A stretch of 64,000 nt of DNA. It comes from Amphibalanus amphitrite. Taxonomy: Eukaryota; Arthropoda; Thecostraca; Balanomorpha; Balanidae. The notes beneath the pieces were generated by a model. That model did no database searches, had not been told where the DNA came from, and saw nothing but the letters and a program-made list of their open reading frames with translations. The number at the start of each line of letters is the position of its first letter. Positions within the stretch are counted from its first letter, which is position 1. Made by a program: the position numbers and the translations under genes. Below are positions 1 to 64,000 of this stretch, in pieces. Location of the stretch: contig NW_024881673.1 of assembly GCF_019059575.1 (NCBI RefSeq), forward strand, positions 682,001 through 746,000. Reading direction: 5' to 3'.

Positions 1-105
1 TGCCAAGTTTCAGCTCTCTATCGCCAGCGTGTTCGGAGCTATCGCGAAAAAACCCTATGGGGGGGGCGGCACCCGCCCCCCCCCCCCCCCCTCGGCCGGC
101 GAGGG
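1..105. mobile_element. TTAA-A element, terminal part cut by the window edge
   Basis: The last 105 bp match the end of the complete TTAA-A copy at 18808-19846. Shared features are the phrase ending in the G-run, the core CGGCACCCG, the C-run and the terminal GCCGGCGAGGG. TTAA follows at 106-109. The rest lies outside the window. Confidence 0.85.
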
Positions 106-109
106 TTAA

Positions 110-393
110 ACGAATTAATGTCCTAAGATGCATATGTGGGTTTTCCTGGGGTGCGGACCGAAAAACGTTGCAAATGTTGTATATTGGGCTAATCAGATCT
201 ACGATTGAGTACAATTGTTTTCTGTTTAGCACACTGTCGCCCAGTTTATGCAAACGTCTAGAAGCCGTTCAATCAACGTGCTTGAGACTTCTAACTGGGG
301 CCTTTCGCACATCGCCAGTTCTTGCTCTTCGTGCAGATACCGGCATTCCAGCACTTGATAACCGACGCGTCTTTCTTTTCCTCCGCTATTACT
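110..393 (+). pseudogene. I-type LINE ORF2 fragment, end of reverse transcriptase (part 1)
   Basis: The translation holds the region after the RT palm seen in Jockey/I-type non-LTR retrotransposons. Recognisable phrases are FSWGADRKTLQMLYIGLIRS, a Tyr-containing IEYN and LTGAFRTSPVLAL. The 5' part is missing because a TTAA-A element abuts at 109. The frame is broken at 393 by a hAT-like insertion and resumes in the same frame at 1672. The three parts (110-393, 1672-2695, 3704-3768) form one dead retrotransposon copy. RT would copy element RNA by target-primed reverse transcription, but this copy lacks the catalytic palm. Confidence 0.8.
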
Positions 394-1663
394 CAGGGCT
401 GGAAAAAGTGTTTCGGTGGTTGTCGTCCAAAGGAAAACGGGCTTATTTGGTTGTCAACTCAAGATGTCTAACTCGCGCCCCGCTGAGGGTCCTTGATTTC
501 CACGCCCTGCTCGGGAGGGGGGGGGGGGGGGTCAAACACCCCGCCCTTTTTAACTCGGATCCTGGGTCACGTAGTGACAAGCAGTAAACGGCATTCGAAA
601 GAACGTCCAAAATAAGGGCGAAAATCAATGACATTCGTTTTATAGGCTAAGCTAAGTCAAAGGTCAGGTCAACGGAGGTCATGAAAGATATTGCCTTTCA
701 ATATTTTTTTTTTTAACACCGGCGCACAACTCGGGAACAAATTGTATAGAGCTGTACAGCGCCGCGGAAAAGATTAGACAGCCCTTTTGACCCTTTCGGT
801 GACCCTTCGACGGTGCCACTGGTGGACTTCCACTCACCTTTGAACAAAAGGTGCTCAAGTTGGTACACTTCAGTCGTGCAGACGCCACGGACCCTGCGTG
901 CGAATATATTATAATTCCGCTCCTTTTTGATAGCGCAGGGTGATCAGCCATCAGGCTCAATTGTCCGACGATCCGTGTTCCTCGACCTCGGAAGTCCTGA
1001 GCCACCATATCCTCGTGGGCATATGACATAGCGTGCCCTCCCCTCGGCCTCACCAAAACATTACCGGCACTGACACGGTCCCACTCAAGATGTCCCGCCG
1101 CGGACCTACCCCCAGGCGCCACCGGGGTGGGTTTTGACGTCACAAAAGGAGCCCCGGCGGATTAGAGGGGACGCTAACTGGCCGCCGGCCGGGGGCGGCG
1201 CTGAAGGGTGCGGGCAGGGGCCGGCCGAGTCCTGGAATGTACTAGATTTGCCAGACACGTGTTGCCAGCGGACAACCACGGCGACCACTTGGTATGCCAT
1301 TGGTCGTCTTTATGAGGGTCACCGATCGGCCGTCCGAACGATGGTCGAACGACGCAGTATATACTAAATAGCTACGGAGAGTTGGAATATGTCTGTAGCT
1401 ACCAGGAAATTTTCCACTGGGATGCCGCCGCGTACGGGAGGTAACGGACTCGAGAACTGCGAGTCGATGTGATGGGGAGGGACAGAGAATGGTTTGCGTG
1501 GGCAGAGGTGATTGGGTTTCGTGGGCAGAGGCGGATGGGTTGTGCGCTTCTAACCTCACTAAGCGGAAGGAGTTAATCAGTTCAGGCGCTACGCGTGGTC
1601 GCCATAAGATCGTCTTCTCGGTTGTCGTCGACAACGACAAAACGATACAATTTTTCACCCCTG
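394..1663. mobile_element. hAT-like non-autonomous element, 8-bp TSD
   Basis: The left end reads CAGGGCTGGAAAAA and the right end, reverse-complemented, reads CAGGGGTGAAAAA. Both flanks carry CTATTACT (386-393 and 1664-1671). An 8-bp duplication and CAGGG ends are typical of hAT transposons. Removing 1278 bp keeps the LINE reading frame, which independently supports the boundaries. No transposase ORF was recognised; the interior is partly a decayed TTAA-C-like sequence and partly unassigned. Confidence 0.8.
474..800. mobile_element. Decayed TTAA-C-like element (reverse orientation)
   Basis: It resembles the element at 41113-42301. It has the doubled terminal motif (CGCGCCCCGCTG, then CACGCCCTGCTCGGG about 27 bp on), a G-run with degraded core TCAAACA, then an AACTCGG..CCTGGGTCACGTAG phrase and CAGCGCCGCGGAAAAG. 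The far end could not be placed; similarity fades after about 800. It lies inside the hAT-like element. Confidence 0.6.
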
Positions 1664-1671
1664 CTATTACT

Positions 1672-2695
1672 ACAGAGCAAAAAGTGTTCGAAATCACATT
1701 GCTATACCAGCGATGGAGGTGAGGAAACCAAGAACCCGACGCCCACTGCGTAGATCGTGCTTTCTCCCTGGGTGCCTTGAGCAAGCTCATCAACTGCTAA
1801 ACATTAGGTACACTGAAGTTACTCTAAATCCTCCTATGATTCCATTTTGGCTCCTCAAAGACCTATCCATCGAATTTCTTTTCGATTATAAGAAGACCAG
1901 TATACCTCCGGTGGAAGCTCAAATGCTCTTCCAGGAGTATGTAGAGCTCAACTGCGACTCTGCTTTTTTCTTTACAGATGGCTCATGTCACGAAAATAAG
2001 ATAGGTTCAGCAGCCGTCGGCCCTGGGCTTAGGTTTGGGACCCGGCTTCAAGAATTTACGACAGTCTTCAGTGCCGAAGTTCACGCAATCGAAAAAGTTA
2101 TGGAGCACATCAAGGCAAAAAAGATTGATCGGGCAACCATCTGTACTGATTCGAAATCCGCTCTTCAAGCACTGGAAAGGACTGATAATGTTACGCACCA
2201 CGGTATCTACAATATTCTCAGAATCACATCAGATCTCAATGAGGGCCAGCATGTGACCCTTCTCTGGGTACCAGGTCATTACGGTATTGCAGGAAATGAA
2301 CGTGCGGATGTCCTCGCAAAGGAGGCTGCAATGCGACCTGATCCAGTTGTGGAACCTATGGCCCAAGGGGACGCTATCCATAATGATAAAAATCAAATTC
2401 GCCGAGTACCTTCAACGCAAATGGGACCAACATCATGCTGCACATATGTATGCGATCAAACGAGAACTTAGAACATGGGTCACATGTAACCAACCAGACA
2501 GGATACGCGAGGTGACCCTGGCCAGATTGAGGTGTGGTCATACCCGCCTCACACATGGCCACCTTTTTGATAGGACGGACCCTCCGATTTGCCACACCTG
2601 TGACACACGCATCTCCGTAGAGCACATTTTGATCGCATGCACGGCATTGCATCACGAACGAAGACACATCACTAACTATCTTGCGGTACAACACC
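1672..2695 (+). pseudogene. I-type LINE fragment: RNase H and C-terminal zinc knuckle (part 2)
   Basis: From 1713 the frame encodes a linker and an RNase H domain. The four acidic catalytic residues are visible: Asp in TDGS (1977-1979), Glu in SAEVHA (2076-2078), Asp in CTDSK (2148-2150) and Asp in NERADVLAK (2307-2309). The protein then needs a frameshift near 2360-2400 into the next frame. That frame carries AEYLQRKWDQH and a CX2CX7HX4C knuckle (2590-2640) typical of LINE ORF2 C-termini. RNase H would remove the RNA template during reverse transcription. The frameshift and two insertions make it a pseudogene. The RNase H domain points to the I group rather than Jockey or CR1. Confidence 0.88.
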
Positions 2696-2699
2696 TTAA

Positions 2700-3703
2700 C
2701 CCGCGCACCGACGGGGGTCTGCGCCAACTTAGTACCGACGGGGGGGGGGGGGCGGATGACCGCCCCCCCCTGAGATCTCGAGAACGAAGCAAGATAGCGA
2801 CAAGCGGTAAACGGCATCGGATACGCACGGTCAAGATCTACAATTTTTACCAAGGTCATTTTCAGGTCAGGTCAAAGATGACGTCACAGGGGTCGAAAAA
2901 GTCAAAATGGCGGCGCTAGATATGGAGAGAGTTTTTCTCGAATAACTTTCGAATTAGTCAAGATAGGAACAAACTAAGGGCATCATCGTGATCCTCTCGT
3001 CAATCCGCATCGAATGATATATATGTTGACCTCGAAAGGTCAAGGTCAAAGGTTGACCTCAGGTCACGTGACCTCGAGGTCATCATGTATATCATTCAAT
3101 GCGTCTTGACGAGCTGAACACAATGAGACCATCCACGCGTCTGTATCTTGTTCCTGTACGGAGTTATTGGCCAAAAACCTTTGGTGACCTTTGATGACGT
3201 CACATGACCTCACAGCTGCCCAACAGCAAAACAGACCTCAAGGTAGTGAAGGTTGATCGTATATGAAGTCATGTATGGTATATGGGGCCATTCCGACCCG
3301 TTTTAATGGTAAAAACAGGGAGTTGATTTTCCCCCCATTGACTTATAATGGGGAGGTCGCGAAATTGACCTGACCTTAGGTCACTGATATCAAAATTCCG
3401 AGATATACATATTGTAGCTACTAATGACCTAATAACATCCTGCGACTTTCAAAGGCCTCCGACATCTACTGTAGCTCTGGCACGGTGACAAAGTTGCAAA
3501 AAAGTGACTTGAGGTTGGGTCATTCAAAGTGACCTGGTGACCTGACCTTAAAAGGTAGGAGGTTCAAACTTGCACACCTTGTGTAAAATTGATAAGGGAA
3601 TAGTCATACCAAATTTCGCGGCGCTACGCGCCGCGGTTTTCCCGCTATTCGCGAAAAACCTCAGGGGGGGGCGGATATCCGCCCCCCCCCGTCGGTGCGC
3701 GGG
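2700..3703 (+). mobile_element. TTAA-D element (1004 bp), copy 1
   Basis: It is flanked by TTAA at 2696-2699 and 3704-3707. The left end CCCGCGCACCGACGGGG is repeated about 27 bp inside as TACCGACGGGG. The right end is CGTCGGTGCGCGGG. G/C hairpins have cores GCGGATGACCGC (left) and GCGGATATCCGC (right). It contains the CGGCGCTACGCGCCGCGG hairpin, the CCCATTGACTTATAATGGGG module and a central inverted repeat CGAATGATAT (3011-3020) / ATATCATTC (3089-3097), with many AGGTCA half-sites between. Excision restores the LINE frame. Confidence 0.95.
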
Positions 3704-3768
3704 TTAAAAACGACCTCCCGACCCTTCTCGGAGACGACACAACATTGACAAACCTGGTAGGTACTTGA
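3704..3768 (+). pseudogene. I-type LINE ORF2 C-terminal end (part 3)
   Basis: When the TTAA-D element and one TTAA copy are removed, the zinc-knuckle frame continues from 2695 through 3708 with LPTLLGDDTTLTNLVGT and stops at TGA 3766-3768. Such a Leu-rich tail a short way after the knuckle is usual for LINE ORF2. This shows where the host LINE ended. Confidence 0.75.
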
Positions 3769-4269
3769 TTTCGTCCTAACATCACCCTACTCAGAGCTAC
3801 TTTAACGGCCTTGACTTTGAGTTAGCAGGCACCCGTCTCGCTACCACCAGGCTGACTTGTGATACGGGATGGCCGATGGGTCGAGTTTTTTTCGCTGGTA
3901 CCGAAACACAGAGCTTCGATGGCAGACGGGTTTTCTCCAGCCGCGGGAGCAGGCTTAGAGGCTCGGCGGCCCAGCGAGCTACACCAGCGGACCCCGGCCG
4001 CTGAACAGCGGCGGCGGCCGGGTTGAACGACCACAGACAACCGTCGGCCGCCAACTGCAGCAGCGACAAATTCCCTATCCTCCAAACCATTCCTTTCATC
4101 GTGACGCTTAAACATTCACAAACCCCATCCCTCCCAGCGACCTATCCCCCACTCTTCAAACCATTCCTGTCATCCAACTCTCGTCGTAACCTTACCATTC
4201 ACAAACTTCCTCCTTCCCTCCTTTCACAAACATCAATTTGCCGGTAAGTTTCACTGTCATTTATGCATC
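3769..4269. other. Unassigned segment between LINE and TTAA-M
   Basis: There is no supported gene. The first part may be LINE 3' UTR. It includes a GC-rich stretch (3940-4050) and a pyrimidine-rich stretch with repeated CAAACCATTCC (4083-4230), ending in TTTGCCGGTAAGTTTC, which resembles a splice donor. Overlapping minus ORFs of about 100 aa show no recognisable domain. Confidence 0.4.
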
Positions 4270-4273
4270 TTAA

Positions 4274-5307
4274 CCCTCGCCCTGGCAGGGGGGGTCGATG
4301 CGACCCCCCCCTAAGGTTTTTCGAAGATAGCGTAAAAACGGCGGCGCGCAGCGCCGCCAAATTTGGCACAGCTTATGGGGCAACCTTTTTACATATGACC
4401 TGAAAATTTCAGGTCTGGGTGACCTTGGGTCAGGTCACCAGGTCAGAAAAACCGGTACAAGGTCATGGTCAAATTTCAATTTTCTTTTTGCACCTGTCCA
4501 ACTCACAGTTTTGGACTGATTTCCTTCAAACTTTCAGGATGTGCTAAGTTCACCGAGTTGTATAACATATAGTTCGGGTTTTTTGAGGTCACTGACCTGA
4601 GGTCAGTTAGAGGTCATTACGTCGTAATGTTAAGCCTATGGGAAAATACTAAATTCGGAAAATACTGGAGATATCCGCTTCGTTCTATCACTTTTGTGCT
4701 TTGAAACCACAGTTCTTAACAGCAGGTCACTTGGTGCTTCTTTGTTTGGCGTACTTATCCATGGGTCAGGTCAAATGAGGTCAACTGAGGTCAAATGACG
4801 TTTTTGCCAATAACTTGGCACATAATGACGCTAGAGCTTAAAAAATGGTGTCATTGTGTTCCTGGTGATCAGCCGAATCGAATGATATGCAATATGATGC
4901 AATTTGGTTAACTTAAACTTAATTCATTACTTAAAGTTTACTTAAAATTTAAGAAAAACTTTAAGTACACTTAAGCAAGCTAAAAAGTATATCATTCGAC
5001 GCGCCTTGACGTGCTGAGTTCACTGGTGCTTTTCTTTTTGCTCTATCTTAATTAGATCAAAAGTTATAAGCGAAAAACTTTTGACCTGTTTTTAGCGAAA
5101 TTTTTACATTTATACCCCCCAAAACCCCCCTAAATATTGACCTAGAGCAACCAAATTTGCACAGGGGCGAGAACTCCAGGGGGCCCACCTACCTACCAAA
5201 TTTGGTGTTTCTAGGTGCCATAGGAGCCAATCGCGAGGGGGGGGTCGCATCGACCCCCCCCCCCCCTGCCAGGCCGTGTTATGAAAAAGGCCCTGCCAGG
5301 GCGAGGG
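4274..5307 (+). mobile_element. TTAA-M element (1034 bp)
   Basis: It is flanked by TTAA (4270-4273 and 5308-5311). The left end is CCCTCGCCCTGGCAGGGG. The right end is doubled (CCTGCCAGGCCGTG, then CCTGCCAGGGCGAGGG). Hairpin cores are TCGATGCGA (left) and TCGCATCGA (right). The central inverted repeat CGAATGATAT (4879-4888) / ATATCATTCG (4989-4998) is perfect. Its loop holds TTAAGT/ACTTAA motifs instead of the AGGTCA motifs found in other families. Confidence 0.92.
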
Positions 5308-5311
5308 TTAA

Positions 5312-5877
5312 CGTAAATTCATGGGTTTTTCCCCATATTCATGGCATAGTACATGGATATGGGTTTTCCCATGTTGTCTTGCTGTAAAAGTGGCCACCGG
5401 TCTTAGTTAGGACGGCCGGTTTGTTTTGCGCGGCGTAGTTAGGTCGCCGCCCTCCTCGCGAGGCCGGTAACGTAAGTAAGGGCCACTAAAAAAAAAATAT
5501 ATATATATATTTGGAAAATTCAAAATAGATGAATGTTTTTCTTTCTTGGATGCTCACTAGTGTTTTGATGCCTTGCATATCAAATTAGTTTGAGACTTGC
5601 TCAGAAGGCTGCTTCAAGCCTGGCATATCACACCCCAGAAAATATGCAAGGTAAGAAAGAAGCAAGAGTTTTGACTAGACAATCACTGTTTGACAGTTCA
5701 TCAACTTCAGTTTCATTTTCCATACCTAACATTGATAATGAAAAGCATCAGGGTCTGTTGTTCTGTCCCACAACCATGCTTCAGGATTTGGCATTAGATG
5801 TCTACACTGCTAGTGCTTCTATTCTGGTTTGTTGTTTATGTCTTCTGTTGATGTAGGTACCTACCTACCCATCTTTC
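5312..5877. other. Unique segment with retroposon-like tail and a possible exon
   Basis: The stretch near 5385-5512 ends in an A-run followed by (TA)n, as at the 3' end of a LINE or SINE. Further on, the segment ending GAAAATATGCAAG|GTAAGAAAG near 5651 has a good splice donor and a possible acceptor at 5600 (TTGCTCAG). A short plus-strand ORF (5590-5856) spans it, but no protein family was recognised. A host exon is possible but unproven. Confidence 0.3.
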
Positions 5878-5881
5878 TTAA

Positions 5882-7054
5882 CCCGCGCCGGGCCGGGGGG
5901 GGGGTGTTTGAACACCCCCCCTGCGGTTTTTCGCAGATATCTCAAAAACGGCGGCGCGGAGCGCCGCCGTTTTTGGCACACCTGTTTGTGCATCTGTTCC
6001 GCACATGTTGTGAAAATTTCAGACCCAGGTCACCTTAGGTCAGGTCACCAGGTCACGCTAAGTGACCTCACCTCAGAAAAAATAAGAATGCTCGTCATAG
6101 CTACACCGATTGATTGATTGCCTTGAAACTTTCAGCGATTGATTAGAGCAACAATATCTATAAAACGTTTATCTCGGAATTTTGATATCGGTGACCTAAG
6201 GTCAGGTCAATTTTGCGACCTCTCCATTATACCTAAGTCAATGGGAGAAAATTGAAAAGCGTCTGTTTTGCACGAACGTTATTCTAGACACTCTCAAACA
6301 TCGAGATGTAGGTAAAATGGACACACTGAACCGGAAAATGGCAACTGTGACCCCTCGTTATGTCCCCGAGGTCATCTCAGGTCACGAACAGAATCTAACA
6401 GTTTTTCGCTAATAACTTCTGATAGAGACGTGCTAGAGCGCTGAAAATGCCTTAGATGTGTTCGGCTCGACGTTGCGGATCGACTGATATGCAACATGAC
6501 CTTTTCCGGTCAGGTCATGACCTTGACCTGAGGTCAAATTTTCAAGTTGACCTTTCAAGGTCAAATTATAGTTCATTCGACGCGTCTCGACGAGAGGAAC
6601 ACGATGGTGGCAAAAGTAATGTCAGGACTCTTTTGAGTCAAAAGTTATTACCGAAAAAACGTTTTTCGTAAAAACGGCTATTTTTGAAGTTTTTGCCCCC
6701 TGGAGGCTAAACCGTTGACCTGAGGTCAAATCTGAGAACGTTACTCAGAAAGGTCGGTAAAAGGGCTATCGAATGCGCTTTTCCGCGGCGCTGTAGCTCT
6801 ATCGGTTCCCGAGATAGCCGTTGGCAGTTTCCAAAATGTTGAAATAGTGGACATTTGACCTTTGGTGACCTCTGGTGACCTGACCTTTGACCTGACCCAA
6901 AAAATGACCGAAGTGTTTTCGTCCTTATTTTGGACGTTCTTTCGATTGCCGCTTACCGCGTGTCGCTACGTGGCCCAGGAGCCGAGTTAGAAGGGGGGGT
7001 GTTCAGACACCCCCCGGCCCGGCGCGGAATCTCAGAGCACCGGCCCGGCGCGGG
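5882..7054 (+). mobile_element. TTAA-C element (1173 bp), GGCCGG variant
   Basis: It is flanked by TTAA (5878-5881 and 7055-7058). The left end is CCCGCGCCGGGCCGGGG and the right end is doubled. Hairpin cores are GTGTTTGAACAC and GTGTTCAGACAC. It contains the CGGCGGCGCGGAGCGCCGCC hairpin, a central module of AGGTCA half-sites near 6500-6560 and the phrase CATTCGACGCGTCTCGACGAG. Confidence 0.92.
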
Positions 7055-7097
7055 TTAACAACTTGCAAGGGCTTGTGTAGGCATGCATTGCGCATCA

Positions 7098-7122
7098 GGC
7101 TTCAGGCCTTCGGCCTGAAGCC
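7098..7122. other. Perfect 10-bp stem hairpin in spacer
   Basis: GGCTTCAGGC and GCCTGAAGCC form a perfect stem around CTTCG. It lies in the short unique spacer 7059-7194 between two TTAA-C elements. Its function is unknown. Confidence 0.6.
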
Positions 7123-7198
7123 AGATACACAACCACTTAACCTATGATGCTTCATGAGCTTGAGAATCTATAGCCCATTGCAATGTGCCTTTGGCTAT

Positions 7199-8378
7199 CC
7201 CGCGCCGTGCTGGGGGGGGGGGCGTTTTTACGCCCCCCCTCAGGTTTTTCGCGAATATCTCAAAAACGGCGGCGCGCAGCGCCGCCGTTTTTGGTACACG
7301 TGTTCCTACATCATTTCCGCACATGTTGTGAAAATTTCAGACCTAGGCCGTTCAAGGTCAGGTCACCAGGTCACGTCAAGTGACCTTACCTCAGAAAAAG
7401 TTCAAAGGCTCGCTATAGCTACACCGACTGAACGATCACTTTGAAACTTTCAGCGATTGATATGAGTAACAGTATGTATAAAATGTATATCTCGGATTTT
7501 TGATATCTGTGACCTAAGGTCAGGTCAATTTTGCGACCTCTCCATTATAAGTCAATGGGAGAAAATTGAAATGCGCCTCTTTTGGACGAATATCGTTCAA
7601 AACGCTCTCAAACATCGGTTCATAGGTAAACATGACACACTGAATAGAAAAAATGCACCTGTGACCCCTCTGTGTGCCCCTGAGGTCATCTCAGGTCATG
7701 AACGGTCGCCAGCAGTTTTTTGGCTATAACTTTTGATAGAGACGTGCTAGAGCGGTGAAAACACGTCAGATGTGTTCAGCTCGACGATACGGATCGACTG
7801 ATATGCAACATGACCCTTTTCGGTCAGGTCATGACCTTGACCTGAGGTCAAATTTTCAAAATGACCTTTCAAGGTCAACAAATAGTTCATTCGACGCGTC
7901 TCGACGAGAGGAACACGATGCTGGCAAAAGTAATGTCATGGCGCTTATGAGTCAAAAGTTATTGACGAAAAAACGTTTTTCGTAAAAAAGGCTATTTTTG
8001 GAGTTTTTGCCCTCTGGAGGCTAAACCGTTGACCTGAGGTCAAATCTGAGAACATTACTCAGAAAGGTCTGTAAAAGGGCTATCGAATGCGCTTTTCCGC
8101 GGCGCTGTAGCTCTATCGGTTCCCGAGATAGCCGTTGGCAGTTTCCAAAATGTTGAAATAGTCAACATTTTACCTTTGGTGACCTCTGGTGACCTGACCT
8201 TTGACCTGACCCAAAAAATGACCGAAGTGTTTTCGTCCTTATTTTTGACGCTCTTTCGATTGCCGCTTACCGCGTGTCGCTACGTGGCCCAGGAGCCGAG
8301 TTAGACGGGGGGGGGCGTGAAAACGCCCCCCCCCCCCCAGCACTCGGCGGAAAGTTCAGGCCACCAGCACGGCGCGGG
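7199..8378 (+). mobile_element. TTAA-C element (1180 bp) in a CTAT target
   Basis: Its internal sequence is close to the 5882-7054 copy. Ends are CCCGCGCCGTGCTGGGG and CCAGCACGGCGCGGG, with hairpin cores GCGTTTTTACGC and GCGTGAAAACGC. Both flanks are CTAT (7195-7198 and 8379-8382) rather than TTAA, so the 4-bp duplication is intact but the target is non-canonical. Confidence 0.92.
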
Positions 8379-8382
8379 CTAT

Positions 8383-9420
8383 ATGTTTCAACTAAAAACA
8401 ACTTATTATATACTATTTGGTTGCATTTCATTGAAAGTATCCACGGCCGGCTGACGGCTGGCTGCCCACAGTTTGCCACGGCTGTGGGCGGCTGTGGCTG
8501 TGGAGCCACGGCTGCGGGGCGGCTAGGCTGTGGAAAATTGCAGCCGTGCAGAACTCTAGTCGTCACTATTGCGCAAAAGTTGTCTTAGCGTTTCCATTTC
8601 TGAAATTTTGTTCGTGTCTCGGGATAAAGCAGTAGGGTCTAGTTTAGCGCCAGACGTCAGGTAGAATCGTCTTTATGGAAATTCCGGCCGGCTCTGAGTC
8701 ATCACCTTCTTGCCACGTTTTTTTTCTACCGTGACTCCAGAACAACCAATGGATGGTGTCATACACTGGCGGATCAAGGGGGGGGCATCAGCAGGGACGT
8801 ACCCAGGGGGGGGGCGGACGGGGCGCCCCCCTTGGGGCACGAGGAGGCCCCCGGATGGACTCAGGACCCCGTGGACCGAGGGTCCCCGTTGGTCAAAATT
8901 TGGTACGTCGGAGACGAGCGAAGTTCTGACGGAGAAAAGCCCGTCAGGTCAATCAGGGCTATCTGATCAGGCTCACCGCTAGGGTGCGTCCTTCTCACTT
9001 CCTGGGGCTTCCTGTGAATAACCACTGGTGTCTGTGTCTGACCGCTAGTGGCCCTCTGACTCCTCATCCTCAGAAGAGAGGAGGCCCTTTGTAGAGAGGA
9101 GGCCTCACGGGACTCATACACCCCCCTCCATCCCTCTTGGCTAAAGTATATGGTACGGGTCTGGGGCCATTAGGGGCAAATGCTCCCCCGCCCTGCAGCG
9201 CCCGAAATCGACTACGGGCAGTTTGATGTTTTTGTATAACAGGTATAGCGAAAGCTAAACAACTTGTATAAGGAAAAAGTTTGCTTTCAACTGCACAGCA
9301 GTGTAAAAGGAGTCCAAATCCGATGAGTTTTTGGAATTTTGAGAAACTGTTTTGGGTGATATGCTCCAATAGCACCCAGGACCGACTTTCTGGATCCGCC
9401 AGAGGTGCTATATAAATCAC
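8383..9420. other. Unassigned region; candidate short-TIR element 8766-9405
   Basis: 8383-8700 includes a GC-rich stretch of GGCTG/GCCAC repeats and shows no gene. CTGGCGGATC near 8766 and GATCCGCCAG near 9395 form a 10-bp inverted pair around an interior with G-runs, which suggests a small DNA transposon. No convincing target duplication was found. Confidence 0.35.
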
Positions 9421-9424
9421 TTAA

Positions 9425-10307
9425 CCCGGCAGTTGCTGGGGTATTTCGCCACCCACCGTTTGCTGGGGGGGGGGGGGGGCGTTAAACGCCCCCAGCCGAT
9501 AACTCGAGAACCAATAGACGCAGCGAAACGCACGAGGCGGCAAACGAAAGAACGCGACGAGACGCTTCAGATGAGTACTTCAAAGTTGAATTTTGCGGTC
9601 ACAGGTCGGGTCAAGGTCAGGTCAAACACCTGAAATCGGGTTTTCAGTAGCATGGATTTCAGGACTTCGCAATGGGCGCCTCTCGTCATAAACTCTGTTA
9701 AAACGGTGCACAATCCATCATATAAGGCCTACAAGAGTGTCAGCTCCATGTAGGGGTCAATCAAGCATAGGTCAGGGTCATGGTCAGGTCAACCGGGTAG
9801 GCACATATCCCCGAAAATCAAAACTGATATTCGTAGCCTGTGACACATGTTTTATGGGTAATTTGGGGCGTAGAACACGATGGTCACATTCATTTTATCA
9901 TATGTGTACGTGTTTGGCTCAAAAACCTCAATTTAAGAAATGCATATATCATGGTCGTGAGGTAGTCACGATAAATTGCCAAGATTCAGTTCAAGATTTT
10001 GGAAAATGCGGAACGATAATCAATAATCGAAGATAGCCATTTGATTGTTCTTGGTATTGGCAGTCTAATGGCGTTTACGGCATGTCTGTATGTCTATTTT
10101 GTGATTTTATATGATTTTTTTAACATATGCCGTTTTTGGTCGAAAACTCAGAAATCATGACGTCACTAAAACCTCGATATCTCAAAAATTTTCCGACCGA
10201 TTTTTTTTTTGAAACTTTGTCACAATAAACTTCAATTAATATATGCTATGGCCCGGCGAAAAAAGTGGGGGCGTTTAACGCCCCCCCCCCCCCCAGCAAC
10301 TCGCGGG
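9425..10307 (-). mobile_element. TTAA-E element (883 bp), reverse orientation
   Basis: It is flanked by TTAA (9421-9424 and 10308-10311). The left end CCCGGCAGTTGCTGGGG is repeated about 27 bp inward as CGTTTGCTGGGG. The right end is CCCAGCAACTCGCGGG. Hairpin cores are CGTTAAACG and CGTTTAACG. It carries AGGTCA motifs near 9600 and 9770 and is colinear in reverse with the E copy at 28450-29377. It shares its right TTAA with the next element. Confidence 0.92.
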
Positions 10308-10311
10308 TTAA

Positions 10312-10789
10312 AGGGACCCTCCCACCTTAACATTAGATTTGAGTTGAGATAGCCAAAATGGGGTCCCTGGCTCACAATTACCGGTTTCGGCACTCACAAC
10401 ATCGAGAAATGCCTTAAATCGGAAATATTGAATTTCAAAATTGCAGCATTTTGATTCAGAGGGGCTAAATCTTAGGAATACCCCTCTGAATGTGTGACGT
10501 CAGCGCAGATATCTACCGATTTTTAAATGTTTGACTAAAACGTTTTGTAGCACGCGGTGGTATATGCTGTTTACGCGCAACATCTGCCGCAAACGCCGCA
10601 CTTCTAAAATAAAGTCGCTAGAAACAGCGGAGATCCCAAAAAAGTAAACAAAAGTAAAAGTCTAATATTTTGAAAACCGGTGAATATTTTTCGGTGAAAT
10701 TTGGTAGATATTCGTTTTCGCTCTTTCTGAACCGAGCGACATCACTTTCATGCCAATTCATAAACTTTTTTGAAGGTGGGAGGGTCCCT
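10312..10789. mobile_element. TTAA-J element (478 bp)
   Basis: A perfect inverted repeat AGGGACCCTCCCACCTT lies at both ends, with TTAA on each side (10308-10311 and 10790-10793). It lacks the G/C hairpins and AGGTCA arrays of the other families, so it may be a different TTAA-targeting lineage. No ORF is apparent. A truncated relative lies at 62079-62146. Confidence 0.9.
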
Positions 10790-11687
10790 TTAACGAGCTA
10801 TGATTCGATGAGACTGATTTTTTTTTTGCGTGCATGAGAGAACCAACGAGACGAATTTCGAAGCAACAATGATAAATTAGAATGGATACGGTAGAAGTTG
10901 TTGCGTCTCGGACGGCCTTCCTTTTTGGAGAGACCCTGTGTCCCGGCAGCGGCTGTAGAGTAGGGTGGTCCGGTTTGCATCACTTTTTTGAAAAGTCACG
11001 GTCTCACCCCCCTATCTGGTGCATTTTGGGGCGCTGATTACGATAAGCACATTAAAAATGCAAATTTCGAATTTTTTTGTAGGCCCCGGTCGATCAAAGA
11101 TTTTGAAAATTTTGCGAATTCGCACATTTTTTACCATATATCAGAAAAATGAAGAATAAAGTTATTAAAATGATATTTAACAGATGCAGCAAACATATTC
11201 CTAGGCGTATGTGCGCAAATTAGTGAGCTAGGGCCAGCCAAATTATTTTTGGACTGAAATTACTGAGGCCATTTCCGTGTTTCCGCTCCCGGCCGCTAGG
11301 TGGCGACCGCCAGGGCGGTCGCTACCGGTAGAGGACGGGCCATCGCTCTCATGTGTTTTGACGCACTGCGACGACATTTTGAGTGACAATACTGATATTT
11401 ACAAACTAATGACACAAGCGGTGTATTATTCTGCCTATTTCAATAGAATTGGGTATGAAATACCCACAAAGGAGTACGCACCACACCCACACAGCCTGGC
11501 GATTTTGCCGGCACTAGTCACAACCACTAAACCTTACGCAACGGCATAAAACGAACAAAGCAACAACATGTGATATTTAGCACATCTCGCACAAGGAGAT
11601 TATGTCCTCTTATCCTGGTGTCCAATGTCCATCTAAGCTAGGTCACAGCGCCCGCGACTATAGCGCCACTTGGAGTCCGACTACTGA

Positions 11688-12164
11688 CTACTGCCCGCGA
11701 AAGTGACGCCGAAAGGCTATCTTATTCAAGCTATAGCCGTCCTGGCGCACCGCGCCCGCCACCGCTCCAGAGGACTGGGTGGTAAGCTTGACGGCGCGCT
11801 CTGTGGACTGGGTGTGACATGGCACCCTAGTCCGCAGCGGCTCGTCCACCAGTGCCTCCAGGTCGCCGTCACTGAGAAAGCGAACACAAGGTGGCTCTAC
11901 ATCAGCCACTCGAGCGTACATGGTGATGTCGACAAGCTCCGTGTACTGGTGAGCAGACACATTCACCGACGCGCTTTGCACACGGAACTGGCAAACTGGC
12001 CCAGGCTGCCGGCGAGCTCGTGCCTCGCGCACCATCTGCACGGCTCGTGCTCTGACGTCACGGCGCTCGTCACCGAGCATACCGAGCACCACGTTCTCAG
12101 GATGAGCCATCAACGCATTGCCGCACAAGCTACCCTGAACAGTTTGCAGGTCTGGGCCTCCCAT
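11688..12164 (-). CDS. Uncharacterised invertebrate protein fragment, left copy
   Basis: The 158-aa frame carries HPENVVLGMLGDERRDVRA near residue 20, a middle segment ending EPPCVRFLSDGDLEALVDEP, and PCHTQSTERAVKLTTQSSG near the C-terminus, followed by RQDGYSLNKIAFRR. I recall similar C-terminal segments (PCHTQ.VER.VK and DG) from uncharacterised multicopy proteins in many invertebrates; this is family memory, not a search. The first 20 or so residues come from the palindrome loop and are absent from the right copy, so this copy keeps more of the original. The 5' part is missing and no start is certain. Function is unknown. Confidence 0.6.
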   Translation of the reverse strand: MGGPDLQTVQGSLCGNALMAHPENVVLGMLGDERRDVRARAVQMVREARARRQPGPVCQFRVQSASVNVSAHQYTELVDITMYARVADVEPPCVRFLSDGDLEALVDEPLRTRVPCHTQSTERAVKLTTQSSGAVAGAVRQDGYSLNKIAFRRHFRGQ

Positions 12165-12597
12165 GTGTTGCCTCTGTCCTCATCCTGAGAACGTGGTGCT
12201 CGGTATGCTCGGTGACGAGCGCCGTGACGTCAGAGCACGAGCCGTGCAGATGGTGCGCGAGGCACGAGCTCGCCGGCAGCCTGGGCCAGTTCGCCAGTTC
12301 CGTGTGCAAAGCGCGTCGGTGAATGTGTCTGCTCACCAGTACACGGAGCTTGTCGACGTCACCATGTACGCTCGAGTGGCTGATGTAGAGCCACCTTGTG
12401 TTCGCTTTCTCAGTGACGGCGACCTGGAGGCACTGGTGGACGAGCCGCTGCGGACTAGGGTGCCATGTCACACCCAGTCCACAGAGCGCGCCGTCAAGCT
12501 TACCACCCAGTCCTCTGGAGCGGTGGCGGGCGCGGTGCGCCAGGACGGCTATAGCTTGAATAAGATAGCCTTTCGGCGTCACTTTCGCGGGCAGTAG
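12163..12597 (+). CDS. Uncharacterised invertebrate protein fragment, right copy
   Basis: This is a 144-aa inverted duplicate of the frame at 11688-12164, with the same HPENVV and PCHTQSTER motifs, the same C-terminal HFRGQ and stop, and only scattered substitutions. Its N-terminal residues (MCCLC) come from the loop junction, so its apparent start is not original. The two copies diverge from the centre. Conservation of the open frame in both arms could reflect recent duplication rather than selection. Confidence 0.55.
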   Translation: MCCLCPHPENVVLGMLGDERRDVRARAVQMVREARARRQPGPVRQFRVQSASVNVSAHQYTELVDVTMYARVADVEPPCVRFLSDGDLEALVDEPLRTRVPCHTQSTERAVKLTTQSSGAVAGAVRQDGYSLNKIAFRRHFRGQ

Positions 12598-13077
12598 TCA
12601 GTAGTCGGACTCCAAGTGGCGCTATAGTCGCGGGCGCTGTGACCTAGCTTAGATGGACATTGGACACCAGGATAAGAGGACATAATCTCCTTGTGCGAGA
12701 TGTGCTAAATATCACATGTTGTTGCTTTGTTCGTTTTATGCCGTTGCGTAAGGTTTAGTGGTTGTGACTAGTGCCGGCAAAATCGCCAGGCTGTGTGGGT
12801 GTGGTGCGTACTCCTTTGTGGGTATTTCATACCCAATTCTATTGAAATAGGCAGAATAATACACCGCTTGTGTCATTAGTTTGTAAATATCAGTATCGTC
12901 ACTCAAAATGTCGTCGCAGTGCGTCAAAACACATGAGAGCGATGGCCTGTCCTCTACCGGTAGCGACCGCCCTGGCGGTCGCCACCTAGCGGCCGGGAGC
13001 GGAAACACGGAAATGGCCTCAGTAATTTCAGTCCAAAAATAATTTGGCTGGCCCTAGCTCACTAATTTGCGCACATA

Positions 13078-14021
13078 GGGGAGAGCGGGGTCAAATGTAA
13101 CACGGGGCAATTGTAACAGTGTTAATAATTCATAAACTTACCAATAGAATGAGCTGATGTTCAGACCGAAAATGCGTAATTCTATACTGCCTTTCCCAAC
13201 GGAGTTTGAAGCGAAAGTGCCGGGTATGTCGATGGCTGTGCACAGTAATGTGTTTTTGAGAGCATTTTGTAGATTTTTATGCCGTTATATTTGATTAGCT
13301 CATTCCCGCCATTGAAAAGATATCGACTTCGGACTTTGTGTAAGCGTTGGCAGGCTTGTCGATAAATTGAAAGCATTAAATGCTGCCTACATGCAACATC
13401 TTTTTGCGCCAGTTTCGTCTAAAATATGTCAAGGCGCGACGGGGACAATTGTAACATTTTTGCAGGGGTCAAATGTAACAGGTTATAGGTCAGTGGCCAT
13501 TATGTCAAAGTCGTCAAATTTTCAAGGGAGATGAAACATTGCTAGAATTAAGAGAACTGTGAGTTTTGTCGCAATCGGCAGCTTTTTACGCGATTTATTT
13601 GCGAAAAACCAAGGGAGAGGAGGTCCATCCAACCCCTGTATAAGTGCGAGGTTTTATTGCCTTCTTCCTGAGAAGAACCGTCCCTACCAAGTCTGGGAAG
13701 ATAAACAAGTGTTCAATACTTTTGTTAAATCAAAGTTTTGGAAAAAATTGTGTTGCTGTAGCCTGTAAATGAACATGTTACAATTGCCCCCGGATGGTGT
13801 TACTTTTGACCCCGTATCTGGGGCGAATTGTAACAGCTGAATTGACTTTTTCGAACAACAATTTTGACCCCAAAAAGAAGCTATTTCGGAAATGTTTTAA
13901 CTGCATTTTAAAGACAAAACATCATAGTTTCTGAAAATAAAAGAAAGAGCTTTATAGCTGCAAACGTGTTTGCACCAGATGATAAAATGCAAAAAATGTT
14001 ACAATTGACCCCGTTCTCCCC
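13078..14021. mobile_element. TA-flanked nested element (944 bp)
   Basis: The left end is GGGGAGAGCGGGGTCAAATG and the right end, reverse-complemented, is GGGGAGAACGGGGTCAATTG; both continue TAACA. TA flanks both sides (13076-13077 and 14022-14023). The uninterrupted left arm of the host palindrome supplies the empty site (CACATACGCCTAG). The TA duplication suggests an IS630-Tc1-mariner type of non-autonomous element. The interior repeats GTTACAATTG-like motifs (for example near 13450, 13478 and 13778). No transposase was seen. Confidence 0.9.
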
Positions 14022-14276
14022 TACGCCTAGAATATGTTTGCTGCATCTGTTAAATATCATTTTAATAACTTTATTCTTCATTTTTCTGATATATGGTAAA
14101 AATGTGCGAATTCGCAAAATTTTCAAAATCTTTGATCGACCGGGGCCTACAAAAAAATTCGAAATTTGCATTTTTTATGTGCTTATCGTAATCAGCGCCC
14201 CAAAATGCACCAGATAGGGGGGTGAGACCGTGACTTTTCAAAAAAGTGATGCAAACCGGACCACCCTACTGTAGAG

Positions 14277-16395
14277 GGGGCGACATGTTACGTCACACCT
14301 CTGTGACGTCACACAGACACACACACGTCACAGTGACGTCACCACAGCCGTCACCAGTGGGCACCGCGTGCCGTCACCAATCGGCGCCATCTTTGACTCA
14401 GCCATCACCACCACCGACTCGCTCCTACTCAGGGGGTGACTCGGAGTCAGAGGGACTCGGTTGACTCACCCATCACTCGGCTGACTCCGGATGACTCCCC
14501 AGGACACGTGATGAGTCCGTTGACTCCGGGTCACTCTGACGACTCTGTTGACTCCCAATGACTCTTCAGAGCATGTTGGCTCGTATTCGTACTCGTTCAC
14601 TGGTACTCGTTCGTCACCCGAGGACCATATAAAGTTATCGTTCACATATACACAGTGTATTCAAGATCAGTATAGGCTGCAGTGTCTGACAAGTGTAGGC
14701 CACGCCGATCAGAATGGGCAGCTGGCCCTCAGCTCGGCTGCTCGGGTCCGTTCTCACGTCTGTAAGGCCGCCGTCGGACCCGTCGAACACACGCCGCACC
14801 GTCGGCTGACCGGCCGAGGCCTCTCTGAGCTGCTGCTGACCGCCGCGGGGCCCGTCCCCTCTCAGCCCTCGTGGTACGGACTGATCACGGGCCGGCGGGC
14901 AGGAGACACCCGCACAGCCGGCCAGCCGTGACACATGGGCGGGCGGCGCGGCGCACCGACCGCCGGACACCGAGCGACGGACGGCCTAGCCGGGATATAC
15001 GTATAAACAGCGTCTTAACCCGCTAACAGAGCTCATTTTCACTCCCAGGACTCTATTATAGACTCTGGATGACTTCGATGTCTCCGAAGGACTCCTCGAC
15101 ACCTATGTTCACTCCCATGAAATCCGTTGACTCTGGATGACTCCCCATGACTCTGTATGACTCAGTAGACTCGTCGTGAGTCAATGTCGGTACGGGCCGG
15201 AGCTGTAACAGACAACAAACACAACGGAGTCACAACAAACACACAACAAACACCATAGATGATATGTGTGACACACACACTACACAGCAAACGGAGTCGC
15301 CATAAATAACAAACAACATCGGGGCGACAAACAACACAGCCTGGTTTATCGTCAATATATATTGCACCACGGTCCACTGTGCACTGTCCATGACTTATCA
15401 CTGTACCAGCCATCCGACAATGTGTGTAGTAGACACCACCAGAAGAGGGGGACCCACCTGTGAGGTCTGGGTAGAGCAACAGGAGCAGCGGGCAGAGGAG
15501 GGGAGCACAGAGCCGCAGACAGAGCACGTCAGCGACACTAGCGCCGCCTACCAGTCTGGTCCGGAACCTGTGGTTGCCGAGTACACCGCATGGAGAGGAG
15601 AATGGGACGAGAGGTTAGTGACCTCCTGAATACCACCCCCACTGGCGGATACAGTCGCCACCGTGACCAAGATGATGCTGTCGGAGAACCCGTGCGTCCT
15701 CTTGACACTGCAGCAGAGCCGACACCTGACCACGTCGTCATTAGAAGCGGAAACAGCGGTACAGGTGGCGTCACATGTCAGGTTCCTGTAACACACTCAA
15801 ATCTGGTGAATACTACAGTGCAATACTTACGTGTGGCTCTGTGTGGCTATTAGCATGACCCGCAATCCGCCACGTGGAGGCTGCCACATCGGACTGCGTC
15901 TCTGTTATCGCCCGAGACCCCTCAGGTAGTGCAGAGCCCACCATGTCCTGAGGGAAGACAGGGCGGCCGTACGGCCCCGAGCATCCCATCTCGGTGTGTG
16001 CTACTCGTAGACAGACTGCCACTGGGTGACAGACAGCTACCCACCAGACGGCCGACGGCAGTCGGTTGTCGAGAACTCGACTGGCTCCGGACGGCCGGAC
16101 CAGGTGACCGTGGGGGCTGAAAGGATACCCAGGAGTCAGCTGACACGGCTGTATAACCACTGAGCGCCTGTCCCTGGGCTCTGTTCACCGTTATGGAGAG
16201 AGCCGGTCTCACGGGGATCTGGCGACGCTAACAGCGGAAGGAAAACGCGTCATCCCGGGACTGGTAATGCAATAATTATGGGTCTGATGTCATTTGTGAA
16301 TGCTGCTAACTACAAATCGCCTCGTATCAAGTATATTCACAAACGTTGGAACATAAAAAGGTATGCATCATGCAAAAATCGCCCACCAAACTAAC
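14277..16395. other. Unique region rich in TGACTC and TGACGTCA motifs
   Basis: No gene could be supported. 14277-14345 holds several TGACGTCA/GTGACGTCAC motifs. 14395-14575 and 15040-15180 are runs of degenerate TGACTC/GACTC motifs at irregular spacing. A TATAAAG box lies near 14627. 14700-15000 is GC-rich and 15200-15330 is rich in ACAACAAACA. A minus-strand frame near 15400-15527 looks like a hydrophobic leader, but it begins only at GTG. Confidence 0.4.
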
Positions 16396-16519
16396 CTGTC
16401 TCGGGGGCCTCTGATCCTGTGACGGGCGAGTGTGCGGCAGCTGAAATGCCGGACTGCCGGATTGGCTCCGGCGGTCGACGGCTCAGCTGCGCCAGAGCCG
16501 CACACCCGACTCCGTCAAC
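16396..16519 (-). CDS. Candidate exon X, unit 1 (124 nt)
   Basis: On the minus strand it is bounded by an acceptor (CACCGGCAG) and a donor (GAGACAG|GTTAGTTT). In one frame it reads VDGVGCAALAQLSRRPPEP and continues with Ser/Ala residues. The same exon recurs at 24125-24249 and 29666-29790. This copy is 1 nt shorter (CGGGGGCC versus CGGGAGGCC), which changes the downstream frame, so it may be damaged. Confidence 0.5.
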
Positions 16520-16745
16520 CTGCCGGTGTAGTAAATGGACAAAATATTGATCAAGCTAATTTATGTATGATGTTCCTAGTTTCATGACTAGTCACAATTA
16601 TTTAGAATGAACGTAAGGTGGACTTTATAAGGCACAAAACTTGAAAGGGACACGGAAAAAGTACACGAGAACGGTACTCGGGAACGGGACACGATAACAG
16701 AACAATTTGCAAAAATCAATACGCAGATTCCGCTGGTGAACTCAC

Positions 16746-16816
16746 GCCCGCTGGTGGTGGGCTTGGTCCTGAGGCCGGCGGTGCTGGTGGCGGTGCTGCC
16801 AATGCTGGCAGAGAGC
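16746..16816 (-). CDS. Candidate Pro/Ala microexon, unit 1 (71 nt)
   Basis: The minus-strand splice pattern is TTTTTCAG before and GGGC|GTGAGTTC after. One frame encodes SLPALAAPPPAPPASGP-like residues. It matches 24489-24559 and 29997-30074. It lies just upstream, in transcript order, of exon X of the same unit. Confidence 0.5.
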
Positions 16817-17182
16817 CTGAAAAACGATAGATGTATTACCAGAGCCTAGACATTTGACTTTTGTTTAGTGGCAGCTTATTTCTTTGCAAAAAAGTCGCAT
16901 ATGTCAGATCATTGTAGTTCGTCACTTTTTACAAATGTCTTTTATGAATCAAGTTTCTACAGCACGTCTACTCGATACCCTCCTCAATATTCTAAATACG
17001 ACTGGATACTCGATATGCCGAAGAATAAAGCACATGCCAAACGTCATGCTGAAAGTCATTAACCCGCGAGTTGCTGGGGGGGGGGGGCGTTAAACGCCCC
17101 CACTTTTTTTCGCCGGGCCATAGCATAGAAACGGCGCGCCGCAGGCGCGCCAAATTTTGGGTACCTGTAGGGAATTGATTAA

Positions 17183-18369
17183 CCCGCGCCCTGCTGGGGG
17201 GGGGGTGTTTGAACACCCCCCCCTGTGGTTTTTCGCGAATATCTCAAAAACGGCGGCGCGGAGCGCCGCCGTTTTTGGTACACCTTATCATACATCAATT
17301 CTACACATGTTGTGAAAATTTCAGACCAAGGTCATTCAAGGTCAGGTCACCAGGTCACTCGAAGTGACCTCACCTCATAAAAAGTTTCAATGTCTGTCAT
17401 AGCTACACCGAGTGACCGATCGCTTTGAAACTTTCAGCGATTGCTAAGAGCATTAGCATGTACAAAATGTATATCTCAGAATTTTGATATCGATGACCTA
17501 AGGTCAGGTCAATTTTGCGACCTCACCATTATAAGTCAATGGGAGAAAATTGAAATGCGCCTGTTTTGGACGAAAGACATTATAAACACTCCCAAACACT
17601 GAATTACAAGTGGTTTAGACACACTGAACATGAAAATGGTGTCTGTGACCCCTGTTTATGCCCTGAGGTCATCTTAGGTCACGAATGGTATCTAACAGTT
17701 TTTCGCAAATAACTTTTGATAGAGGCATGCTAGAGCGATGAAAACGCCTTAGATGTGTTCAGCTCGACGATACGGATCGACTGATATGCAACATGACCCT
17801 TTCCGGTCAGGTCATGACCTTGACCTGAGGTCAAATTTTCAAGTTGACCTTTCAAGGTCAAATTATAGTTCGTTCGATGCGTCTTGACGAGAGGAACACG
17901 ATGCCGGTAAAAGTAAGCTCGTACAATGCTTGGGTCAAAAGTTATTGCAGAAAAACTGTTTCCGAAAAAATCGGCTATTTTTGCAGTTTTTGCCCCCTGC
18001 AGGCAAAACCGTTGACGTTAGGTCAAATCTGAGAGAATTACTCAGAAAGGGCGTTAATAGGGCTATCGAATGCGCTTTTCCGCGGCGCTGTAGCTCTATT
18101 GGTTCCCGAGTTATGCGTTGGCTTCTTGGAAATTTTCGACATTCAACCTGGAAATCGGCGAAAATTTGCCTTCAATGACCTCTGGTGACCTGACCTTTGA
18201 CCTGACCAAAAAATTGACCGAAGTGATTTCCTCATTATTTTTGACGCTCTTTCGAACGCCGCCTTCCGCGTATCGCTACGTGGCCCAGGAGCCGAGTTAG
18301 AAGGGGGGGTGTTCAAACACCCCCCCCCCAGCAGGGCGTGGAAATCCAGGACCCCCAGCCGGGCGCGGG
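17183..18369 (+). mobile_element. TTAA-C element (1187 bp) inside TTAA-E
   Basis: It is flanked by TTAA (17179-17182 and 18370-18373). The empty site is preserved in the paralogous E copy (GGGAATTGATTAAAG near 28558). The left end is CCCGCGCCCTGCTGGGG. The doubled right end carries CCCAGCAGGGCGTGG, then CCCCCAGCCGGGCGCGGG. Hairpin cores are GTGTTTGAACAC and GTGTTCAAACAC. By eye it contains about 21 AGGTCA/TGACCT half-sites. Confidence 0.95.
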
Positions 18370-18807
18370 TTAAAGTTGATTGTGACAATGTTTCAAAAAA
18401 AATATGTCGGAAAATTTTTGAGATATCGAGGTTTTAGTGACGTCATAATTTCTGAGTTTTCGACCAAAAACAGCATACCTATGTTCAAAAAATCATATAA
18501 AATCACGGAATAGCCTCTTGAGTCCCGCTAATTCGCCCATGAATGGAGAGCAGCGAAACTTTTTTGGCTGAGAGCTTTGGTGCCAATAATGACCAGATTG
18601 GTGACATTTCAGCCGTGAAGGTCATCGCGCATGCGCAGTGACATGTATACTGGGATATACAAAAATACTCAAAGCCTATAAAATCTGACTGAAATGCAAC
18701 CCATGAAAACTTCAATACAAACACCAAAGTGTATTTTTTCGTTTGTTTAGGGCGTAAAATGGCTAATAGTATTGACACGTTTAATTATCAACACCACTCG
18801 CCCTTAA

Positions 18808-19846
18808 CCCTCGCCGGACCTATTGGTTTTCTACATACGCGCCGGCCGAGGGGGGGGGGGGGGTACGACCCCCCCCCCTCGCCGTTTCGCCCCTGGTGGA
18901 GCTAGCGCGTCGCGGAATAAACGAGCGTGTGCGCCGTTACGAGACGCAGAGATTGGTACCCGATTTTAAGGTCCTAGGTCAACCGGTGACCTCTAAAGTC
19001 AGGTCAAGTGCCCCAGGGTACGGTTCAGTTTTTGGTGAATAACTTCGCAAAAAACGGCCGCAGAGCCGCGATTTTGGCAGCATCGTGTTCGCCTTGATCA
19101 GGCGCGTCGAATGATATACTTTTTGTCCGGGTCAGGTCAACTTGGGGTGTTGACCTCAGGTCAAGGTCAGGTCAGCACCCCCAGGTCACGAAGTTGGTCG
19201 AAAGAGGTCATGTCGCATATCATTCGATTCGGCAGGTCTTCCTGAGTCCATTGGTGGCTTTCCCGACTCGCTAGCTCAATTTGATCGGGAGTTATTGACG
19301 AAAAACTAATATGACCTTGATGACGTCATAAATGACGTCACGGAAGGTCAACATTGCAAAAGTGACGCATCTAACCTTGCAAGGAGTGCATCAAATCACG
19401 ATTCTGTGTGCTTGATATAGTTGGAGATCGTTCCCGGCGCCAGAATAGCAGTTTTCATTTTTCCCCATTGACTTATAATGGTGAGGTCACGAAAATGACC
19501 TGACCTCATATGACCTTTAGGAAAAATCCGAGATATACAAGTTGTGAGACTCATAATGGATACTAGATCCTGCAAGTTTCATTTCCCTGTGACATCTCCT
19601 CTGGCAGTGAGGGCGTTACGAAGTTGCGACATCTGAAGACCGTGCAGAGGTTCACTTATGACGTCATAGGTCAGTGACCTGACCTGACCCAAAAATGCGG
19701 TTGGTGTCAAAAGATGCGGCTTGGATCAAAGGTCAGGTATGCCAAGTTTCAGCTCTCTATCGCCAGCGTGTTCGGAGCTATCGCGAAAAAAAACCCTATG
19801 GGGGGGGGGGGGCGGCACCCGCCCCCCCCCCCTCGGCCGGCGAGGG
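18808..19846 (+). mobile_element. TTAA-A element (1039 bp), complete copy
   Basis: TTAA flanks are 18804-18807 and 19847-19850. The left end is CCCTCGCCGG with an inner copy GCGCCGGCCGAGGGG. The right end is CGGCCGGCGAGGG. Hairpin cores are GTACGAC and CGGCACCCG. The central inverted repeat CGAATGATAT (19108-19117) / ATATCATTCG (19217-19226) is perfect and encloses AGGTCA half-sites. The module CCCCATTGACTTATAATGG lies near 19463. Confidence 0.93.
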
Positions 19847-19850
19847 TTAA

Positions 19851-20197
19851 CTTCAGCTTCTTCTGCCCCTTGCCCACTGCTCTTAGGTCTTTAGTTGCCA
19901 TTTCCTTTGAAGATATAGAACTTGTAGCACCTGTTGCGAATCGATAAACAGTAGAGGAAGACCTTGCAGCATTATCTGAAGCGACATCTCTAAAAAAAAT
20001 CGCCGTATGGTGTGTTTTAGAGAGGTGCTTGCCTATGTCATTGTGCTTAGGGGTCGGATTCTAATTCATCGGGCGATTTATCCAACTTTGAGTGAGGATC
20101 TACGGTCATTGACGTCGCCAACGATTCGAAGAATGTTAACGCTCAACCACAGAGCCATTTGAAGGCATAATGTTGTTTGTGAGCCACAAAAATGGCT
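19851..20197. other. Remnant of composite insertion between A and H
   Basis: This is 347 bp with no supported gene. It belongs to the carrier of the 18514-23157 insertion. Short frames exist, but none resembles a known family. Confidence 0.35.
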
Positions 20198-20201
20198 TTA
20201 A

Positions 20202-21382
20202 CCCGCGCCCCACTGGGGGGGGGGGCTATTTATAGCCCCCCCCCCTCCCGTTTTTCTGCAATAACTTCCAAACCGCTTGACGAATCGACGCCAAACTTTC
20301 AGTACCTTCGGCTGCATCAATTTGACACCTTGTGTCAAAATTTGAACTTCGTAGCTACCATAGGTCGGCCGGAAATGACGTCAGAGTGACGTCATGTTCG
20401 TCCGATTTCGACGCAAAACATTGAACCACGGCAATCGCTCCCAAGAGCTCAGTTTTTAAGGTAGATCCAATTTCTTTGCATGAAAGGACTCAGAATTGAC
20501 CGCGCTATCAAACTGCTATCTCGGATTTTCAAAATTTTGAAAATTTCGAAAATTTTATATAATAATATTCAAAATTTATATTTTTATATTTTTTTTCAAA
20601 AAAATTTTGACTTTTCGAAAAAACCGGAATATATGTGACAGAACGCATGATTATGACTAACTCTAGCAAGTTTTAGCTAAATATCTTCAAAAATGGTCAA
20701 GTTATACGCATTATTGCAAAAAATTCACAATTATTAATTTTTCAAATCAATTTTTCAGTACGTATTTGGCATCGTACACCAATATAAATGGCACCATCGT
20801 GTTCCCGAGCTCAAACTGCAACCAATAGACACCTTTTTTGTTGAAAAATTTCAACTTCAAAATTTGACCTTTTTTGACCTGAAAGTGACCTGACCTAAGC
20901 TAATTTCGACTCAAAATGACCTTGAATGACACACACGACATCAAATTCGAAATCTATGGCCTAAATGAACCATAAAACATGTGTCACGTGACCGACGCAT
21001 GATATAATATTTTCGTGACCTGTGATGACCTGACCCTGACCTGAAAATCAAAGTACAAGTTTGGTACGCTCAAGGTATCTAGAGCATCTGTTCACGAGTG
21101 TGGAAACCAAAAATGAGCCTGATCTGACTTGTAAGACGGCGGCCAGAGCCCAAAATGTGAACAAGCCAAAGTTCTAATAATTTTTACTTTGACCTGACCT
21201 GTGACGTCATCGGTGACCTCGAGGTCAATGAAATTAGGTTTCGCTCGACAGTTTTTCCGGGGCTATCAGACGCCGTTTGAATTTTGACGATCGGCCCAGT
21301 AGTTTCGGAGTTAGGAGGGGGGGCTATGAATAGCCCCCCCCCCAGTAGGGCGTGTTATACACAGACCCCAGTGGGGCGCGGG
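20202..21382 (+). mobile_element. TTAA-H element (1181 bp), copy 1
   Basis: TTAA flanks are 20198-20201 and 21383-21386. The left end is CCCGCGCCCCACTGGGG. The right end is doubled (CCCAGTAGGGCGTG, then CCCCAGTGGGGCGCGGG). Hairpin cores are GCTATTTATAGC and GCTATGAATAGC. It has an AT-rich tract at 20520-20610 with AAAATTTTGAAAATTT repeats and TGACGTCA sites, with AGGTCA half-sites clustered near 20870-21240. Confidence 0.94.
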
Positions 21383-21386
21383 TTAA

Positions 21387-21902
21387 CTAACCCAGCAACC
21401 ATGTATACTACAGTATACACGACTAGTCCTAGGCACAGTCCGTTGTATACTGACGTTTACATTTCTCCGTCGTGCAGGATCCCGTTGGTCACTGGGGTGT
21501 AGGTACATTTATTTTTTCAGAGGTCAATTCCTCCGAATAATTATAGTGCTACTTCTTAAGCACGTCTCAAAATTTTTCGGGCCAAGGACATTTGTATACC
21601 TTAGTATACATGAACTTTAATTCTTTCTGGAAAAGTTCCAAACACAAATTTTGTATACAAAACCTGCAAGCAATAATCAACAACGAATGGTTATGTTAGC
21701 AAAACAACAGTTTTCGATGAGTCATACTCTTAAAAAGAAATAACAGGAAAATAATTAGGAGACGAACCTCTATGCTGCGACCGCCGAGATACCGGGAAGA
21801 TTGAAGCGCTGAGGCGTCAACAAATTCAACTTGAGGATATAAATTCAGCCACCAGGTGGCGGACCATGGCATGAAGAATGCAACGCATGGCCATGAAATA
21901 GC
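21387..21902. other. Remnant of composite insertion between H and G, GTATAC-rich
   Basis: It contains ATGTATACTACAGTATAC, TTGTATACTGACG, TTTGTATACC, TTAGTATACATG and TTTTGTATACAAAA. These GTATAC palindromes also occur at 23124-23141, just before the right end of the same insertion. No gene was recognised. Confidence 0.5.
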
Positions 21903-21906
21903 CTAG

Positions 21907-23084
21907 CCCTCGCCCCGTTGGGGGGGGGGGGCCAAGGCCCCCCCTGTGGTTTTTCCTGAATAGCAAGAAAACGGCGGCAAGCAGCGCCGCCAAATTTTCA
22001 GTACCTTCCCGGGCATCAATTTGACACCTTCACACCAAATTTCAAGTCTTAGGTCACCTTAGGTCAGGAGTTATTGAGGTCAAACTGAGGTCATGTTCGA
22101 GCAAAAATGAGCAAAAAACATGCAATCTTGAAACGCTCACCAAATCTACAGTTATCAAGCAATTTCAAAGTTCTTTATATGGTCTAGTAGACAAAAAGCG
22201 GCGCTACAAAACTGCTATCTCGGATTTTCAAAATTTTTGGTTTTTGGCCAAAAAAAAAAATCCAAAAATTGATTTTTTTAGAAAAACTTTGAAAAAAATC
22301 CAAAAATTTTCCGAATTTCGAAAAAAACCGGAATATATGTGATAGTCCCAGCGCTCTTCTATATACATACCAAATTTCAGATCGATATCTCGTTTTTTGG
22401 CCAAGTTATAGCGAAAAAAACTGTTCAAAAACGATGACGTCAAATTTTTGAACTCAATTTTTAGCAATTCTAGACCACGTACGGCAAAACAAAGACCACC
22501 ATTGAACTCCCCGTGACGAGCTGCATCGATTCGATACCCATTTTATGCAAAAATATTAACTTTGAAATTTGACCTAATTTGACCTGACCTTGACCTGACC
22601 TTGACCTGATCTTGACCAAAACGTGATCTAAGCTGGCCCCAAAGGCTGCCTGACCCATATAATCGCATTTGTCATGTAAAATGGACCATAAAACATGTAT
22701 CACACGACACTTTCATATTGTGACCCCCCGTGACCTGACCTCTGTGACCTGACCTGGTATCAGTGACCTCAAATAGCAAAATATGTGTTTGAAGAACATT
22801 TCCCCATCGATGATTTTCAATGAAATGCATTTTACTCGATTTTACAACGCATTTCTTGAAGTGCCTGTAAACGGTGAAAATTGGACCTTTGACCTGACCT
22901 GTGACGTCATCGGTTTGACCTAGGTCGATAAAATTGGGTCACAAGGTAGTTCCCCGTTGGGGCTATCCAACGCCGTTTACCGCTTGTCGCTATGTTGCGT
23001 GGTTCTCGAGATCTTAGGGGGGGGGGGCAAAATGGCCCCCCCCCAACCGGGCGCGTTGCTCGGCAGAGCCCAGCGGGGCGCGGG
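21907..23084 (+). mobile_element. TTAA-G element (1178 bp) in a CTAG target
   Basis: The left end is CCCTCGCCCCGTTGGGG. The right end is doubled (CCAACCGGGCGCG, then CCCAGCGGGGCGCGGG). Hairpin cores are GCCAAGGC and GCAAAATGGC. Both flanks are CTAG (21903-21906 and 23085-23088), a non-canonical 4-bp duplication. The interior resembles TTAA-H in order, with an AT-rich tract, CCGGAATATATGTGATAG and TGACCT repeats. Confidence 0.9.
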
Positions 23085-23832
23085 CTAGCCATTAGTGAAT
23101 ACCGTAGAGATCGACTTAAGACAATGTATACCCCAGTATACAAAAAGAACCAAGAGGATAGACATACAGACATGCCGTAAACGCCATTAGACTGACAATA
23201 CCATGAACAATCAAATGGCTATCTTCGATTATTGATTATCGTTCCGCATTTTCCAAAATCTCGAACTGAATCTTGGCAGTTTCTCGTGACTACTTCACGA
23301 CCATAATACACATATTTCTTAAATTGAACTTTTTTAGCCAAACACGTACACATATGATAAAATGAATGCCACCATTGTGTTCTACGCCCCAAAATACCCA
23401 TAAAACATGTGCCACAGGCTGCGAATATCAGTTTTGATTTTCGGGGATATGTGCCTGCCCGGTTGACCTGACCTTGACCCTGACCTATGCTTGACTGACC
23501 CCTACATGGAGCTGACACTCTTGTAGGCCTTATATGATGGATTGTGCACCGTTTTGACAGAGTTTATGACGAGAGGCGCCCATTGCGAAGTCCTGAAGTC
23601 CATGCTACTGAAAGCCCGATTTCAGGTGTTTGACCTGACCTTGACCCGACCTCTGATCTCAAAATTCAACTTTAAAGTACTCATCTGAAGCGTCTCGTCG
23701 CGTTCTTTCGTTTGCCGCCTCGTGCGTTTCGCTGCGCGTATTGGTTCTCGAGTTATCGGCTGGGGGCGTTTTACGCCCCCCCCCCCCCAGCAAACGGTGG
23801 GTGGCGAAATACCCCAGCAACTGCCGGGTTAA

Positions 23833-24124
23833 ATGAAATTATTGCTTAAAAAATGGAGTAAAATGCTACACAACGTTCTTCAATCGTTCTCCAATTTCAC
23901 ATTGGACTCTCGCCACCCGAGGAGCGGTGAGGTGTCTTTTACCTTCTCAGCTGCACCTGAAATGAGATAGCTAAAATAAATGTTTTCATTAGATATATAA
24001 ATTCCTGGATATGATTGAAAAATGGTATGATCAACAGCTTGCTTGTTATCAAGTATAGCTAAAAAAATAATTCCAGAGCATCGATTCCCCCCCCCCCCAA
24101 AAAAAAATCGCCCACCCAATTAAC
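23833..24124. other. Intron-like start of duplication unit 2
   Basis: This is the same sequence as 29382-29665, at high identity. It includes AAATGGAGTAAAATGCTACACAA (split here as AAATGGAGTAAAA and TGCTACACAA) and ends in a C-run before exon X. No gene is supported. Confidence 0.5.
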
Positions 24125-24249
24125 CTGCCTCGGGAGGCCTCTGATCCTGTGACGGGCGAGTGTGCGGCAGCTGAAATGCCGGACTGCCGGATTGGCTCCG
24201 GCGGTCGACGGCTTAGCTGCGCCAGAGCCGCACACCCGCCTCCGTCAAC
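24125..24249 (-). CDS. Candidate exon X, unit 2 (125 nt)
   Basis: A duplicate of 16396-16519 and 29666-29790. The acceptor is CACCGGCAG and the donor is GAGGCAG|GTTAATTGG. Here one base makes GCTAAGC in place of GCTGAGC. The open frame runs through all 125 nt in phase 0. Confidence 0.5.
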
Positions 24250-24488
24250 CTGCCGGTGTAGTAATTGGACAAGTTATTATTCAAGCTAATTTATGTATGA
24301 TGTTCCTAGTTTCATGATTAGTCACAATTATTTAGAATAAACGTAAGGTGGACTTGATAAGGCACAAAACTGAAACGGGACACGGAAACAGGACACGGAA
24401 ACGGGACACGGGAACTGGACACGAAAACAGGACACGATAACCGGACAATTTGCAAAAATCAATAAGCAGATTCCGCTGGTGAACTCAC

Positions 24489-24559
24489 GCCCGCTGGTGG
24501 TGGGCTTGGTCCTGAGGCCGGCGGTGCTGGTGGTGGTGCTGCCAATGCTGGCAGGGAAC
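24489..24559 (-). CDS. Candidate Pro/Ala microexon, unit 2 (71 nt)
   Basis: The acceptor is GTCTTTCAG and the donor is GGGC|GTGAGTTC. One frame reads SLPALAAPPPAPPASGPSP. It is a near-identical copy of 16746-16816. The mariner element at 24579 lies 20 bp upstream of its acceptor in transcript order. Confidence 0.52.
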
Positions 24560-24721
24560 CTGAAAGACGATAGATGTAAAGGGTAACAACTAAAAATCTG
24601 GACAAAGTTCGAACTGCTATATTTTCAGGCTCAGAGGTTGCAAGCATATGATTTTTTAAGCACGTGACAATAATGTTATTGTTGTTTCAATAAAAGCTGT
24701 GTAATTTCATTCGCGTCCAAA

Positions 24722-25199
24722 ATGTCGTCGCTAAAGCAGTTAACCGAAGAGCGGAGAAGAGTTGTCATTGGCGAATTTTATAGGAGCAACTGGCATAAAG
24801 GTAAAACATACACTGCCAGGCACTTCCTAGCCATGGGTGTTCCAAAAAGTACCTTATATGCGGTGATGCGGAAGTGCGATGAAGGGATCCCTTTGGCGAG
24901 AAAGACTGGAAGTGGCCGCCCAAGGGTGAAAATGCCCTCTGATAGGGTGCATGTTTTAAAAAAAGTACATGACAGAAAAAAATGGACGCTCCCAGTCACG
25001 CGCTGCGGAAAAATTTAAAATTTCGCAGCAATACGTGTCAAAAATACTCCGGGAGAAGACACCCTTGAAGTATTGCCTCCGACAAAAGGTCTCCGGTGTC
25101 ACGGAGGAACAAAAGATGAAACAAAAGAAGAGGTGCCGGAAGCTTAGGGATGGGGCCCTGAAACCTGGTAAAAACACAGTTATTGTGATGGATGATGAA
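24722..25199 (+). pseudogene. DD37E mariner transposase, N-terminal part
   Basis: The start ATG 24722 opens MSSLKQLTEERRRVVIGEFY, a paired-like helix-turn-helix DNA-binding region, with GVPKSTLYAVMRK as the first recognition segment and GSGRPR as the hinge. The frame is lost in the 7-A run at 24976-24982 and continues one frame over with QSRAAEKFKISQQYVSKILR, the second helix-turn-helix. It then reaches VIVMDDE, which contains the first catalytic Asp. An insertion follows immediately at 25200. The transposase would cut and join the ends of its own element at TA. With a frameshift and an insertion it is inactive. Confidence 0.88.
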
Positions 25200-25515
25200 G
25201 GACGCCATTTAATTGCGTCCCAGAAAAGCTATTTCTGGCACCTAAAAGCTGACTCGCCCCAAAATTGGTCCTCAGCACCTATTTGGTGGATACCAGCACC
25301 AATCATGGAAAATGACCTTAATTAGCTGTTTCTGGCACCTATTCATCGGTACGCGTTACTCTTTTTTCTGAATCTGGCACCTAAATGCTGACTACTGGCT
25401 GGTAGAATCATGTTGTTCTGGTATAATGAACCCTGGAGTCTAGCCTAAAGGTTGCCAGTGCAGCTACACTCTAAGACAGCCCCGTAGTGATCTCAGCATT
25501 GTATATGACGTTTAA

Positions 25516-26521
25516 CCCGCGCACCGACGGGGGTCTGCGCCAACTTAGTACCGACGGGGGGGGGGGGCGGATGACCGCCCCCCCCCCCCCTGAGATCTCG
25601 AGAACGAAGCAAGATAGCGACAAGCGGTAAATGGCATCGGATACGCACGGACAAGGTCTACAATTTTTACTAAGGTCATTTTCAGGTCAGGTCAAAGATG
25701 ACGTCACAGGGGTCGAAAAAGTCAAAATGGCGGCGCTAGATATGGAGAGGGTTTTTCTCGAATAACTTTCGAAGTAGTCAAGATAGGAACAAACTAAGGG
25801 CATCATCGTGATCCTCTCGTCAATCCGCATCGAATGATATATATGTTGACCTCGAAAGGTCAAGGTCAAAGGTTGACCTCAGGTCACGTGACCTCGAGGT
25901 CATCATGTATATCATTCGATGCGTCTTGACGAGCTGAACACAATGAGACCATCCGCGCGGCTGTATCTTGTTCCTGTAAGGAGTTATTGGCAAAAAACCT
26001 TTGGTGACCTTTGATGACGTCACATGACCTTACAGCTGCCCAACAGCAAAACAGACCTCAAGGTAGTGAAGGTTGATCGTATGTGAAGTCATGTATGGTA
26101 TATGGGGCCATTCCGACCCGTTTTAGTGGTAAAAACAGTGAGTTGATTTTTCCCCCATTGACTTATAATGGGGAGGTCGCGAAATTGACCTGACCTTAGG
26201 TCACCGACATCAAAATTCCGAGATATACAAATTGTAGCTACTAATGACCTAATAACATCCTGCGACTTTCAAAGGCCTCCGACATCTACTGTAGCTCTGG
26301 CACGGTGACAAAGTTGCAAAAAAGTGACTTGAGGTTGGGTCATTCAAAGTGACCTGGTGACCTGACCTTAAAAGTTAGGAGGTTCAAACTTGCACACCAT
26401 ATGTAAAATTGATGAGCGAATAGTCATGCCAAATTTCGCGGCGCTACGCGCCGCGGTTTTCCCGCTATCCGCGAAAAACCTCAGGGGGGGCGGATATCCG
26501 CCCCCCCCGTCGGTGCGCGGG
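25516..26521 (+). mobile_element. TTAA-D element (1006 bp), copy 2
   Basis: TTAA flanks are 25512-25515 and 26522-26525. It is nearly identical to copy 1 in ends, hairpin cores (GCGGATGACCGC and GCGGATATCCGC), the CATTGACTTATAATGGGG module and the central inverted repeat. It is nested three levels deep: D in the 9-bp-TSD element, in the mariner, in the host intron. Confidence 0.95.
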
Positions 26522-26525
26522 TTAA

Positions 26526-27505
26526 GTAAGCAAATAATATTGATTTGTTTGAAAAAAACAATGTCATTTAAATATTTAAAAGTATTTATTTGTAAGGCTT
26601 AAAGGGAAACATTTTTTGTGAGTAATTGTCTTGATTTTGACCATTAAAACGGGTATTGTATTTTTTGACGTCATCAAATAGCTCCAAAAAAGAAATGTAC
26701 TGTTTTCATTCCGTTCAAGGCCGCTGAAGAAACGCGGGATCTTGCGTGGGACATTGTCCGTTGTTTGCCGCGCAAAGTTGTGCCGTGGTTATGCCTTTTT
26801 CATCCGTTTCTTACTTATGTCATATGTGTGCATGAAGCTTTGATTTTGTTTTTGGTTATTGTGTGGCCGGTCAGTCAAACGCCCCTGTAGAAACCGGATG
26901 CTGCGTTTGATCGAGATGGAGTCAGACGATGATTGCAGGCCAGAAAGCTAATAATATTGAAAAGAGGGCCGGTTGCGTGGCATGTCTGTTCAGAGTTGAC
27001 ATTTTGCTTTACTCCAGTTTATGACCTGAGAGCCTGGCTGGAAGTGACGGATCCAAACTTTTCACGTTAAAATGGCTGAGGGTGCAATAATCTCTAGTCT
27101 CTACATAGCGGGCTGGTATAGGAGCGTCTTGCTATGCTGCACCATCACATAGCTGGCTAGTGATTCTCTTTTGGCTAGAAATGGCATTAATCATTATCTC
27201 CACTGGCGAAAATGGCACTTGACATCACCGAATGCAACGTTCATGTTGTTAGGATACATAAATTCAGGAAAATTACGCGAATTAGGTAGGCAAACGTGGA
27301 ATAAAATAGGTGCTGGATGTTTTGGTTTTGGTGCTGAATCAGCAAACAGCAAATACGGAGTTCAACTAGACGATCTGGCAACTTTAGGCTGTGTGGAAGC
27401 AATTAGGTGCCAGATTCAGATATTAGGGTCAAATAAGCATTTTGGGGCTGATCAGCAATTAGGTGCCAGAAACAGCTTTTTAGGGACCAGAAACAAATAT
27501 TCCCC
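26526..27505. other. Right interior of the 9-bp-TSD element
   Basis: About 980 bp without a supported gene. The plus-strand frame near 27171-27539 runs through the boundary and resembles no known protein. The terminal 130 bp carry repeated AGGTGCCAGA-type motifs matching the left end in reverse. Confidence 0.4.
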
Positions 27506-28105
27506 GATGATGAAAGCTATTTTCCATTTGACTGTTTAGAGGTTCAGGCCAACAAGGGGTTCTATTATACAGAGTACAAAGAAAACGCAGATCCGAACGT
27601 TCGGTACCTTAGAAAAGAGAAGTTCCCGAAGAAGGTTATGGTCTGGGTCGCGATTTCTGCGTCTGGGGTAAGCCGCTGTTTTATGGCCTATCAAACCGCC
27701 ATGAATGGGGCTACATACAGGAAAGAGTGCCTCCCAAGATTCAAGGAGTTTATAGAAAGGTACCACAGTGCCGATGACGTGATCTTTTGGCCCGACCTGG
27801 CTACGGCGCACTACGAAAAGTCCGTTCAGGAGGAGCTGAAAAGGCTTAAAATACCGGTCGTTGCACGTGCCGAAAATCCGCCTGCAGTCCCCCAGCTAAG
27901 GCCGATAGAGAAGTTCTGGGCACAGCTGAAAGCTAAAGTGTACGAAGGTGAGTGGAAAGCTGAAAATGACATTCAGCTTCGTGCCAGAATCACCCAGAAG
28001 CTAAAACACTTTACACCGGGAGAGTGCCAAAGGCTCATGGCACACGTCAAGACGAACGTGCGGCGTGTGGATGACCACGGCCATAGCGAGCTGCTCCGCC
28101 TGTAA
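27506..28105 (+). pseudogene. DD37E mariner transposase, C-terminal catalytic part
   Basis: The frame resumes at DDESYF (27506) and continues through VMVWVAISASG, VIFWPDLATAHY and NPPAVPQLRPIEKFW. The second catalytic Asp is 27794-27796 and the Glu of PIE is 27908-27910, with 37 residues between, which defines a DD37E catalytic site. The residue after the Glu is Lys where relatives usually have Asp. The stop is near 28103. DD37E mariners are known from insects (ITmD37E); placement in that group rests on the counted spacing alone. It joins in frame with 24722-25199 once the insertion is removed. Confidence 0.9.
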
Positions 28106-28449
28106 AGAGGAAAAGTGGAGATGCTGACGGTTACGATGACGTAATTTTGACGGTTGTACGTGATTCCTGTACCGAAATACAGCAGTCCAAACTTTGTCCA
28201 GATTTTTAGTTGTTACCCTTTATTACCAGAGCCTAGACATTTGACTTTTGTTTAGTGGCAGCTTATTTCTTTGCAAAAAAGTCGCATATGTCAGATCATT
28301 GTAGTTCGTCACTTTTTACAAATGTCTTTTATGAATCAATTTTCTACAGCACGTCTACTCGATACCCTCCTCAATATTCTAAATACGACTGGATACTTGA
28401 TATGCAGAAGAATAAAGCATATGCCAAACGTCATGCTGAAAGTCATTAA

Positions 28450-29377
28450 CCCGCGAGTTGCTGGGGGGGGGGGGCGTTAAACGCCCCCACTTTTTTCGCC
28501 GGGCCATAGCATAAAAACGGCACGCCGCAGGCGCGCCAAATTTTGGGTACCTGTAGGGAATTGATTAAAGTTTATTGTGACAAAGTTTCAAAAAAAAAAT
28601 CTGTCGGAAAATTTTTGAGATATCGAGGTTTTAGTGACGTCATAATTTCTGAGTTTTCGACCAAAAACGGCATATGTTCAAAGAATCATATAAAATCACG
28701 GAATAGACATACAGACATGCCGTAAACGCCATTAGACTGCCAATACCATGCACAATCAAATGGCTATCTTCGATTATTGATTATCGTTCCGCATTTTCCA
28801 AAATCTTGAACTGAATCTTGGCAATTTCTCGTGACTACTTCACGACCATAATACATGTATTTCTTAAATTGAACTTTTTTAGCCAAACACGTACACATAT
28901 GATAAAATGAATGCCACCATTGTGTTCTACGCCCCAAATTACCCATAAAACATGTGTCACAGGCTGCGAATATCAGTTTTGATTTTCGGGGATATGTGCC
29001 TGCCCGGTTGACCTGACCTTGACCCTGACCTATGCTTGACTGACCCCTACATGGAGCTGACACTCTTGTAGGCCTTATATGATGGATTGTGCACCGTTTT
29101 GACAGAGTTTATGACGAGAGGCGCCCATTGCGAAGTCCTGAAGTCCATGCTACTGAAAGCCCGATTTCAGGTGTTTGACCTGACCTTGACCCGACCTGTG
29201 ACCTTAAAATTCAACTTTAAAGTACTCATCTGAAGCGTCTCGTCGCGTTCTTTCGTTTGCCGCCTCGTGCGTTTCGCTGCGCGTATTGGTTCTCGAGTTA
29301 TCGGCTGGGGGCGTTTAACGCCCCCCCCCCCCCCCCCAGCAAACGGTGGGTGGCGAAATACCCCAGCAACTGCCGGG
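28450..29377 (+). mobile_element. TTAA-E element (928 bp), intact copy in unit 2
   Basis: TTAA flanks are 28446-28449 and 29378-29381. The left end is CCCGCGAGTTGCTGGGG. The doubled right end carries CCCAGCAAACGGTGG, then CCCCAGCAACTGCCGGG. Hairpin cores are CGTTAAACG and CGTTTAACG. An inner hairpin GCGCCGCAGGCGCGCC-like sequence lies near 28520. It provides the reference for the split copies at 17063 and 50446. Confidence 0.94.
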
Positions 29378-29665
29378 TTAAATGAAATTATTGCCTAAAA
29401 ATGGAGTAAAATGCTACACAACATTCTTCAATCGTTCTCCAATTTCACATTGGACTCTCGCCACCCGAGGAGCGGTGAGGTGTCTTTTACCTTCTCAGCT
29501 GCACCTGAAATGAGATAGCTAAAATAAATGTTTTCATTAGATATATAAATTCCTGGATATGATTGAAAAATGGTATGATCAACAGCTTGCTTGTTATCAA
29601 GTATAGCTAAAAAAATAATTCCAGAGCATCGATTCCCCTCTCCCAAAAACGTCCCCGAAACTAAC

Positions 29666-29790
29666 CTGTCTCGGGAGGCCTCTGATCCTGTGACGGGCGA
29701 GTGTGCGGCAGATGAAATGCCGGACTGCCGGATTGGCTCCGGCGGTCGACGGCTCAGCTGCGCCAGAGCCGCACACCCGCCTCCGTCAAC
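29666..29790 (-). CDS. Candidate exon X, unit 3 (125 nt)
   Basis: The acceptor is CTACACCGGTAG and the donor is GAGACAG|GTTAGTTTC. The frame reads VDGGGCAALAQLSRRPPEP and on to SPVTGSEASRD. It is the same exon as in units 1 and 2. The threefold repetition and kept splice sites support a real exon in the ancestor. Confidence 0.55.
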
Positions 29791-29996
29791 CTACCGGTGT
29801 AGTAAGTGGACAGATGGTTACTCCAGCTATTGTATCTATGATATGATCGGCATGTTCCTAGTTGTATTTATTTATTTTTCACGTAAAGGGGACTAAATAA
29901 AAAAGGTACACGGGGACGGGACACGGAACGGAACACAGGACATTGACACATAAAAATATGTGTATATCAATAAGCAGATTCCGCTGGTGAACTCAC

Positions 29997-30074
29997 GCCC
30001 GCTGGTGGTGGGCTTGGTCCTGAGGCCGGCGGTGCTGGTGAGTTGTGGTGGTGCTGCCAATACTGGCAGGGGAT
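29997..30074 (-). CDS. Candidate Pro/Ala microexon, unit 3 (78 nt)
   Basis: Counterpart of the 71-nt microexons of units 1 and 2, with 7 extra nt (GAGTTGT inside the GGTG repeat on the plus strand). The acceptor is TGTTTCAG and the donor is GGGC|GTGAGTTC. The length change alters the phase, so strict coding conservation is doubtful. Confidence 0.5.
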
Positions 30075-30179
30075 CTGAAACACAATAGATAAATATTTAG
30101 CACTTGCACCATTTGTAGGTAATACAGATAACACATACACAATTCATGAGTTCCTGTGCACTGTCAATACAATAGTTAA

Positions 30180-31177
30180 CCCGCGCACCGACGGGGGTCT
30201 GCGCCAACTTCGCACCGACGGGGGGGGGGGGCGGATGACCGCCCCCCTGAGATCTCGAGAACGAAGCAAGATAGCGACAAGCGGTAAATGGCATCGGATA
30301 CGCACGGTCAAGATCTACAATTTTTACTAAGGTCATTTTCAGGTCAGGTCAAAGATGACGTCACAGGGGTCGAAAAAGTCAAAATGGCGGCGCTAGATAT
30401 GGAGAGAGTTTTTCTCGAATAACTTTCGAATTAGTCAAGATAGGACCAAACTAAGGGCATCATCGTGATCCTCTTGTCAATCCGCATCGAATGATATATA
30501 TGTTGACCTCGAAAGGTCAAGGTCAAAGGTTTACCTCAGGTCACGTGACCTCGAGGTTATCATGTATATCATTCGATGCGTCTTGACGAGCTGAACACAA
30601 TGAGACCATCCACGCGGCTGTATCTTGTTCCTGTACGGAGTTATTGGCCAAAAACCTTTGGTGACCTTTGATGACGTCACATGACCTCACAGCTTCCCAA
30701 CAGCAAAACAGACCTCAAGGTAGTGAAGGTTGATCGTATATGAAGTCATGTATGGTATATGGGGCCATTCCGACCCGTTTTAGTGGTAAAAACAGGGAGT
30801 TGATTTTTCCCCCATTGACTTATAATGGGGAGGTCGCAAAATTGACCTGACCTTAGGTCACCGATATAAAAATTCCGAGATATACAAATTGTAGCTACTA
30901 ATGACTTAATAACATCCTGCGACTTTCAAAGGCCTCCGACATCTACTGTAGCTCTGGCACGGTGACAAAGTTGCAAAAAAGTGACTTGAGGTTGGGTCAT
31001 TCAAAGTGACCTGGTGACCTGACCTTAAAAGGTAGGTGGTTCAAACTTGCACACCATGTGTAAAATGGATGAGAGAATAGTCGTACCAAATTTCGCGGCA
31101 CTACGCGCCGCGGTTTTCCCGCTATTCGCGAAAAACCTCAGGGGGGGCGGATATCCGACCCCCCGTCGGTGCGCGGG
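30180..31177 (+). mobile_element. TTAA-D element (998 bp), copy 3
   Basis: TTAA flanks are 30176-30179 and 31178-31181. It is nearly identical to copies 1 and 2, with the inner left repeat GCACCGACGGGG. It sits in an intron, ending only about 15 bp from the splice donor of the microexon at 31193. Confidence 0.95.
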
Positions 31178-31192
31178 TTAAAAAACACTCAC

Positions 31193-31267
31193 GGAGGCTG
31201 GTGATGGTGATTCAGGAGCCGGTGGTGCTGGTGCTGGTGCTTGTGATGGCTGGTGGTGATGGTGGAC
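31193..31267 (-). CDS. Candidate microexon (75 nt)
   Basis: The minus-strand acceptor is TTTACTTAAG and the donor is CCTCC|GTGAGTGTTT. It reads GTCCACCATCACCACCAGCC and on, with Pro/Ser/His codons depending on frame. It is one member of the tandem microexon family of this locus. Confidence 0.5.
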
Positions 31268-31439
31268 CTTAAGTAAATGGTAATTCTCATCAATACTTGA
31301 GCATATTTTTATTTGTATTTGCTGAGGTTCTGTAGAAAACTAAACAATCGGGAGATAAATGACCTCATTTTTGACGTAACAGCCAAACATTAATGAGGAT
31401 GTGTTTATTTCGTCGTAAGAAGCCTCAGCCTGCTAATAA

Positions 31440-31515
31440 AACAAACACGCAAACAAACAAACAAGCAATCAAATAAATAAATAAATAAACAAACAAACAA
31501 ACAAACAAATAAACA
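31440..31515. repeat. AAAC/AAAT tetranucleotide microsatellite
   Basis: Tandem AAAC and AAAT units in an intron of the microexon array. Confidence 0.9.
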
Positions 31516-31612
31516 CGCAATTGATATTTTAACGTTAGTTTAAACATATGAATTGAAACAACACAAAGGTCAAAGTTTTGGAAAAGGGGAATATTTCTGG
31601 CGCCGAAACTAC

Positions 31613-31669
31613 CTGCTGATGGTGGACTTGGAGCTGAAGCCGGTGGTGCTGGTGGTGCTGGTGGATGGT
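31613..31669 (-). CDS. Candidate microexon (57 nt)
   Basis: The acceptor is CGCTTTCAG and the donor is CAGCAG|GTAGTTTC. The Pro-rich frame is HPPAPPAPPASAPSPPSA. It is the only microexon here with a GTAGTT donor, and its length is a multiple of three. Confidence 0.5.
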
Positions 31670-31936
31670 CTGAAAGCGAAGAAATACAAATTATTCGCAA
31701 ATAGATGCAACTGTTCAGAAATACAATGGGTTCACCTCTGAACCAGTTTAATGGTCAGAAAAAACATGACGGAGTCCGTTACCAATATTTGCGTGAGGAT
31801 AGTTCTACAGTTCTTCCATTGCATTGATTGTGAAGCAGAAATTACTGACAAAATATATCATGTGCAGCAAAGCAAAAAAAAAAATAATAAATCAGCTTTA
31901 CGTTATCAGTTTCAATTAAAAAGATCAGCCACTCAC

Positions 31937-32016
31937 GGAGGCTGGTGGAGGACTTGATCCCGGAGCCGGTGGTGCTGGTGGTGGTGCTGGTGGTGGTGCT
32001 GGTGATGGTGGTGGAC
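31937..32016 (-). CDS. Candidate microexon (80 nt)
   Basis: The acceptor is ATTATTTCAG and the donor is CCTCC|GTGAGTGGC. All three frames are open: Pro/Ala-rich, His/Gln-rich and Ser/Thr-rich. It shares its 3' intron flank (GTGAGTGGCTGATCTTT) with the microexon at 36408, so the exon was duplicated with its intron. Confidence 0.52.
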
Positions 32017-32420
32017 CTGAAATAATACAAACGTTTTATTTATTAGGTACGCAGAGACCAATTAGCGCCACATATAATACAGATATAGTAAAACTGCAAA
32101 AAAAAAAACACAACAGATATTACTGAAATTGGTTTGACGTTACATACGTAGGCCTAGGTAGGTATATTGTACCGATTTCTTCTTATATTTTGATAAAAAT
32201 ATTGTAGGAAAAAAATAATGATAATTGTGGTTATTTGACGCAAAAACACGACCATTCATAACAAAATGAAAAGTCAGAACTGATCGTTTTGCAGTTGAAA
32301 AAAGCATCTAAGAAAAAACTTGTATTCTATCAACATTCCTTACAATTGCCAAATATTTTATTTCCTATAGACGAGCACAGCGGGTGACAGTGTGCCCGCC
32401 GATATCGCGTCTGTACTCAC
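32017..32420. other. Intron of microexon array
   Basis: AT-rich with no gene. Parts repeat at 36541-36950, including AGGTACGCAGAGACCAATTA (near 32045 and 36570) and ACGACCATTCATAACAAAAT (near 32249 and 36766). This supports segmental duplication of exon plus intron. Confidence 0.55.
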
Positions 32421-32482
32421 GGAGGCTGGTGGCGGGCTTGGTGCTGAGGCCAGTGGTGCTGGTGGTGCTGCTGGTAGATGAC
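32421..32482 (-). CDS. Candidate microexon (62 nt)
   Basis: The acceptor is TTTTTCAG and the donor is CCTCC|GTGAGTACAG. The Pro frame is HLPAAPPAPLASAPSPPPAS. The following intron (GTGAGTACAGACGCGATATC) recurs after the exons at 35783, 36956 and 38171. Confidence 0.55.
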
Positions 32483-32777
32483 CTGAAAAAGAATCAGCAC
32501 ATGTTGAGTATTAATTGTAATTTTTTTGTAAAAAAATATGGCGTTAATTTTTTTTTCAACACGTTTTGCGCTCATTATCATTCCTGATTGAATATTTGTT
32601 ACAACTCAAAGTATGGCCTATCGATATAGATTATAGGTATGATGATAAAAAAGCAAACTATATCAATGTGTCTTGAACATACGACCAAAATGATTGATTG
32701 ATTGATTGTTGAAATTTTGGGCATGACCAAAATAAAACAACTACGCTTTTATGGTCAATTGATGATAAGACACTTAC

Positions 32778-32832
32778 GGACGCTGGTGGCGGGCTTGGTG
32801 CTGAGGCCGGTGATGCTGGTGGCAGTGCTGGG
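32778..32832 (-). pseudogene. Microexon destroyed by TTAA-C insertion
   Basis: The donor CGTCC|GTAAGTG and 55 nt of exon are intact up to 32832, where TTAA and a TTAA-C element begin. The missing end resumes at 34029 after the second TTAA. The paralogue at 36094-36155 shows the uninterrupted order (GTGCTGGTTGATGGTCTGAA on the plus strand). The acceptor dinucleotide beyond the insertion has also changed (ATTTGAAAG for GTCTGAAAG). Confidence 0.7.
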
Positions 32833-32836
32833 TTAA

Positions 32837-34024
32837 CCCGCGCCCTGCTGGGGGGGGGGGTGTTTGAACACCCCCCCTTGTGGTTTTTTGCGAATATCTC
32901 AAAAACGGCGGCGCGAAGCGCCGCCGTTTTTGGTACACCTTATCATACATCAATTCTACACATGTTGTGAAAATTTCAGACCTAGGTCATTTAAGGTCAG
33001 GTCACCAGGTCACTTGAAGTGACCTCACCTCATAAAAAGTTTCAATGTCTGTCATAGCTACACCGAATGACCGATCGCTTTGAAACTTTCAGCGATTGCT
33101 AAGAGCAATAGCATGTACAAAATGTATATCTCAGAATTTTGATATCGATGACCTAAGGTCAGGTCAATTTTGCGACCTCCCCATTATAAGTCAATGGGAG
33201 AAAATTGAAATGCGCCTCTTTTGGACGAAAGACATTATAAACACTCCCAAACACCGAATTACAAGTGGATTAGACACACTGAACATGAAAATGGTGTCCG
33301 TGACCCTTGTGTATGCCCTGAGGTCATCTTAGGTCACGAATGGTATCTAACAGTTTTTCGCAAATAACTTTTGATAGGGGCATGCTAGAGCGATGAAAAC
33401 GCCTTAGATGTGTTCAGCTCGACGATACGGATCGACTGATATGCAACATGACCCTTTCCGGTCAGGTCATGACCTTGACCTGAGGTCAAATTTTCAAGTT
33501 GACCTTTCAAGGTCAAGTTATAGTTCATTCGATGCGTCTTGACGAGAGGAACACGATGCCGGTAAAAGTAAGCTCGTACAGGGCTTGGGTCAAAAGTTAT
33601 TGCAGAAAAACTGTTTCCGAAAAAATCGGCTATTTTTGCAGTTTTTGCCCCCTGCAGGCAAAACCGTTGACGTTAGGTCAAATCTGAGAGAATTACTCAG
33701 AAAGGGCGTTAATAGGGCTATCGAATGCGCTTTTCCGCGGCGCTGTAGCTCTATTGGTTCCCGAGTTATGCGTTGGCTTCTTGGAAATTTTCGACATTCG
33801 ACCTGGAAATCGGCGGAATTTTGCCTTCAATGGCCTCTGGTGACCTGACCTTTGACCTGACCAAAAAATTGACCGAAGTGATTTCGTCATTATTTTTGAC
33901 GCTCTTTCGAACGCCGCCTTCCGCGTATCGCTACGTGGCCCAGGAGCCGAGTTACAAGGGGGGGTGTTCAAACACCCCCCCCCCAGCAGGGCGTGGAAAT
34001 CCAGGACCCCCAGCCGGGCGCGGG
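32837..34024 (+). mobile_element. TTAA-C element (1188 bp) inside a microexon
   Basis: TTAA flanks are 32833-32836 and 34025-34028. It is nearly identical to the copies at 17183 and 53258 in ends, GTGTTTGAACAC / GTGTTCAAACAC cores, GGCGGCGCGAAGCGCCGCC hairpin and AGGTCA-rich centre. Confidence 0.95.
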
Positions 34025-34282
34025 TTAATGATTTGAAAGGGAAGAAATACAAATTAACCACAAACCGATGAAACTGTTATAAAATACGGTGGATTCACCT
34101 CTCAACCAGTCCTACGGTCAACAAAATCCTGACGGAATCCGTTTACAGCGTTTTATTACTATATAATTCCTATTGAACTGATTATGAAGAAGAAACTACC
34201 TACCGACAAAATCTCCATATGTAGCATATCGAAAAGAGCAAGTTTTAGGTTTTCAGGTTTCATTCAATAGTCACACACTCAC

Positions 34283-34384
34283 GGAGGCTGGTGGTGGGCC
34301 TGGTCCCGGAGCCGGTGGTGCTGGTGGTAGTGCTGGTGCTGGTGCTGGTGCTGGTGATGGTGATGGCCGGTGTTGATGGCGGAC
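34283..34384 (-). CDS. Candidate microexon (102 nt)
   Basis: The acceptor is TTATTTCAG and the donor is CCTCC|GTGAGTGTG. The Ser/Thr frame reads ITSTSTSTSTTTSTTGSG. It pairs with 37621-37722 (also 102 nt) in both exon and flanking intron, including CATACAGACAGAGCGGTAGC. Confidence 0.52.
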
Positions 34385-34784
34385 CTGAAATAATATAAAC
34401 AATTGAATTATTGTACATGACAGACCAAATGATCACCTTATCATACAGACAGAGCGGTAGCACTGTCTACGGCAAAATGAACAAAATTAGTCTGACACTA
34501 AAATACAAAAAGTTTCGATAACATATAACGAAACCGTGAAATCTGCAACTAAAAAACAAGTTCATGGTGCATTTCACACAGATAGCGGGCTATTGGACAC
34601 AGCAAAGAAGAGTAACAATTGACAATTTCGTATATCGAATCTAAAAAAGTGTATCCATGACAATGACGGAACAAACTATTCCATTTGTTTCGTCTGTGTA
34701 TCAATTATCAACGTCAAGCGTTCCTTTGCTAGAAACTAGCCACGGACGACAGTGTGCCCCAATGACATCGTGTCCGAGCTCTTA
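34385..34784. other. Intron of microexon array
   Basis: No gene. Repeated in diverged form at 37723-38165. Confidence 0.5.
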
Positions 34785-34801
34785 GAGGCTGGTGGTGGGC
34801 T
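34785..34801 (-). pseudogene. Truncated microexon remnant
   Basis: GAGGCTGGTGGTGGGCT on the plus strand matches the donor side of other microexons and is preceded by the conserved intron phrase ACAGTGTGCCCCAATGACAT. The donor GT is lost (CTTAG for TCACG), and the rest of the exon is replaced by the 70-bp minisatellite. Confidence 0.6.
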
Positions 34802-34802
34802 A

Positions 34803-35747
34803 CCCTATGTATGTACTGAGACCTGCGGCGCAGCAGTCTTCAGGTGCTGTATGGCAGAGCCATCTGTTGGCGACATAAGAAACTACTGAGTCGTGCGGCG
34901 CAGCAGTCTTCAGGTGCTGTATGGCAGAGCCATCTGTTGGCGACATAAGAAACTACTGAGTCGTGCGGTACAGCACTCTTCAGGTGCTGTATGCCAGAGC
35001 CATCTGTTGGCTAACACTGAAACTACTGAGACCTGCGGCGCAGCACTCTTCAGGTGCTGTATGCCAGAGCCATCTGTTGGCTAACACTGACACTACTGAG
35101 TCGTGCGGTACAGCATGCTTCAGGCGCTGTATGCCAGAGCCATCTGTTGGCGACATAAGAAACTACTGAGTCGTGCGGTACAGCATGCTTCAGGCGCTGT
35201 ATGCCAGAGACATCTGTTGGCTAACACTGAAACTACTAAGTTGGTGCGGTACAGCATGGTTCAGGCGCTGTATGCCAGAGCCATCTGTTGGCTAAATATC
35301 AAACTACTGAGTCGTGCGGTACAGCATGCTTCAGGCGCTGTATGCCAGAGCCATCTGTTGGCTAACACTGACTGAGTCAATCGGTACAGCAATCTTCAGG
35401 CGCTGTGTGCCAGAGCCATCTGTTGGCTAACACTGAATCTACCATGAGTCGTGCGGTACAGCATGCTTCAGGCGCTGTATGCCAGAGCCATCTGTTGGCT
35501 AACACTGAAACTACTGAGTCGTACGGTACAGCACTCTTCAGGTGCTGTATGCCAGAGCCATCTGTTGCCGACATAAGAAACTACTGAGTCGTGCGGTACA
35601 GCATGTTTCAGGTGCTGTATGCCAGAGCCATCTGTTGTCGAGATGAACAACTACTGAGTCGAGCGGCACAGCATGTATCAGGCGCTATATAGGTAATAGA
35701 GTCATCTGTTGGCTAAATTTCAAACTACTGAGACGTGCGGTACAGAA
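34803..35747. repeat. 70-bp minisatellite, about 13 units
   Basis: The period is 70 bp where the unit is intact: AACTACTGAG starts at 34881 and again at 34951. Conserved blocks are ACTACTGAGTCGTGCGG, CAGGCGCTGTATGCCAGAGC and CATCTGTTGGCTAACACTGA or CATCTGTTGGCGACATAAGA. Two spacer types (TAACACTGA and GACATAAGA) alternate irregularly. The array lies in the microexon locus, between a truncated microexon and the exon at 35783. Confidence 0.93.
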
Positions 35748-35782
35748 GACTGTGTTCCCGCCGATATCGCGTCTGTACTCAC

Positions 35783-35844
35783 GGAGGCTGGTGGCGGGCT
35801 TGGTGCTGAGGCCGGTGGTGCTGGTGGTGGTGATGGTAGATGAC
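35783..35844 (-). CDS. Candidate microexon (62 nt)
   Basis: The acceptor is TTTTTCAG and the donor is CCTCC|GTGAGTACAG. The Pro frame is HLPSPPPAPPASAPSPPPAS. It duplicates 32421-32482, with the same following intron sequence. Confidence 0.55.
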
Positions 35845-36093
35845 CTGAAAAAGAATCAGCACATGTTTTATTCAAATTGTGATAGGTACACTGCAAGAAA
35901 AAAAACATCGCTAATTTCTTTTCTAAACACGTCTTACGTTTTCGGGTATTTCTGACAAACTATTAGTTACAATACAAGGTAAGGCCCATCTACCTACATT
36001 TTGTGATGAGAAAAGAACTACGAATGGGTCTCGAAATTACGAATAAAATAAAATGTTAACGCCTTTAGGGCCAATATGTTACAAGACACTTAC

Positions 36094-36155
36094 GGACGCT
36101 GGTGGCGGGCTTGGTGCTGAGGCCGGTGGCGCTGGTGGTGGTGCTGGTTGATGGT
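36094..36155 (-). CDS. Candidate microexon (62 nt)
   Basis: The acceptor is CCTTTCAG and the donor is CGTCC|GTAAGTG. It is the intact paralogue of the microexon interrupted at 32833. Confidence 0.55.
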
Positions 36156-36407
36156 CTGAAAGGACGGAATAAAATTATAAATTGATCCCGATTGCTGCAT
36201 GTATAGGTAATACATTACGGTGGTTTCTTTTCTGACCATATCTTACGATTAGAAGCTTCCTGACAGAATCCGTCATCAGTATTTGAATAAATATAATGCT
36301 ACAGTACATCACTTTATCTGATTATTAAGACGAAGTTACTCACTAAATCTCCTGTTTATAATACAAAATCAGTTTTTCGTTTTCAGGTTCAAAGATCAGC
36401 CACTCAC

Positions 36408-36540
36408 GGAGGCTGGTGGAGGATTGATCCCGGAGCCGGTGGTGCTGGTGGAGGACTTGATCCCGGAGCCGGTGGTGCTGGTGGAGGACTTGATCCCGGA
36501 GCCGGTGGTGCTGGTGGCGGTGCTGGTGATGGTGGTGGAC
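36408..36540 (-). CDS. Candidate microexon with internal triplication (133 nt)
   Basis: The acceptor is TTATTTCAG and the donor is CCTCC|GTGAGTGGC. A 33-bp unit (GACTTGATCCCGGAGCCGG and following on the plus strand) is repeated three times; the copy nearest the donor lacks one base (GGATTGATCC). The frame gives LRDQVLHQHHR repeats or SGSSPPPAP-like repeats. Confidence 0.55.
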
Positions 36541-36955
36541 CTGAAATAATACAAACGTTTTAATTACTAGGTACGCAGAGACCAATTAGCGCCGCATGTA
36601 ATTCAGATACAATACAACTGCTAACCACACAACAGATATTACTAACATTGGTTTGACTTTACATACGTAGGACTAGGTATTTTACATCGATTGCTCTGTA
36701 TATTTTGATGAGAACCATATAAGAGAAAAGAAAAATAACCATGGTGGTGGTTATTTCACGCAAAACACGACCATTCATAACAAAATGAAGAGTAAGAACT
36801 GACCTTGTGTTTATGAAAAAAATCATCTATAAGATAAAAGACCACATTCACAAGTTGTCTTTTATCTGCATACATTAGAATGGCCAAATATTGTATTTCC
36901 TATAGACGAGTAAAACGGGTGACAGTGTGCCCGCCGATATCACGTCTGTACTCAC
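36541..36955. other. Intron of microexon array
   Basis: AT-rich with no gene. Diverged duplicate of 32017-32420. Confidence 0.5.
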
Positions 36956-37020
36956 GGAGGCTGGTGGTGGGCTTGGTGCTGAGGCCGGTGGTGCTGGTGG
37001 TGGTGATGCTGGTAGATGAC
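36956..37020 (-). CDS. Candidate microexon (65 nt)
   Basis: The acceptor is CTCTTTCAG and the donor is CCTCC|GTGAGTACAG. The Pro frame is HLPASPPPAPPASAPSPPPA. It belongs to the same class as 32421 and 35783, with one added codon. Confidence 0.55.
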
Positions 37021-37266
37021 CTGAAAGAGAATCAACGCATGTTAAGTTCACATTGTTATTCATTGTATTAAAAATATTGCGTTCACTTTTTTCTTAACAC
37101 GTTTTGCGCTCATTAGCATTCTTATGGAATATTTGTTACAATATGATGTAGGTATGTTTGATCGATATAAATTTAGTGATGATTAACAAACTATGAATGT
37201 GTCTCAAACTTACGACATAAATGAAAGACATTTGCTTTTATAGTCAATTTGTGATAAGATACTCAC

Positions 37267-37364
37267 GGAGGCTGGTGGCGGGCTTGGAGCTGAGGCCGGT
37301 GGTGCTGGTGGTGGCGGGCTTGGTGCTGAGGCCGGTGGTGCTGGTGGTGGTGCTGGTAGATGAC
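37267..37364 (-). CDS. Candidate microexon with internal duplication (98 nt)
   Basis: The acceptor is CCCTTTCAG and the donor is CCTCC|GTGAGTATC. It contains two tandem copies of the APPASAPSPPPA segment, which shows internal unit duplication. Confidence 0.55.
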
Positions 37365-37620
37365 CTGAAAGGGAGATAGTACAAATTAACCACAAACCGA
37401 TAGAACTCCTATAAAATACGGAGTATTCACCTCTCAACCAGCCCTACGGTCAACAGAATCCTGACGGAATCCGTTATTATTGTTGTATAATGATATCAAT
37501 ATTACTATTTGTTATTCCTATCGATCTGATTATGAAAAAATATGGACCACAAATCGTATGTAACATTGCGGAAAGAGCAAGTTTTACGTTTCAGGATGCA
37601 TTTAACGATTACACACTCAC

Positions 37621-37722
37621 AGAGGCTGATGGAGGGCTTGATCCCGGAGCCGGTGGTGCTGGTGGCGGTGATGGTGATGGTGATGGTGATGGTAATGGTT
37701 ATAGCCGGTGGTGGTGGTGGAC
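37621..37722 (-). CDS. Candidate microexon (102 nt)
   Basis: The acceptor is TTGTTTCAG and the donor is CCTCT|GTGAGTGTG. It carries a GGTGAT hexamer expansion (plus strand), giving ITITIT or HHHH-type runs by frame. Pairs with 34283-34384. Confidence 0.5.
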
Positions 37723-38170
37723 CTGAAACAATATAAACGATTGAATCATTATATATGACAGACGAAACGATCACCTTATCATACAGACAGAGCGGTAGCA
37801 ATGTCTACGGCAAAATAAACAAAAATGTTCGGACAAGTACATTCAATACAAAAAGTATCGACAACATATAGCAAGAACGTGAAATATATAACTGAAAAAA
37901 GAATACGTTCATGGTGTTTTTCATGCCAAGTATAGGACTATTTATTGGTAAGATCAAAGAAGAGTCGGAACTGACAGTTTGGTAGACCGAATAAATATAA
38001 ATGTACCTAACGAAGACAATGAAAAAAAATCAAATATTTCAGTGCCTTTATTCTTATTTTCATTTTTAGCTTGTTTATAGTTTCTGCATTATTGAACACC
38101 GTCAAATGTTTGCGTTTCCTAGAGACAAGCAACAGGCGACAGTCTGCCCGTATATCACGTCTGTACTCAC

Positions 38171-38256
38171 GGAGACTGGTGGCGGGCTTGGTTCCGGAGC
38201 CGGTGGTGCTGGTGGTGGTGCTGGTGATGGTGGCGGTGATGGTGATGGTAGATGAT
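38171..38256 (-). CDS. Candidate microexon (86 nt), in phase with coiled-coil exon
   Basis: The acceptor is TTTTCCAG and the donor is GTCTCC|GTGAGTACAG. The coiled-coil exon ends after one base of a codon. Joining to this exon gives the Pro-rich frame DHLPSPSPPPSPAPPPAPPA, so this is the best-matching next exon. If the intron were retained, the frame would stop about 25 codons later. Confidence 0.55.
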
Positions 38257-38408
38257 CTGGAAAACAGTCAGTAGGTTTTGAGATCAGCGTATTATGCACT
38301 GTAAGAACAAGCAGTAAGACAAACAGAGGAATTTGGTCAAAATTAGGACGATTGGAGAAAGGTTTTGAGTTTAACATGATCATTGTCATTTTATGATTAA
38401 ACACTTAC

Positions 38409-38514
38409 GGACATGCTGGTGACAGGTTTGGTCCCGGAGCCGGTGGTGATGATGGTGATGGTGATGGTGATGGTGATGGTGATGGTCATGCTGGGGACGG
38501 TGGTGATGGCGGAT
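38409..38514 (-). CDS. Candidate microexon with GGTGAT expansion (106 nt)
   Basis: The acceptor is CTATTTCAG and the donor is CATGTCC|GTAAGTG. A (GGTGAT)n run encodes His or Thr-Ile repeats. In the phase set by the coiled-coil exon it meets a TGA, so it is either skipped or used in another transcript. Confidence 0.45.
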
Positions 38515-39196
38515 CTGAAATAGAAGCCGCTAGTTTTAATGATTAAAGTTATAATGTCGACATTGATATTTAGATATTAGATACAGCGCTAAAGAAGGGA
38601 AATTACCATGACAATTATTTTGAGTTAGGAAGCAAATGGTAAAAACATGAAAATCGCACCATGCATTATTTATACCCCCGCGCGGGGCTGGGGTCTCCAG
38701 CCGAACGCGCGGGGCTGGGGGGGGGGGGGGTAAATTTTACCCCCTCCCTGTTATCTCCCGATTTAATGGTCCGATTTGGAAATTCAAACGCCAATCGAAA
38801 GATCTCATCACGGACAACTAAAAACATGTACTTAATTTAAAGTTTGAGGTCAAGGTCAAGGCCAGGTCAAGGGTACATATTGCAAGTCTCTAAAATGCCC
38901 AAAAGTTACTCAGAAATGCCGAAATATGTTCATAATAATTATTTTACGCAACATCTGTTGCAAAACTCTCACATACCCTAGCCTAACATACTATGGTCAC
39001 AATAACAGCTGTTTTTAATTAGTAATCAAATGGAGGACATGGTTCTTTTTGCAACGATATCCACATATTTTGTGTCAAAAGCAGAAACATGATCTGCAAA
39101 AGATGTCTAACAAAGATAAGGCGGCATTCATTTTGCATTGCCCGCTGCCCAGATCTGTGCTTCCCAGAATCGCGGAATATGCCGCTCATTGCTTAC
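38515..39196. other. Intron with a decayed G/C-hairpin element
   Basis: 38680-38760 holds CGCGCGGGGCTGGGG twice, about 30 bp apart, then a G-run, TAAATTTTA and a C-run. This is the layout of a superfamily end with a doubled motif. AGGTCAAGGTCAAGG-type motifs follow near 38850. The other end and target duplication were not found. The rest is intron with no gene. Confidence 0.5.
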
Positions 39197-40210
39197 CATC
39201 TTCAAGCTGCTTTTGTAGCTCCTCCAGCTCCTTCTGCAGCTCCACCTGCAGCTCGTGACATCTGCTGCTGCACTCCTCCAGCGGCCGATCCAACTCCTCC
39301 TCTGACCGAACGGTCCGGAATCTCTGCTCCAGTTCTTGTGACTCCTGTTGGTGTCTGCGCTCCATTTTGTTCCGCTGTGTTCGGAGTTTCCGCCCCAGGC
39401 CCGCCCACTGTGCGGCATGCTGCTGCTCCAGAACTGCTCGCTGTCTCCGCTGTCTCCGAGCCTGCGCTTTCCGCTGTCCTTTGGTCACCGATCTCTGCGG
39501 CTGCGGCTGTCCCTCGGTCGGCACGTTCACACCTCGAGAGTCCTCCTCGTGCTGCCGAAGGAGCTGTTCACGCTCCTCCTTTTGACGCGCCAGCAGGCTC
39601 TGCCGCTGATGGTCGTGTTCCTGCTCCTGAAGCTGTTTCTCTAACTTCTGTCTCAGCTGATGACGTCTCCTGCTGCACTCCTCCGTCAGCCGATCCAACT
39701 CCCCCGACCGGACGCTCGGGAGCCTCTCCTCCAGCTCTCGTGACTCTCTTTGATGTCTGAGCTCTAGCTCTTGCCACTGGTGCTGCAAGGTCTGTAGGAG
39801 ACTTTCCCATTGCTTCTGGTGGGAGAGGTCCAGCTGCCTTATTTGGTCCTCAGTCGGCATGTTGATGCATCTGGTGTGCCCCCTGTGCTGCTGATGAAGC
39901 TCAATGCGCTCATCATAGTGACGTTCGGCCAGGTTCTGCCACTCCGTACCGTGTTTCTGCTCCAGATGCCGACGCTCCTCTTCATGCTCTTTGTCCATCC
40001 TCACTCTTTCTTCGTGACCTGGATCCTCCAGCTCCTGCCATAGCTGCTGATGTTGTAGTTCCAGCTCCTTCCACCGCTGCTGATGTTGCTGTTCAATCTG
40101 CCGCCACCTCTGCCCGTGTGGGTGAGGAGCATCCTCTGATGGCTGCTCCTCCTCATCGCAGTGCTGCTCCTCGTCTTCGACCCCTCCGTCGCGGTCACTC
40201 TGCGGCGAGT
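39197..40210 (-). CDS. Coiled-coil protein exon (338 codons), function unknown
   Basis: This minus-strand exon is bounded by an acceptor (CTGCTGTGTTCCAG|AC) and a donor (GAAGATG|GTAAGCAA); both ends are phase 1 and the length is divisible by three. A continuous frame could instead start at ATG 40296-40298. The protein begins with an acidic stretch (GVEDEEQHCDEEE), then is almost wholly Gln/Glu/Arg/His/Leu-rich with heptad-like spacing, predicting a long coiled coil. It holds an internal duplication: RHQRESRELEERLPSVRS followed by LDRLTEECSRR recurs as RHQQESQELEQRFRTVRS with LDRPLEECSSR about 130 residues on. NMPTEDQ and NVPTEGQ mark linkers. No enzymatic motif is present. Downstream microexons would add a Pro-rich tail. 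A structural or scaffold role is a guess. Confidence 0.7.
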
Positions 40211-40615
40211 CTGGAACACAGCAGGCCAGGCAGAAGTCACACGCTGGGAGGAAGGTCGATAGGCGACCGAAACGTAAGAAAACTAGATCACTATTCACAA
40301 TGCAAGCTAAGAGACATTTTGTAATGTCACGTCATTTTCATCATGGCGAAGTAGTACCAAAATCTAGTTACGTCGTTCAGCATGTCTTCTATGCAAGAAC
40401 GATTTGTTGATTGTTCAAATAATGAGTACAGCATCGTGCCTCACAATGATAACGTAACAAATAAGACACTGTTAACACTCGCGGTATTGTATATGACTGA
40501 AATTATTCAGTATGGGCGTCATTACTATCGCCCTCTAGCCCATGCTGTTGGATATAAACACAGGACGGCAGTTGGTGCACAGGGTACTTAGAGTGGAAGG
40601 GGTCAGTTTTTTTTT
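40211..40615. other. Upstream flank of the coiled-coil exon
   Basis: No gene is supported. It contains the possible in-frame upstream ATG at 40296-40298 and otherwise unique DNA; no clear promoter was recognised. Confidence 0.4.
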
Positions 40616-40616
40616 A

Positions 40617-42565
40617 CCCTCGCCAGCACATGCCATTTTTCCATCCTAGAACGCATTACGCATATGGGTTGCCACCCCCACCCCGCACCATTTCATTCCT
40701 GCTGGAGGTAAAGCTTCGCGGTTAGGACCAATATATTCTTTGGGAAAGTACAAGTCCAATGGTTTCCAGTTCTACCTCATTGTGTCAGTCTTTGACATTC
40801 CAGGTCAGGTCAAACTAAAAAATGTTGCTGTTTGAGGTCACCGTTGGATAATCAAGTGCGGTGCCCATCATACACCGATGACGCTGCAGTATTGGTGCCA
40901 AGCCAGCTAGAACAGCTCGTTGTCACACTATCCGACTAGGTTTTTGCTGGCTGTGGTCATTTCAGTTCAAGTTAGGTCAAGGTAAATGATGTGTTTGTAT
41001 GTCTGTGTGTGTCTGTGTATATGTGTGCACCAATTGGTTTGTGTGTCCCTATTACATGAGATCATGAACTGAGAAGCTTTTATCAAAAATGCAGACAAGG
41101 AAACTTCATTAACCCGCGCCCGGCTGGGGGTCCTGGATTTCCACGCCCTGCTGGAGGGGGGGGGTGTTTGAACACCCCCCCTTGTAACTCGGCTCCTAGG
41201 CCACGTAGCGATACGCGGAAGGCGGCGTTCGAAAGAGCGCCAAAAATAATTACGAAATCACTTCGGTTAATTTTTTGGTCAGGTCAAAGGTCAGGTCACC
41301 AGAGGTCATTGAAGGCAAAATTTTGCCGATTTCCAGTCAAATGTCGAAAATTTCCAAGAAGCCAACGCATAACTCGGGAACCAATAAAGCTACAGCGCCG
41401 CGGAAAAGCGCATTCGATAGCCCAATTAACGCCCTTTCTGATTAATTCTCTCAGATTTGATCTAACGTCAACGGTTTTGCCTGCAGGGGGCAAAAACTGC
41501 AAAAATAGCCGATTTTTTCGAAAACAGTTTTTTTTTTGCAATAACCTTTGACCCAAGCCTTGTACGAGCTTACTTTTACCGGCATCGTGTTCCTCTCGTC
41601 AAGACGCATCGAATGAACTATAACTTGACCTTGAAAGGTCAACTTGAATATTTGACCTCAGGTCAAGGTCATGACCTGACCGGAAAGGGTCATGTTGCAT
41701 ATCAGTCGATCCGTATCGTCGAGCTGAACACATTTAAGGCGTTTTCATCGCTCTAGCATGCCTCTATCAAAAGTTATTTGCGAAAAACTGTTAGATACCG
41801 TTCGTGACCTAAGATGACCTCAGGGCATAAACAAGGGTCACGGACACCATTTTCATGTTCTGTGTGTCTAAAACACTTGTAATTCGGTGTTTGGGAGTGT
41901 TTATAATGTCTTCCGTCCAAAAAAGGCGCATTTCAATTTTCTCCCATTGACTTATAATGGGGAGGTCACAAAATTGACCTGACCTTAGGTCATCGATGTC
42001 AAAATTCTGAGATATACATTTTGTACATGCTATTGCTCTAAGCAATCGCTGAAAGTTTCAAAGCGATCGGTCACTCGGTGTAGCTATGACAGACATTGAA
42101 ACTTTTTATGAGGTGAGGTCACTTCAAGTGACCTGGTGACCTGACCTTGAATGACCTTGGTCTGAAATTTTTACAACATGTGTAGAATTGATGTATGATA
42201 AGGTGTACCAAAAACGGCGGCGCTCCGCGCCGCCGTTTTTGAGATATTCGCGAAAAACCACAAGGGGGGGGGGTGTTCAAACCCCCCCAGCAGGGCGCGG
42301 GTTAAAGGTAAATTCAGCTTGCCTAAAACGAATTGCTTTTAGATGGCCTAAGGTTGACCTTGACCCTCACCCTGACATCTGTACCTACATAGTCAAACAA
42401 CATGTTCCGCATGATAGGTTGGAGGTAAGACCGGTAAAAGCCGAAATCAAGGTGTCTAAAGCTCACAAGATCCATAGCCAACGCATGATATTGGGTATTG
42501 GTCATTTGGGTCATGACATGACATGAAAAACGAGGTCATATCTCCGAAACCAAAAAAACAGAAAC
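40617..42565 (+). mobile_element. Decayed TTAA-F element split by TTAA-C
   Basis: The left end CCCTCGCCAGCACATGCC continues with CATCCTAGAACGCA as in the F copies at 51031 and 59993. F-derived sequence is 40617-41108 and 42306 to about 42565 (phrases AAAATGTTGCTGTTT, CTATGTCTGTGTG-like and GGTCATATCTCCGAAACC). The right terminus is not recognisable. The left hairpin has lost its G-run. Confidence 0.7.
41113..42301 (-). mobile_element. TTAA-C element (1189 bp), reverse orientation
   Basis: TTAA flanks are 41109-41112 and 42302-42305. The doubled end is on the left here (CCCGCGCCCGGCTGGGG, then CACGCCCTGCTGGAGGGG). Hairpin cores are GTGTTTGAACAC, and on the right GTGTTCAAAC with a shortened C-run. 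The interior is colinear in reverse with 17183-18369. Confidence 0.94.
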
Positions 42566-42973
42566 TGATCACAAAAGTAGTTACTAGGAAGGCTTTCTAT
42601 GGGTAATCCATTTTTATTTAGTTCCTCGTTATATGTGCAAGAAGTGTAAGTCTGAATGGGGAGAGGGGGGGGGGGGCATACTCCTACTGAATGCCATCCC
42701 AGGCTCCTGTCGGGGAGGGGGGTGGCATATGACCCTATATGCCCCCCCCCTTGGATCTGCAAGTGATATTTCATATACAAATGGTGTAAAATTAACCCCA
42801 CTCCACATCAACATATAACAAAAAACAGGTAAGTTTGTGGGTGGATAGTGAATCACCGAAAAGGGAAGTCCCCCCCCCGGGCCAATGCGACATGCGAACT
42901 GTGAACTCTGCATCCTTCACAATCTTAGATCCCGGTATGGCGGGAAACTCGGCCAATTGGAATGCCCAGATTG

Positions 42974-43001
42974 GTTGTCATGACAACGGTTGCCTGGCAA
43001 C
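42974..43001. promoter_or_regulatory. Two adjacent RFX X-box-like palindromes
   Basis: GTTGTCATGACAAC (42974-42987) is followed by GTTGCCTGGCAAC (42989-43001). Both fit the RFX X-box pattern of two GTTGCC-type half-sites in inverted orientation. RFX proteins activate cilia genes and others in animals. No downstream gene is proven. Confidence 0.5.
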
Positions 43002-43354
43002 GGCTTGTATCGGGGAGCGGAGGGAGGGAGCGGATGGAAATGCCGGCGAAAACGGATTCTTGTGTGTTCATTTGGCATCAGCTCTAAATAGGTATAAGAA
43101 GATGTGAAGGTGATTGAGAGCGAAGATCAGAAAGACGGCCTTCAGGAATTTGGGACACAACTCGGTCACGATACGACATACGTAAACAGTAAAGTAGATA
43201 CTCGAAAATATTATATAGCTTCATTCATCCCTAGTAATAATATTAAATTAGGTATAGGTGTAAGTTTCATGGAATAGGTATGAGTGACACAATTGTTCTT
43301 ATCTTAATGTTTTATTGCATTTTGTGATATTTTTTATTTTTCGCCTTAGATTCT

Positions 43355-43368
43355 GTTGCCATAGTGAC
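43355..43368. promoter_or_regulatory. Third X-box-like site
   Basis: GTTGCCATAGTGAC fits a degenerate X-box (GTTGCC, two bases, AGTGAC). It lies 354 bp from the pair at 42974-43001. Confidence 0.35.
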
Positions 43369-43472
43369 CGCTCGTCCAAGTAGGAAGGTACTTTTTGTTA
43401 CAAAAAAGCAAGACTTCTATTTCGTCATGACAGAGGGTAAGCTATCTACATAGGCGTGGGGGTATCGGTAAC

Positions 43473-44244
43473 CAGAGCTGGGCGCGTTCCTCGATTTTCG
43501 GTAGTGCGTTAGCGTTCCTGCGTTCCTCCGGCCGCGGTTAGTGCGTTCCTGGAATAGCGTTCCTCAAATTTTTTCGCTCGGTGCGTTAGCGTTCCTGCGT
43601 TCCTGCGTTCCTCCCTCAAAAATACCGCCGAACCACGCGGCGCGGGCCCAACCAAACACGGGGCGAATCGATCACAGAATGCCCAGAATGGCGACGTGGG
43701 GCAGAAAAGCAACTCGACATCTCTTTTCCGAATCGAATATCTGAAATACGTTTTACCAATATCATCCGTAGGGTTTTCAACAAAAATACGACCTGCTTAA
43801 AATTAATAGTTAAGTTAAAAGATGTATCTTAGTAAAAGTTATCATATTTACTTTACACATTTAATGCCTGAAACTGAATCGAATAGTAAACATCACCACT
43901 AAAAATATTTACACATTTAATGCCTGAAACCGAATCGAATAGTAAACATCACCACTAAATCTAAGCAAGCCTTCCTCGATTCGACCGACAAGTGGCGCCT
44001 CTACCGGCAAACACACGTACTCGAGATTCAAACATTTGACACAGAGTTCATTGGCAGCAATATAATTTTTCGGGTGGTTCCGCAAGAACGCAGGAACGCT
44101 TCAAAATTTCGGGTGGTGCGTTCCTCTTACTTGCGTTCCTTTGAAAAACTTTGCGTTCCTGCGTTCTTGCGTTCCTAAAAAGGGCGGTGCGTACGTACGG
44201 AAGAACGCAGGAACGCACTAAAGGAACGCACTTGCCCAGCTCTG
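43473..44244. mobile_element. hAT-like element (772 bp), TSD TCGGTAAC
   Basis: Ends are CAGAGCTGGGC and GCCCAGCTCTG, flanked by TCGGTAAC (43465-43472 and 44245-44252). The subterminal regions are made of repeated GCGTTCCT motifs, as often found in hAT transposase-binding regions. No transposase is encoded. A direct repeat of about 60 bp (ACATTTAATGCCTGAAAC) lies at 43857-43955. It sits 12 bp inside the left end of the 5.1-kb element. Confidence 0.92.
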
Positions 44245-44379
44245 TCGGTAACCCTGGCGTCACCGGTAGTGTTTTCGTTCAAGGCTAAGGTTTCCTGTAT
44301 TAGGCTGCCGTGCCAAGCCGAAGCATGCTGTGACGTCACTGGGTAAGAGAAGATAACGTACCACGCTATCGACTATCGA

Positions 44380-44550
44380 CTGAGACTCAGATAGACTCAG
44401 ACCGACTCAAACTACTCAGACCGAATCAACCGACTCAAATCGATTCCGATCGACTCAGACAGACTTAGAACGACTCAAACCGACTCAGGTAGACTCAAAC
44501 TGACTCGACCGACTCAAATCGATTCAGATCGACTCAGACCGACTCAGATA
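44380..44550. repeat. Decamer GACTCARAYN satellite, left block
   Basis: Tandem 10-bp units such as GACTCAGATA, GACTCAGACC and GACTCAAACC. This is the same array that continues at 46986 beyond the nested element. Confidence 0.9.
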
Positions 44551-44703
44551 GACTCAGACAAGGGCGCACACAAGGGGGGGGCACACGGGCCCGTGCCCCC
44601 CCCATTCGAGTTGGGGGGGGCCCAACTCGAAGGAAGGGGCCCATTTGAGGCGGCCGAAGGCCGCCTCAAATGGGCCTCTAACTAATCCTTAGACCACCGA
44701 AGA

Positions 44704-45560
44704 CCGTGTACAAAGGGCCCTCAAATGGCCTTAAAGGGCCCTCAAATGGCCTTAAAGGGCCCTCAGATGGTCTCAAAAGGCCCTCAGATGGCCTCGAAGG
44801 GCCCTCAGATAGCGTCATAGGACCCTCATCTGGTGTCAAAGGGCCCTCAGATGGCCTTAAGGAACCCTCAGATGACCTCAAAGGACTCTCAGATGGCCTT
44901 AAAGGGCCCTCAGATAGCCTCAAAGGGCCCTCAGCTAACGTCAAACGGACGTCAGAAGGCCTTAAAGGGTGTCAAAGGTCCCTGAGCTGGCGTCAGAGGG
45001 CCATGCCCTTGCGTCGAACGGCTCTCCGAAGACTCTAAAGAGTCCTTTGCTGGTGACAGAGGGCCCCCAGCTGGTGCCAGATGGCCCCCAGCTGGCGCCA
45101 AATGGCCATCAGAAGATCTCAAACGGTCCTCAGCTGGCGTCAAGCGGCCCTCAAAAAGCCTCAAGGGGCCCTTAGAAAACCCCAAGGGGCCCTTAGAAGA
45201 CCTCAAGGGCCCTCAGAAGGCCTTAAATAGCGTCAAAGGGCCTTGAGCTAGCGTCAGAGGGCTCCCCAGCTAATGCCAGAGGGCCCTGAGCTAGCGTCAA
45301 ACTTAAAGTGCCCTTAGCTGGTGTCAGAGGGCCCCAGTTGGTGTCAGAGGGTCATCCATTGGCGTCTAATGGCCATCAGAAGGCCCAAAAACACGATCCT
45401 CAGCTGGCGTCCAACGGTCCTCAGCTGACGTCAAGAGGCCCTCAAAAGGCCTCAAAGGCCCCTCGACTGCTCAAAGGGCCCTTAGAAGGCCTCAATGGGA
45501 ACTCAAGAGACGTTAAACAGCCCTCAAAAGGCTTGAAAGGGCCCCCTGCTGATGGCAAAG
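44704..45560. repeat. 21-bp minisatellite encoding a heptapeptide
   Basis: The unit AAAGGGCCCTCAGATGGCCTC is 21 bp. It is exact near 44714-44800 and degrades to the right. All units keep the frame: KGPSDGL on the plus strand and LRPSEGP on the minus strand. About 40 units fit the interval. No start or stop context suggests a real gene. Confidence 0.88.
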
Positions 45561-45649
45561 GGCTCGCACCTGAGTCAATAAGAGCCTTGTCAAAAAACGG
45601 ACCTGAGAAACCTTGCCGGCCCTTCTGCGGGACTCCTACACTTACCTGA

Positions 45650-46480
45650 GTGGCCCCCGTTTACTGAGGGGCCCTGGTTATTGATGGGGTTCCTCGTTAC
45701 TTAACGCCTGGTTACCAGAGGGGCCCATGGTTACCTGGTGGGCCCCTGATCAACTGAAAACCCCTGGTCATCTGAAACGCCCCTGATTACCTAAAGGGCC
45801 CCTAATCACTTGGATTCAGTGACATAGCAAGGGAGCGAGGGGGTACGTGCCCGTTCTCGGGTTTAGGGTTCCTTCAAAACCGAGGGGCCCTGCGGCGCCA
45901 GTTGGTAGCAGAGGGTTCGCGCTGGCCGCACTTCAACTCGGAAGGACACCACAGGGCTTGTGGGGGCACGTTATTGGCTCCTATGTAGCCACAATTATCT
46001 TCATAAAGGCCCAATGCCGGTTTCTGAGAGACCTCGCCGGCCGCTCAGGGCCCTAGTAACGGCCAACGAGGGATTGGCTGCTATGGCTCCACATCCGTCT
46101 GTGATAGACACACGGTCCACACCAGTGTTTCTAAAGGCACCCACAACGGCAACTGCGAGGCCCCTCGCCCCACCTCCAAGGGACCCCCACCAGCGCATCT
46201 TAAGGGCCCACATCGGCGGCTCTGAGAGTCCCCACACCGACGCCTCTGAGGGCCACGTACCAGTGACTCTGAGGGCCTCTTACCAGCCTCCGAGTGTCCT
46301 TGGCAGCCTATGACGGGCCACTTTCCACTTGCAGGCCATTTTGCAGGGCCACACACATGCCAATGATGGCCCCACCAGTGTCTCTAAGCCCTAAGACCCC
46401 GCAACGGCGCCTGTGAGGACCCAACACCAGCGCATCTGACGGCCTTTCACTGGCACCTCTGAGCGCGCCACACACCGGTG
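45650..46480. repeat. Second degenerate minisatellite region
   Basis: Repeated but loosely spaced phrases: GAGGGGCCC..GGTTACC at 45650-45800, and CACCAGCGCATCTGA / CACACCGGTGACTCTGAGG at 46125-46495. The unit length is irregular, about 25-40 bp. It probably derives from the same element as the 21-bp array. Confidence 0.55.
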
Positions 46481-46985
46481 ACTCTGAGGAGCTCGCTCGC
46501 TTCGCTCGCTCGTAAAATACCATGTAAATTAGGCATTAGTGTACATTAGGCACACTCCTCGGGCATAAATGATACTTTTGCTTGCCGATTTTCCACATTT
46601 TCTCATGCAAAGACCGTTTTAAAGAGACCCGTCTGCCAGTGAGACTGGACCCACCGTGCCTTCCTCCTCCCATCGAAAGGTCCTGGATACATCCTTGCCT
46701 GAGCTGACCCCGGGCCACCGGGTGACTCGCGGGCCCGGGGTCCGCGAAAAAAAAACATGTTAAAAAAACATGCTAGCGTAAAAATATATATGTTTTGAAA
46801 ATTAAGCTGGTACCGAAATAATTGTTTTACCTACCATGCATTGACAAACCAATTGCTCAAGCTTCAAACCAACCGAAATATAGCCCCGTGGGCCGTATTT
46901 TTTTTTGGGGGGGGGGCCCTTCGGCATGGGGGCCCAGTTCGAAGGTCGTGCCCCCCCCCATTCAAAAATCCTGTGTGCGCGCCTG

Positions 46986-47700
46986 GACTCAGAACAACTC
47001 AAACTGACTCAGACCGAATCAACCGACTCAAATCGATTCCGATCGACTCAGACAGACTCAGTCTCAGAACGACTCAAACCGACTCAAGCAGACTCAAACT
47101 GACTCGACCGACTCAAACCGATTCAGATCGACTCAGACCGACTCAGATAGACTCAGAGCGACTCAAACTGACTCAGACCGAATCAACCGACTCAAATCGA
47201 TTCCGATCGACTCAGACAGACTTAGAACGACTCAAACCGACTCAAGCAGACTCTAACTGACTCGACCGACTCATACCGATTCAGATAGACTCAGACCGAC
47301 TCAGATAGACTCAGAACGACTCAAACTGACTCAGACCGAATCAACCGACTCAAATCGATTCCGATCGACTCAGACAGACTCAGAACGACTCAAACCGACT
47401 CAGGTAGACTCAAACTGACTCGACCGACTCAAATCGATTCAGATCGACTCAGACCGACTAAGATAGACTCAGAACAACTAAAACTGACTCAGAACGAATC
47501 AACCGACTCAAATCGATTCCGATCGACTCAAACAGACTCGGAACGACTCAGACAGCCTCAGGCAGACTCAAACAGACTCAAACTGACTCGACCGACTCAA
47601 ACCAATTCAGATCGACTCAGACCGACTCATCTAGACCAGAACGACTCAAACTGACAGACCGACTCAACCGACTCAAACCGATTTAGACAGACTCAGACAG
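46986..47700. repeat. Decamer satellite, forward arm
   Basis: Tandem 10-bp units GACTCARAYN (GACTCAGACC, GACTCAAACC, GATTCAGATC, GATTCCGATC). A higher-order period of about 180 bp is visible, since the block GACCGAATCAACCGACTCAA recurs near 47013, 47179, 47334 and 47489. Confidence 0.93.
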
Positions 47701-47714
47701 ACCCATCGGTTTGA

Positions 47715-48460
47715 CCTGAATCATCAGACCTGAATCGGTTTGAGTCAGTCGAGGCTGTTTGAGTGTGCCTGAGTCGGTTTGAATCTGCCTGTTCTGAGTC
47801 GTTCTGAGTCTGTCTGAGTCGATCGGAATCGAATTGAGTTGGTTGAGTCGGTCTGAGTCAGTTCGAGTCGTTTTGAGTCTATCTGAGTCGGTCTGAGTCG
47901 ATCTGAATCGGTCTGGGTCTGCCTGAGTCGGTTTGAGTATGCCTGAGTTGGTTTGAGTCTGCCTGAGTCTGTCTGAGTCGTTCTGAGTCTGTGTGAGTCG
48001 TTCTGAGTCTGTCTGAGTCGATCGGAACGATTTGAGTCGGTTGAGTTGTTCTGAGCCAGTTTGAGTCGTTCAGAGTCTATTTGAGTCGGTCTAAGTCTAT
48101 CTGAATCGGCCTGAGTCTGCCTGAGCCTGTCTGAGTCGTTCTGAGTCTGTCTGAGTCGATCGGAATCGATTTGAGTCAATCAGATGCGATTTGAGTCGGT
48201 TGAGTCGGTCTGAGTTAGTTTGAGTCGGTCTGAGTCGATCTGAATCGGTTTGAGTCGGTTGAGTCAGCCTAAGTCGGTTTGAGTCTGCCTTAGTCGTTCA
48301 GAGTCTGTCGGAGTCAATCGGAATCGATTTGAGTCGGTTGAGCCGGTCTGAGTCAGTTTGAGTCGTTCTGAGTCTGACTGAGTCGATCGGAATCGGTTTG
48401 AGTCGGTCGAGTCAATTTGAGTCTGTCTGAGTCGGTCTGAGTCTATCTGAGTCTCAGTCG
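47715..48460. repeat. Decamer satellite, reverse arm
   Basis: The same decamer in reverse complement (NRTYTGAGTC: GGTCTGAGTC, GTTTGAGTCG). Together with 46986-47700 it forms an imperfect inverted pair around about 47710. The minus strand therefore reads as TDSDRLRQTQ-type repeats in an open frame, which is a by-product of the 30-bp coding period. Confidence 0.93.
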
Positions 48461-48611
48461 ATACTGATGGCGTGGTACGTTATCTTCTCTTACCCAGTGA
48501 CGTCACAGCATGCTTCGGCTTGGCACGGCAGGCTAATACAAGAAACCTTAGCCTTGAACGAAAACACTACCGGTGACGCCAGGCGGCCAGGGTTACCGAT
48601 ACCGGCGTGGG

Positions 48612-48988
48612 AACCCGCGCAGTGGGAGGGGGCAGTTGGGCAGCTTGCCCCACAATTCTGGGGGCGTGTGGGCGGTGCCGCGGTGCCCCCACAACTTTGA
48701 GACTGAATATCGCACTTTGTATGCAAATGTTTTCTTTTTTTGTTGAAAGGGTAAAAGGATGAGAAATAAGTGGCCAAAAAACGATGAGAAAACTAGATTT
48801 CGGGGTACCCTAGGTTGACCTCTATTATAGGGTGCACCACCCCCCCCCCCCCCCCAGTCTGAAAGTAGTTCACACGCCCTGGCTATCCAAATGATTCGTA
48901 TAGCCCACGCCCCGTGGGCCGTAGGGCTATCGCCGGACAATGCTTCATTGCCACCCGTAGGGGGGGGGGGGGCTGTTTCGCCCCTGAA
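48612..48988. other. Unassigned spacer with G- and C-runs
   Basis: No gene. It has a long C-run at 48841-48856 and a G-run at 48961-48972, perhaps from degraded superfamily ends; no flanking duplication was seen. Confidence 0.4.
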
Positions 48989-49793
48989 CCCTCGCCGGTC
49001 CTATAGGTCCGGCGAGTGTTGGTTTTCTACATTTTCGCCCGCCGAAGGGCCGGTGTTATGCCTACCTATTCGCCTGCCGCCGGTGTTACGACCTCCCTCG
49101 CCGTTTCGACCCTGATAGGCTGATGGAGCTAGAGCGCCGCGGAGAGAACGAGCGTTTGTGCCGTTACGAGGCACATCGACTGGAAGGTCTCAGGTGAGCC
49201 GGTGACCTCTGAGGTCAGGTCAAGTGACCCGGGCACGGGTTCAGTTTTTTCATTAATATTTTCGAAAAAAACGGTCGCAGAACCGCGATTTTGGCATCAT
49301 CGTCCTCGCATCGCTCAGGCGAGTCGAATCGTATACTTTTTGTTCGGGTAAGGTTAATTTAAGGTGCTCACCTCGGGTCAAGGTCAGGTCAGCGCCCCAT
49401 TGAGTCCATTGGTGGTTTTCCCGGCTCGCTAGGTCCATTTGACCGAGAGTTATTTACGAAAAACCCTTATGACCCAAGTGACGCCATAAATAATAAAAAT
49501 GTGGGGGGGGGGGGGCGGCACCCAACACCTAATAGTTTTTTTTTTTGCCGAAAACGGGGCGATAGAGAGCTGAATCTTGTGTTACGTGACCTTTGATCCA
49601 AGCCGCATTTTGTGACACCAACTGCATTTTCGCGTCACATCAGATCACGTCATAATTGAACCTCTGCACGATCGTCAGATGTCGCAACTTCACAACGCTC
49701 TCAGTGCCAGAGGAGCTTTCACAGGGGGATGGAACTTACAAGACCTATGCAGTATCCTCCAGAGGTCTCAAATCTTGTATATCGGATCTTTTT
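48989..49793. mobile_element. Decayed, rearranged TTAA-A sequence
   Basis: 48989-49490 follows TTAA-A in forward order (CCCTCGCCGG, TTGGTTTTCTACAT, GAGCTAGAGCGCCGCGG, TTCGGG..GGTCAAGGTCAGG). From about 49500 the sequence is the reverse complement of the TTAA-A right end (G-run, CGGCACCC, GATAGAGAGCTGAA). It is therefore an inverted, partly deleted copy. Confidence 0.75.
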
Positions 49794-50445
49794 TTAACAC
49801 TCGCACCGACGGGGGTCTGCGCCAACTTCGTAACGACGGGGGGGGGGCGGATGACCTCCCCCCACCTGAGATCTCGAGAACGAAGCAAGATAGCGACAAG
49901 CGGTAAACGGCATCGGATACGGACGGACAAGGTCTACAATTTTTACGAAGGTCATTTTTAGGTCAGGTCAAAGATGACGTTACAAGGGTCAAAAAAAGTC
50001 AAAATGGCGGCGCAAGATATGGAGAGTTTTTCTCGAATAACTTTCGAATTAGTCCAGATAGGAACAAACTAAGGGCATCATCGTGATCCTTTCGTCAATC
50101 CGCATCGAATGATATATATGTTGACCTCAAAAGGTCAAGGTCAAAGGTTGACCTCAGGTCACGTGACCTCGAGGTCATCATGTATATTATTCGATGCGTC
50201 TTGACGAGCTGAACACAATGAGACCATCCGCACGGCTGTATCTTGTTCCTGTACGGAGTTATTGGCAAAAAACCGCTGGTGACCTTTGACGACGTCACAT
50301 GACCTTACAGCTCTGCCCAACAGCAAAACTGACCTCAAGGTAGTGAAGGTTGATCGTATATGAAGTCGTGCATGGTATATGGGGCCATTCAGACCCATTT
50401 TAGTGGTAAAAACAGGGAGTTGATTTTTCCCCCATTTACTTATAA

Positions 50446-52272
50446 CCCGCGAGTTGCTGGGGGGGGGGGGGGCGTTAAACGCCCCCACTTTTTTCGCCGG
50501 GCCATAGCATAAAAACGGCGCGCCGCAGGCGCGCCAAATTTTAGGTACCTGTAGGGAATAGATTGAAGTTTATTGTGACAAAGTTTCAAAAAATCGGTCG
50601 GAAATTTTTGAGATCGAGGTTTTAGTGACGTCATGATTTCTGAGTTTTTGACCAAAAACGGCATATGTTCAAAAAATCATATAAAATCACAGAATAGACA
50701 TACAGACATGCCGTAAACGCCATTAGATTGGCAATACCATGAGCCATCAAATGACTTATCTTCGATTGTTGATTATCGTTCCGCATTTTCCAAAATCTTG
50801 AACTGAACCTTGGCAATTTCTCGTGAGTACTCTACGACCATGATACATGCATTTCTTAAATTGAACTTTTTTAGCCAAACACGTACACATATGATAAAAT
50901 GAATGTCACCATCGTGTTCTACGCCCCAAATTACCCATAAAACATGTGTCACAGGCTGCGAATATCAGTTTTGATTTTCGGGGATATGTGCCTACCCGGT
51001 CGACCTGACCTTGACCCTGACCTATGCTTAACCCTCGCCCGCACATGCCATTTTCCCATCCTAGAACGCACATGGGGGGGGGGGTGGTTGCCACCCCCCC
51101 TGCGCCATTTCGTTCCTGTTGGAGATAGAGCTTAGCGGTAAAGACCAAAAAGATTCTTTGGGAAGAGACGAATCCAATGATACCCAGTTTTACCTTCTCA
51201 GGTCACTCATTGACCTTCCAGGTCAGGTCAAACTAAAAAATGTTGCTGTTTTGGGTCACCGTTGGATATCAAGTGCGCTGCTTGTCATATACCGATTACG
51301 ATGCCGTTTTCTGGTGCCAGGCCAGCTATAACCTCTTTGTCACACTACCCGACCAGGTTTTTGCTGCTGAGGTCATTTCAGGTCAAGTTAGGTCAAGGTC
51401 AATTATATGTGTTTGTATGTCTGTGTGTGTCTCTGTGTATACTGATGTGTGCACCGATTGTTTATGTGTCCATATTACATGAAATCATGATCTGAGAAGC
51501 TTTTACCAAAAATGCAGTCAAAAAACTTCACAAAAAGTAAATTCCGCTAGCCTAAAACGCAATTATCTTAGATGACCTAGGTTGACCTTGACCTTGACCT
51601 TGACATCTGTACATCGTCGAACAACATGTTCCATGATAGGTGGGAGGTAAGACTGGCAAGAAAGGCCGAAATCAAGGTGTCAAAAGCTCACAAGGCTCAT
51701 AGCCAACGCAAGATGTTGAGAATTGGCCATTTGGGCCATGACATGACCTGAAAAACAAGGTCATATCTCCGAAACCAAAAACCACAGAAACTTGAAATTT
51801 TCAGTGGACATCAAGAAAGGATAGAGGAGAAGCTATACGAAAAATCAGCTTTCTAGCTCTAAAAATGTTGAGTGCAGAGCAGAAAGACTACCTGGAGGGG
51901 GGGGGGGGGGTGGCAACCACCCCCCCCATGTGCGGGCGAGGGTTAACTGACCCCTACATGGAGCTGACACCTTTTAGGCCTTATATGATGCATTGTGTTT
52001 TGACAGAGTTTATGACGAGAGGCGCCCATTGCGAAGTCCTGAAGTCCATGCTACTGAAAGCCCGATTTCAGGTGTTTGACCTGACCTTGACCCGACCTGT
52101 GACCTCAAAATTCAACTTTAAAGTACTCATCTGAAGCGTCTCGTCGCGTTCTTTCGTTTGCCGCCTCGTGCGTTTCGCTGCGCCTATTGGTTCTCGAGTT
52201 ATCGGCTGGGGGCGTTTAACGCCCCCCCTCCCAGCAAACGGTGGGTGGCGAAATACCCCAGCAACTGCCGGG
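50446..52272 (+). mobile_element. TTAA-E element in an ATAA target, split by TTAA-F
   Basis: Ends CCCGCGAGTTGCTGGGG and CCCAGCAACTGCCGGG are as in the reference copy. Both flanks are ATAA (50442-50445 and 52273-52276). The other D copies read ACTTATAATGG at this place, so the target really was ATAA and the 4-bp duplication is exact. E-derived parts are 50446-51026 and 51947-52272. Confidence 0.93.
51031..51942 (+). mobile_element. TTAA-F element (912 bp)
   Basis: TTAA flanks are 51027-51030 and 51943-51946. The left end CCCTCGCCCGCACATG is repeated inward as AACGCACATGGGG. The right end is CATGTGCGGGCGAGGG. Hairpin cores are GGTTGCC and GGCAACC. It has few AGGTCA sites compared with C or D, near 51200-51250, 51370-51410 and 51580-51600. 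Confidence 0.93.
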
Positions 52273-52640
52273 ATAATGGGGAGGTCGCGAAATTGACCTG
52301 ACCTTAGGTCACCAATATCAAAATTCCGAGACATAAAAATTGTAGCTACTAATGACCTTATAACATCCTGCGACATTCAAAGGCCTCCGACATCTACTGT
52401 AGCTCTGGTACGGTGACAAAGTTGCAAAAAAGTGACTTGAGGTTGGGCCATTTAAAGTGATCTGGTGACCTGACCTTAAAAGTTAGGAGGTTCAAACTTG
52501 CACACCATGTGTAAAATTAATGAGAGAATAGTCGTACCAAATTTCGCTGCGCAACGCGCTGCGGTTTTCCCGCTATTTGCGAAAAAACCTCAGGGAGGCG
52601 GATATCCGCCCCCCGTCGGTGCGCGTGTTAAGGTGATTAA

Positions 52641-53244
52641 AACCCACGAGCCGCTGGGCGGGGGGCATAAAGTTGCCCCCCACCCTTTACGTTTTGTGAA
52701 ATATCTCCGAAACCTGATGAGCTACGAACGTGAAACTTGGCATAGCTTCAAATGAATACCTAGGCAATGTTTGAGGAAAGTTTGGTGGTTGTAGCACCTA
52801 AGATGACGTCACAGTGACGTCATAAAGTTTTGTCGTTTTCCGATATGGACCGTTTCTGATGACGCTGAGCATGAAACTCAACTGTAAATGAACTAGACAG
52901 CACCTGCTGTCATCCTAAAACATCTAACTACACTTCCATCTAGTTTCTGACCAATAATCGACCCTTTATATTCGGTCTCATATATCTGATGTATCGTGAG
53001 GAATGTGAGAGTCGCAAATCTATAATTCCACTTATGACGTCACTGTGACGTCATTCCGAATGGGATCGACACCAAGTTTGGACACCACCTCGGCTAGGTA
53101 TTCAGGAAGATGTGTGCAAAGTTTCGCTTCTCTATCTCTTCGCGTTGCGACGATATTGTCGCAGAAGTAAAGGGGGGCAACTATATGCCCCCCCCCCAGC
53201 GGCCGGCGCGCGGCGGGTGGCGCGGAGGCCCAGCGGCCGCCGGG
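52641..53244 (+). mobile_element. TTAA-N element (604 bp)
   Basis: The left end is AACCCACGAGCCGCTGGG. The right end is doubled (CCAGCGGCCGGCGCG, then CCCAGCGGCCGCCGGG). Hairpin cores are GCATAAAGTTGC and GCAACTATATGC. The flanks share 13 bp, TTAAGGTGATTAA, on both sides (52628-52640 and 53245-53257). It has TGACGTCA pairs near 52803 and 53035 and few AGGTCA sites. Confidence 0.85.
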
Positions 53245-53257
53245 TTAAGGTGATTAA

Positions 53258-54436
53258 CCCGCGCCCTGCTGGGGGGGTGTTTGAACACCCCCCCTTGTGG
53301 TTTTTCGCGAATATCTCAAAAACGGCGGCGCGGAGCGCCGCCGTTTTTGGTACACCTTATCATACATCAATTCTACACATTTTGTAAAAATTTCAGACCA
53401 AGGTCATTCAAGGTCAGGTCACCAGGTCACTTGAAGTGACCTCACCTCATAAAAAGTTTCAATGTCTGTCATAGCTACACCGAGTGACCGATCGCTTTGA
53501 AACTTTCAGCGATTGCTAAGAGCAATAGCATGTACAAAATGTATATCTCAGAATTTTGATATCGATGACCTAAGGTCAGGTCAATTTTGCGACCTCCCCA
53601 TTATAAGTCAATGGGAGAAAATTGAAATGCGCCTCCTTTGGACGAAAGACATTATAAACACTCCCAAACACTGAATTACAAGTGGTTTAGACACACTGAA
53701 CATGAAAATGGTGTCCGTGACCCCTGTTTATGCCCTGAGGTCATCTTAGGTCACGAATGGTATCTAACAGTTTTTCGCAAATAGCTTTTGATAGAGACAT
53801 GCTAGAGCGATGAAAACGCCTTAGATGTGTTCAGCTCGACGATACGGATCGACTGATATGCAACATGACCCTTTCCGGTCAGGTCATGACCTTGACCTGA
53901 GGTCAAATTTTCAAGTTGACCTTTCAAGGTCAAGTTATAGTTCATTCGATGCGTCTTGACGAGAGGAACACGATGCCGGTAAAAGTAAGCTCGTACAATG
54001 CTTGGGTCAAAAGTTATTGCAGAAAAACTGTTTCCGAAAAAATCGTCTATTTTGCAGTTTTTGCCCCCTGCAGGCAAAACCGTTGACGTTAGGTCAAATC
54101 TGAGAGAATTACTCAGAAAGGGCGTTAATAGGGCTATCGAATGCGCTTTTCCGCGGCGCTGTAGCTCTATTGGTTCCCGAGTTATGCGTTGGCTTCTTGG
54201 AAATTTTCGACATTCGACCTGGAAATCGGCGAAATTTTGCCTTCAATGACCTCTGGTGACCTGACCTTTGACCTGACCAAAAAATTGACCGAAGTGATTT
54301 CCTCATTATTTTTGACGCTCTTTCGAACGCCGCCTTCCGCGTATCGCTACGTGGCCCAGGAGCCGAGTTAGAAGGGGGGGTGTTCAAACACCCCCCAGCA
54401 GGGCGTGGAAATCCAGGACCCCCAGCCGGGCGCGGG
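53258..54436 (+). mobile_element. TTAA-C element (1179 bp)
   Basis: TTAA flanks are 53254-53257 and 54437-54440. It is nearly identical to the copies at 17183 and 32837. Ends are CCCGCGCCCTGCTGGGG and the doubled CCCAGCAGGGCGTGG / CCCCCAGCCGGGCGCGGG. Confidence 0.95.
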
Positions 54437-54440
54437 TTAA

Positions 54441-54551
54441 CATGAGTTCAGGTCGGTCACAAGACCTCACCATTAGCTGAGTCAATGTCAATAAGTCATT
54501 GGGGAAAAATTAAAACTGCTATTTTGGCGCCGGGAACGATGTCACACTAAC
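54441..54551 (-). mobile_element. TTAA-A fragment, reversed (left piece)
   Basis: It matches the reverse complement of TTAA-A around 19430-19510 (ACCTCACCATT, GTCAATG, GGCGCCGGGAACGAT). It continues at 58651 after the chain of four inserted elements. Confidence 0.75.
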
Positions 54552-54555
54552 TTAA

Positions 54556-55730
54556 CCCGCGCCCCACTGGGGGGGGGCTATTTATAGCCCCCCCTCCCGT
54601 TTTTCTGCAATAACTTCCAAACCGCTTGACGTATCGACGCCAAACTTTCAGTACCTTCGGCTGCATCAATTTGACACCTTGTGTCAAAATTTGAACTTCG
54701 TAGCTACCATAGGTCGGCCGGAAATGACGTCAGAGTGACGTCATGTTCGGCCGATTTCGACGCAAAACATTGAACCACGGCAATCGTTCCCAAGGGCTCA
54801 GTTTTTGAGCTAGATCCAATTTCTTTGCATGAGAGGACTCCGAATAGACTGCGCTATCAAACTGCTATCTCGGATTTTTGAAATTTTGAAAATTTTGAAA
54901 ATTTCATATAATGAAATTCAAAATTTACATTTTTACATTTTTTTCAAAAAGTTTTTGACTTTTCCAAAAAACCGGAATATATGTGATAGAACGCGTTATT
55001 ATGACTAACTCTAGCAAGTTTTAGCTAAATATCTTCAAAAATGACCAAGTTATACGCATTATTGCAAAAAATTCACAATTATTAATTTTTCAAATCAATT
55101 TTTCAGCACGTATTTGACATCGTACGCCAATATAAATAGCACCATCGTGTTCCTGAGCTCAAACTGCATCCAATAGACACCTTTTTTGTTGAAAAATTTT
55201 ACCTTCAAAATTTGACCTTTTTTGACCTGAAAGTGACCTGACCCTAAGCTAAATTCGACTCAAAATGACCTCGAATGACACAGACGACATCAAATTCGAA
55301 ATCTTTGGCCTAAATGGACCATAAAACATGTGTCACGTGACCGAGGAATGATATAATATTTTCGTGACCTGTGACGACCTGACCTTGACCTGAAAATCAA
55401 AGCACAAGTTTGGTACCCTCAGGGTATCTAGAACATCTGTTCACGAGTGTGTGAACCAAAAATGAGCCTGATCTGACTTGTAAGACGGCGGCCAGAGCCC
55501 AAAACGTGAACAAGCCAAAATGCTAATAATTTTTACTTTGACCTGACCTGTGACGTCATCGGTGACCTCGAGGTCAATGAAATTAGGTTTCGCTCGACAG
55601 TTTTTCCGGGGCTATCAGACGCCGTTTGAATTTTGACGATCGGCCCAGTAGTTTCGGAGTTAGGAGGGGGGGCTATGAATAGCCCCCCCCCAGTAGGGCG
55701 TGTTATACGCAGACCCCAGTGGGGCGCGGG
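54556..55730 (+). mobile_element. TTAA-H element (1175 bp), copy 2
   Basis: TTAA flanks are 54552-54555 and 55731-55734. It is nearly identical to 20202-21382 and 60901-62074, with cores GCTATTTATAGC and GCTATGAATAGC. It shares its right TTAA with the next element. Confidence 0.95.
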
Positions 55731-55734
55731 TTAA

Positions 55735-56614
55735 CCCTTGCCCGTATTGGTGTTTTTCCAGCCGCGAACGTATAAGGGGGGGGTACGTTGGACCCCCCTT
55801 GCCGTTTTGCCCCTGATCGAGCTAGAACTTCGCGGAAAAAAAAAAAACGAGCGTGTTGCCCGTGACGAGAGGAAGCCGATGATACCCAATTTTAAGGTCC
55901 TAGGTCATTGGTTGACCTTGCAGGTCAGGTCAATGACCCCAAAGGCGGGAAAATCGGGACCTGTTAGAACGTCGTAAAGTGTGGCTGCTATGGGGTTTTT
56001 CGGGGAGCTGATCACGAATATCATGTTAGTTTTTATCACAGATATGATGTCTTCATGTATTTAGGCCAGGTCGGGTCAGGTCAGGTCAACCAGTACGGGT
56101 ATTCGTAGTAGGTGGCAACCGCTTCTGACAGCTTCGTAACATGTTACGAAGGCACCAAAACTACTTCGTAAATGTTCATATGGTTGCTAAATTCGAATTC
56201 AGCTCTAAAAACTGGCCTAGAAACATGTAAAACTCGAAATAAGTGAACCGAGGTCATCAAAGGTCAATGACCTGACCTGACCTTCAGGTGAACTTCACAC
56301 CCACCCTAATGCATGGGGGCAACATCATATCACATGTTTGAACGCTTGAAACCACGAAAAGACTGCAAACGCGCGGCTAATGCGAGCCGATATACGCCGA
56401 ATCGCGATTCCAGCCAAACATGGTCTCGAAAAGTAGGTCACAGGTCACAGGTCATTTGGGTCAGGGTCATACAATTTTCAGGGTAGGTGTGAAATTGATA
56501 AACGCAAGACTACTGAAAGTTTCGTCGCGATCGGCCGCTTTTTACGCGAGTTATTCGCGAAAAACCATGGGGGGGGGTCCGTTCGACCCCCCCCCCCCCC
56601 TATACGGACGAGGG
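55735..56614 (-). mobile_element. TTAA-I element (880 bp)
   Basis: TTAA flanks are 55731-55734 and 56615-56618. The left end CCCTTGCCCGTATTGG is repeated inward as GAACGTATAAGGGG. The right end is CCTATACGGACGAGGG. Hairpin cores are GTACGTTGGAC and GTCCGTTCGAC. The central palindrome CTTCGTAACATGTTACGAAG is at 56132-56151. Confidence 0.92.
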
Positions 56615-56618
56615 TTAA

Positions 56619-57464
56619 CACGCGCAGTGGAAGGGGGGGGGCGGATTTCGCCCACGCCTCCTGTTTTTCGCCAATAACTCGCGCCGCAAACATGATATTA
56701 ATGTGAAATTTTGGCTACCTGTCCAGAATTGAACTGCGGATCTTTTCGTGCAAGAAATAAAAAAATCGAGTCACAACTTTTCTAGTAATAGCGGTGTAAA
56801 GTCAAACATCCTGCCGCCGCGGCGGCGCGGCGGCGCGGCGGCCGGCGCTAGCCGTTACGCGCCGCCTGAATTGTAGACTGTGCCGGGGCGGGACGGTTCC
56901 GTCTTTACATCGCGCTCCTTACCGCTGATTACATTCGATTCGCGTCAAATTTTGTGAGAAGACTAAGAAATGTACAGGCAATCTTATGGTCAAAGAATTT
57001 TGAAAATCGGCCGGTAACAACTTGAGTTATGAGTGTGTAAACACAAAATTGTGATTGCGGCGTTTCCCGCGTCCGCCGATCCCGCTTCAGCCGGCGACAT
57101 CTTACGCTTAGTAGGCTTCTAACTGCAATATTTATTGTTGGATTTACAAGAAATTCACTATACGTACTCACCAATGTATTTTCTTTCGTATAGTGAAAGA
57201 AAAAAGAAAATCGGCCGGTAACTTTTTGGGTTATCGGCGTGTAAACGCAAAAAAGTCGCTTATATGGCAGATTTGACCACTTTTGACCTCATTTGACCTT
57301 GAAGATATTGACCTAGGGTCATGAAATTCACACACAACAGAGTTCCCATGAGCTTTCAACTACCCTCCAAATTTCGTCTTTCTAGCTCCAGTGGGAGCTG
57401 AGATCTTAGGCCGCCCCCCTTCCACTGGGCGTAGTATGTACTCGCAACCCTTCCACTGCGCGTG
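56619..57464 (+). mobile_element. TTAA-K element (846 bp)
   Basis: TTAA flanks are 56615-56618 and 57465-57468. The left end is CACGCGCAGTGGAAGGGG. The right end is doubled (CTTCCACTGGGCGTAG, then CTTCCACTGCGCGTG). A GC-rich stretch of CGGCGGCGC repeats lies at 56815-56870, with two ATCGGCCGGTAAC phrases near 57006 and 57209. The right G/C hairpin is reduced. Confidence 0.88.
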
Positions 57465-57468
57465 TTAA

Positions 57469-58646
57469 CCCGCGCCCCAGTGGCAGTCTCAGCCAACTTC
57501 GCCCTAGTGGGGGGGGGGGCATATGTTACTACCCACCTCTAACTCAAAAAACAAGAGGGCTAGAAAGACGCGGTAAAAAGCAGTCGATAACTCTCAATGC
57601 GTACGTTTGAAAGTATTTCAGTCATTTTTCATCTTAGAGCAATATTGGGGTCACCAGAGGTCATCAAATGTCAAAACTTGCCAATGGTCATAATATTTTT
57701 CAAAAAACATGCCGTTATCTCAGGAACTATGGTAGCTAGAAAAACGCATGGAAGAGCAATCGATAGCTCTTAAACTCTTCTTTTGAAAAGGTCATTATCA
57801 AAATTGACCTCAGGTCAATGAATTAGCCTTAAGAGGGCAAAAACTAAAAAAAATAGCTGTTTTTACGTTAAGTGTTTTTCGACAATAACTTTCGACAACA
57901 AAAATGCACGACATTTCTATTGCCAGAATCATGTTCCTCTCGCCGAGACGCGTCGAATGCACTATAAGTTGACCTTGAAAGGTCAACTTGAAAATTTGAT
58001 CTCAGGTCAAGGTCATGACATGACCGGAAAAGGTCATGCTGCATATCAGTCGATGCGTGTCGGCAAGACAAACACAATGAGACCATCCCCAGCGTTCTAT
58101 CTCTTTCCAATCGCGAGTTATTGGCAAAAATTTGTTTGTAGCCTCAAATGACCTCGGATGACCTTTCTAGAGGCTATCAGCAAAAATGACACCTTGGTCA
58201 TCACGGGTGGTCCAAATCATTGTGATTCTGAAATATTTGGACTGTTCCTATGCGTACACACGGATCTAGAGGCATTTTCATTTTTCTCCATTGACTTGTA
58301 ATGGAAAGGTCACGCCACTGACCTGAACTTAGGTCACGGATGTAAGAAATCCGAGATATGCAAATTGTCGGCGCCCATAACAGCATGCAATCCACCAAGT
58401 TTAAAACCTTTCTGACAAACACTGCAGGCTGGACATGATTGCAATTTTTTTAGGCTTGGTCAGTTAACTTGACCTGGTGACCTGACCTGACATGACCTGG
58501 GGTCAAAAATTTCACACATTGTCCAAAATTGATGTACCAAAAGCTACCCCAAGTGGCGCGGCGCTATGCGCCGCGGTTTTTATTCACACGCAAAAAACGA
58601 GACAGGGTGGTAACATATGCCCCCCCCCCCCCTATTGTGGCGAAGG
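57469..58646 (-). mobile_element. TTAA-L element (1178 bp)
   Basis: The left flank is TTAA (57465-57468) and the right flank is CTAA (58647-58650), probably a mutated TTAA. The left end CCCGCGCCCCAGTGG is repeated inward as CGCCCTAGTGGGG. The right end is degraded (CCTATTGTGGCGAAGG). Hairpin cores are GCATATGTTACTACC and GGTAACATATGC. It keeps the CCATTGACTTGTAATGG module near 58289 and central half-sites near 57970-58040. Confidence 0.85.
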
Positions 58647-58650
58647 CTAA

Positions 58651-59088
58651 CCACATGGAATCGTGATTTCATGCACTCATTGCAAGTTGCAATGTTTCAC
58701 TTTTGTATTGTTGAACTTGTGTGACGTCATTTATGACGTCACTAGGGTCATAATAGTTTTTCGTCAATAACTCCTGATCAAATTGAGCTAGCGAGCCGGG
58801 ACAGCCACCAATGGCATCAGAAAGACCTGCCGAATCGAATGATATGCAAAATGACCTCCTTCGACCAACTTCGTGACCTGGGGGCTCTGACCTGACCGTG
58901 ACCTTAGGTCAACACCACAAGTTGACCTTGCCCGAACAAAAAGTATACCATTCGACGCGCCTGAGCAAGGCGAACACGATGATGCCAAAATCGCAGCTCT
59001 GCAGTAGTTTTTTTGCGAAGATTTTGGCCAAAAACCGAGCCTTGGGCCACTTGACCTGACCTCAGAGGTCACCGGTTGACCTGAGACC
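58651..59088 (-). mobile_element. TTAA-A fragment, reversed (right piece)
   Basis: Reverse complement of TTAA-A 18968-19400: GACGTCATTTATGACGTCAC, TCGAATCGAATGATATGC, GAACAAAAAGTATACCATTC. It ends at an internal TTAA (59089-59092) where the next chain of elements starts. Confidence 0.85.
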
Positions 59089-59092
59089 TTAA

Positions 59093-59988
59093 CCCTCGCC
59101 GGCACAGGGGGGTTGATGCAACCCCCCCTAAGGTTTTTCGCGAATAACTCGCGTTAAAAGCGGCCGATCGCGACGAAACTTTCAGTACCCTCGCAATGAT
59201 CAATTTTACACCTACCCTGAAAATTTCATGACCCTGACCCCAATGACCTTTGACCTGCGACCTCTTCTCCGAGACCATGTTTGGCCGGAATCGCGATTCG
59301 GCGTATGTCGGCTAACATTAGCCGCGCGTTTGCAAGTTTTTTTTGTGGTTTCAAACGTTCAAACATGTGATTTGATGTCGCTCCCATACATTAGGGTGGG
59401 TGTCAAGGTCACCTGAAGGTCAGGTCAGGTCATTGACCTTTGGTGACCTCGGGTGACCTCGGTTCACTTGTTCGAGTTTTACATGTTTCTAGGCTAGTTT
59501 TTGGAGCTGAATTCGAATTTGGCAACCATTTGAACATTTACGAAGTAGTTTTGGTGCCTTCGTAACATGTTACGAAGCTGTCAGAGGCGGTTGACACGTA
59601 TTACGAATACCCGTCACAACCCCTACCGGTTGACCTGACCTGACCTGACCCGACCTGGTCTAAATGCTTAAAGTCATCATCTCTGATCAAAACTAACACG
59701 ATATTCGTGATCAGCGCCCCGGAAAACCACATAGCAGCCACAATTTACGACTTTCTAACAGGTCCCGATTTTCCCGGTTTTCGGGTCATTGACCTGACCT
59801 GGAAGGTCACCCGATGACCTCTGACCTTAAAATTGGGTATCATCGGCTTCGTCTTGTGACGGGCAACACGCTCGTTTTTTCCGCGAAGCTCTAGCTCGAT
59901 CAGGGGCCAAACGCGAGGGGGGGTCGTACCAAACCCCCCCCCCCCTTTGTGCCGTCGGAGGACGCAAAATGGCCTGTGCCGGCGAGGG
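59093..59988 (+). mobile_element. TTAA-I-related element (896 bp)
   Basis: TTAA flanks are 59089-59092 and 59989-59992. The interior is the reverse complement of TTAA-I (shared palindrome CTTCGTAACATGTTACGAAG at 59558-59577). The terminal motif differs: CCCTCGCCGGCACAGGGG on the left and GCCTGTGCCGGCGAGGG on the right. Hairpin cores are GTTGATGCAAC and GGTCGTACCAAACC. Confidence 0.92.
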
Positions 59989-59992
59989 TTAA

Positions 59993-60896
59993 CCCTCGCC
60001 CGCACATGGGGGAAGGGGGGTGGTTGCCATCCCCCAGGTAGTCTTTCTGCTCTGCACTCAACATTTTTAGCGCTAGAACGCTGATTTTTTGTATAACTGC
60101 TCCTCTATCCTTTCTTGATGTCCACTGAAAATTTCAAGTTTCTGTGATTTTTGGTTTCGGAGATATGACCTTGTTTTTCAGGTCATGTCATGACCCAAAT
60201 GGCCAATCCTCAACATCTTGCGTTTGCCATGGGTCTTGCGAGCTTTTGACACCCTGATTTCGGCTTTTTTGCCAGTATTACCTCCCACCTATCATGGAAC
60301 ATGTTTTTCGACGATGTACAGGGGTCAAGGTCAGGGTCAAGGTCAACCTAGGTCATCTAAGATAATTGCGTTTTAGGCAAGCTGAATTTACTTTTTTTTA
60401 ATTTTTTTGACTGCATTTTTGGTAAAAGCTTCTCAGAGCATGATTTCATGTAATATGGACCCAAAAACAATCGGTGCACACATCAGTATACACACAGACA
60501 CACAGACATATAAACACATATAATTGACCTTGACCTAACTTGACCTGAAATGACCTCAGCCGCAAAATTCTGGTCGGGTAGTGTGACAAAGAGGTTCTAG
60601 CTGGCCTGGCACCAGAAAACAGCATCGTCATCGGTATTTGATAAGCAGCGCACTTGATATCCAACGGTGACCCAAAACAGCAACATTTTTTAGTTTGACC
60701 TGACCTGGAAGGTCAATGACTGACCTGAGAAGGTAAAACTGGGTATCATTGGATTCGTCTCTTCCCAAAGAATCTTTTTGGTCTTTACCGCTAAGCTCTA
60801 TCTCCAACAGGAACGAAATGGTGCGGGGGGGGGTGGCAACCACCCCCCCCCCCCATGTGCGTTCTAGGATGGGAAAATGGCATGTGCGGGCGAGGG
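59993..60896 (-). mobile_element. TTAA-F element (904 bp), reverse orientation
   Basis: TTAA flanks are 59989-59992 and 60897-60900. It is the reverse complement of 51031-51942 throughout. The doubled end is on the right (CATGTGCGTTCTAGG, then CATGTGCGGGCGAGGG). It shares a TTAA with both neighbours. Confidence 0.95.
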
Positions 60897-60900
60897 TTAA

Positions 60901-62074
60901 CCCGCGCCCCACTGGGGGGGGCTATTTATAGCCCCCCTCCCGTTTTTCTACAATAACTTCCAAACCGCTTGACGTATCGACGCCAAACTTTCAGTACCTT
61001 CGGCTGCATTAATTTGACACCTTGTGTCAAAATTTGAACTTCGTAGCTACCATAGGTCGGCCGGAAATGACGTCAGAGTGACGTCATGTTCGGCCGATTT
61101 CGACGCCAAACATTGAACCACGGCAATCGTTCCCAAGGGCTCAGTTTTTAAGCTAGATCCAATTTCTTTGCATGAGAGGACTCAGAATAGACTGCGCTAT
61201 CAAACTGCTATCTCGGATTTTCAAAATTTTGAAAATTTTGAAAATTTCATATAATGAAATTCAAAATTTACATTTTTACATTTTTTCAAAAAGTTTTTGA
61301 CTTTTCGAAAAAAACGGAATATATGTGATAGAACGCGTTATTATGACTAGCTCTAGCAAGTTTTAGGTAAATATCTTCAAAAATGGCCAAGTTATACGCA
61401 TTATTGCAAAAAATTCACAATTATTAATTTCTCAAATCAATTTTTCAGCACGTATTTGACATCGTACGCCAATTTAAATAGCACCATCGTGTTCCTGAGC
61501 TCAAACTGCATCCAATAGACACCTTTTTTGTTGAAAAATTTTAACTTCAAAATTTGACCTTTTTTGACCTGAAAGTGACCTGACTCTAAGCTAAATTCGA
61601 CTCAAAATGACCTCGAATGACACAGACGACATCAAATCCGAAATCTTTGGCCTAAATGGACCATAAAACATGTGTCACGTGACCGAGGCATGATATAATA
61701 TTTTCGTGACCTGTGATGACCTGACCTTGACCTGAAAATCAAAGTACAAGTTTGGTACCCTCAGGGTATCTAGAACATCTGTTCACGAGTGTGTGAACAA
61801 AAAATGAGCCTGATCGGACTTGTAAGACGGCGGCCAGAGCCCAAAACGTGAACAAGCCAAAATGCTAATAATTTTTACTTTGACCTGACCTGTGACGTCA
61901 TCGGTGACCTCGAGGGCAATGAAATTAGGTTCCGCTCGACAGTTTTTCCGGGGCTATCAGACGCCGTTTGAATTTTGACGATCGGCCCAGTAGTTTCGGA
62001 GTTAGGAGGGGGGCTATGAATAGCCCCCCCCCCCCAGTAGGGCGTGTTATACGCAGACCCCAGTGGGGCGCGGG
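60901..62074 (+). mobile_element. TTAA-H element (1174 bp), copy 3
   Basis: TTAA flanks are 60897-60900 and 62075-62078. It is nearly identical to the copy at 54556. The AT-rich tract is at 61210-61290. Confidence 0.95.
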
Positions 62075-62078
62075 TTAA

Positions 62079-62146
62079 AGGGACCCTCGGCTCCCACCTT
62101 CAAAAAAGTTAATGAATTGGCATGAAAGTGATGTCGCTCGGTTCTG
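62079..62146. mobile_element. Truncated TTAA-J end
   Basis: AGGGACCCT, then CCCACCTTCAAAAAAGTT, AATGAATTGGCATGAAAG and TGATGTCGCTCGGTTC match the reversed right end of the element at 10312-10789, with a 5-bp insertion (CGGCT) in the TIR. It is cut off at the LINE junction. Confidence 0.85.
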
Positions 62147-62152
62147 ACTCCC

Positions 62153-63469
62153 GTGGGAAAAATATGCATCATTAAAACTTTACTACTCTCAAAGATTGTT
62201 CACCTGTTCATTACATTGCCAAACCCTGATAAAGAAGAAATGAAACTAATTGAGAGTTTATTATTTAACTTTATATGGCAAAACAAAGGTGATAAAATCA
62301 AACGCACTAAATTGGTACAAACGTACGAACAGGACGGATTAAAAATGGTAGACGTGAAAGCCTTCATTGATTCGATGAAACTAACATGGCTGAAACGCCT
62401 GATGACATCTGAAGCTGACTGGACACAGTTAGCGTACAAAGAATTACCTGATGTTAGAAAGCTTCTTACTTATGGTAAAGCGAAGCTTGCTCTAGTCAAA
62501 TCCAAAGTGACTAATGGCTTCTATAGGGACCTTATTGATGCACTCATGAGATTTTCTGTAGACTGTAAACACAGTAGTGAGGAAATTTTATCAGAGACAA
62601 TTTGGTGCTCTGATCATACGAAATTTTCGAAGACTGTTGTCAAAGAATGGGATAGAAAAGGTCTCAGGTTTATTGGCGATTTGTTCGATAAAAAGACAGG
62701 AAATGTATACAAAAAAGAGGAAATCGAAAATAATTATGGCATCCAGATGACATTCCTGTGTTATGAGACACTAGTACGCAGCCTTCCACTGTGTTTGCGC
62801 AACAGCCCAAATAATTTCGAAAGTCCGAACATACCGTTCAAAATAAACGCGGTGATGAACGAAAATAAGTTTTCGAAGTATTCTTACAATATTTTTGTAA
62901 AATCCCTGGCAGCAAAACACACAACAACTAACAAAAGAATCGAGGAAAAATGGAAGAATGACATTGGAAACTATATTATGGGAACATCAAGGAAACTGAT
63001 TGATGCAGCTTTGTCTACATATTTTGTATTCTTTCACTACAGAATAGTTATGCGTACGTTCCCAACAAATAAATTGCTCCACGTTATGCAAATAGAACCT
63101 TCCAACCAATGTTCCTTTTGTGAAGAATCTATTGAGACAATTATACATCTTTTCTGGGAGTGTCCTAAAGTGAAAATTTTCATAAAAGAAGTCCTGTCAC
63201 ATATTAGGCAAAAGTACAACAAAACATTGACAATAAACAAAACAATGTGGTTCTTGCTGAACGATGCAGATGACGTTGAAGTTCTCATTATTACGCTTTG
63301 TAAATATGTCACACACAAAGCACGATTGAATAAAAGTAAACCTACCTTGAACGTTATGCTAAACGTATTGAGGATCGAAGCACAAAAAGAGTATATTTTA
63401 TTCAAATCTAAAAACAAACTAAACGAATTCCAAACTAAATGGGGAGCACTCGAACAAATCCTCAAATAG
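62153..63469 (+). pseudogene. L1/Tx1-like LINE ORF2 C-terminal fragment (438 codons)
   Basis: The uninterrupted frame starts in the post-RT region (GKICIIKTLLLSKIVHLF, then FNFIWQNKGDKIKR and LKMVDVKAFIDSMKLTWLKR). This is typical of the thumb and linker of L1/Tx1-type non-LTR retrotransposons. A CX2CX8HX4C knuckle lies at 63110-63163. There is no RNase H domain, unlike the LINE at 110-3768. The RT palm and endonuclease are absent, so this is a 5'-truncated copy inserted in a TTAA-J element. The first Met is within the frame and not a true start. The lack of stops suggests a fairly young insertion. The product would bind element RNA or DNA, but this copy cannot move by itself. Confidence 0.85.
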
Positions 63470-63568
63470 GAAGCGTACATTCTCTGAACTTGCGACGGAT
63501 AGGTGTCAGCAGCGTCCCGGAAGCCGCAGGCACAATAAATCACGACATGAAAACAGGAAAGCGCGCGA
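63470..63568. other. LINE 3' flank
   Basis: About 100 bp after the stop codon, probably LINE 3' UTR, leading into the CA microsatellite. No gene is seen. Confidence 0.4.
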
Positions 63569-63638
63569 CACACACACACACACCCACACACCCCCCCCCC
63601 ACACACACACACACACCCACACACACACGTCCACACTT
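63569..63638. repeat. CA-rich microsatellite
   Basis: (CA)n with interruptions CCCACACACC and a C-run, at the 3' end of the LINE fragment. Confidence 0.95.
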
Positions 63639-63649
63639 TTTTTTTAATT

Positions 63650-64000
63650 CGCGTCGTTTTTACCGAGGCCCCCACCCCTATGACCCATCCGGGCCAACCC
63701 GGGACCGGCCCCTGTGGGTCGGTCGGCTGGCCGGGCGTGCGAGACGCCAGCCGGTCTGGCTGACGTCTCGCACTCCCGGTTGGTGGCTAGGGAGCACCGC
63801 CCGACGGGATGAGTCGGTCGCCGGGCGGTGCGGGTGGGGGCTGGCCGGCCCGCCTAGAGGTACACCGGGGCGGTATCCCCTAGCCCTCCCCGGTCGGGGA
63901 GGCATCTTCTAGACCTCCCCGGGGCCGGGACGGTTGTCATATGGGTTAAGACACCGTCCCGTCCTGGCCAGGCGGGCTTTAGATACTTTTTATTCATTTT
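63650..64000. other. GC-rich segment with short inverted repeats
   Basis: It contains inverted pairs such as GCGAGACGCCAGCCGG / GACGTCTCGC and CCCCGG..CCGGGG, CCTAGCCCTCCCCGG. It could be the 5' part of another retroelement, but no protein was recognised. It runs off the window. Confidence 0.35.

Follow-up and report, generated by a model that had tools for sequence, protein, structure and literature searches.

The elements that we delimited in the window (the whole stretch of DNA analysed, 64,000 nucleotides) are very probably non-autonomous piggyBac members of the T. ni-type clade, in which the short palindromic core near each end would be a family-specific, putative binding site for a dimer of the transposase's C-terminal cysteine-rich zinc domain (CRD). 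The data establish TTAA duplication, CCC tips, a short and a long end at the piggyBac offset and matching cores, and, for three of the window families, relatives that carry a transposase and have the same ends. In the mechanism that we propose, the transposase core domain would read a tip box, of which the long end has a second copy, while the CRD dimer would bind the core as duplex; the core would thereby determine which transposase mobilises a given family, and the presence of one core at both ends would follow from the need for a single protein to synapse them. The G- and C-runs that flank the core would lengthen the half-sites of the palindrome, with the outer G-run doubling as a variable-length spacer whose variation a flexible CRD linker could tolerate.

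Elements in the window and anatomy of their ends

Twenty-four elements with both ends, their boundaries set by hand from lists of ends, fall into 13 families: C, H, D, E, M, F and A, named in an earlier sequence-only reading of this DNA, and C2, C3, K, N, P and Q. Every end consists of a G-run, a core and a C-run, which bears out that reading's proposal of a superfamily of TTAA elements with such ends. The elements, with their short (LE) and long (RE) ends and the duplicated target, are as follows.

2696..3707, minus strand: family D element; RE core CGGATGACCG left, LE core CGGATATCCG right; TTAA on each side
4270..5311, plus strand: family M element; LE and RE core TCGATGCGA; TTAA
5878..7058, plus strand: family C2 element; LE TGTTTGAACA, RE TGTCTGAACA; TTAA
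7195..8382, plus strand: family C3 element; LE CGTTTTTACG, RE CGTTTTCACG; CTAT duplicated, not TTAA
9421..10311, minus strand: family E element; LE and RE core CGTTAAACG; TTAA
17059..17101, plus strand: family E copy, LE only; second end not found
17179..18373, plus strand: family C element; LE and RE core TGTTTGAACA; TTAA
18804..19850, minus strand: family A element; RE core of CGGGTACGA type (also read TACGA), LE core CGGGTGCCG; TTAA
20198..21386, plus strand: family H element; LE CTATTTATAG, RE CTATTCATAG; TTAA
21903..23088, plus strand: family K element; LE CCAAGG, RE CCATTTTGG; CTAG duplicated
25512..26525, minus strand: family D element; TTAA
28446..29381, plus strand: family E element; TTAA
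30176..31181, minus strand: family D element; TTAA
32833..34028, plus strand: family C element; TTAA
41109..42305, minus strand: family C element; TTAA
49794..52631, minus strand: family D element containing a nested E, itself containing a nested F; LE G-run interrupted, so no LE core scored
50442..52276, plus strand: family E element nested in D; ATAA duplicated; empty site in three other D copies
51028..51946, minus strand: family F element nested in E; LE and RE core TGGTTGCCA; TTAA; three other E copies uninterrupted at that site
52637..53248, plus strand: family N element; LE CATAAAGTTG, RE CATATAGTTG (weak palindrome, near-same sequence); TTAA, two extra A at left tip
53254..54440, plus strand: family C element; TTAA
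54552..55734, plus strand: family H element; TTAA
55731..56618, minus strand: family P element; RE TACGTTGGA, LE TCGAACGGA; one TTAA common with the H element on its left
59089..59992, plus strand: family Q element; LE TTGATGCAA, RE TTTGGTACGA
59989..60900, plus strand: family F element; TTAA common with Q and with H; LE G-run interrupted
60897..62078, plus strand: family H element; TTAA

The 22 elements that lack a nested insertion measure 612-1197 bp, and none of the 15 ORFs of at least 150 aa in the window lies wholly inside an element. Short, non-coding, present in high copy and defined by their ends, the window copies are non-autonomous, MITE-like elements. TTAA duplications lie on both sides of 21 of the 24, a count that is not independent of how the elements were chosen because they were picked by their TTAACCC-like tips; the remaining three have exact duplications of CTAT (C3), CTAG (K) or ATAA (the nested E). 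Empty sites were demonstrated for two insertions, F in E and E in D. The tips (TTAACCC) present a terminal CCC motif, and the T. ni piggyBac tip has the same CCC.

The two ends differ in length in every family, one being short and the other long. The core is centred 24.5-33.5 bp from the tip at the LE (mean 28.6, 23 ends) and 50.5-62.5 bp at the RE (mean 56.9, 24 ends); with the G-run removed, 19 of 23 elements show a shift of 26-28 bp from LE to RE (19.5, 29.5, 31 and 31 in the others). In T. ni piggyBac, the palindrome occupies bp 17-33 of the LE (centre ∼25), and bp 34-63 of the RE are almost identical to bp 7-35 of the LE, a shift of 27-28. The window elements have this T. ni-type asymmetry, with a palindromic repeat near bp 25 at the LE and ∼28 bp further in at the RE.

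The core pattern occurs 102,605 times in the genome (807 Mb) as against 3,503 times for a backwards control, and forward-strand ends of the form TTAACCCN{10,40}GGGGGGN{5,20}CCCCC occur 45,099 times as against 20; the reverse-strand count (176,295, control 9) was set aside, as it looks inflated by overlapping starts. Given this genome-wide abundance relative to the controls, the G- and C-runs are not a local assembly artefact, a concern raised together with the original proposal. One architecture accounts for tens of thousands of insertions in one arthropod-like genome; its matches to PF00379, a cuticle family with an arthropod bias (150 scored of 705 candidates), indicate an arthropod. The lengths of single runs may still be misread.

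Core matching between the two ends

All seven cores quoted in the sequence-only reading are present in the window, six of them only between a G-run and a C-run; the seventh, GGTTGCC of family F, lies between the runs at F element ends and, being short, also has chance matches elsewhere. The claim that one element has the same core at both ends held exactly in C, E, M and F, to within one or two differences in D and H (and likewise in C2, C3 and N), and only in part in A (CGGGTGCCG / CGGGTACGA), with a similarly partial match in K, P, Q, aut1 and aut2.

The same reading had suggested comparing left and right cores with shuffled pairs, and in this comparison own partners were the more alike. Identity between a family's own LE and RE cores was 0.82 versus 0.56 for shuffled partners, with none of 100,000 shuffles as high, in 14 families each represented by one hand-chosen element (12 from the window and two from transposase-bearing copies; C2 was left out as near-identical to C). 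The own partner ranked first in 10 of the 14, the exceptions being A, P, Q and aut2. An unselected sample was drawn from 100 core-pattern places, all on contig C1, with 44 distinct core sequences among them, point variants included. The 35 neighbour pairs that it yielded outside the window, 700-1400 bp apart, were formed by distance alone, and some that join different elements were retained; their mean core identity was 0.88 versus 0.558 when shuffled (0/100,000 as high), and 19 of the 35 were identical in inverted reading. Counting only the 21 distinct pair types gave 0.816 versus 0.546 (0/100,000). The matching of LE and RE cores supports a putative role of the core as a recognition tag that both ends share.

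Alternatively, the match could reflect neutral descent of inverted repeats within one element, the core having no recognition function and the families being drifted copies. Similarity between repeat arms in the window is mostly 79-98% (the 25 longest of 946 pairs), so that core matches between copies of the same family are trivial. Between families, however, the tip box, runs and inner motifs hold their position and the core is swapped wholesale, at both ends together; within an element, the core is alike at LE and RE though the sequence just inside it differs (14 elements listed); and copies that carry a transposase have the E, K and Q cores as well. We consider neutral descent very unlikely in view of these patterns.

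A second alternative, in line with the extruded structure suggested in the sequence-only reading, is that transposition acts on, or is signalled by, a cruciform or a single-strand hairpin into which the G-run, core and C-run are extruded. The cores are indeed far more self-complementary than expected from shuffling (129 of 195 core pairs among 44 distinct cores, versus a mean of 55.2 and a maximum of 80), and the runs would extend a long G:C stem. The lengths of the G-arm and C-arm, however, are uncorrelated (rho 0.008, 47 ends), and all six family E ends place C5 opposite G7-G17. Moreover, the weakly self-complementary cores CTATTTTTTG and CGTTTTTCG have an identity between ends of 1.00 in inverted reading versus 0.40 and 0.44 in direct reading, and what the two ends conserve in these poorly self-pairing cores, as in that of N, is sequence and orientation. 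Neither matched arms nor conservation of pairing rather than sequence was found, and a protein dimer on a duplex palindrome, for which a solved precedent exists, accounts for the symmetry; extrusion is therefore disfavoured and, in our judgement, very improbable.

For the CRD dimer reading, the two halves of the core may not be read alike, since LE and RE cores differ at 17 of 88 positions in the inner half and 9 of 88 in the outer half (20 hand-listed families), and the RE cores of A, Q and aut1 have TACGA in common whatever the outer half (TGCGA in the C778 copy of Q).

Transposase-bearing relatives

Set beside the 102,605 core patterns, the genome contains at least 116 matches to PF13843. 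Among 12 T. ni-like loci examined from a list of 72 matches, 11 have a core-bearing end in the correct orientation, and in all 11 the long end lies 3' of the ORF, as it does in T. ni piggyBac. Core-bearing ends flank both sides of six loci (C44, C1173, C33, C702, C778 and C552, the last counted on the inference that ∼17 kb were inserted into that copy) and the 3' side only of five (C1010, C698, C412, C1318 and C512). The LE of C412, C1318, C1010 and C698 was not found in the flanks retrieved, C512 was covered upstream only as far as its initial flank, and C152 has no core-bearing end.

Three window families recur among these loci with their cores. Compared with the transposase-bearing copy on C552, the ends of the family E element at 28446..29381 show 77% and 87% identity; the ends of the K element reach 92% and 89% against the corresponding copy on C702, and those of the Q element 92-95% against that on C778. 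The search for an autonomous relative with the same ends, proposed at the outset, thus yielded coding relatives for E, K and Q, and none among the loci retrieved for the other ten window families (C, C2, C3, H, D, M, F, A, N and P). That C, H and D are moved by a different TTAA-targeting superfamily, which the piggyBac relatives resemble by convergence, would fit their lack of a transposase-bearing copy among the loci retrieved and is extremely unlikely, given that their tip and 26-28-bp shift are those of E, K and Q, for which piggyBac copies exist, and that their inner motifs are similar.

Both T. ni-like transposases that were compared are far closer to the T. ni transposase (PDB 6x67) than to piggyBat (9c0f): P0008 aligns to 6x67 at 9e-79, through the C-terminal CRD to its residue 593, and P0002 at 1.3e-56, to the same residue. 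One representative of each of two other score groups is closer to 9c0f. A predicted CRD Cys/His pattern is present in the transposases of seven families, with a longer loop between the second and third Cys than in T. ni and Arg for Tyr558 before the first Cys (7/7 families). L039 has a frameshift near its C-terminus.

Other PF13843 loci were set aside. Within the first 30 (L009-L038), all except L036 are not T. ni-like; many have TTAACCCATTAG-type tips, several lack a TTAACCC tip, and no G-run ends of their own were seen in ∼1.5 kb flanks. Judged by eye, G-run ends near these loci come from neighbouring or surrounding elements. The own ends of L042, L045, L047 and L049, in the third score group, were not found.

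A code between core and CRD was not supported: CRD identity does not follow core similarity (Mantel rho 0.06, 1923 of 5040 permutations as high, in seven families, two with the RE core only and all with core letters chosen by hand), and the two most similar CRDs, those of aut2 and fam5, go with unlike cores.

Specificity and comparison with known systems

piggyBac is a main gene-delivery tool. In the literature covered here, how the CRD palindrome sets its specificity rests on few solved systems (T. ni piggyBac and piggyBat). With 44 distinct cores and seven core/CRD pairs in hand, the specificity code, orthogonal end-pairs and the cause of end asymmetry become directly testable. We tentatively raise the possibility that dozens of piggyBac end-pairs, all built on a common chassis, form a natural panel within this one genome: a diversifying CRD would read the core as an interchangeable address, and families would be orthogonal. 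The runs would then have two roles, as a contact common to the families, possibly made by the invariant Arg that precedes the first CRD cysteine, and as a spacer tolerant of length changes, so that cores could be replaced while synapsis was maintained. RE cores of hybrid make-up, in which the outer half is family-specific and the inner half is the common TACGA, would be intermediates in this turnover.

The claim in the sequence-only reading that this plan matches no element type known to its author is not supported. In T. ni piggyBac, the targets are TTAA, the ends are asymmetric (LE35/RE63), and each end contains a 19-bp palindromic internal repeat to which a CRD dimer binds (PMC7351741, PMC11707139). 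It shares with the elements here the TTAA target, a short LE and a long RE with a duplicated box (PDB 6x67/6x68; PMC7351741), the internal repeat at nearly the same offsets (PMC7351741) and a PF13843 transposase with a C-terminal CRD. The cores here differ in sequence from that of T. ni, vary by family and are flanked by G- and C-runs of varying length, and the T. ni ends, as described, have no counterpart of the G-runs.

piggyBat of Myotis lucifugus (PDB 9c0f) belongs to the same superfamily, and imperfect palindromes are bound by a CRD dimer there too, but they lie on the LE only, in three copies, and the CRD fold differs (PMC11707139, PMC13405395). Coral CMITEs, as partly described in PMC2872659, are likewise MITEs derived from piggyBac, which duplicate TTAA, have CCC tips and comprise several families of common structure; unlike the elements here they are ∼100 bp long and differ in their tips while sharing interiors, and that description includes no palindromic core or G/C runs. 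Among the literature matches listed, titles and abstract openings held no description of palindromic cores flanked by G/C runs in piggyBac MITEs, subscription journals and Repbase being outside the scope of the search. The kind of element is known, as piggyBac, and its diversified form with G- and C-runs may be new; what is unusual here is the variable length of the runs and the diversity of the cores.

Structure of the elements and their ends

The 64 kb examined here, from an 807.5-Mb genome that looks arthropod, judging by 150 scored PF00379 matches, are densely filled with elements whose ends follow the plan TTAA-CCC-box-G(n)-core-C(n). Both ends were delimited for 24 elements in 13 families, in keeping with the 'at least a dozen' of the sequence-only reading, and the 22 elements without a nested insert are 612-1197 bp long. 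Every delimited family combines a short end (LE) with a long end (RE). In LE, the tip and the centre of the core are 24.5-33.5 bp apart (mean 28.6, n = 23); in RE, this distance is 50.5-62.5 bp (mean 56.9, n = 24). With the variable G-run excluded, 19 of the 23 elements have an RE offset 26-28 bp larger than that of LE, and the other four differ by 31, 31, 29.5 and 19.5 bp. By eye, the tip box is partly repeated just ahead of the core in the long end of C, H, E and other families, and among 14 elements a motif like GGTTTTTCGCGAATA inside the core is common to many LE, as is one like ATCTCGAGAAC or AACTCGG to many RE. The C-run is C5 at six of six E ends.

Three elements form one nest:
49794-52631, D element with nested E
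50442-52276, E element inside D, itself with nested F
51028-51946, F element inside E

The rejoined flanks of the nested E correspond to a site that is uninterrupted in three other D copies, and those of the nested F to one uninterrupted in three other copies of E, which have TTGA where the F-bearing copy has TTAA. Three elements (7195-8382, 21903-23088 and 50442-52276) are flanked by exactly duplicated CTAT, CTAG and ATAA, which we regard as occasional alternative targets. Abutting elements of different families have a single TTAA in common (H-P, 54552-56618; Q-F-H, 59089-62078), as if the duplicated target had been reused, and TTAAGGTGATTAA occurs twice (52628-52640 and 53245-53257), where D, N and C elements join. 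C bodies (33125-33204 and 53542-53621) are ∼91% identical over 80 bp to the D flank (50425-50445 plus 52277-52335); with this common body stretch, the families look like mosaics.

Two 899-bp arms at 11208-13077, 100% complementary and 72 bp apart, are either a large inverted repeat of very recent origin or a fold-back in the assembly. The ORFs at 1713-2471 and 62153-63469, with matches to RNase H and zf-RVT, are probable retroelement remains.

Core matching across the genome

Genome-wide, the end pattern had 45,099 forward-strand matches (20 in the backwards control); the reverse-strand count (176,295; control 9) was left out because it was apparently inflated by overlapping starts. GGGGG-core-CCCCC with cores of 9-10 bases occurred at 102,605 places (control 3,503). 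Among 100 of these places listed, 35 neighbour pairs lay 700-1400 bp apart, and their cores, compared as inverted ends, agreed at 0.88 versus 0.558 for shuffled partners. Pairing was by distance alone, and some retained pairs are neighbours from different elements, which lowers the mean. Counting each of 21 distinct pair types once gave 0.816 versus 0.546, and in neither case did any of 100,000 shuffles reach the observed agreement. The sequence-only reading had claimed that cores match at both ends and proposed a check of covariation against shuffled pairs; the match is real, but the two ends of the coding families aut1 (C44) and aut2 (C33), and those of A, P, Q and K, match only partly. Across 14 families assembled by hand into a set, agreement was 0.82 versus 0.56, the true partner ranking top in 10. 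In 20 hand-listed family pairs, differences between LE and RE cores were commoner towards the inside, at 17 of 88 inner-half positions against 9 of 88 outer-half positions. TACGA forms the inner half of RE cores in A, Q and aut1 (18804 end, 59992 end, L039:888) despite differing outer halves, with TGCGA in its place in the C778 copy of Q.

Transposase-bearing relatives

The genome holds at least 116 PF13843 transposase matches (116 of 232 candidates scored), and the loci fetched fall into roughly three score groups, with L012, L018 and L019 intermediate between two. The group nearest to T. ni piggyBac, to which C1010 and C698 were also assigned, includes two transposases that match the T. ni structure 6x67 at 9e-79 and 1.3e-56. 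G-run ends were found at 11 of 12 examined loci of this group, and both core-bearing ends at six, including C552 if, as we infer, the ∼17 kb separating the two parts of its ORF is inserted. A single representative was compared for each of the two remaining groups and was nearer piggyBat; tips of these groups, where seen, lack runs; by eye, palindromes lie just inside the tip, without G-runs, at L009:412, L035:3469 and L044:1024.

Three window families resemble coding copies: E that on C552 (LE 77% over 224 bp, RE 87% over 208 bp), K that on C702 (92% over 383, 89% over 131) and Q that on C778 (92% over 197 plus 93% over 222, and 95% over 166). The window copies of these families appear to be coding elements that have lost internal sequence. 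The search for an autonomous relative with the same ends gave coding copies for E, K and Q; none was found among the PF13843 loci fetched for C, C2, C3, H, D, M, F, A, N and P. The suggestion that no described element type has this plan is not supported: the elements are piggyBac MITEs, a known kind. Their variant form, with homopolymer-flanked family-specific cores at very high copy number, was absent from titles and abstract openings among the matches listed from sources other than subscription journals and Repbase.

Probable core recognition and comparison with known piggyBac systems

The elements duplicate a TTAA target, have asymmetric ends with cores matching in sequence and orientation, and in three families have coding relatives. 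The core is probably the duplex binding site of a dimer of the transposase's C-terminal cysteine-rich domain (CRD), in which case identical cores at both ends would reflect a single transposase. Extrusion of the core as a stem-loop, also raised in the sequence-only reading, is disfavoured: the outer G-run (6-17) and inner C-run (5-14) vary in length independently of each other over 47 ends (rho 0.008), and poorly self-pairing cores such as CTATTTTTTG are the same at both ends when inverted (1.00), not direct (0.40). A test for correlation between CRD and core similarity found none over seven families (rho 0.06, reached or exceeded in 1923 of 5040 permutations), although the pairs aut1/Q and E/V look similar on both counts.

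Recognition of a duplex core by a CRD dimer has precedent in T. ni piggyBac, whose asymmetric ends, LE35 and RE63, are described as both containing a palindromic 19-bp internal repeat. A CRD dimer binds LE bp 17-33, where the minor groove narrows at ∼bp 25, and the sequence of RE bp 34-63 is almost identical to that of LE bp 7-35 (PMC7351741). The resulting offset of 27-28 bp is that of the window elements. Identical palindromes in an asymmetric arrangement are likewise described for piggyBac LE and RE, with an unrelated palindrome recognised by the piggyBat CRD (PMC11707139); a piggyBat tetramer (PMC13405395) and a diversity of CRDs (PMC8086355) are also described. Tyr558 of T. ni piggyBac is named as crucial for recognition (PMC7351741); all seven CRDs from this genome have Arg at that position, so that the G-run as a shared contact of this Arg is a fair guess, though only a guess.
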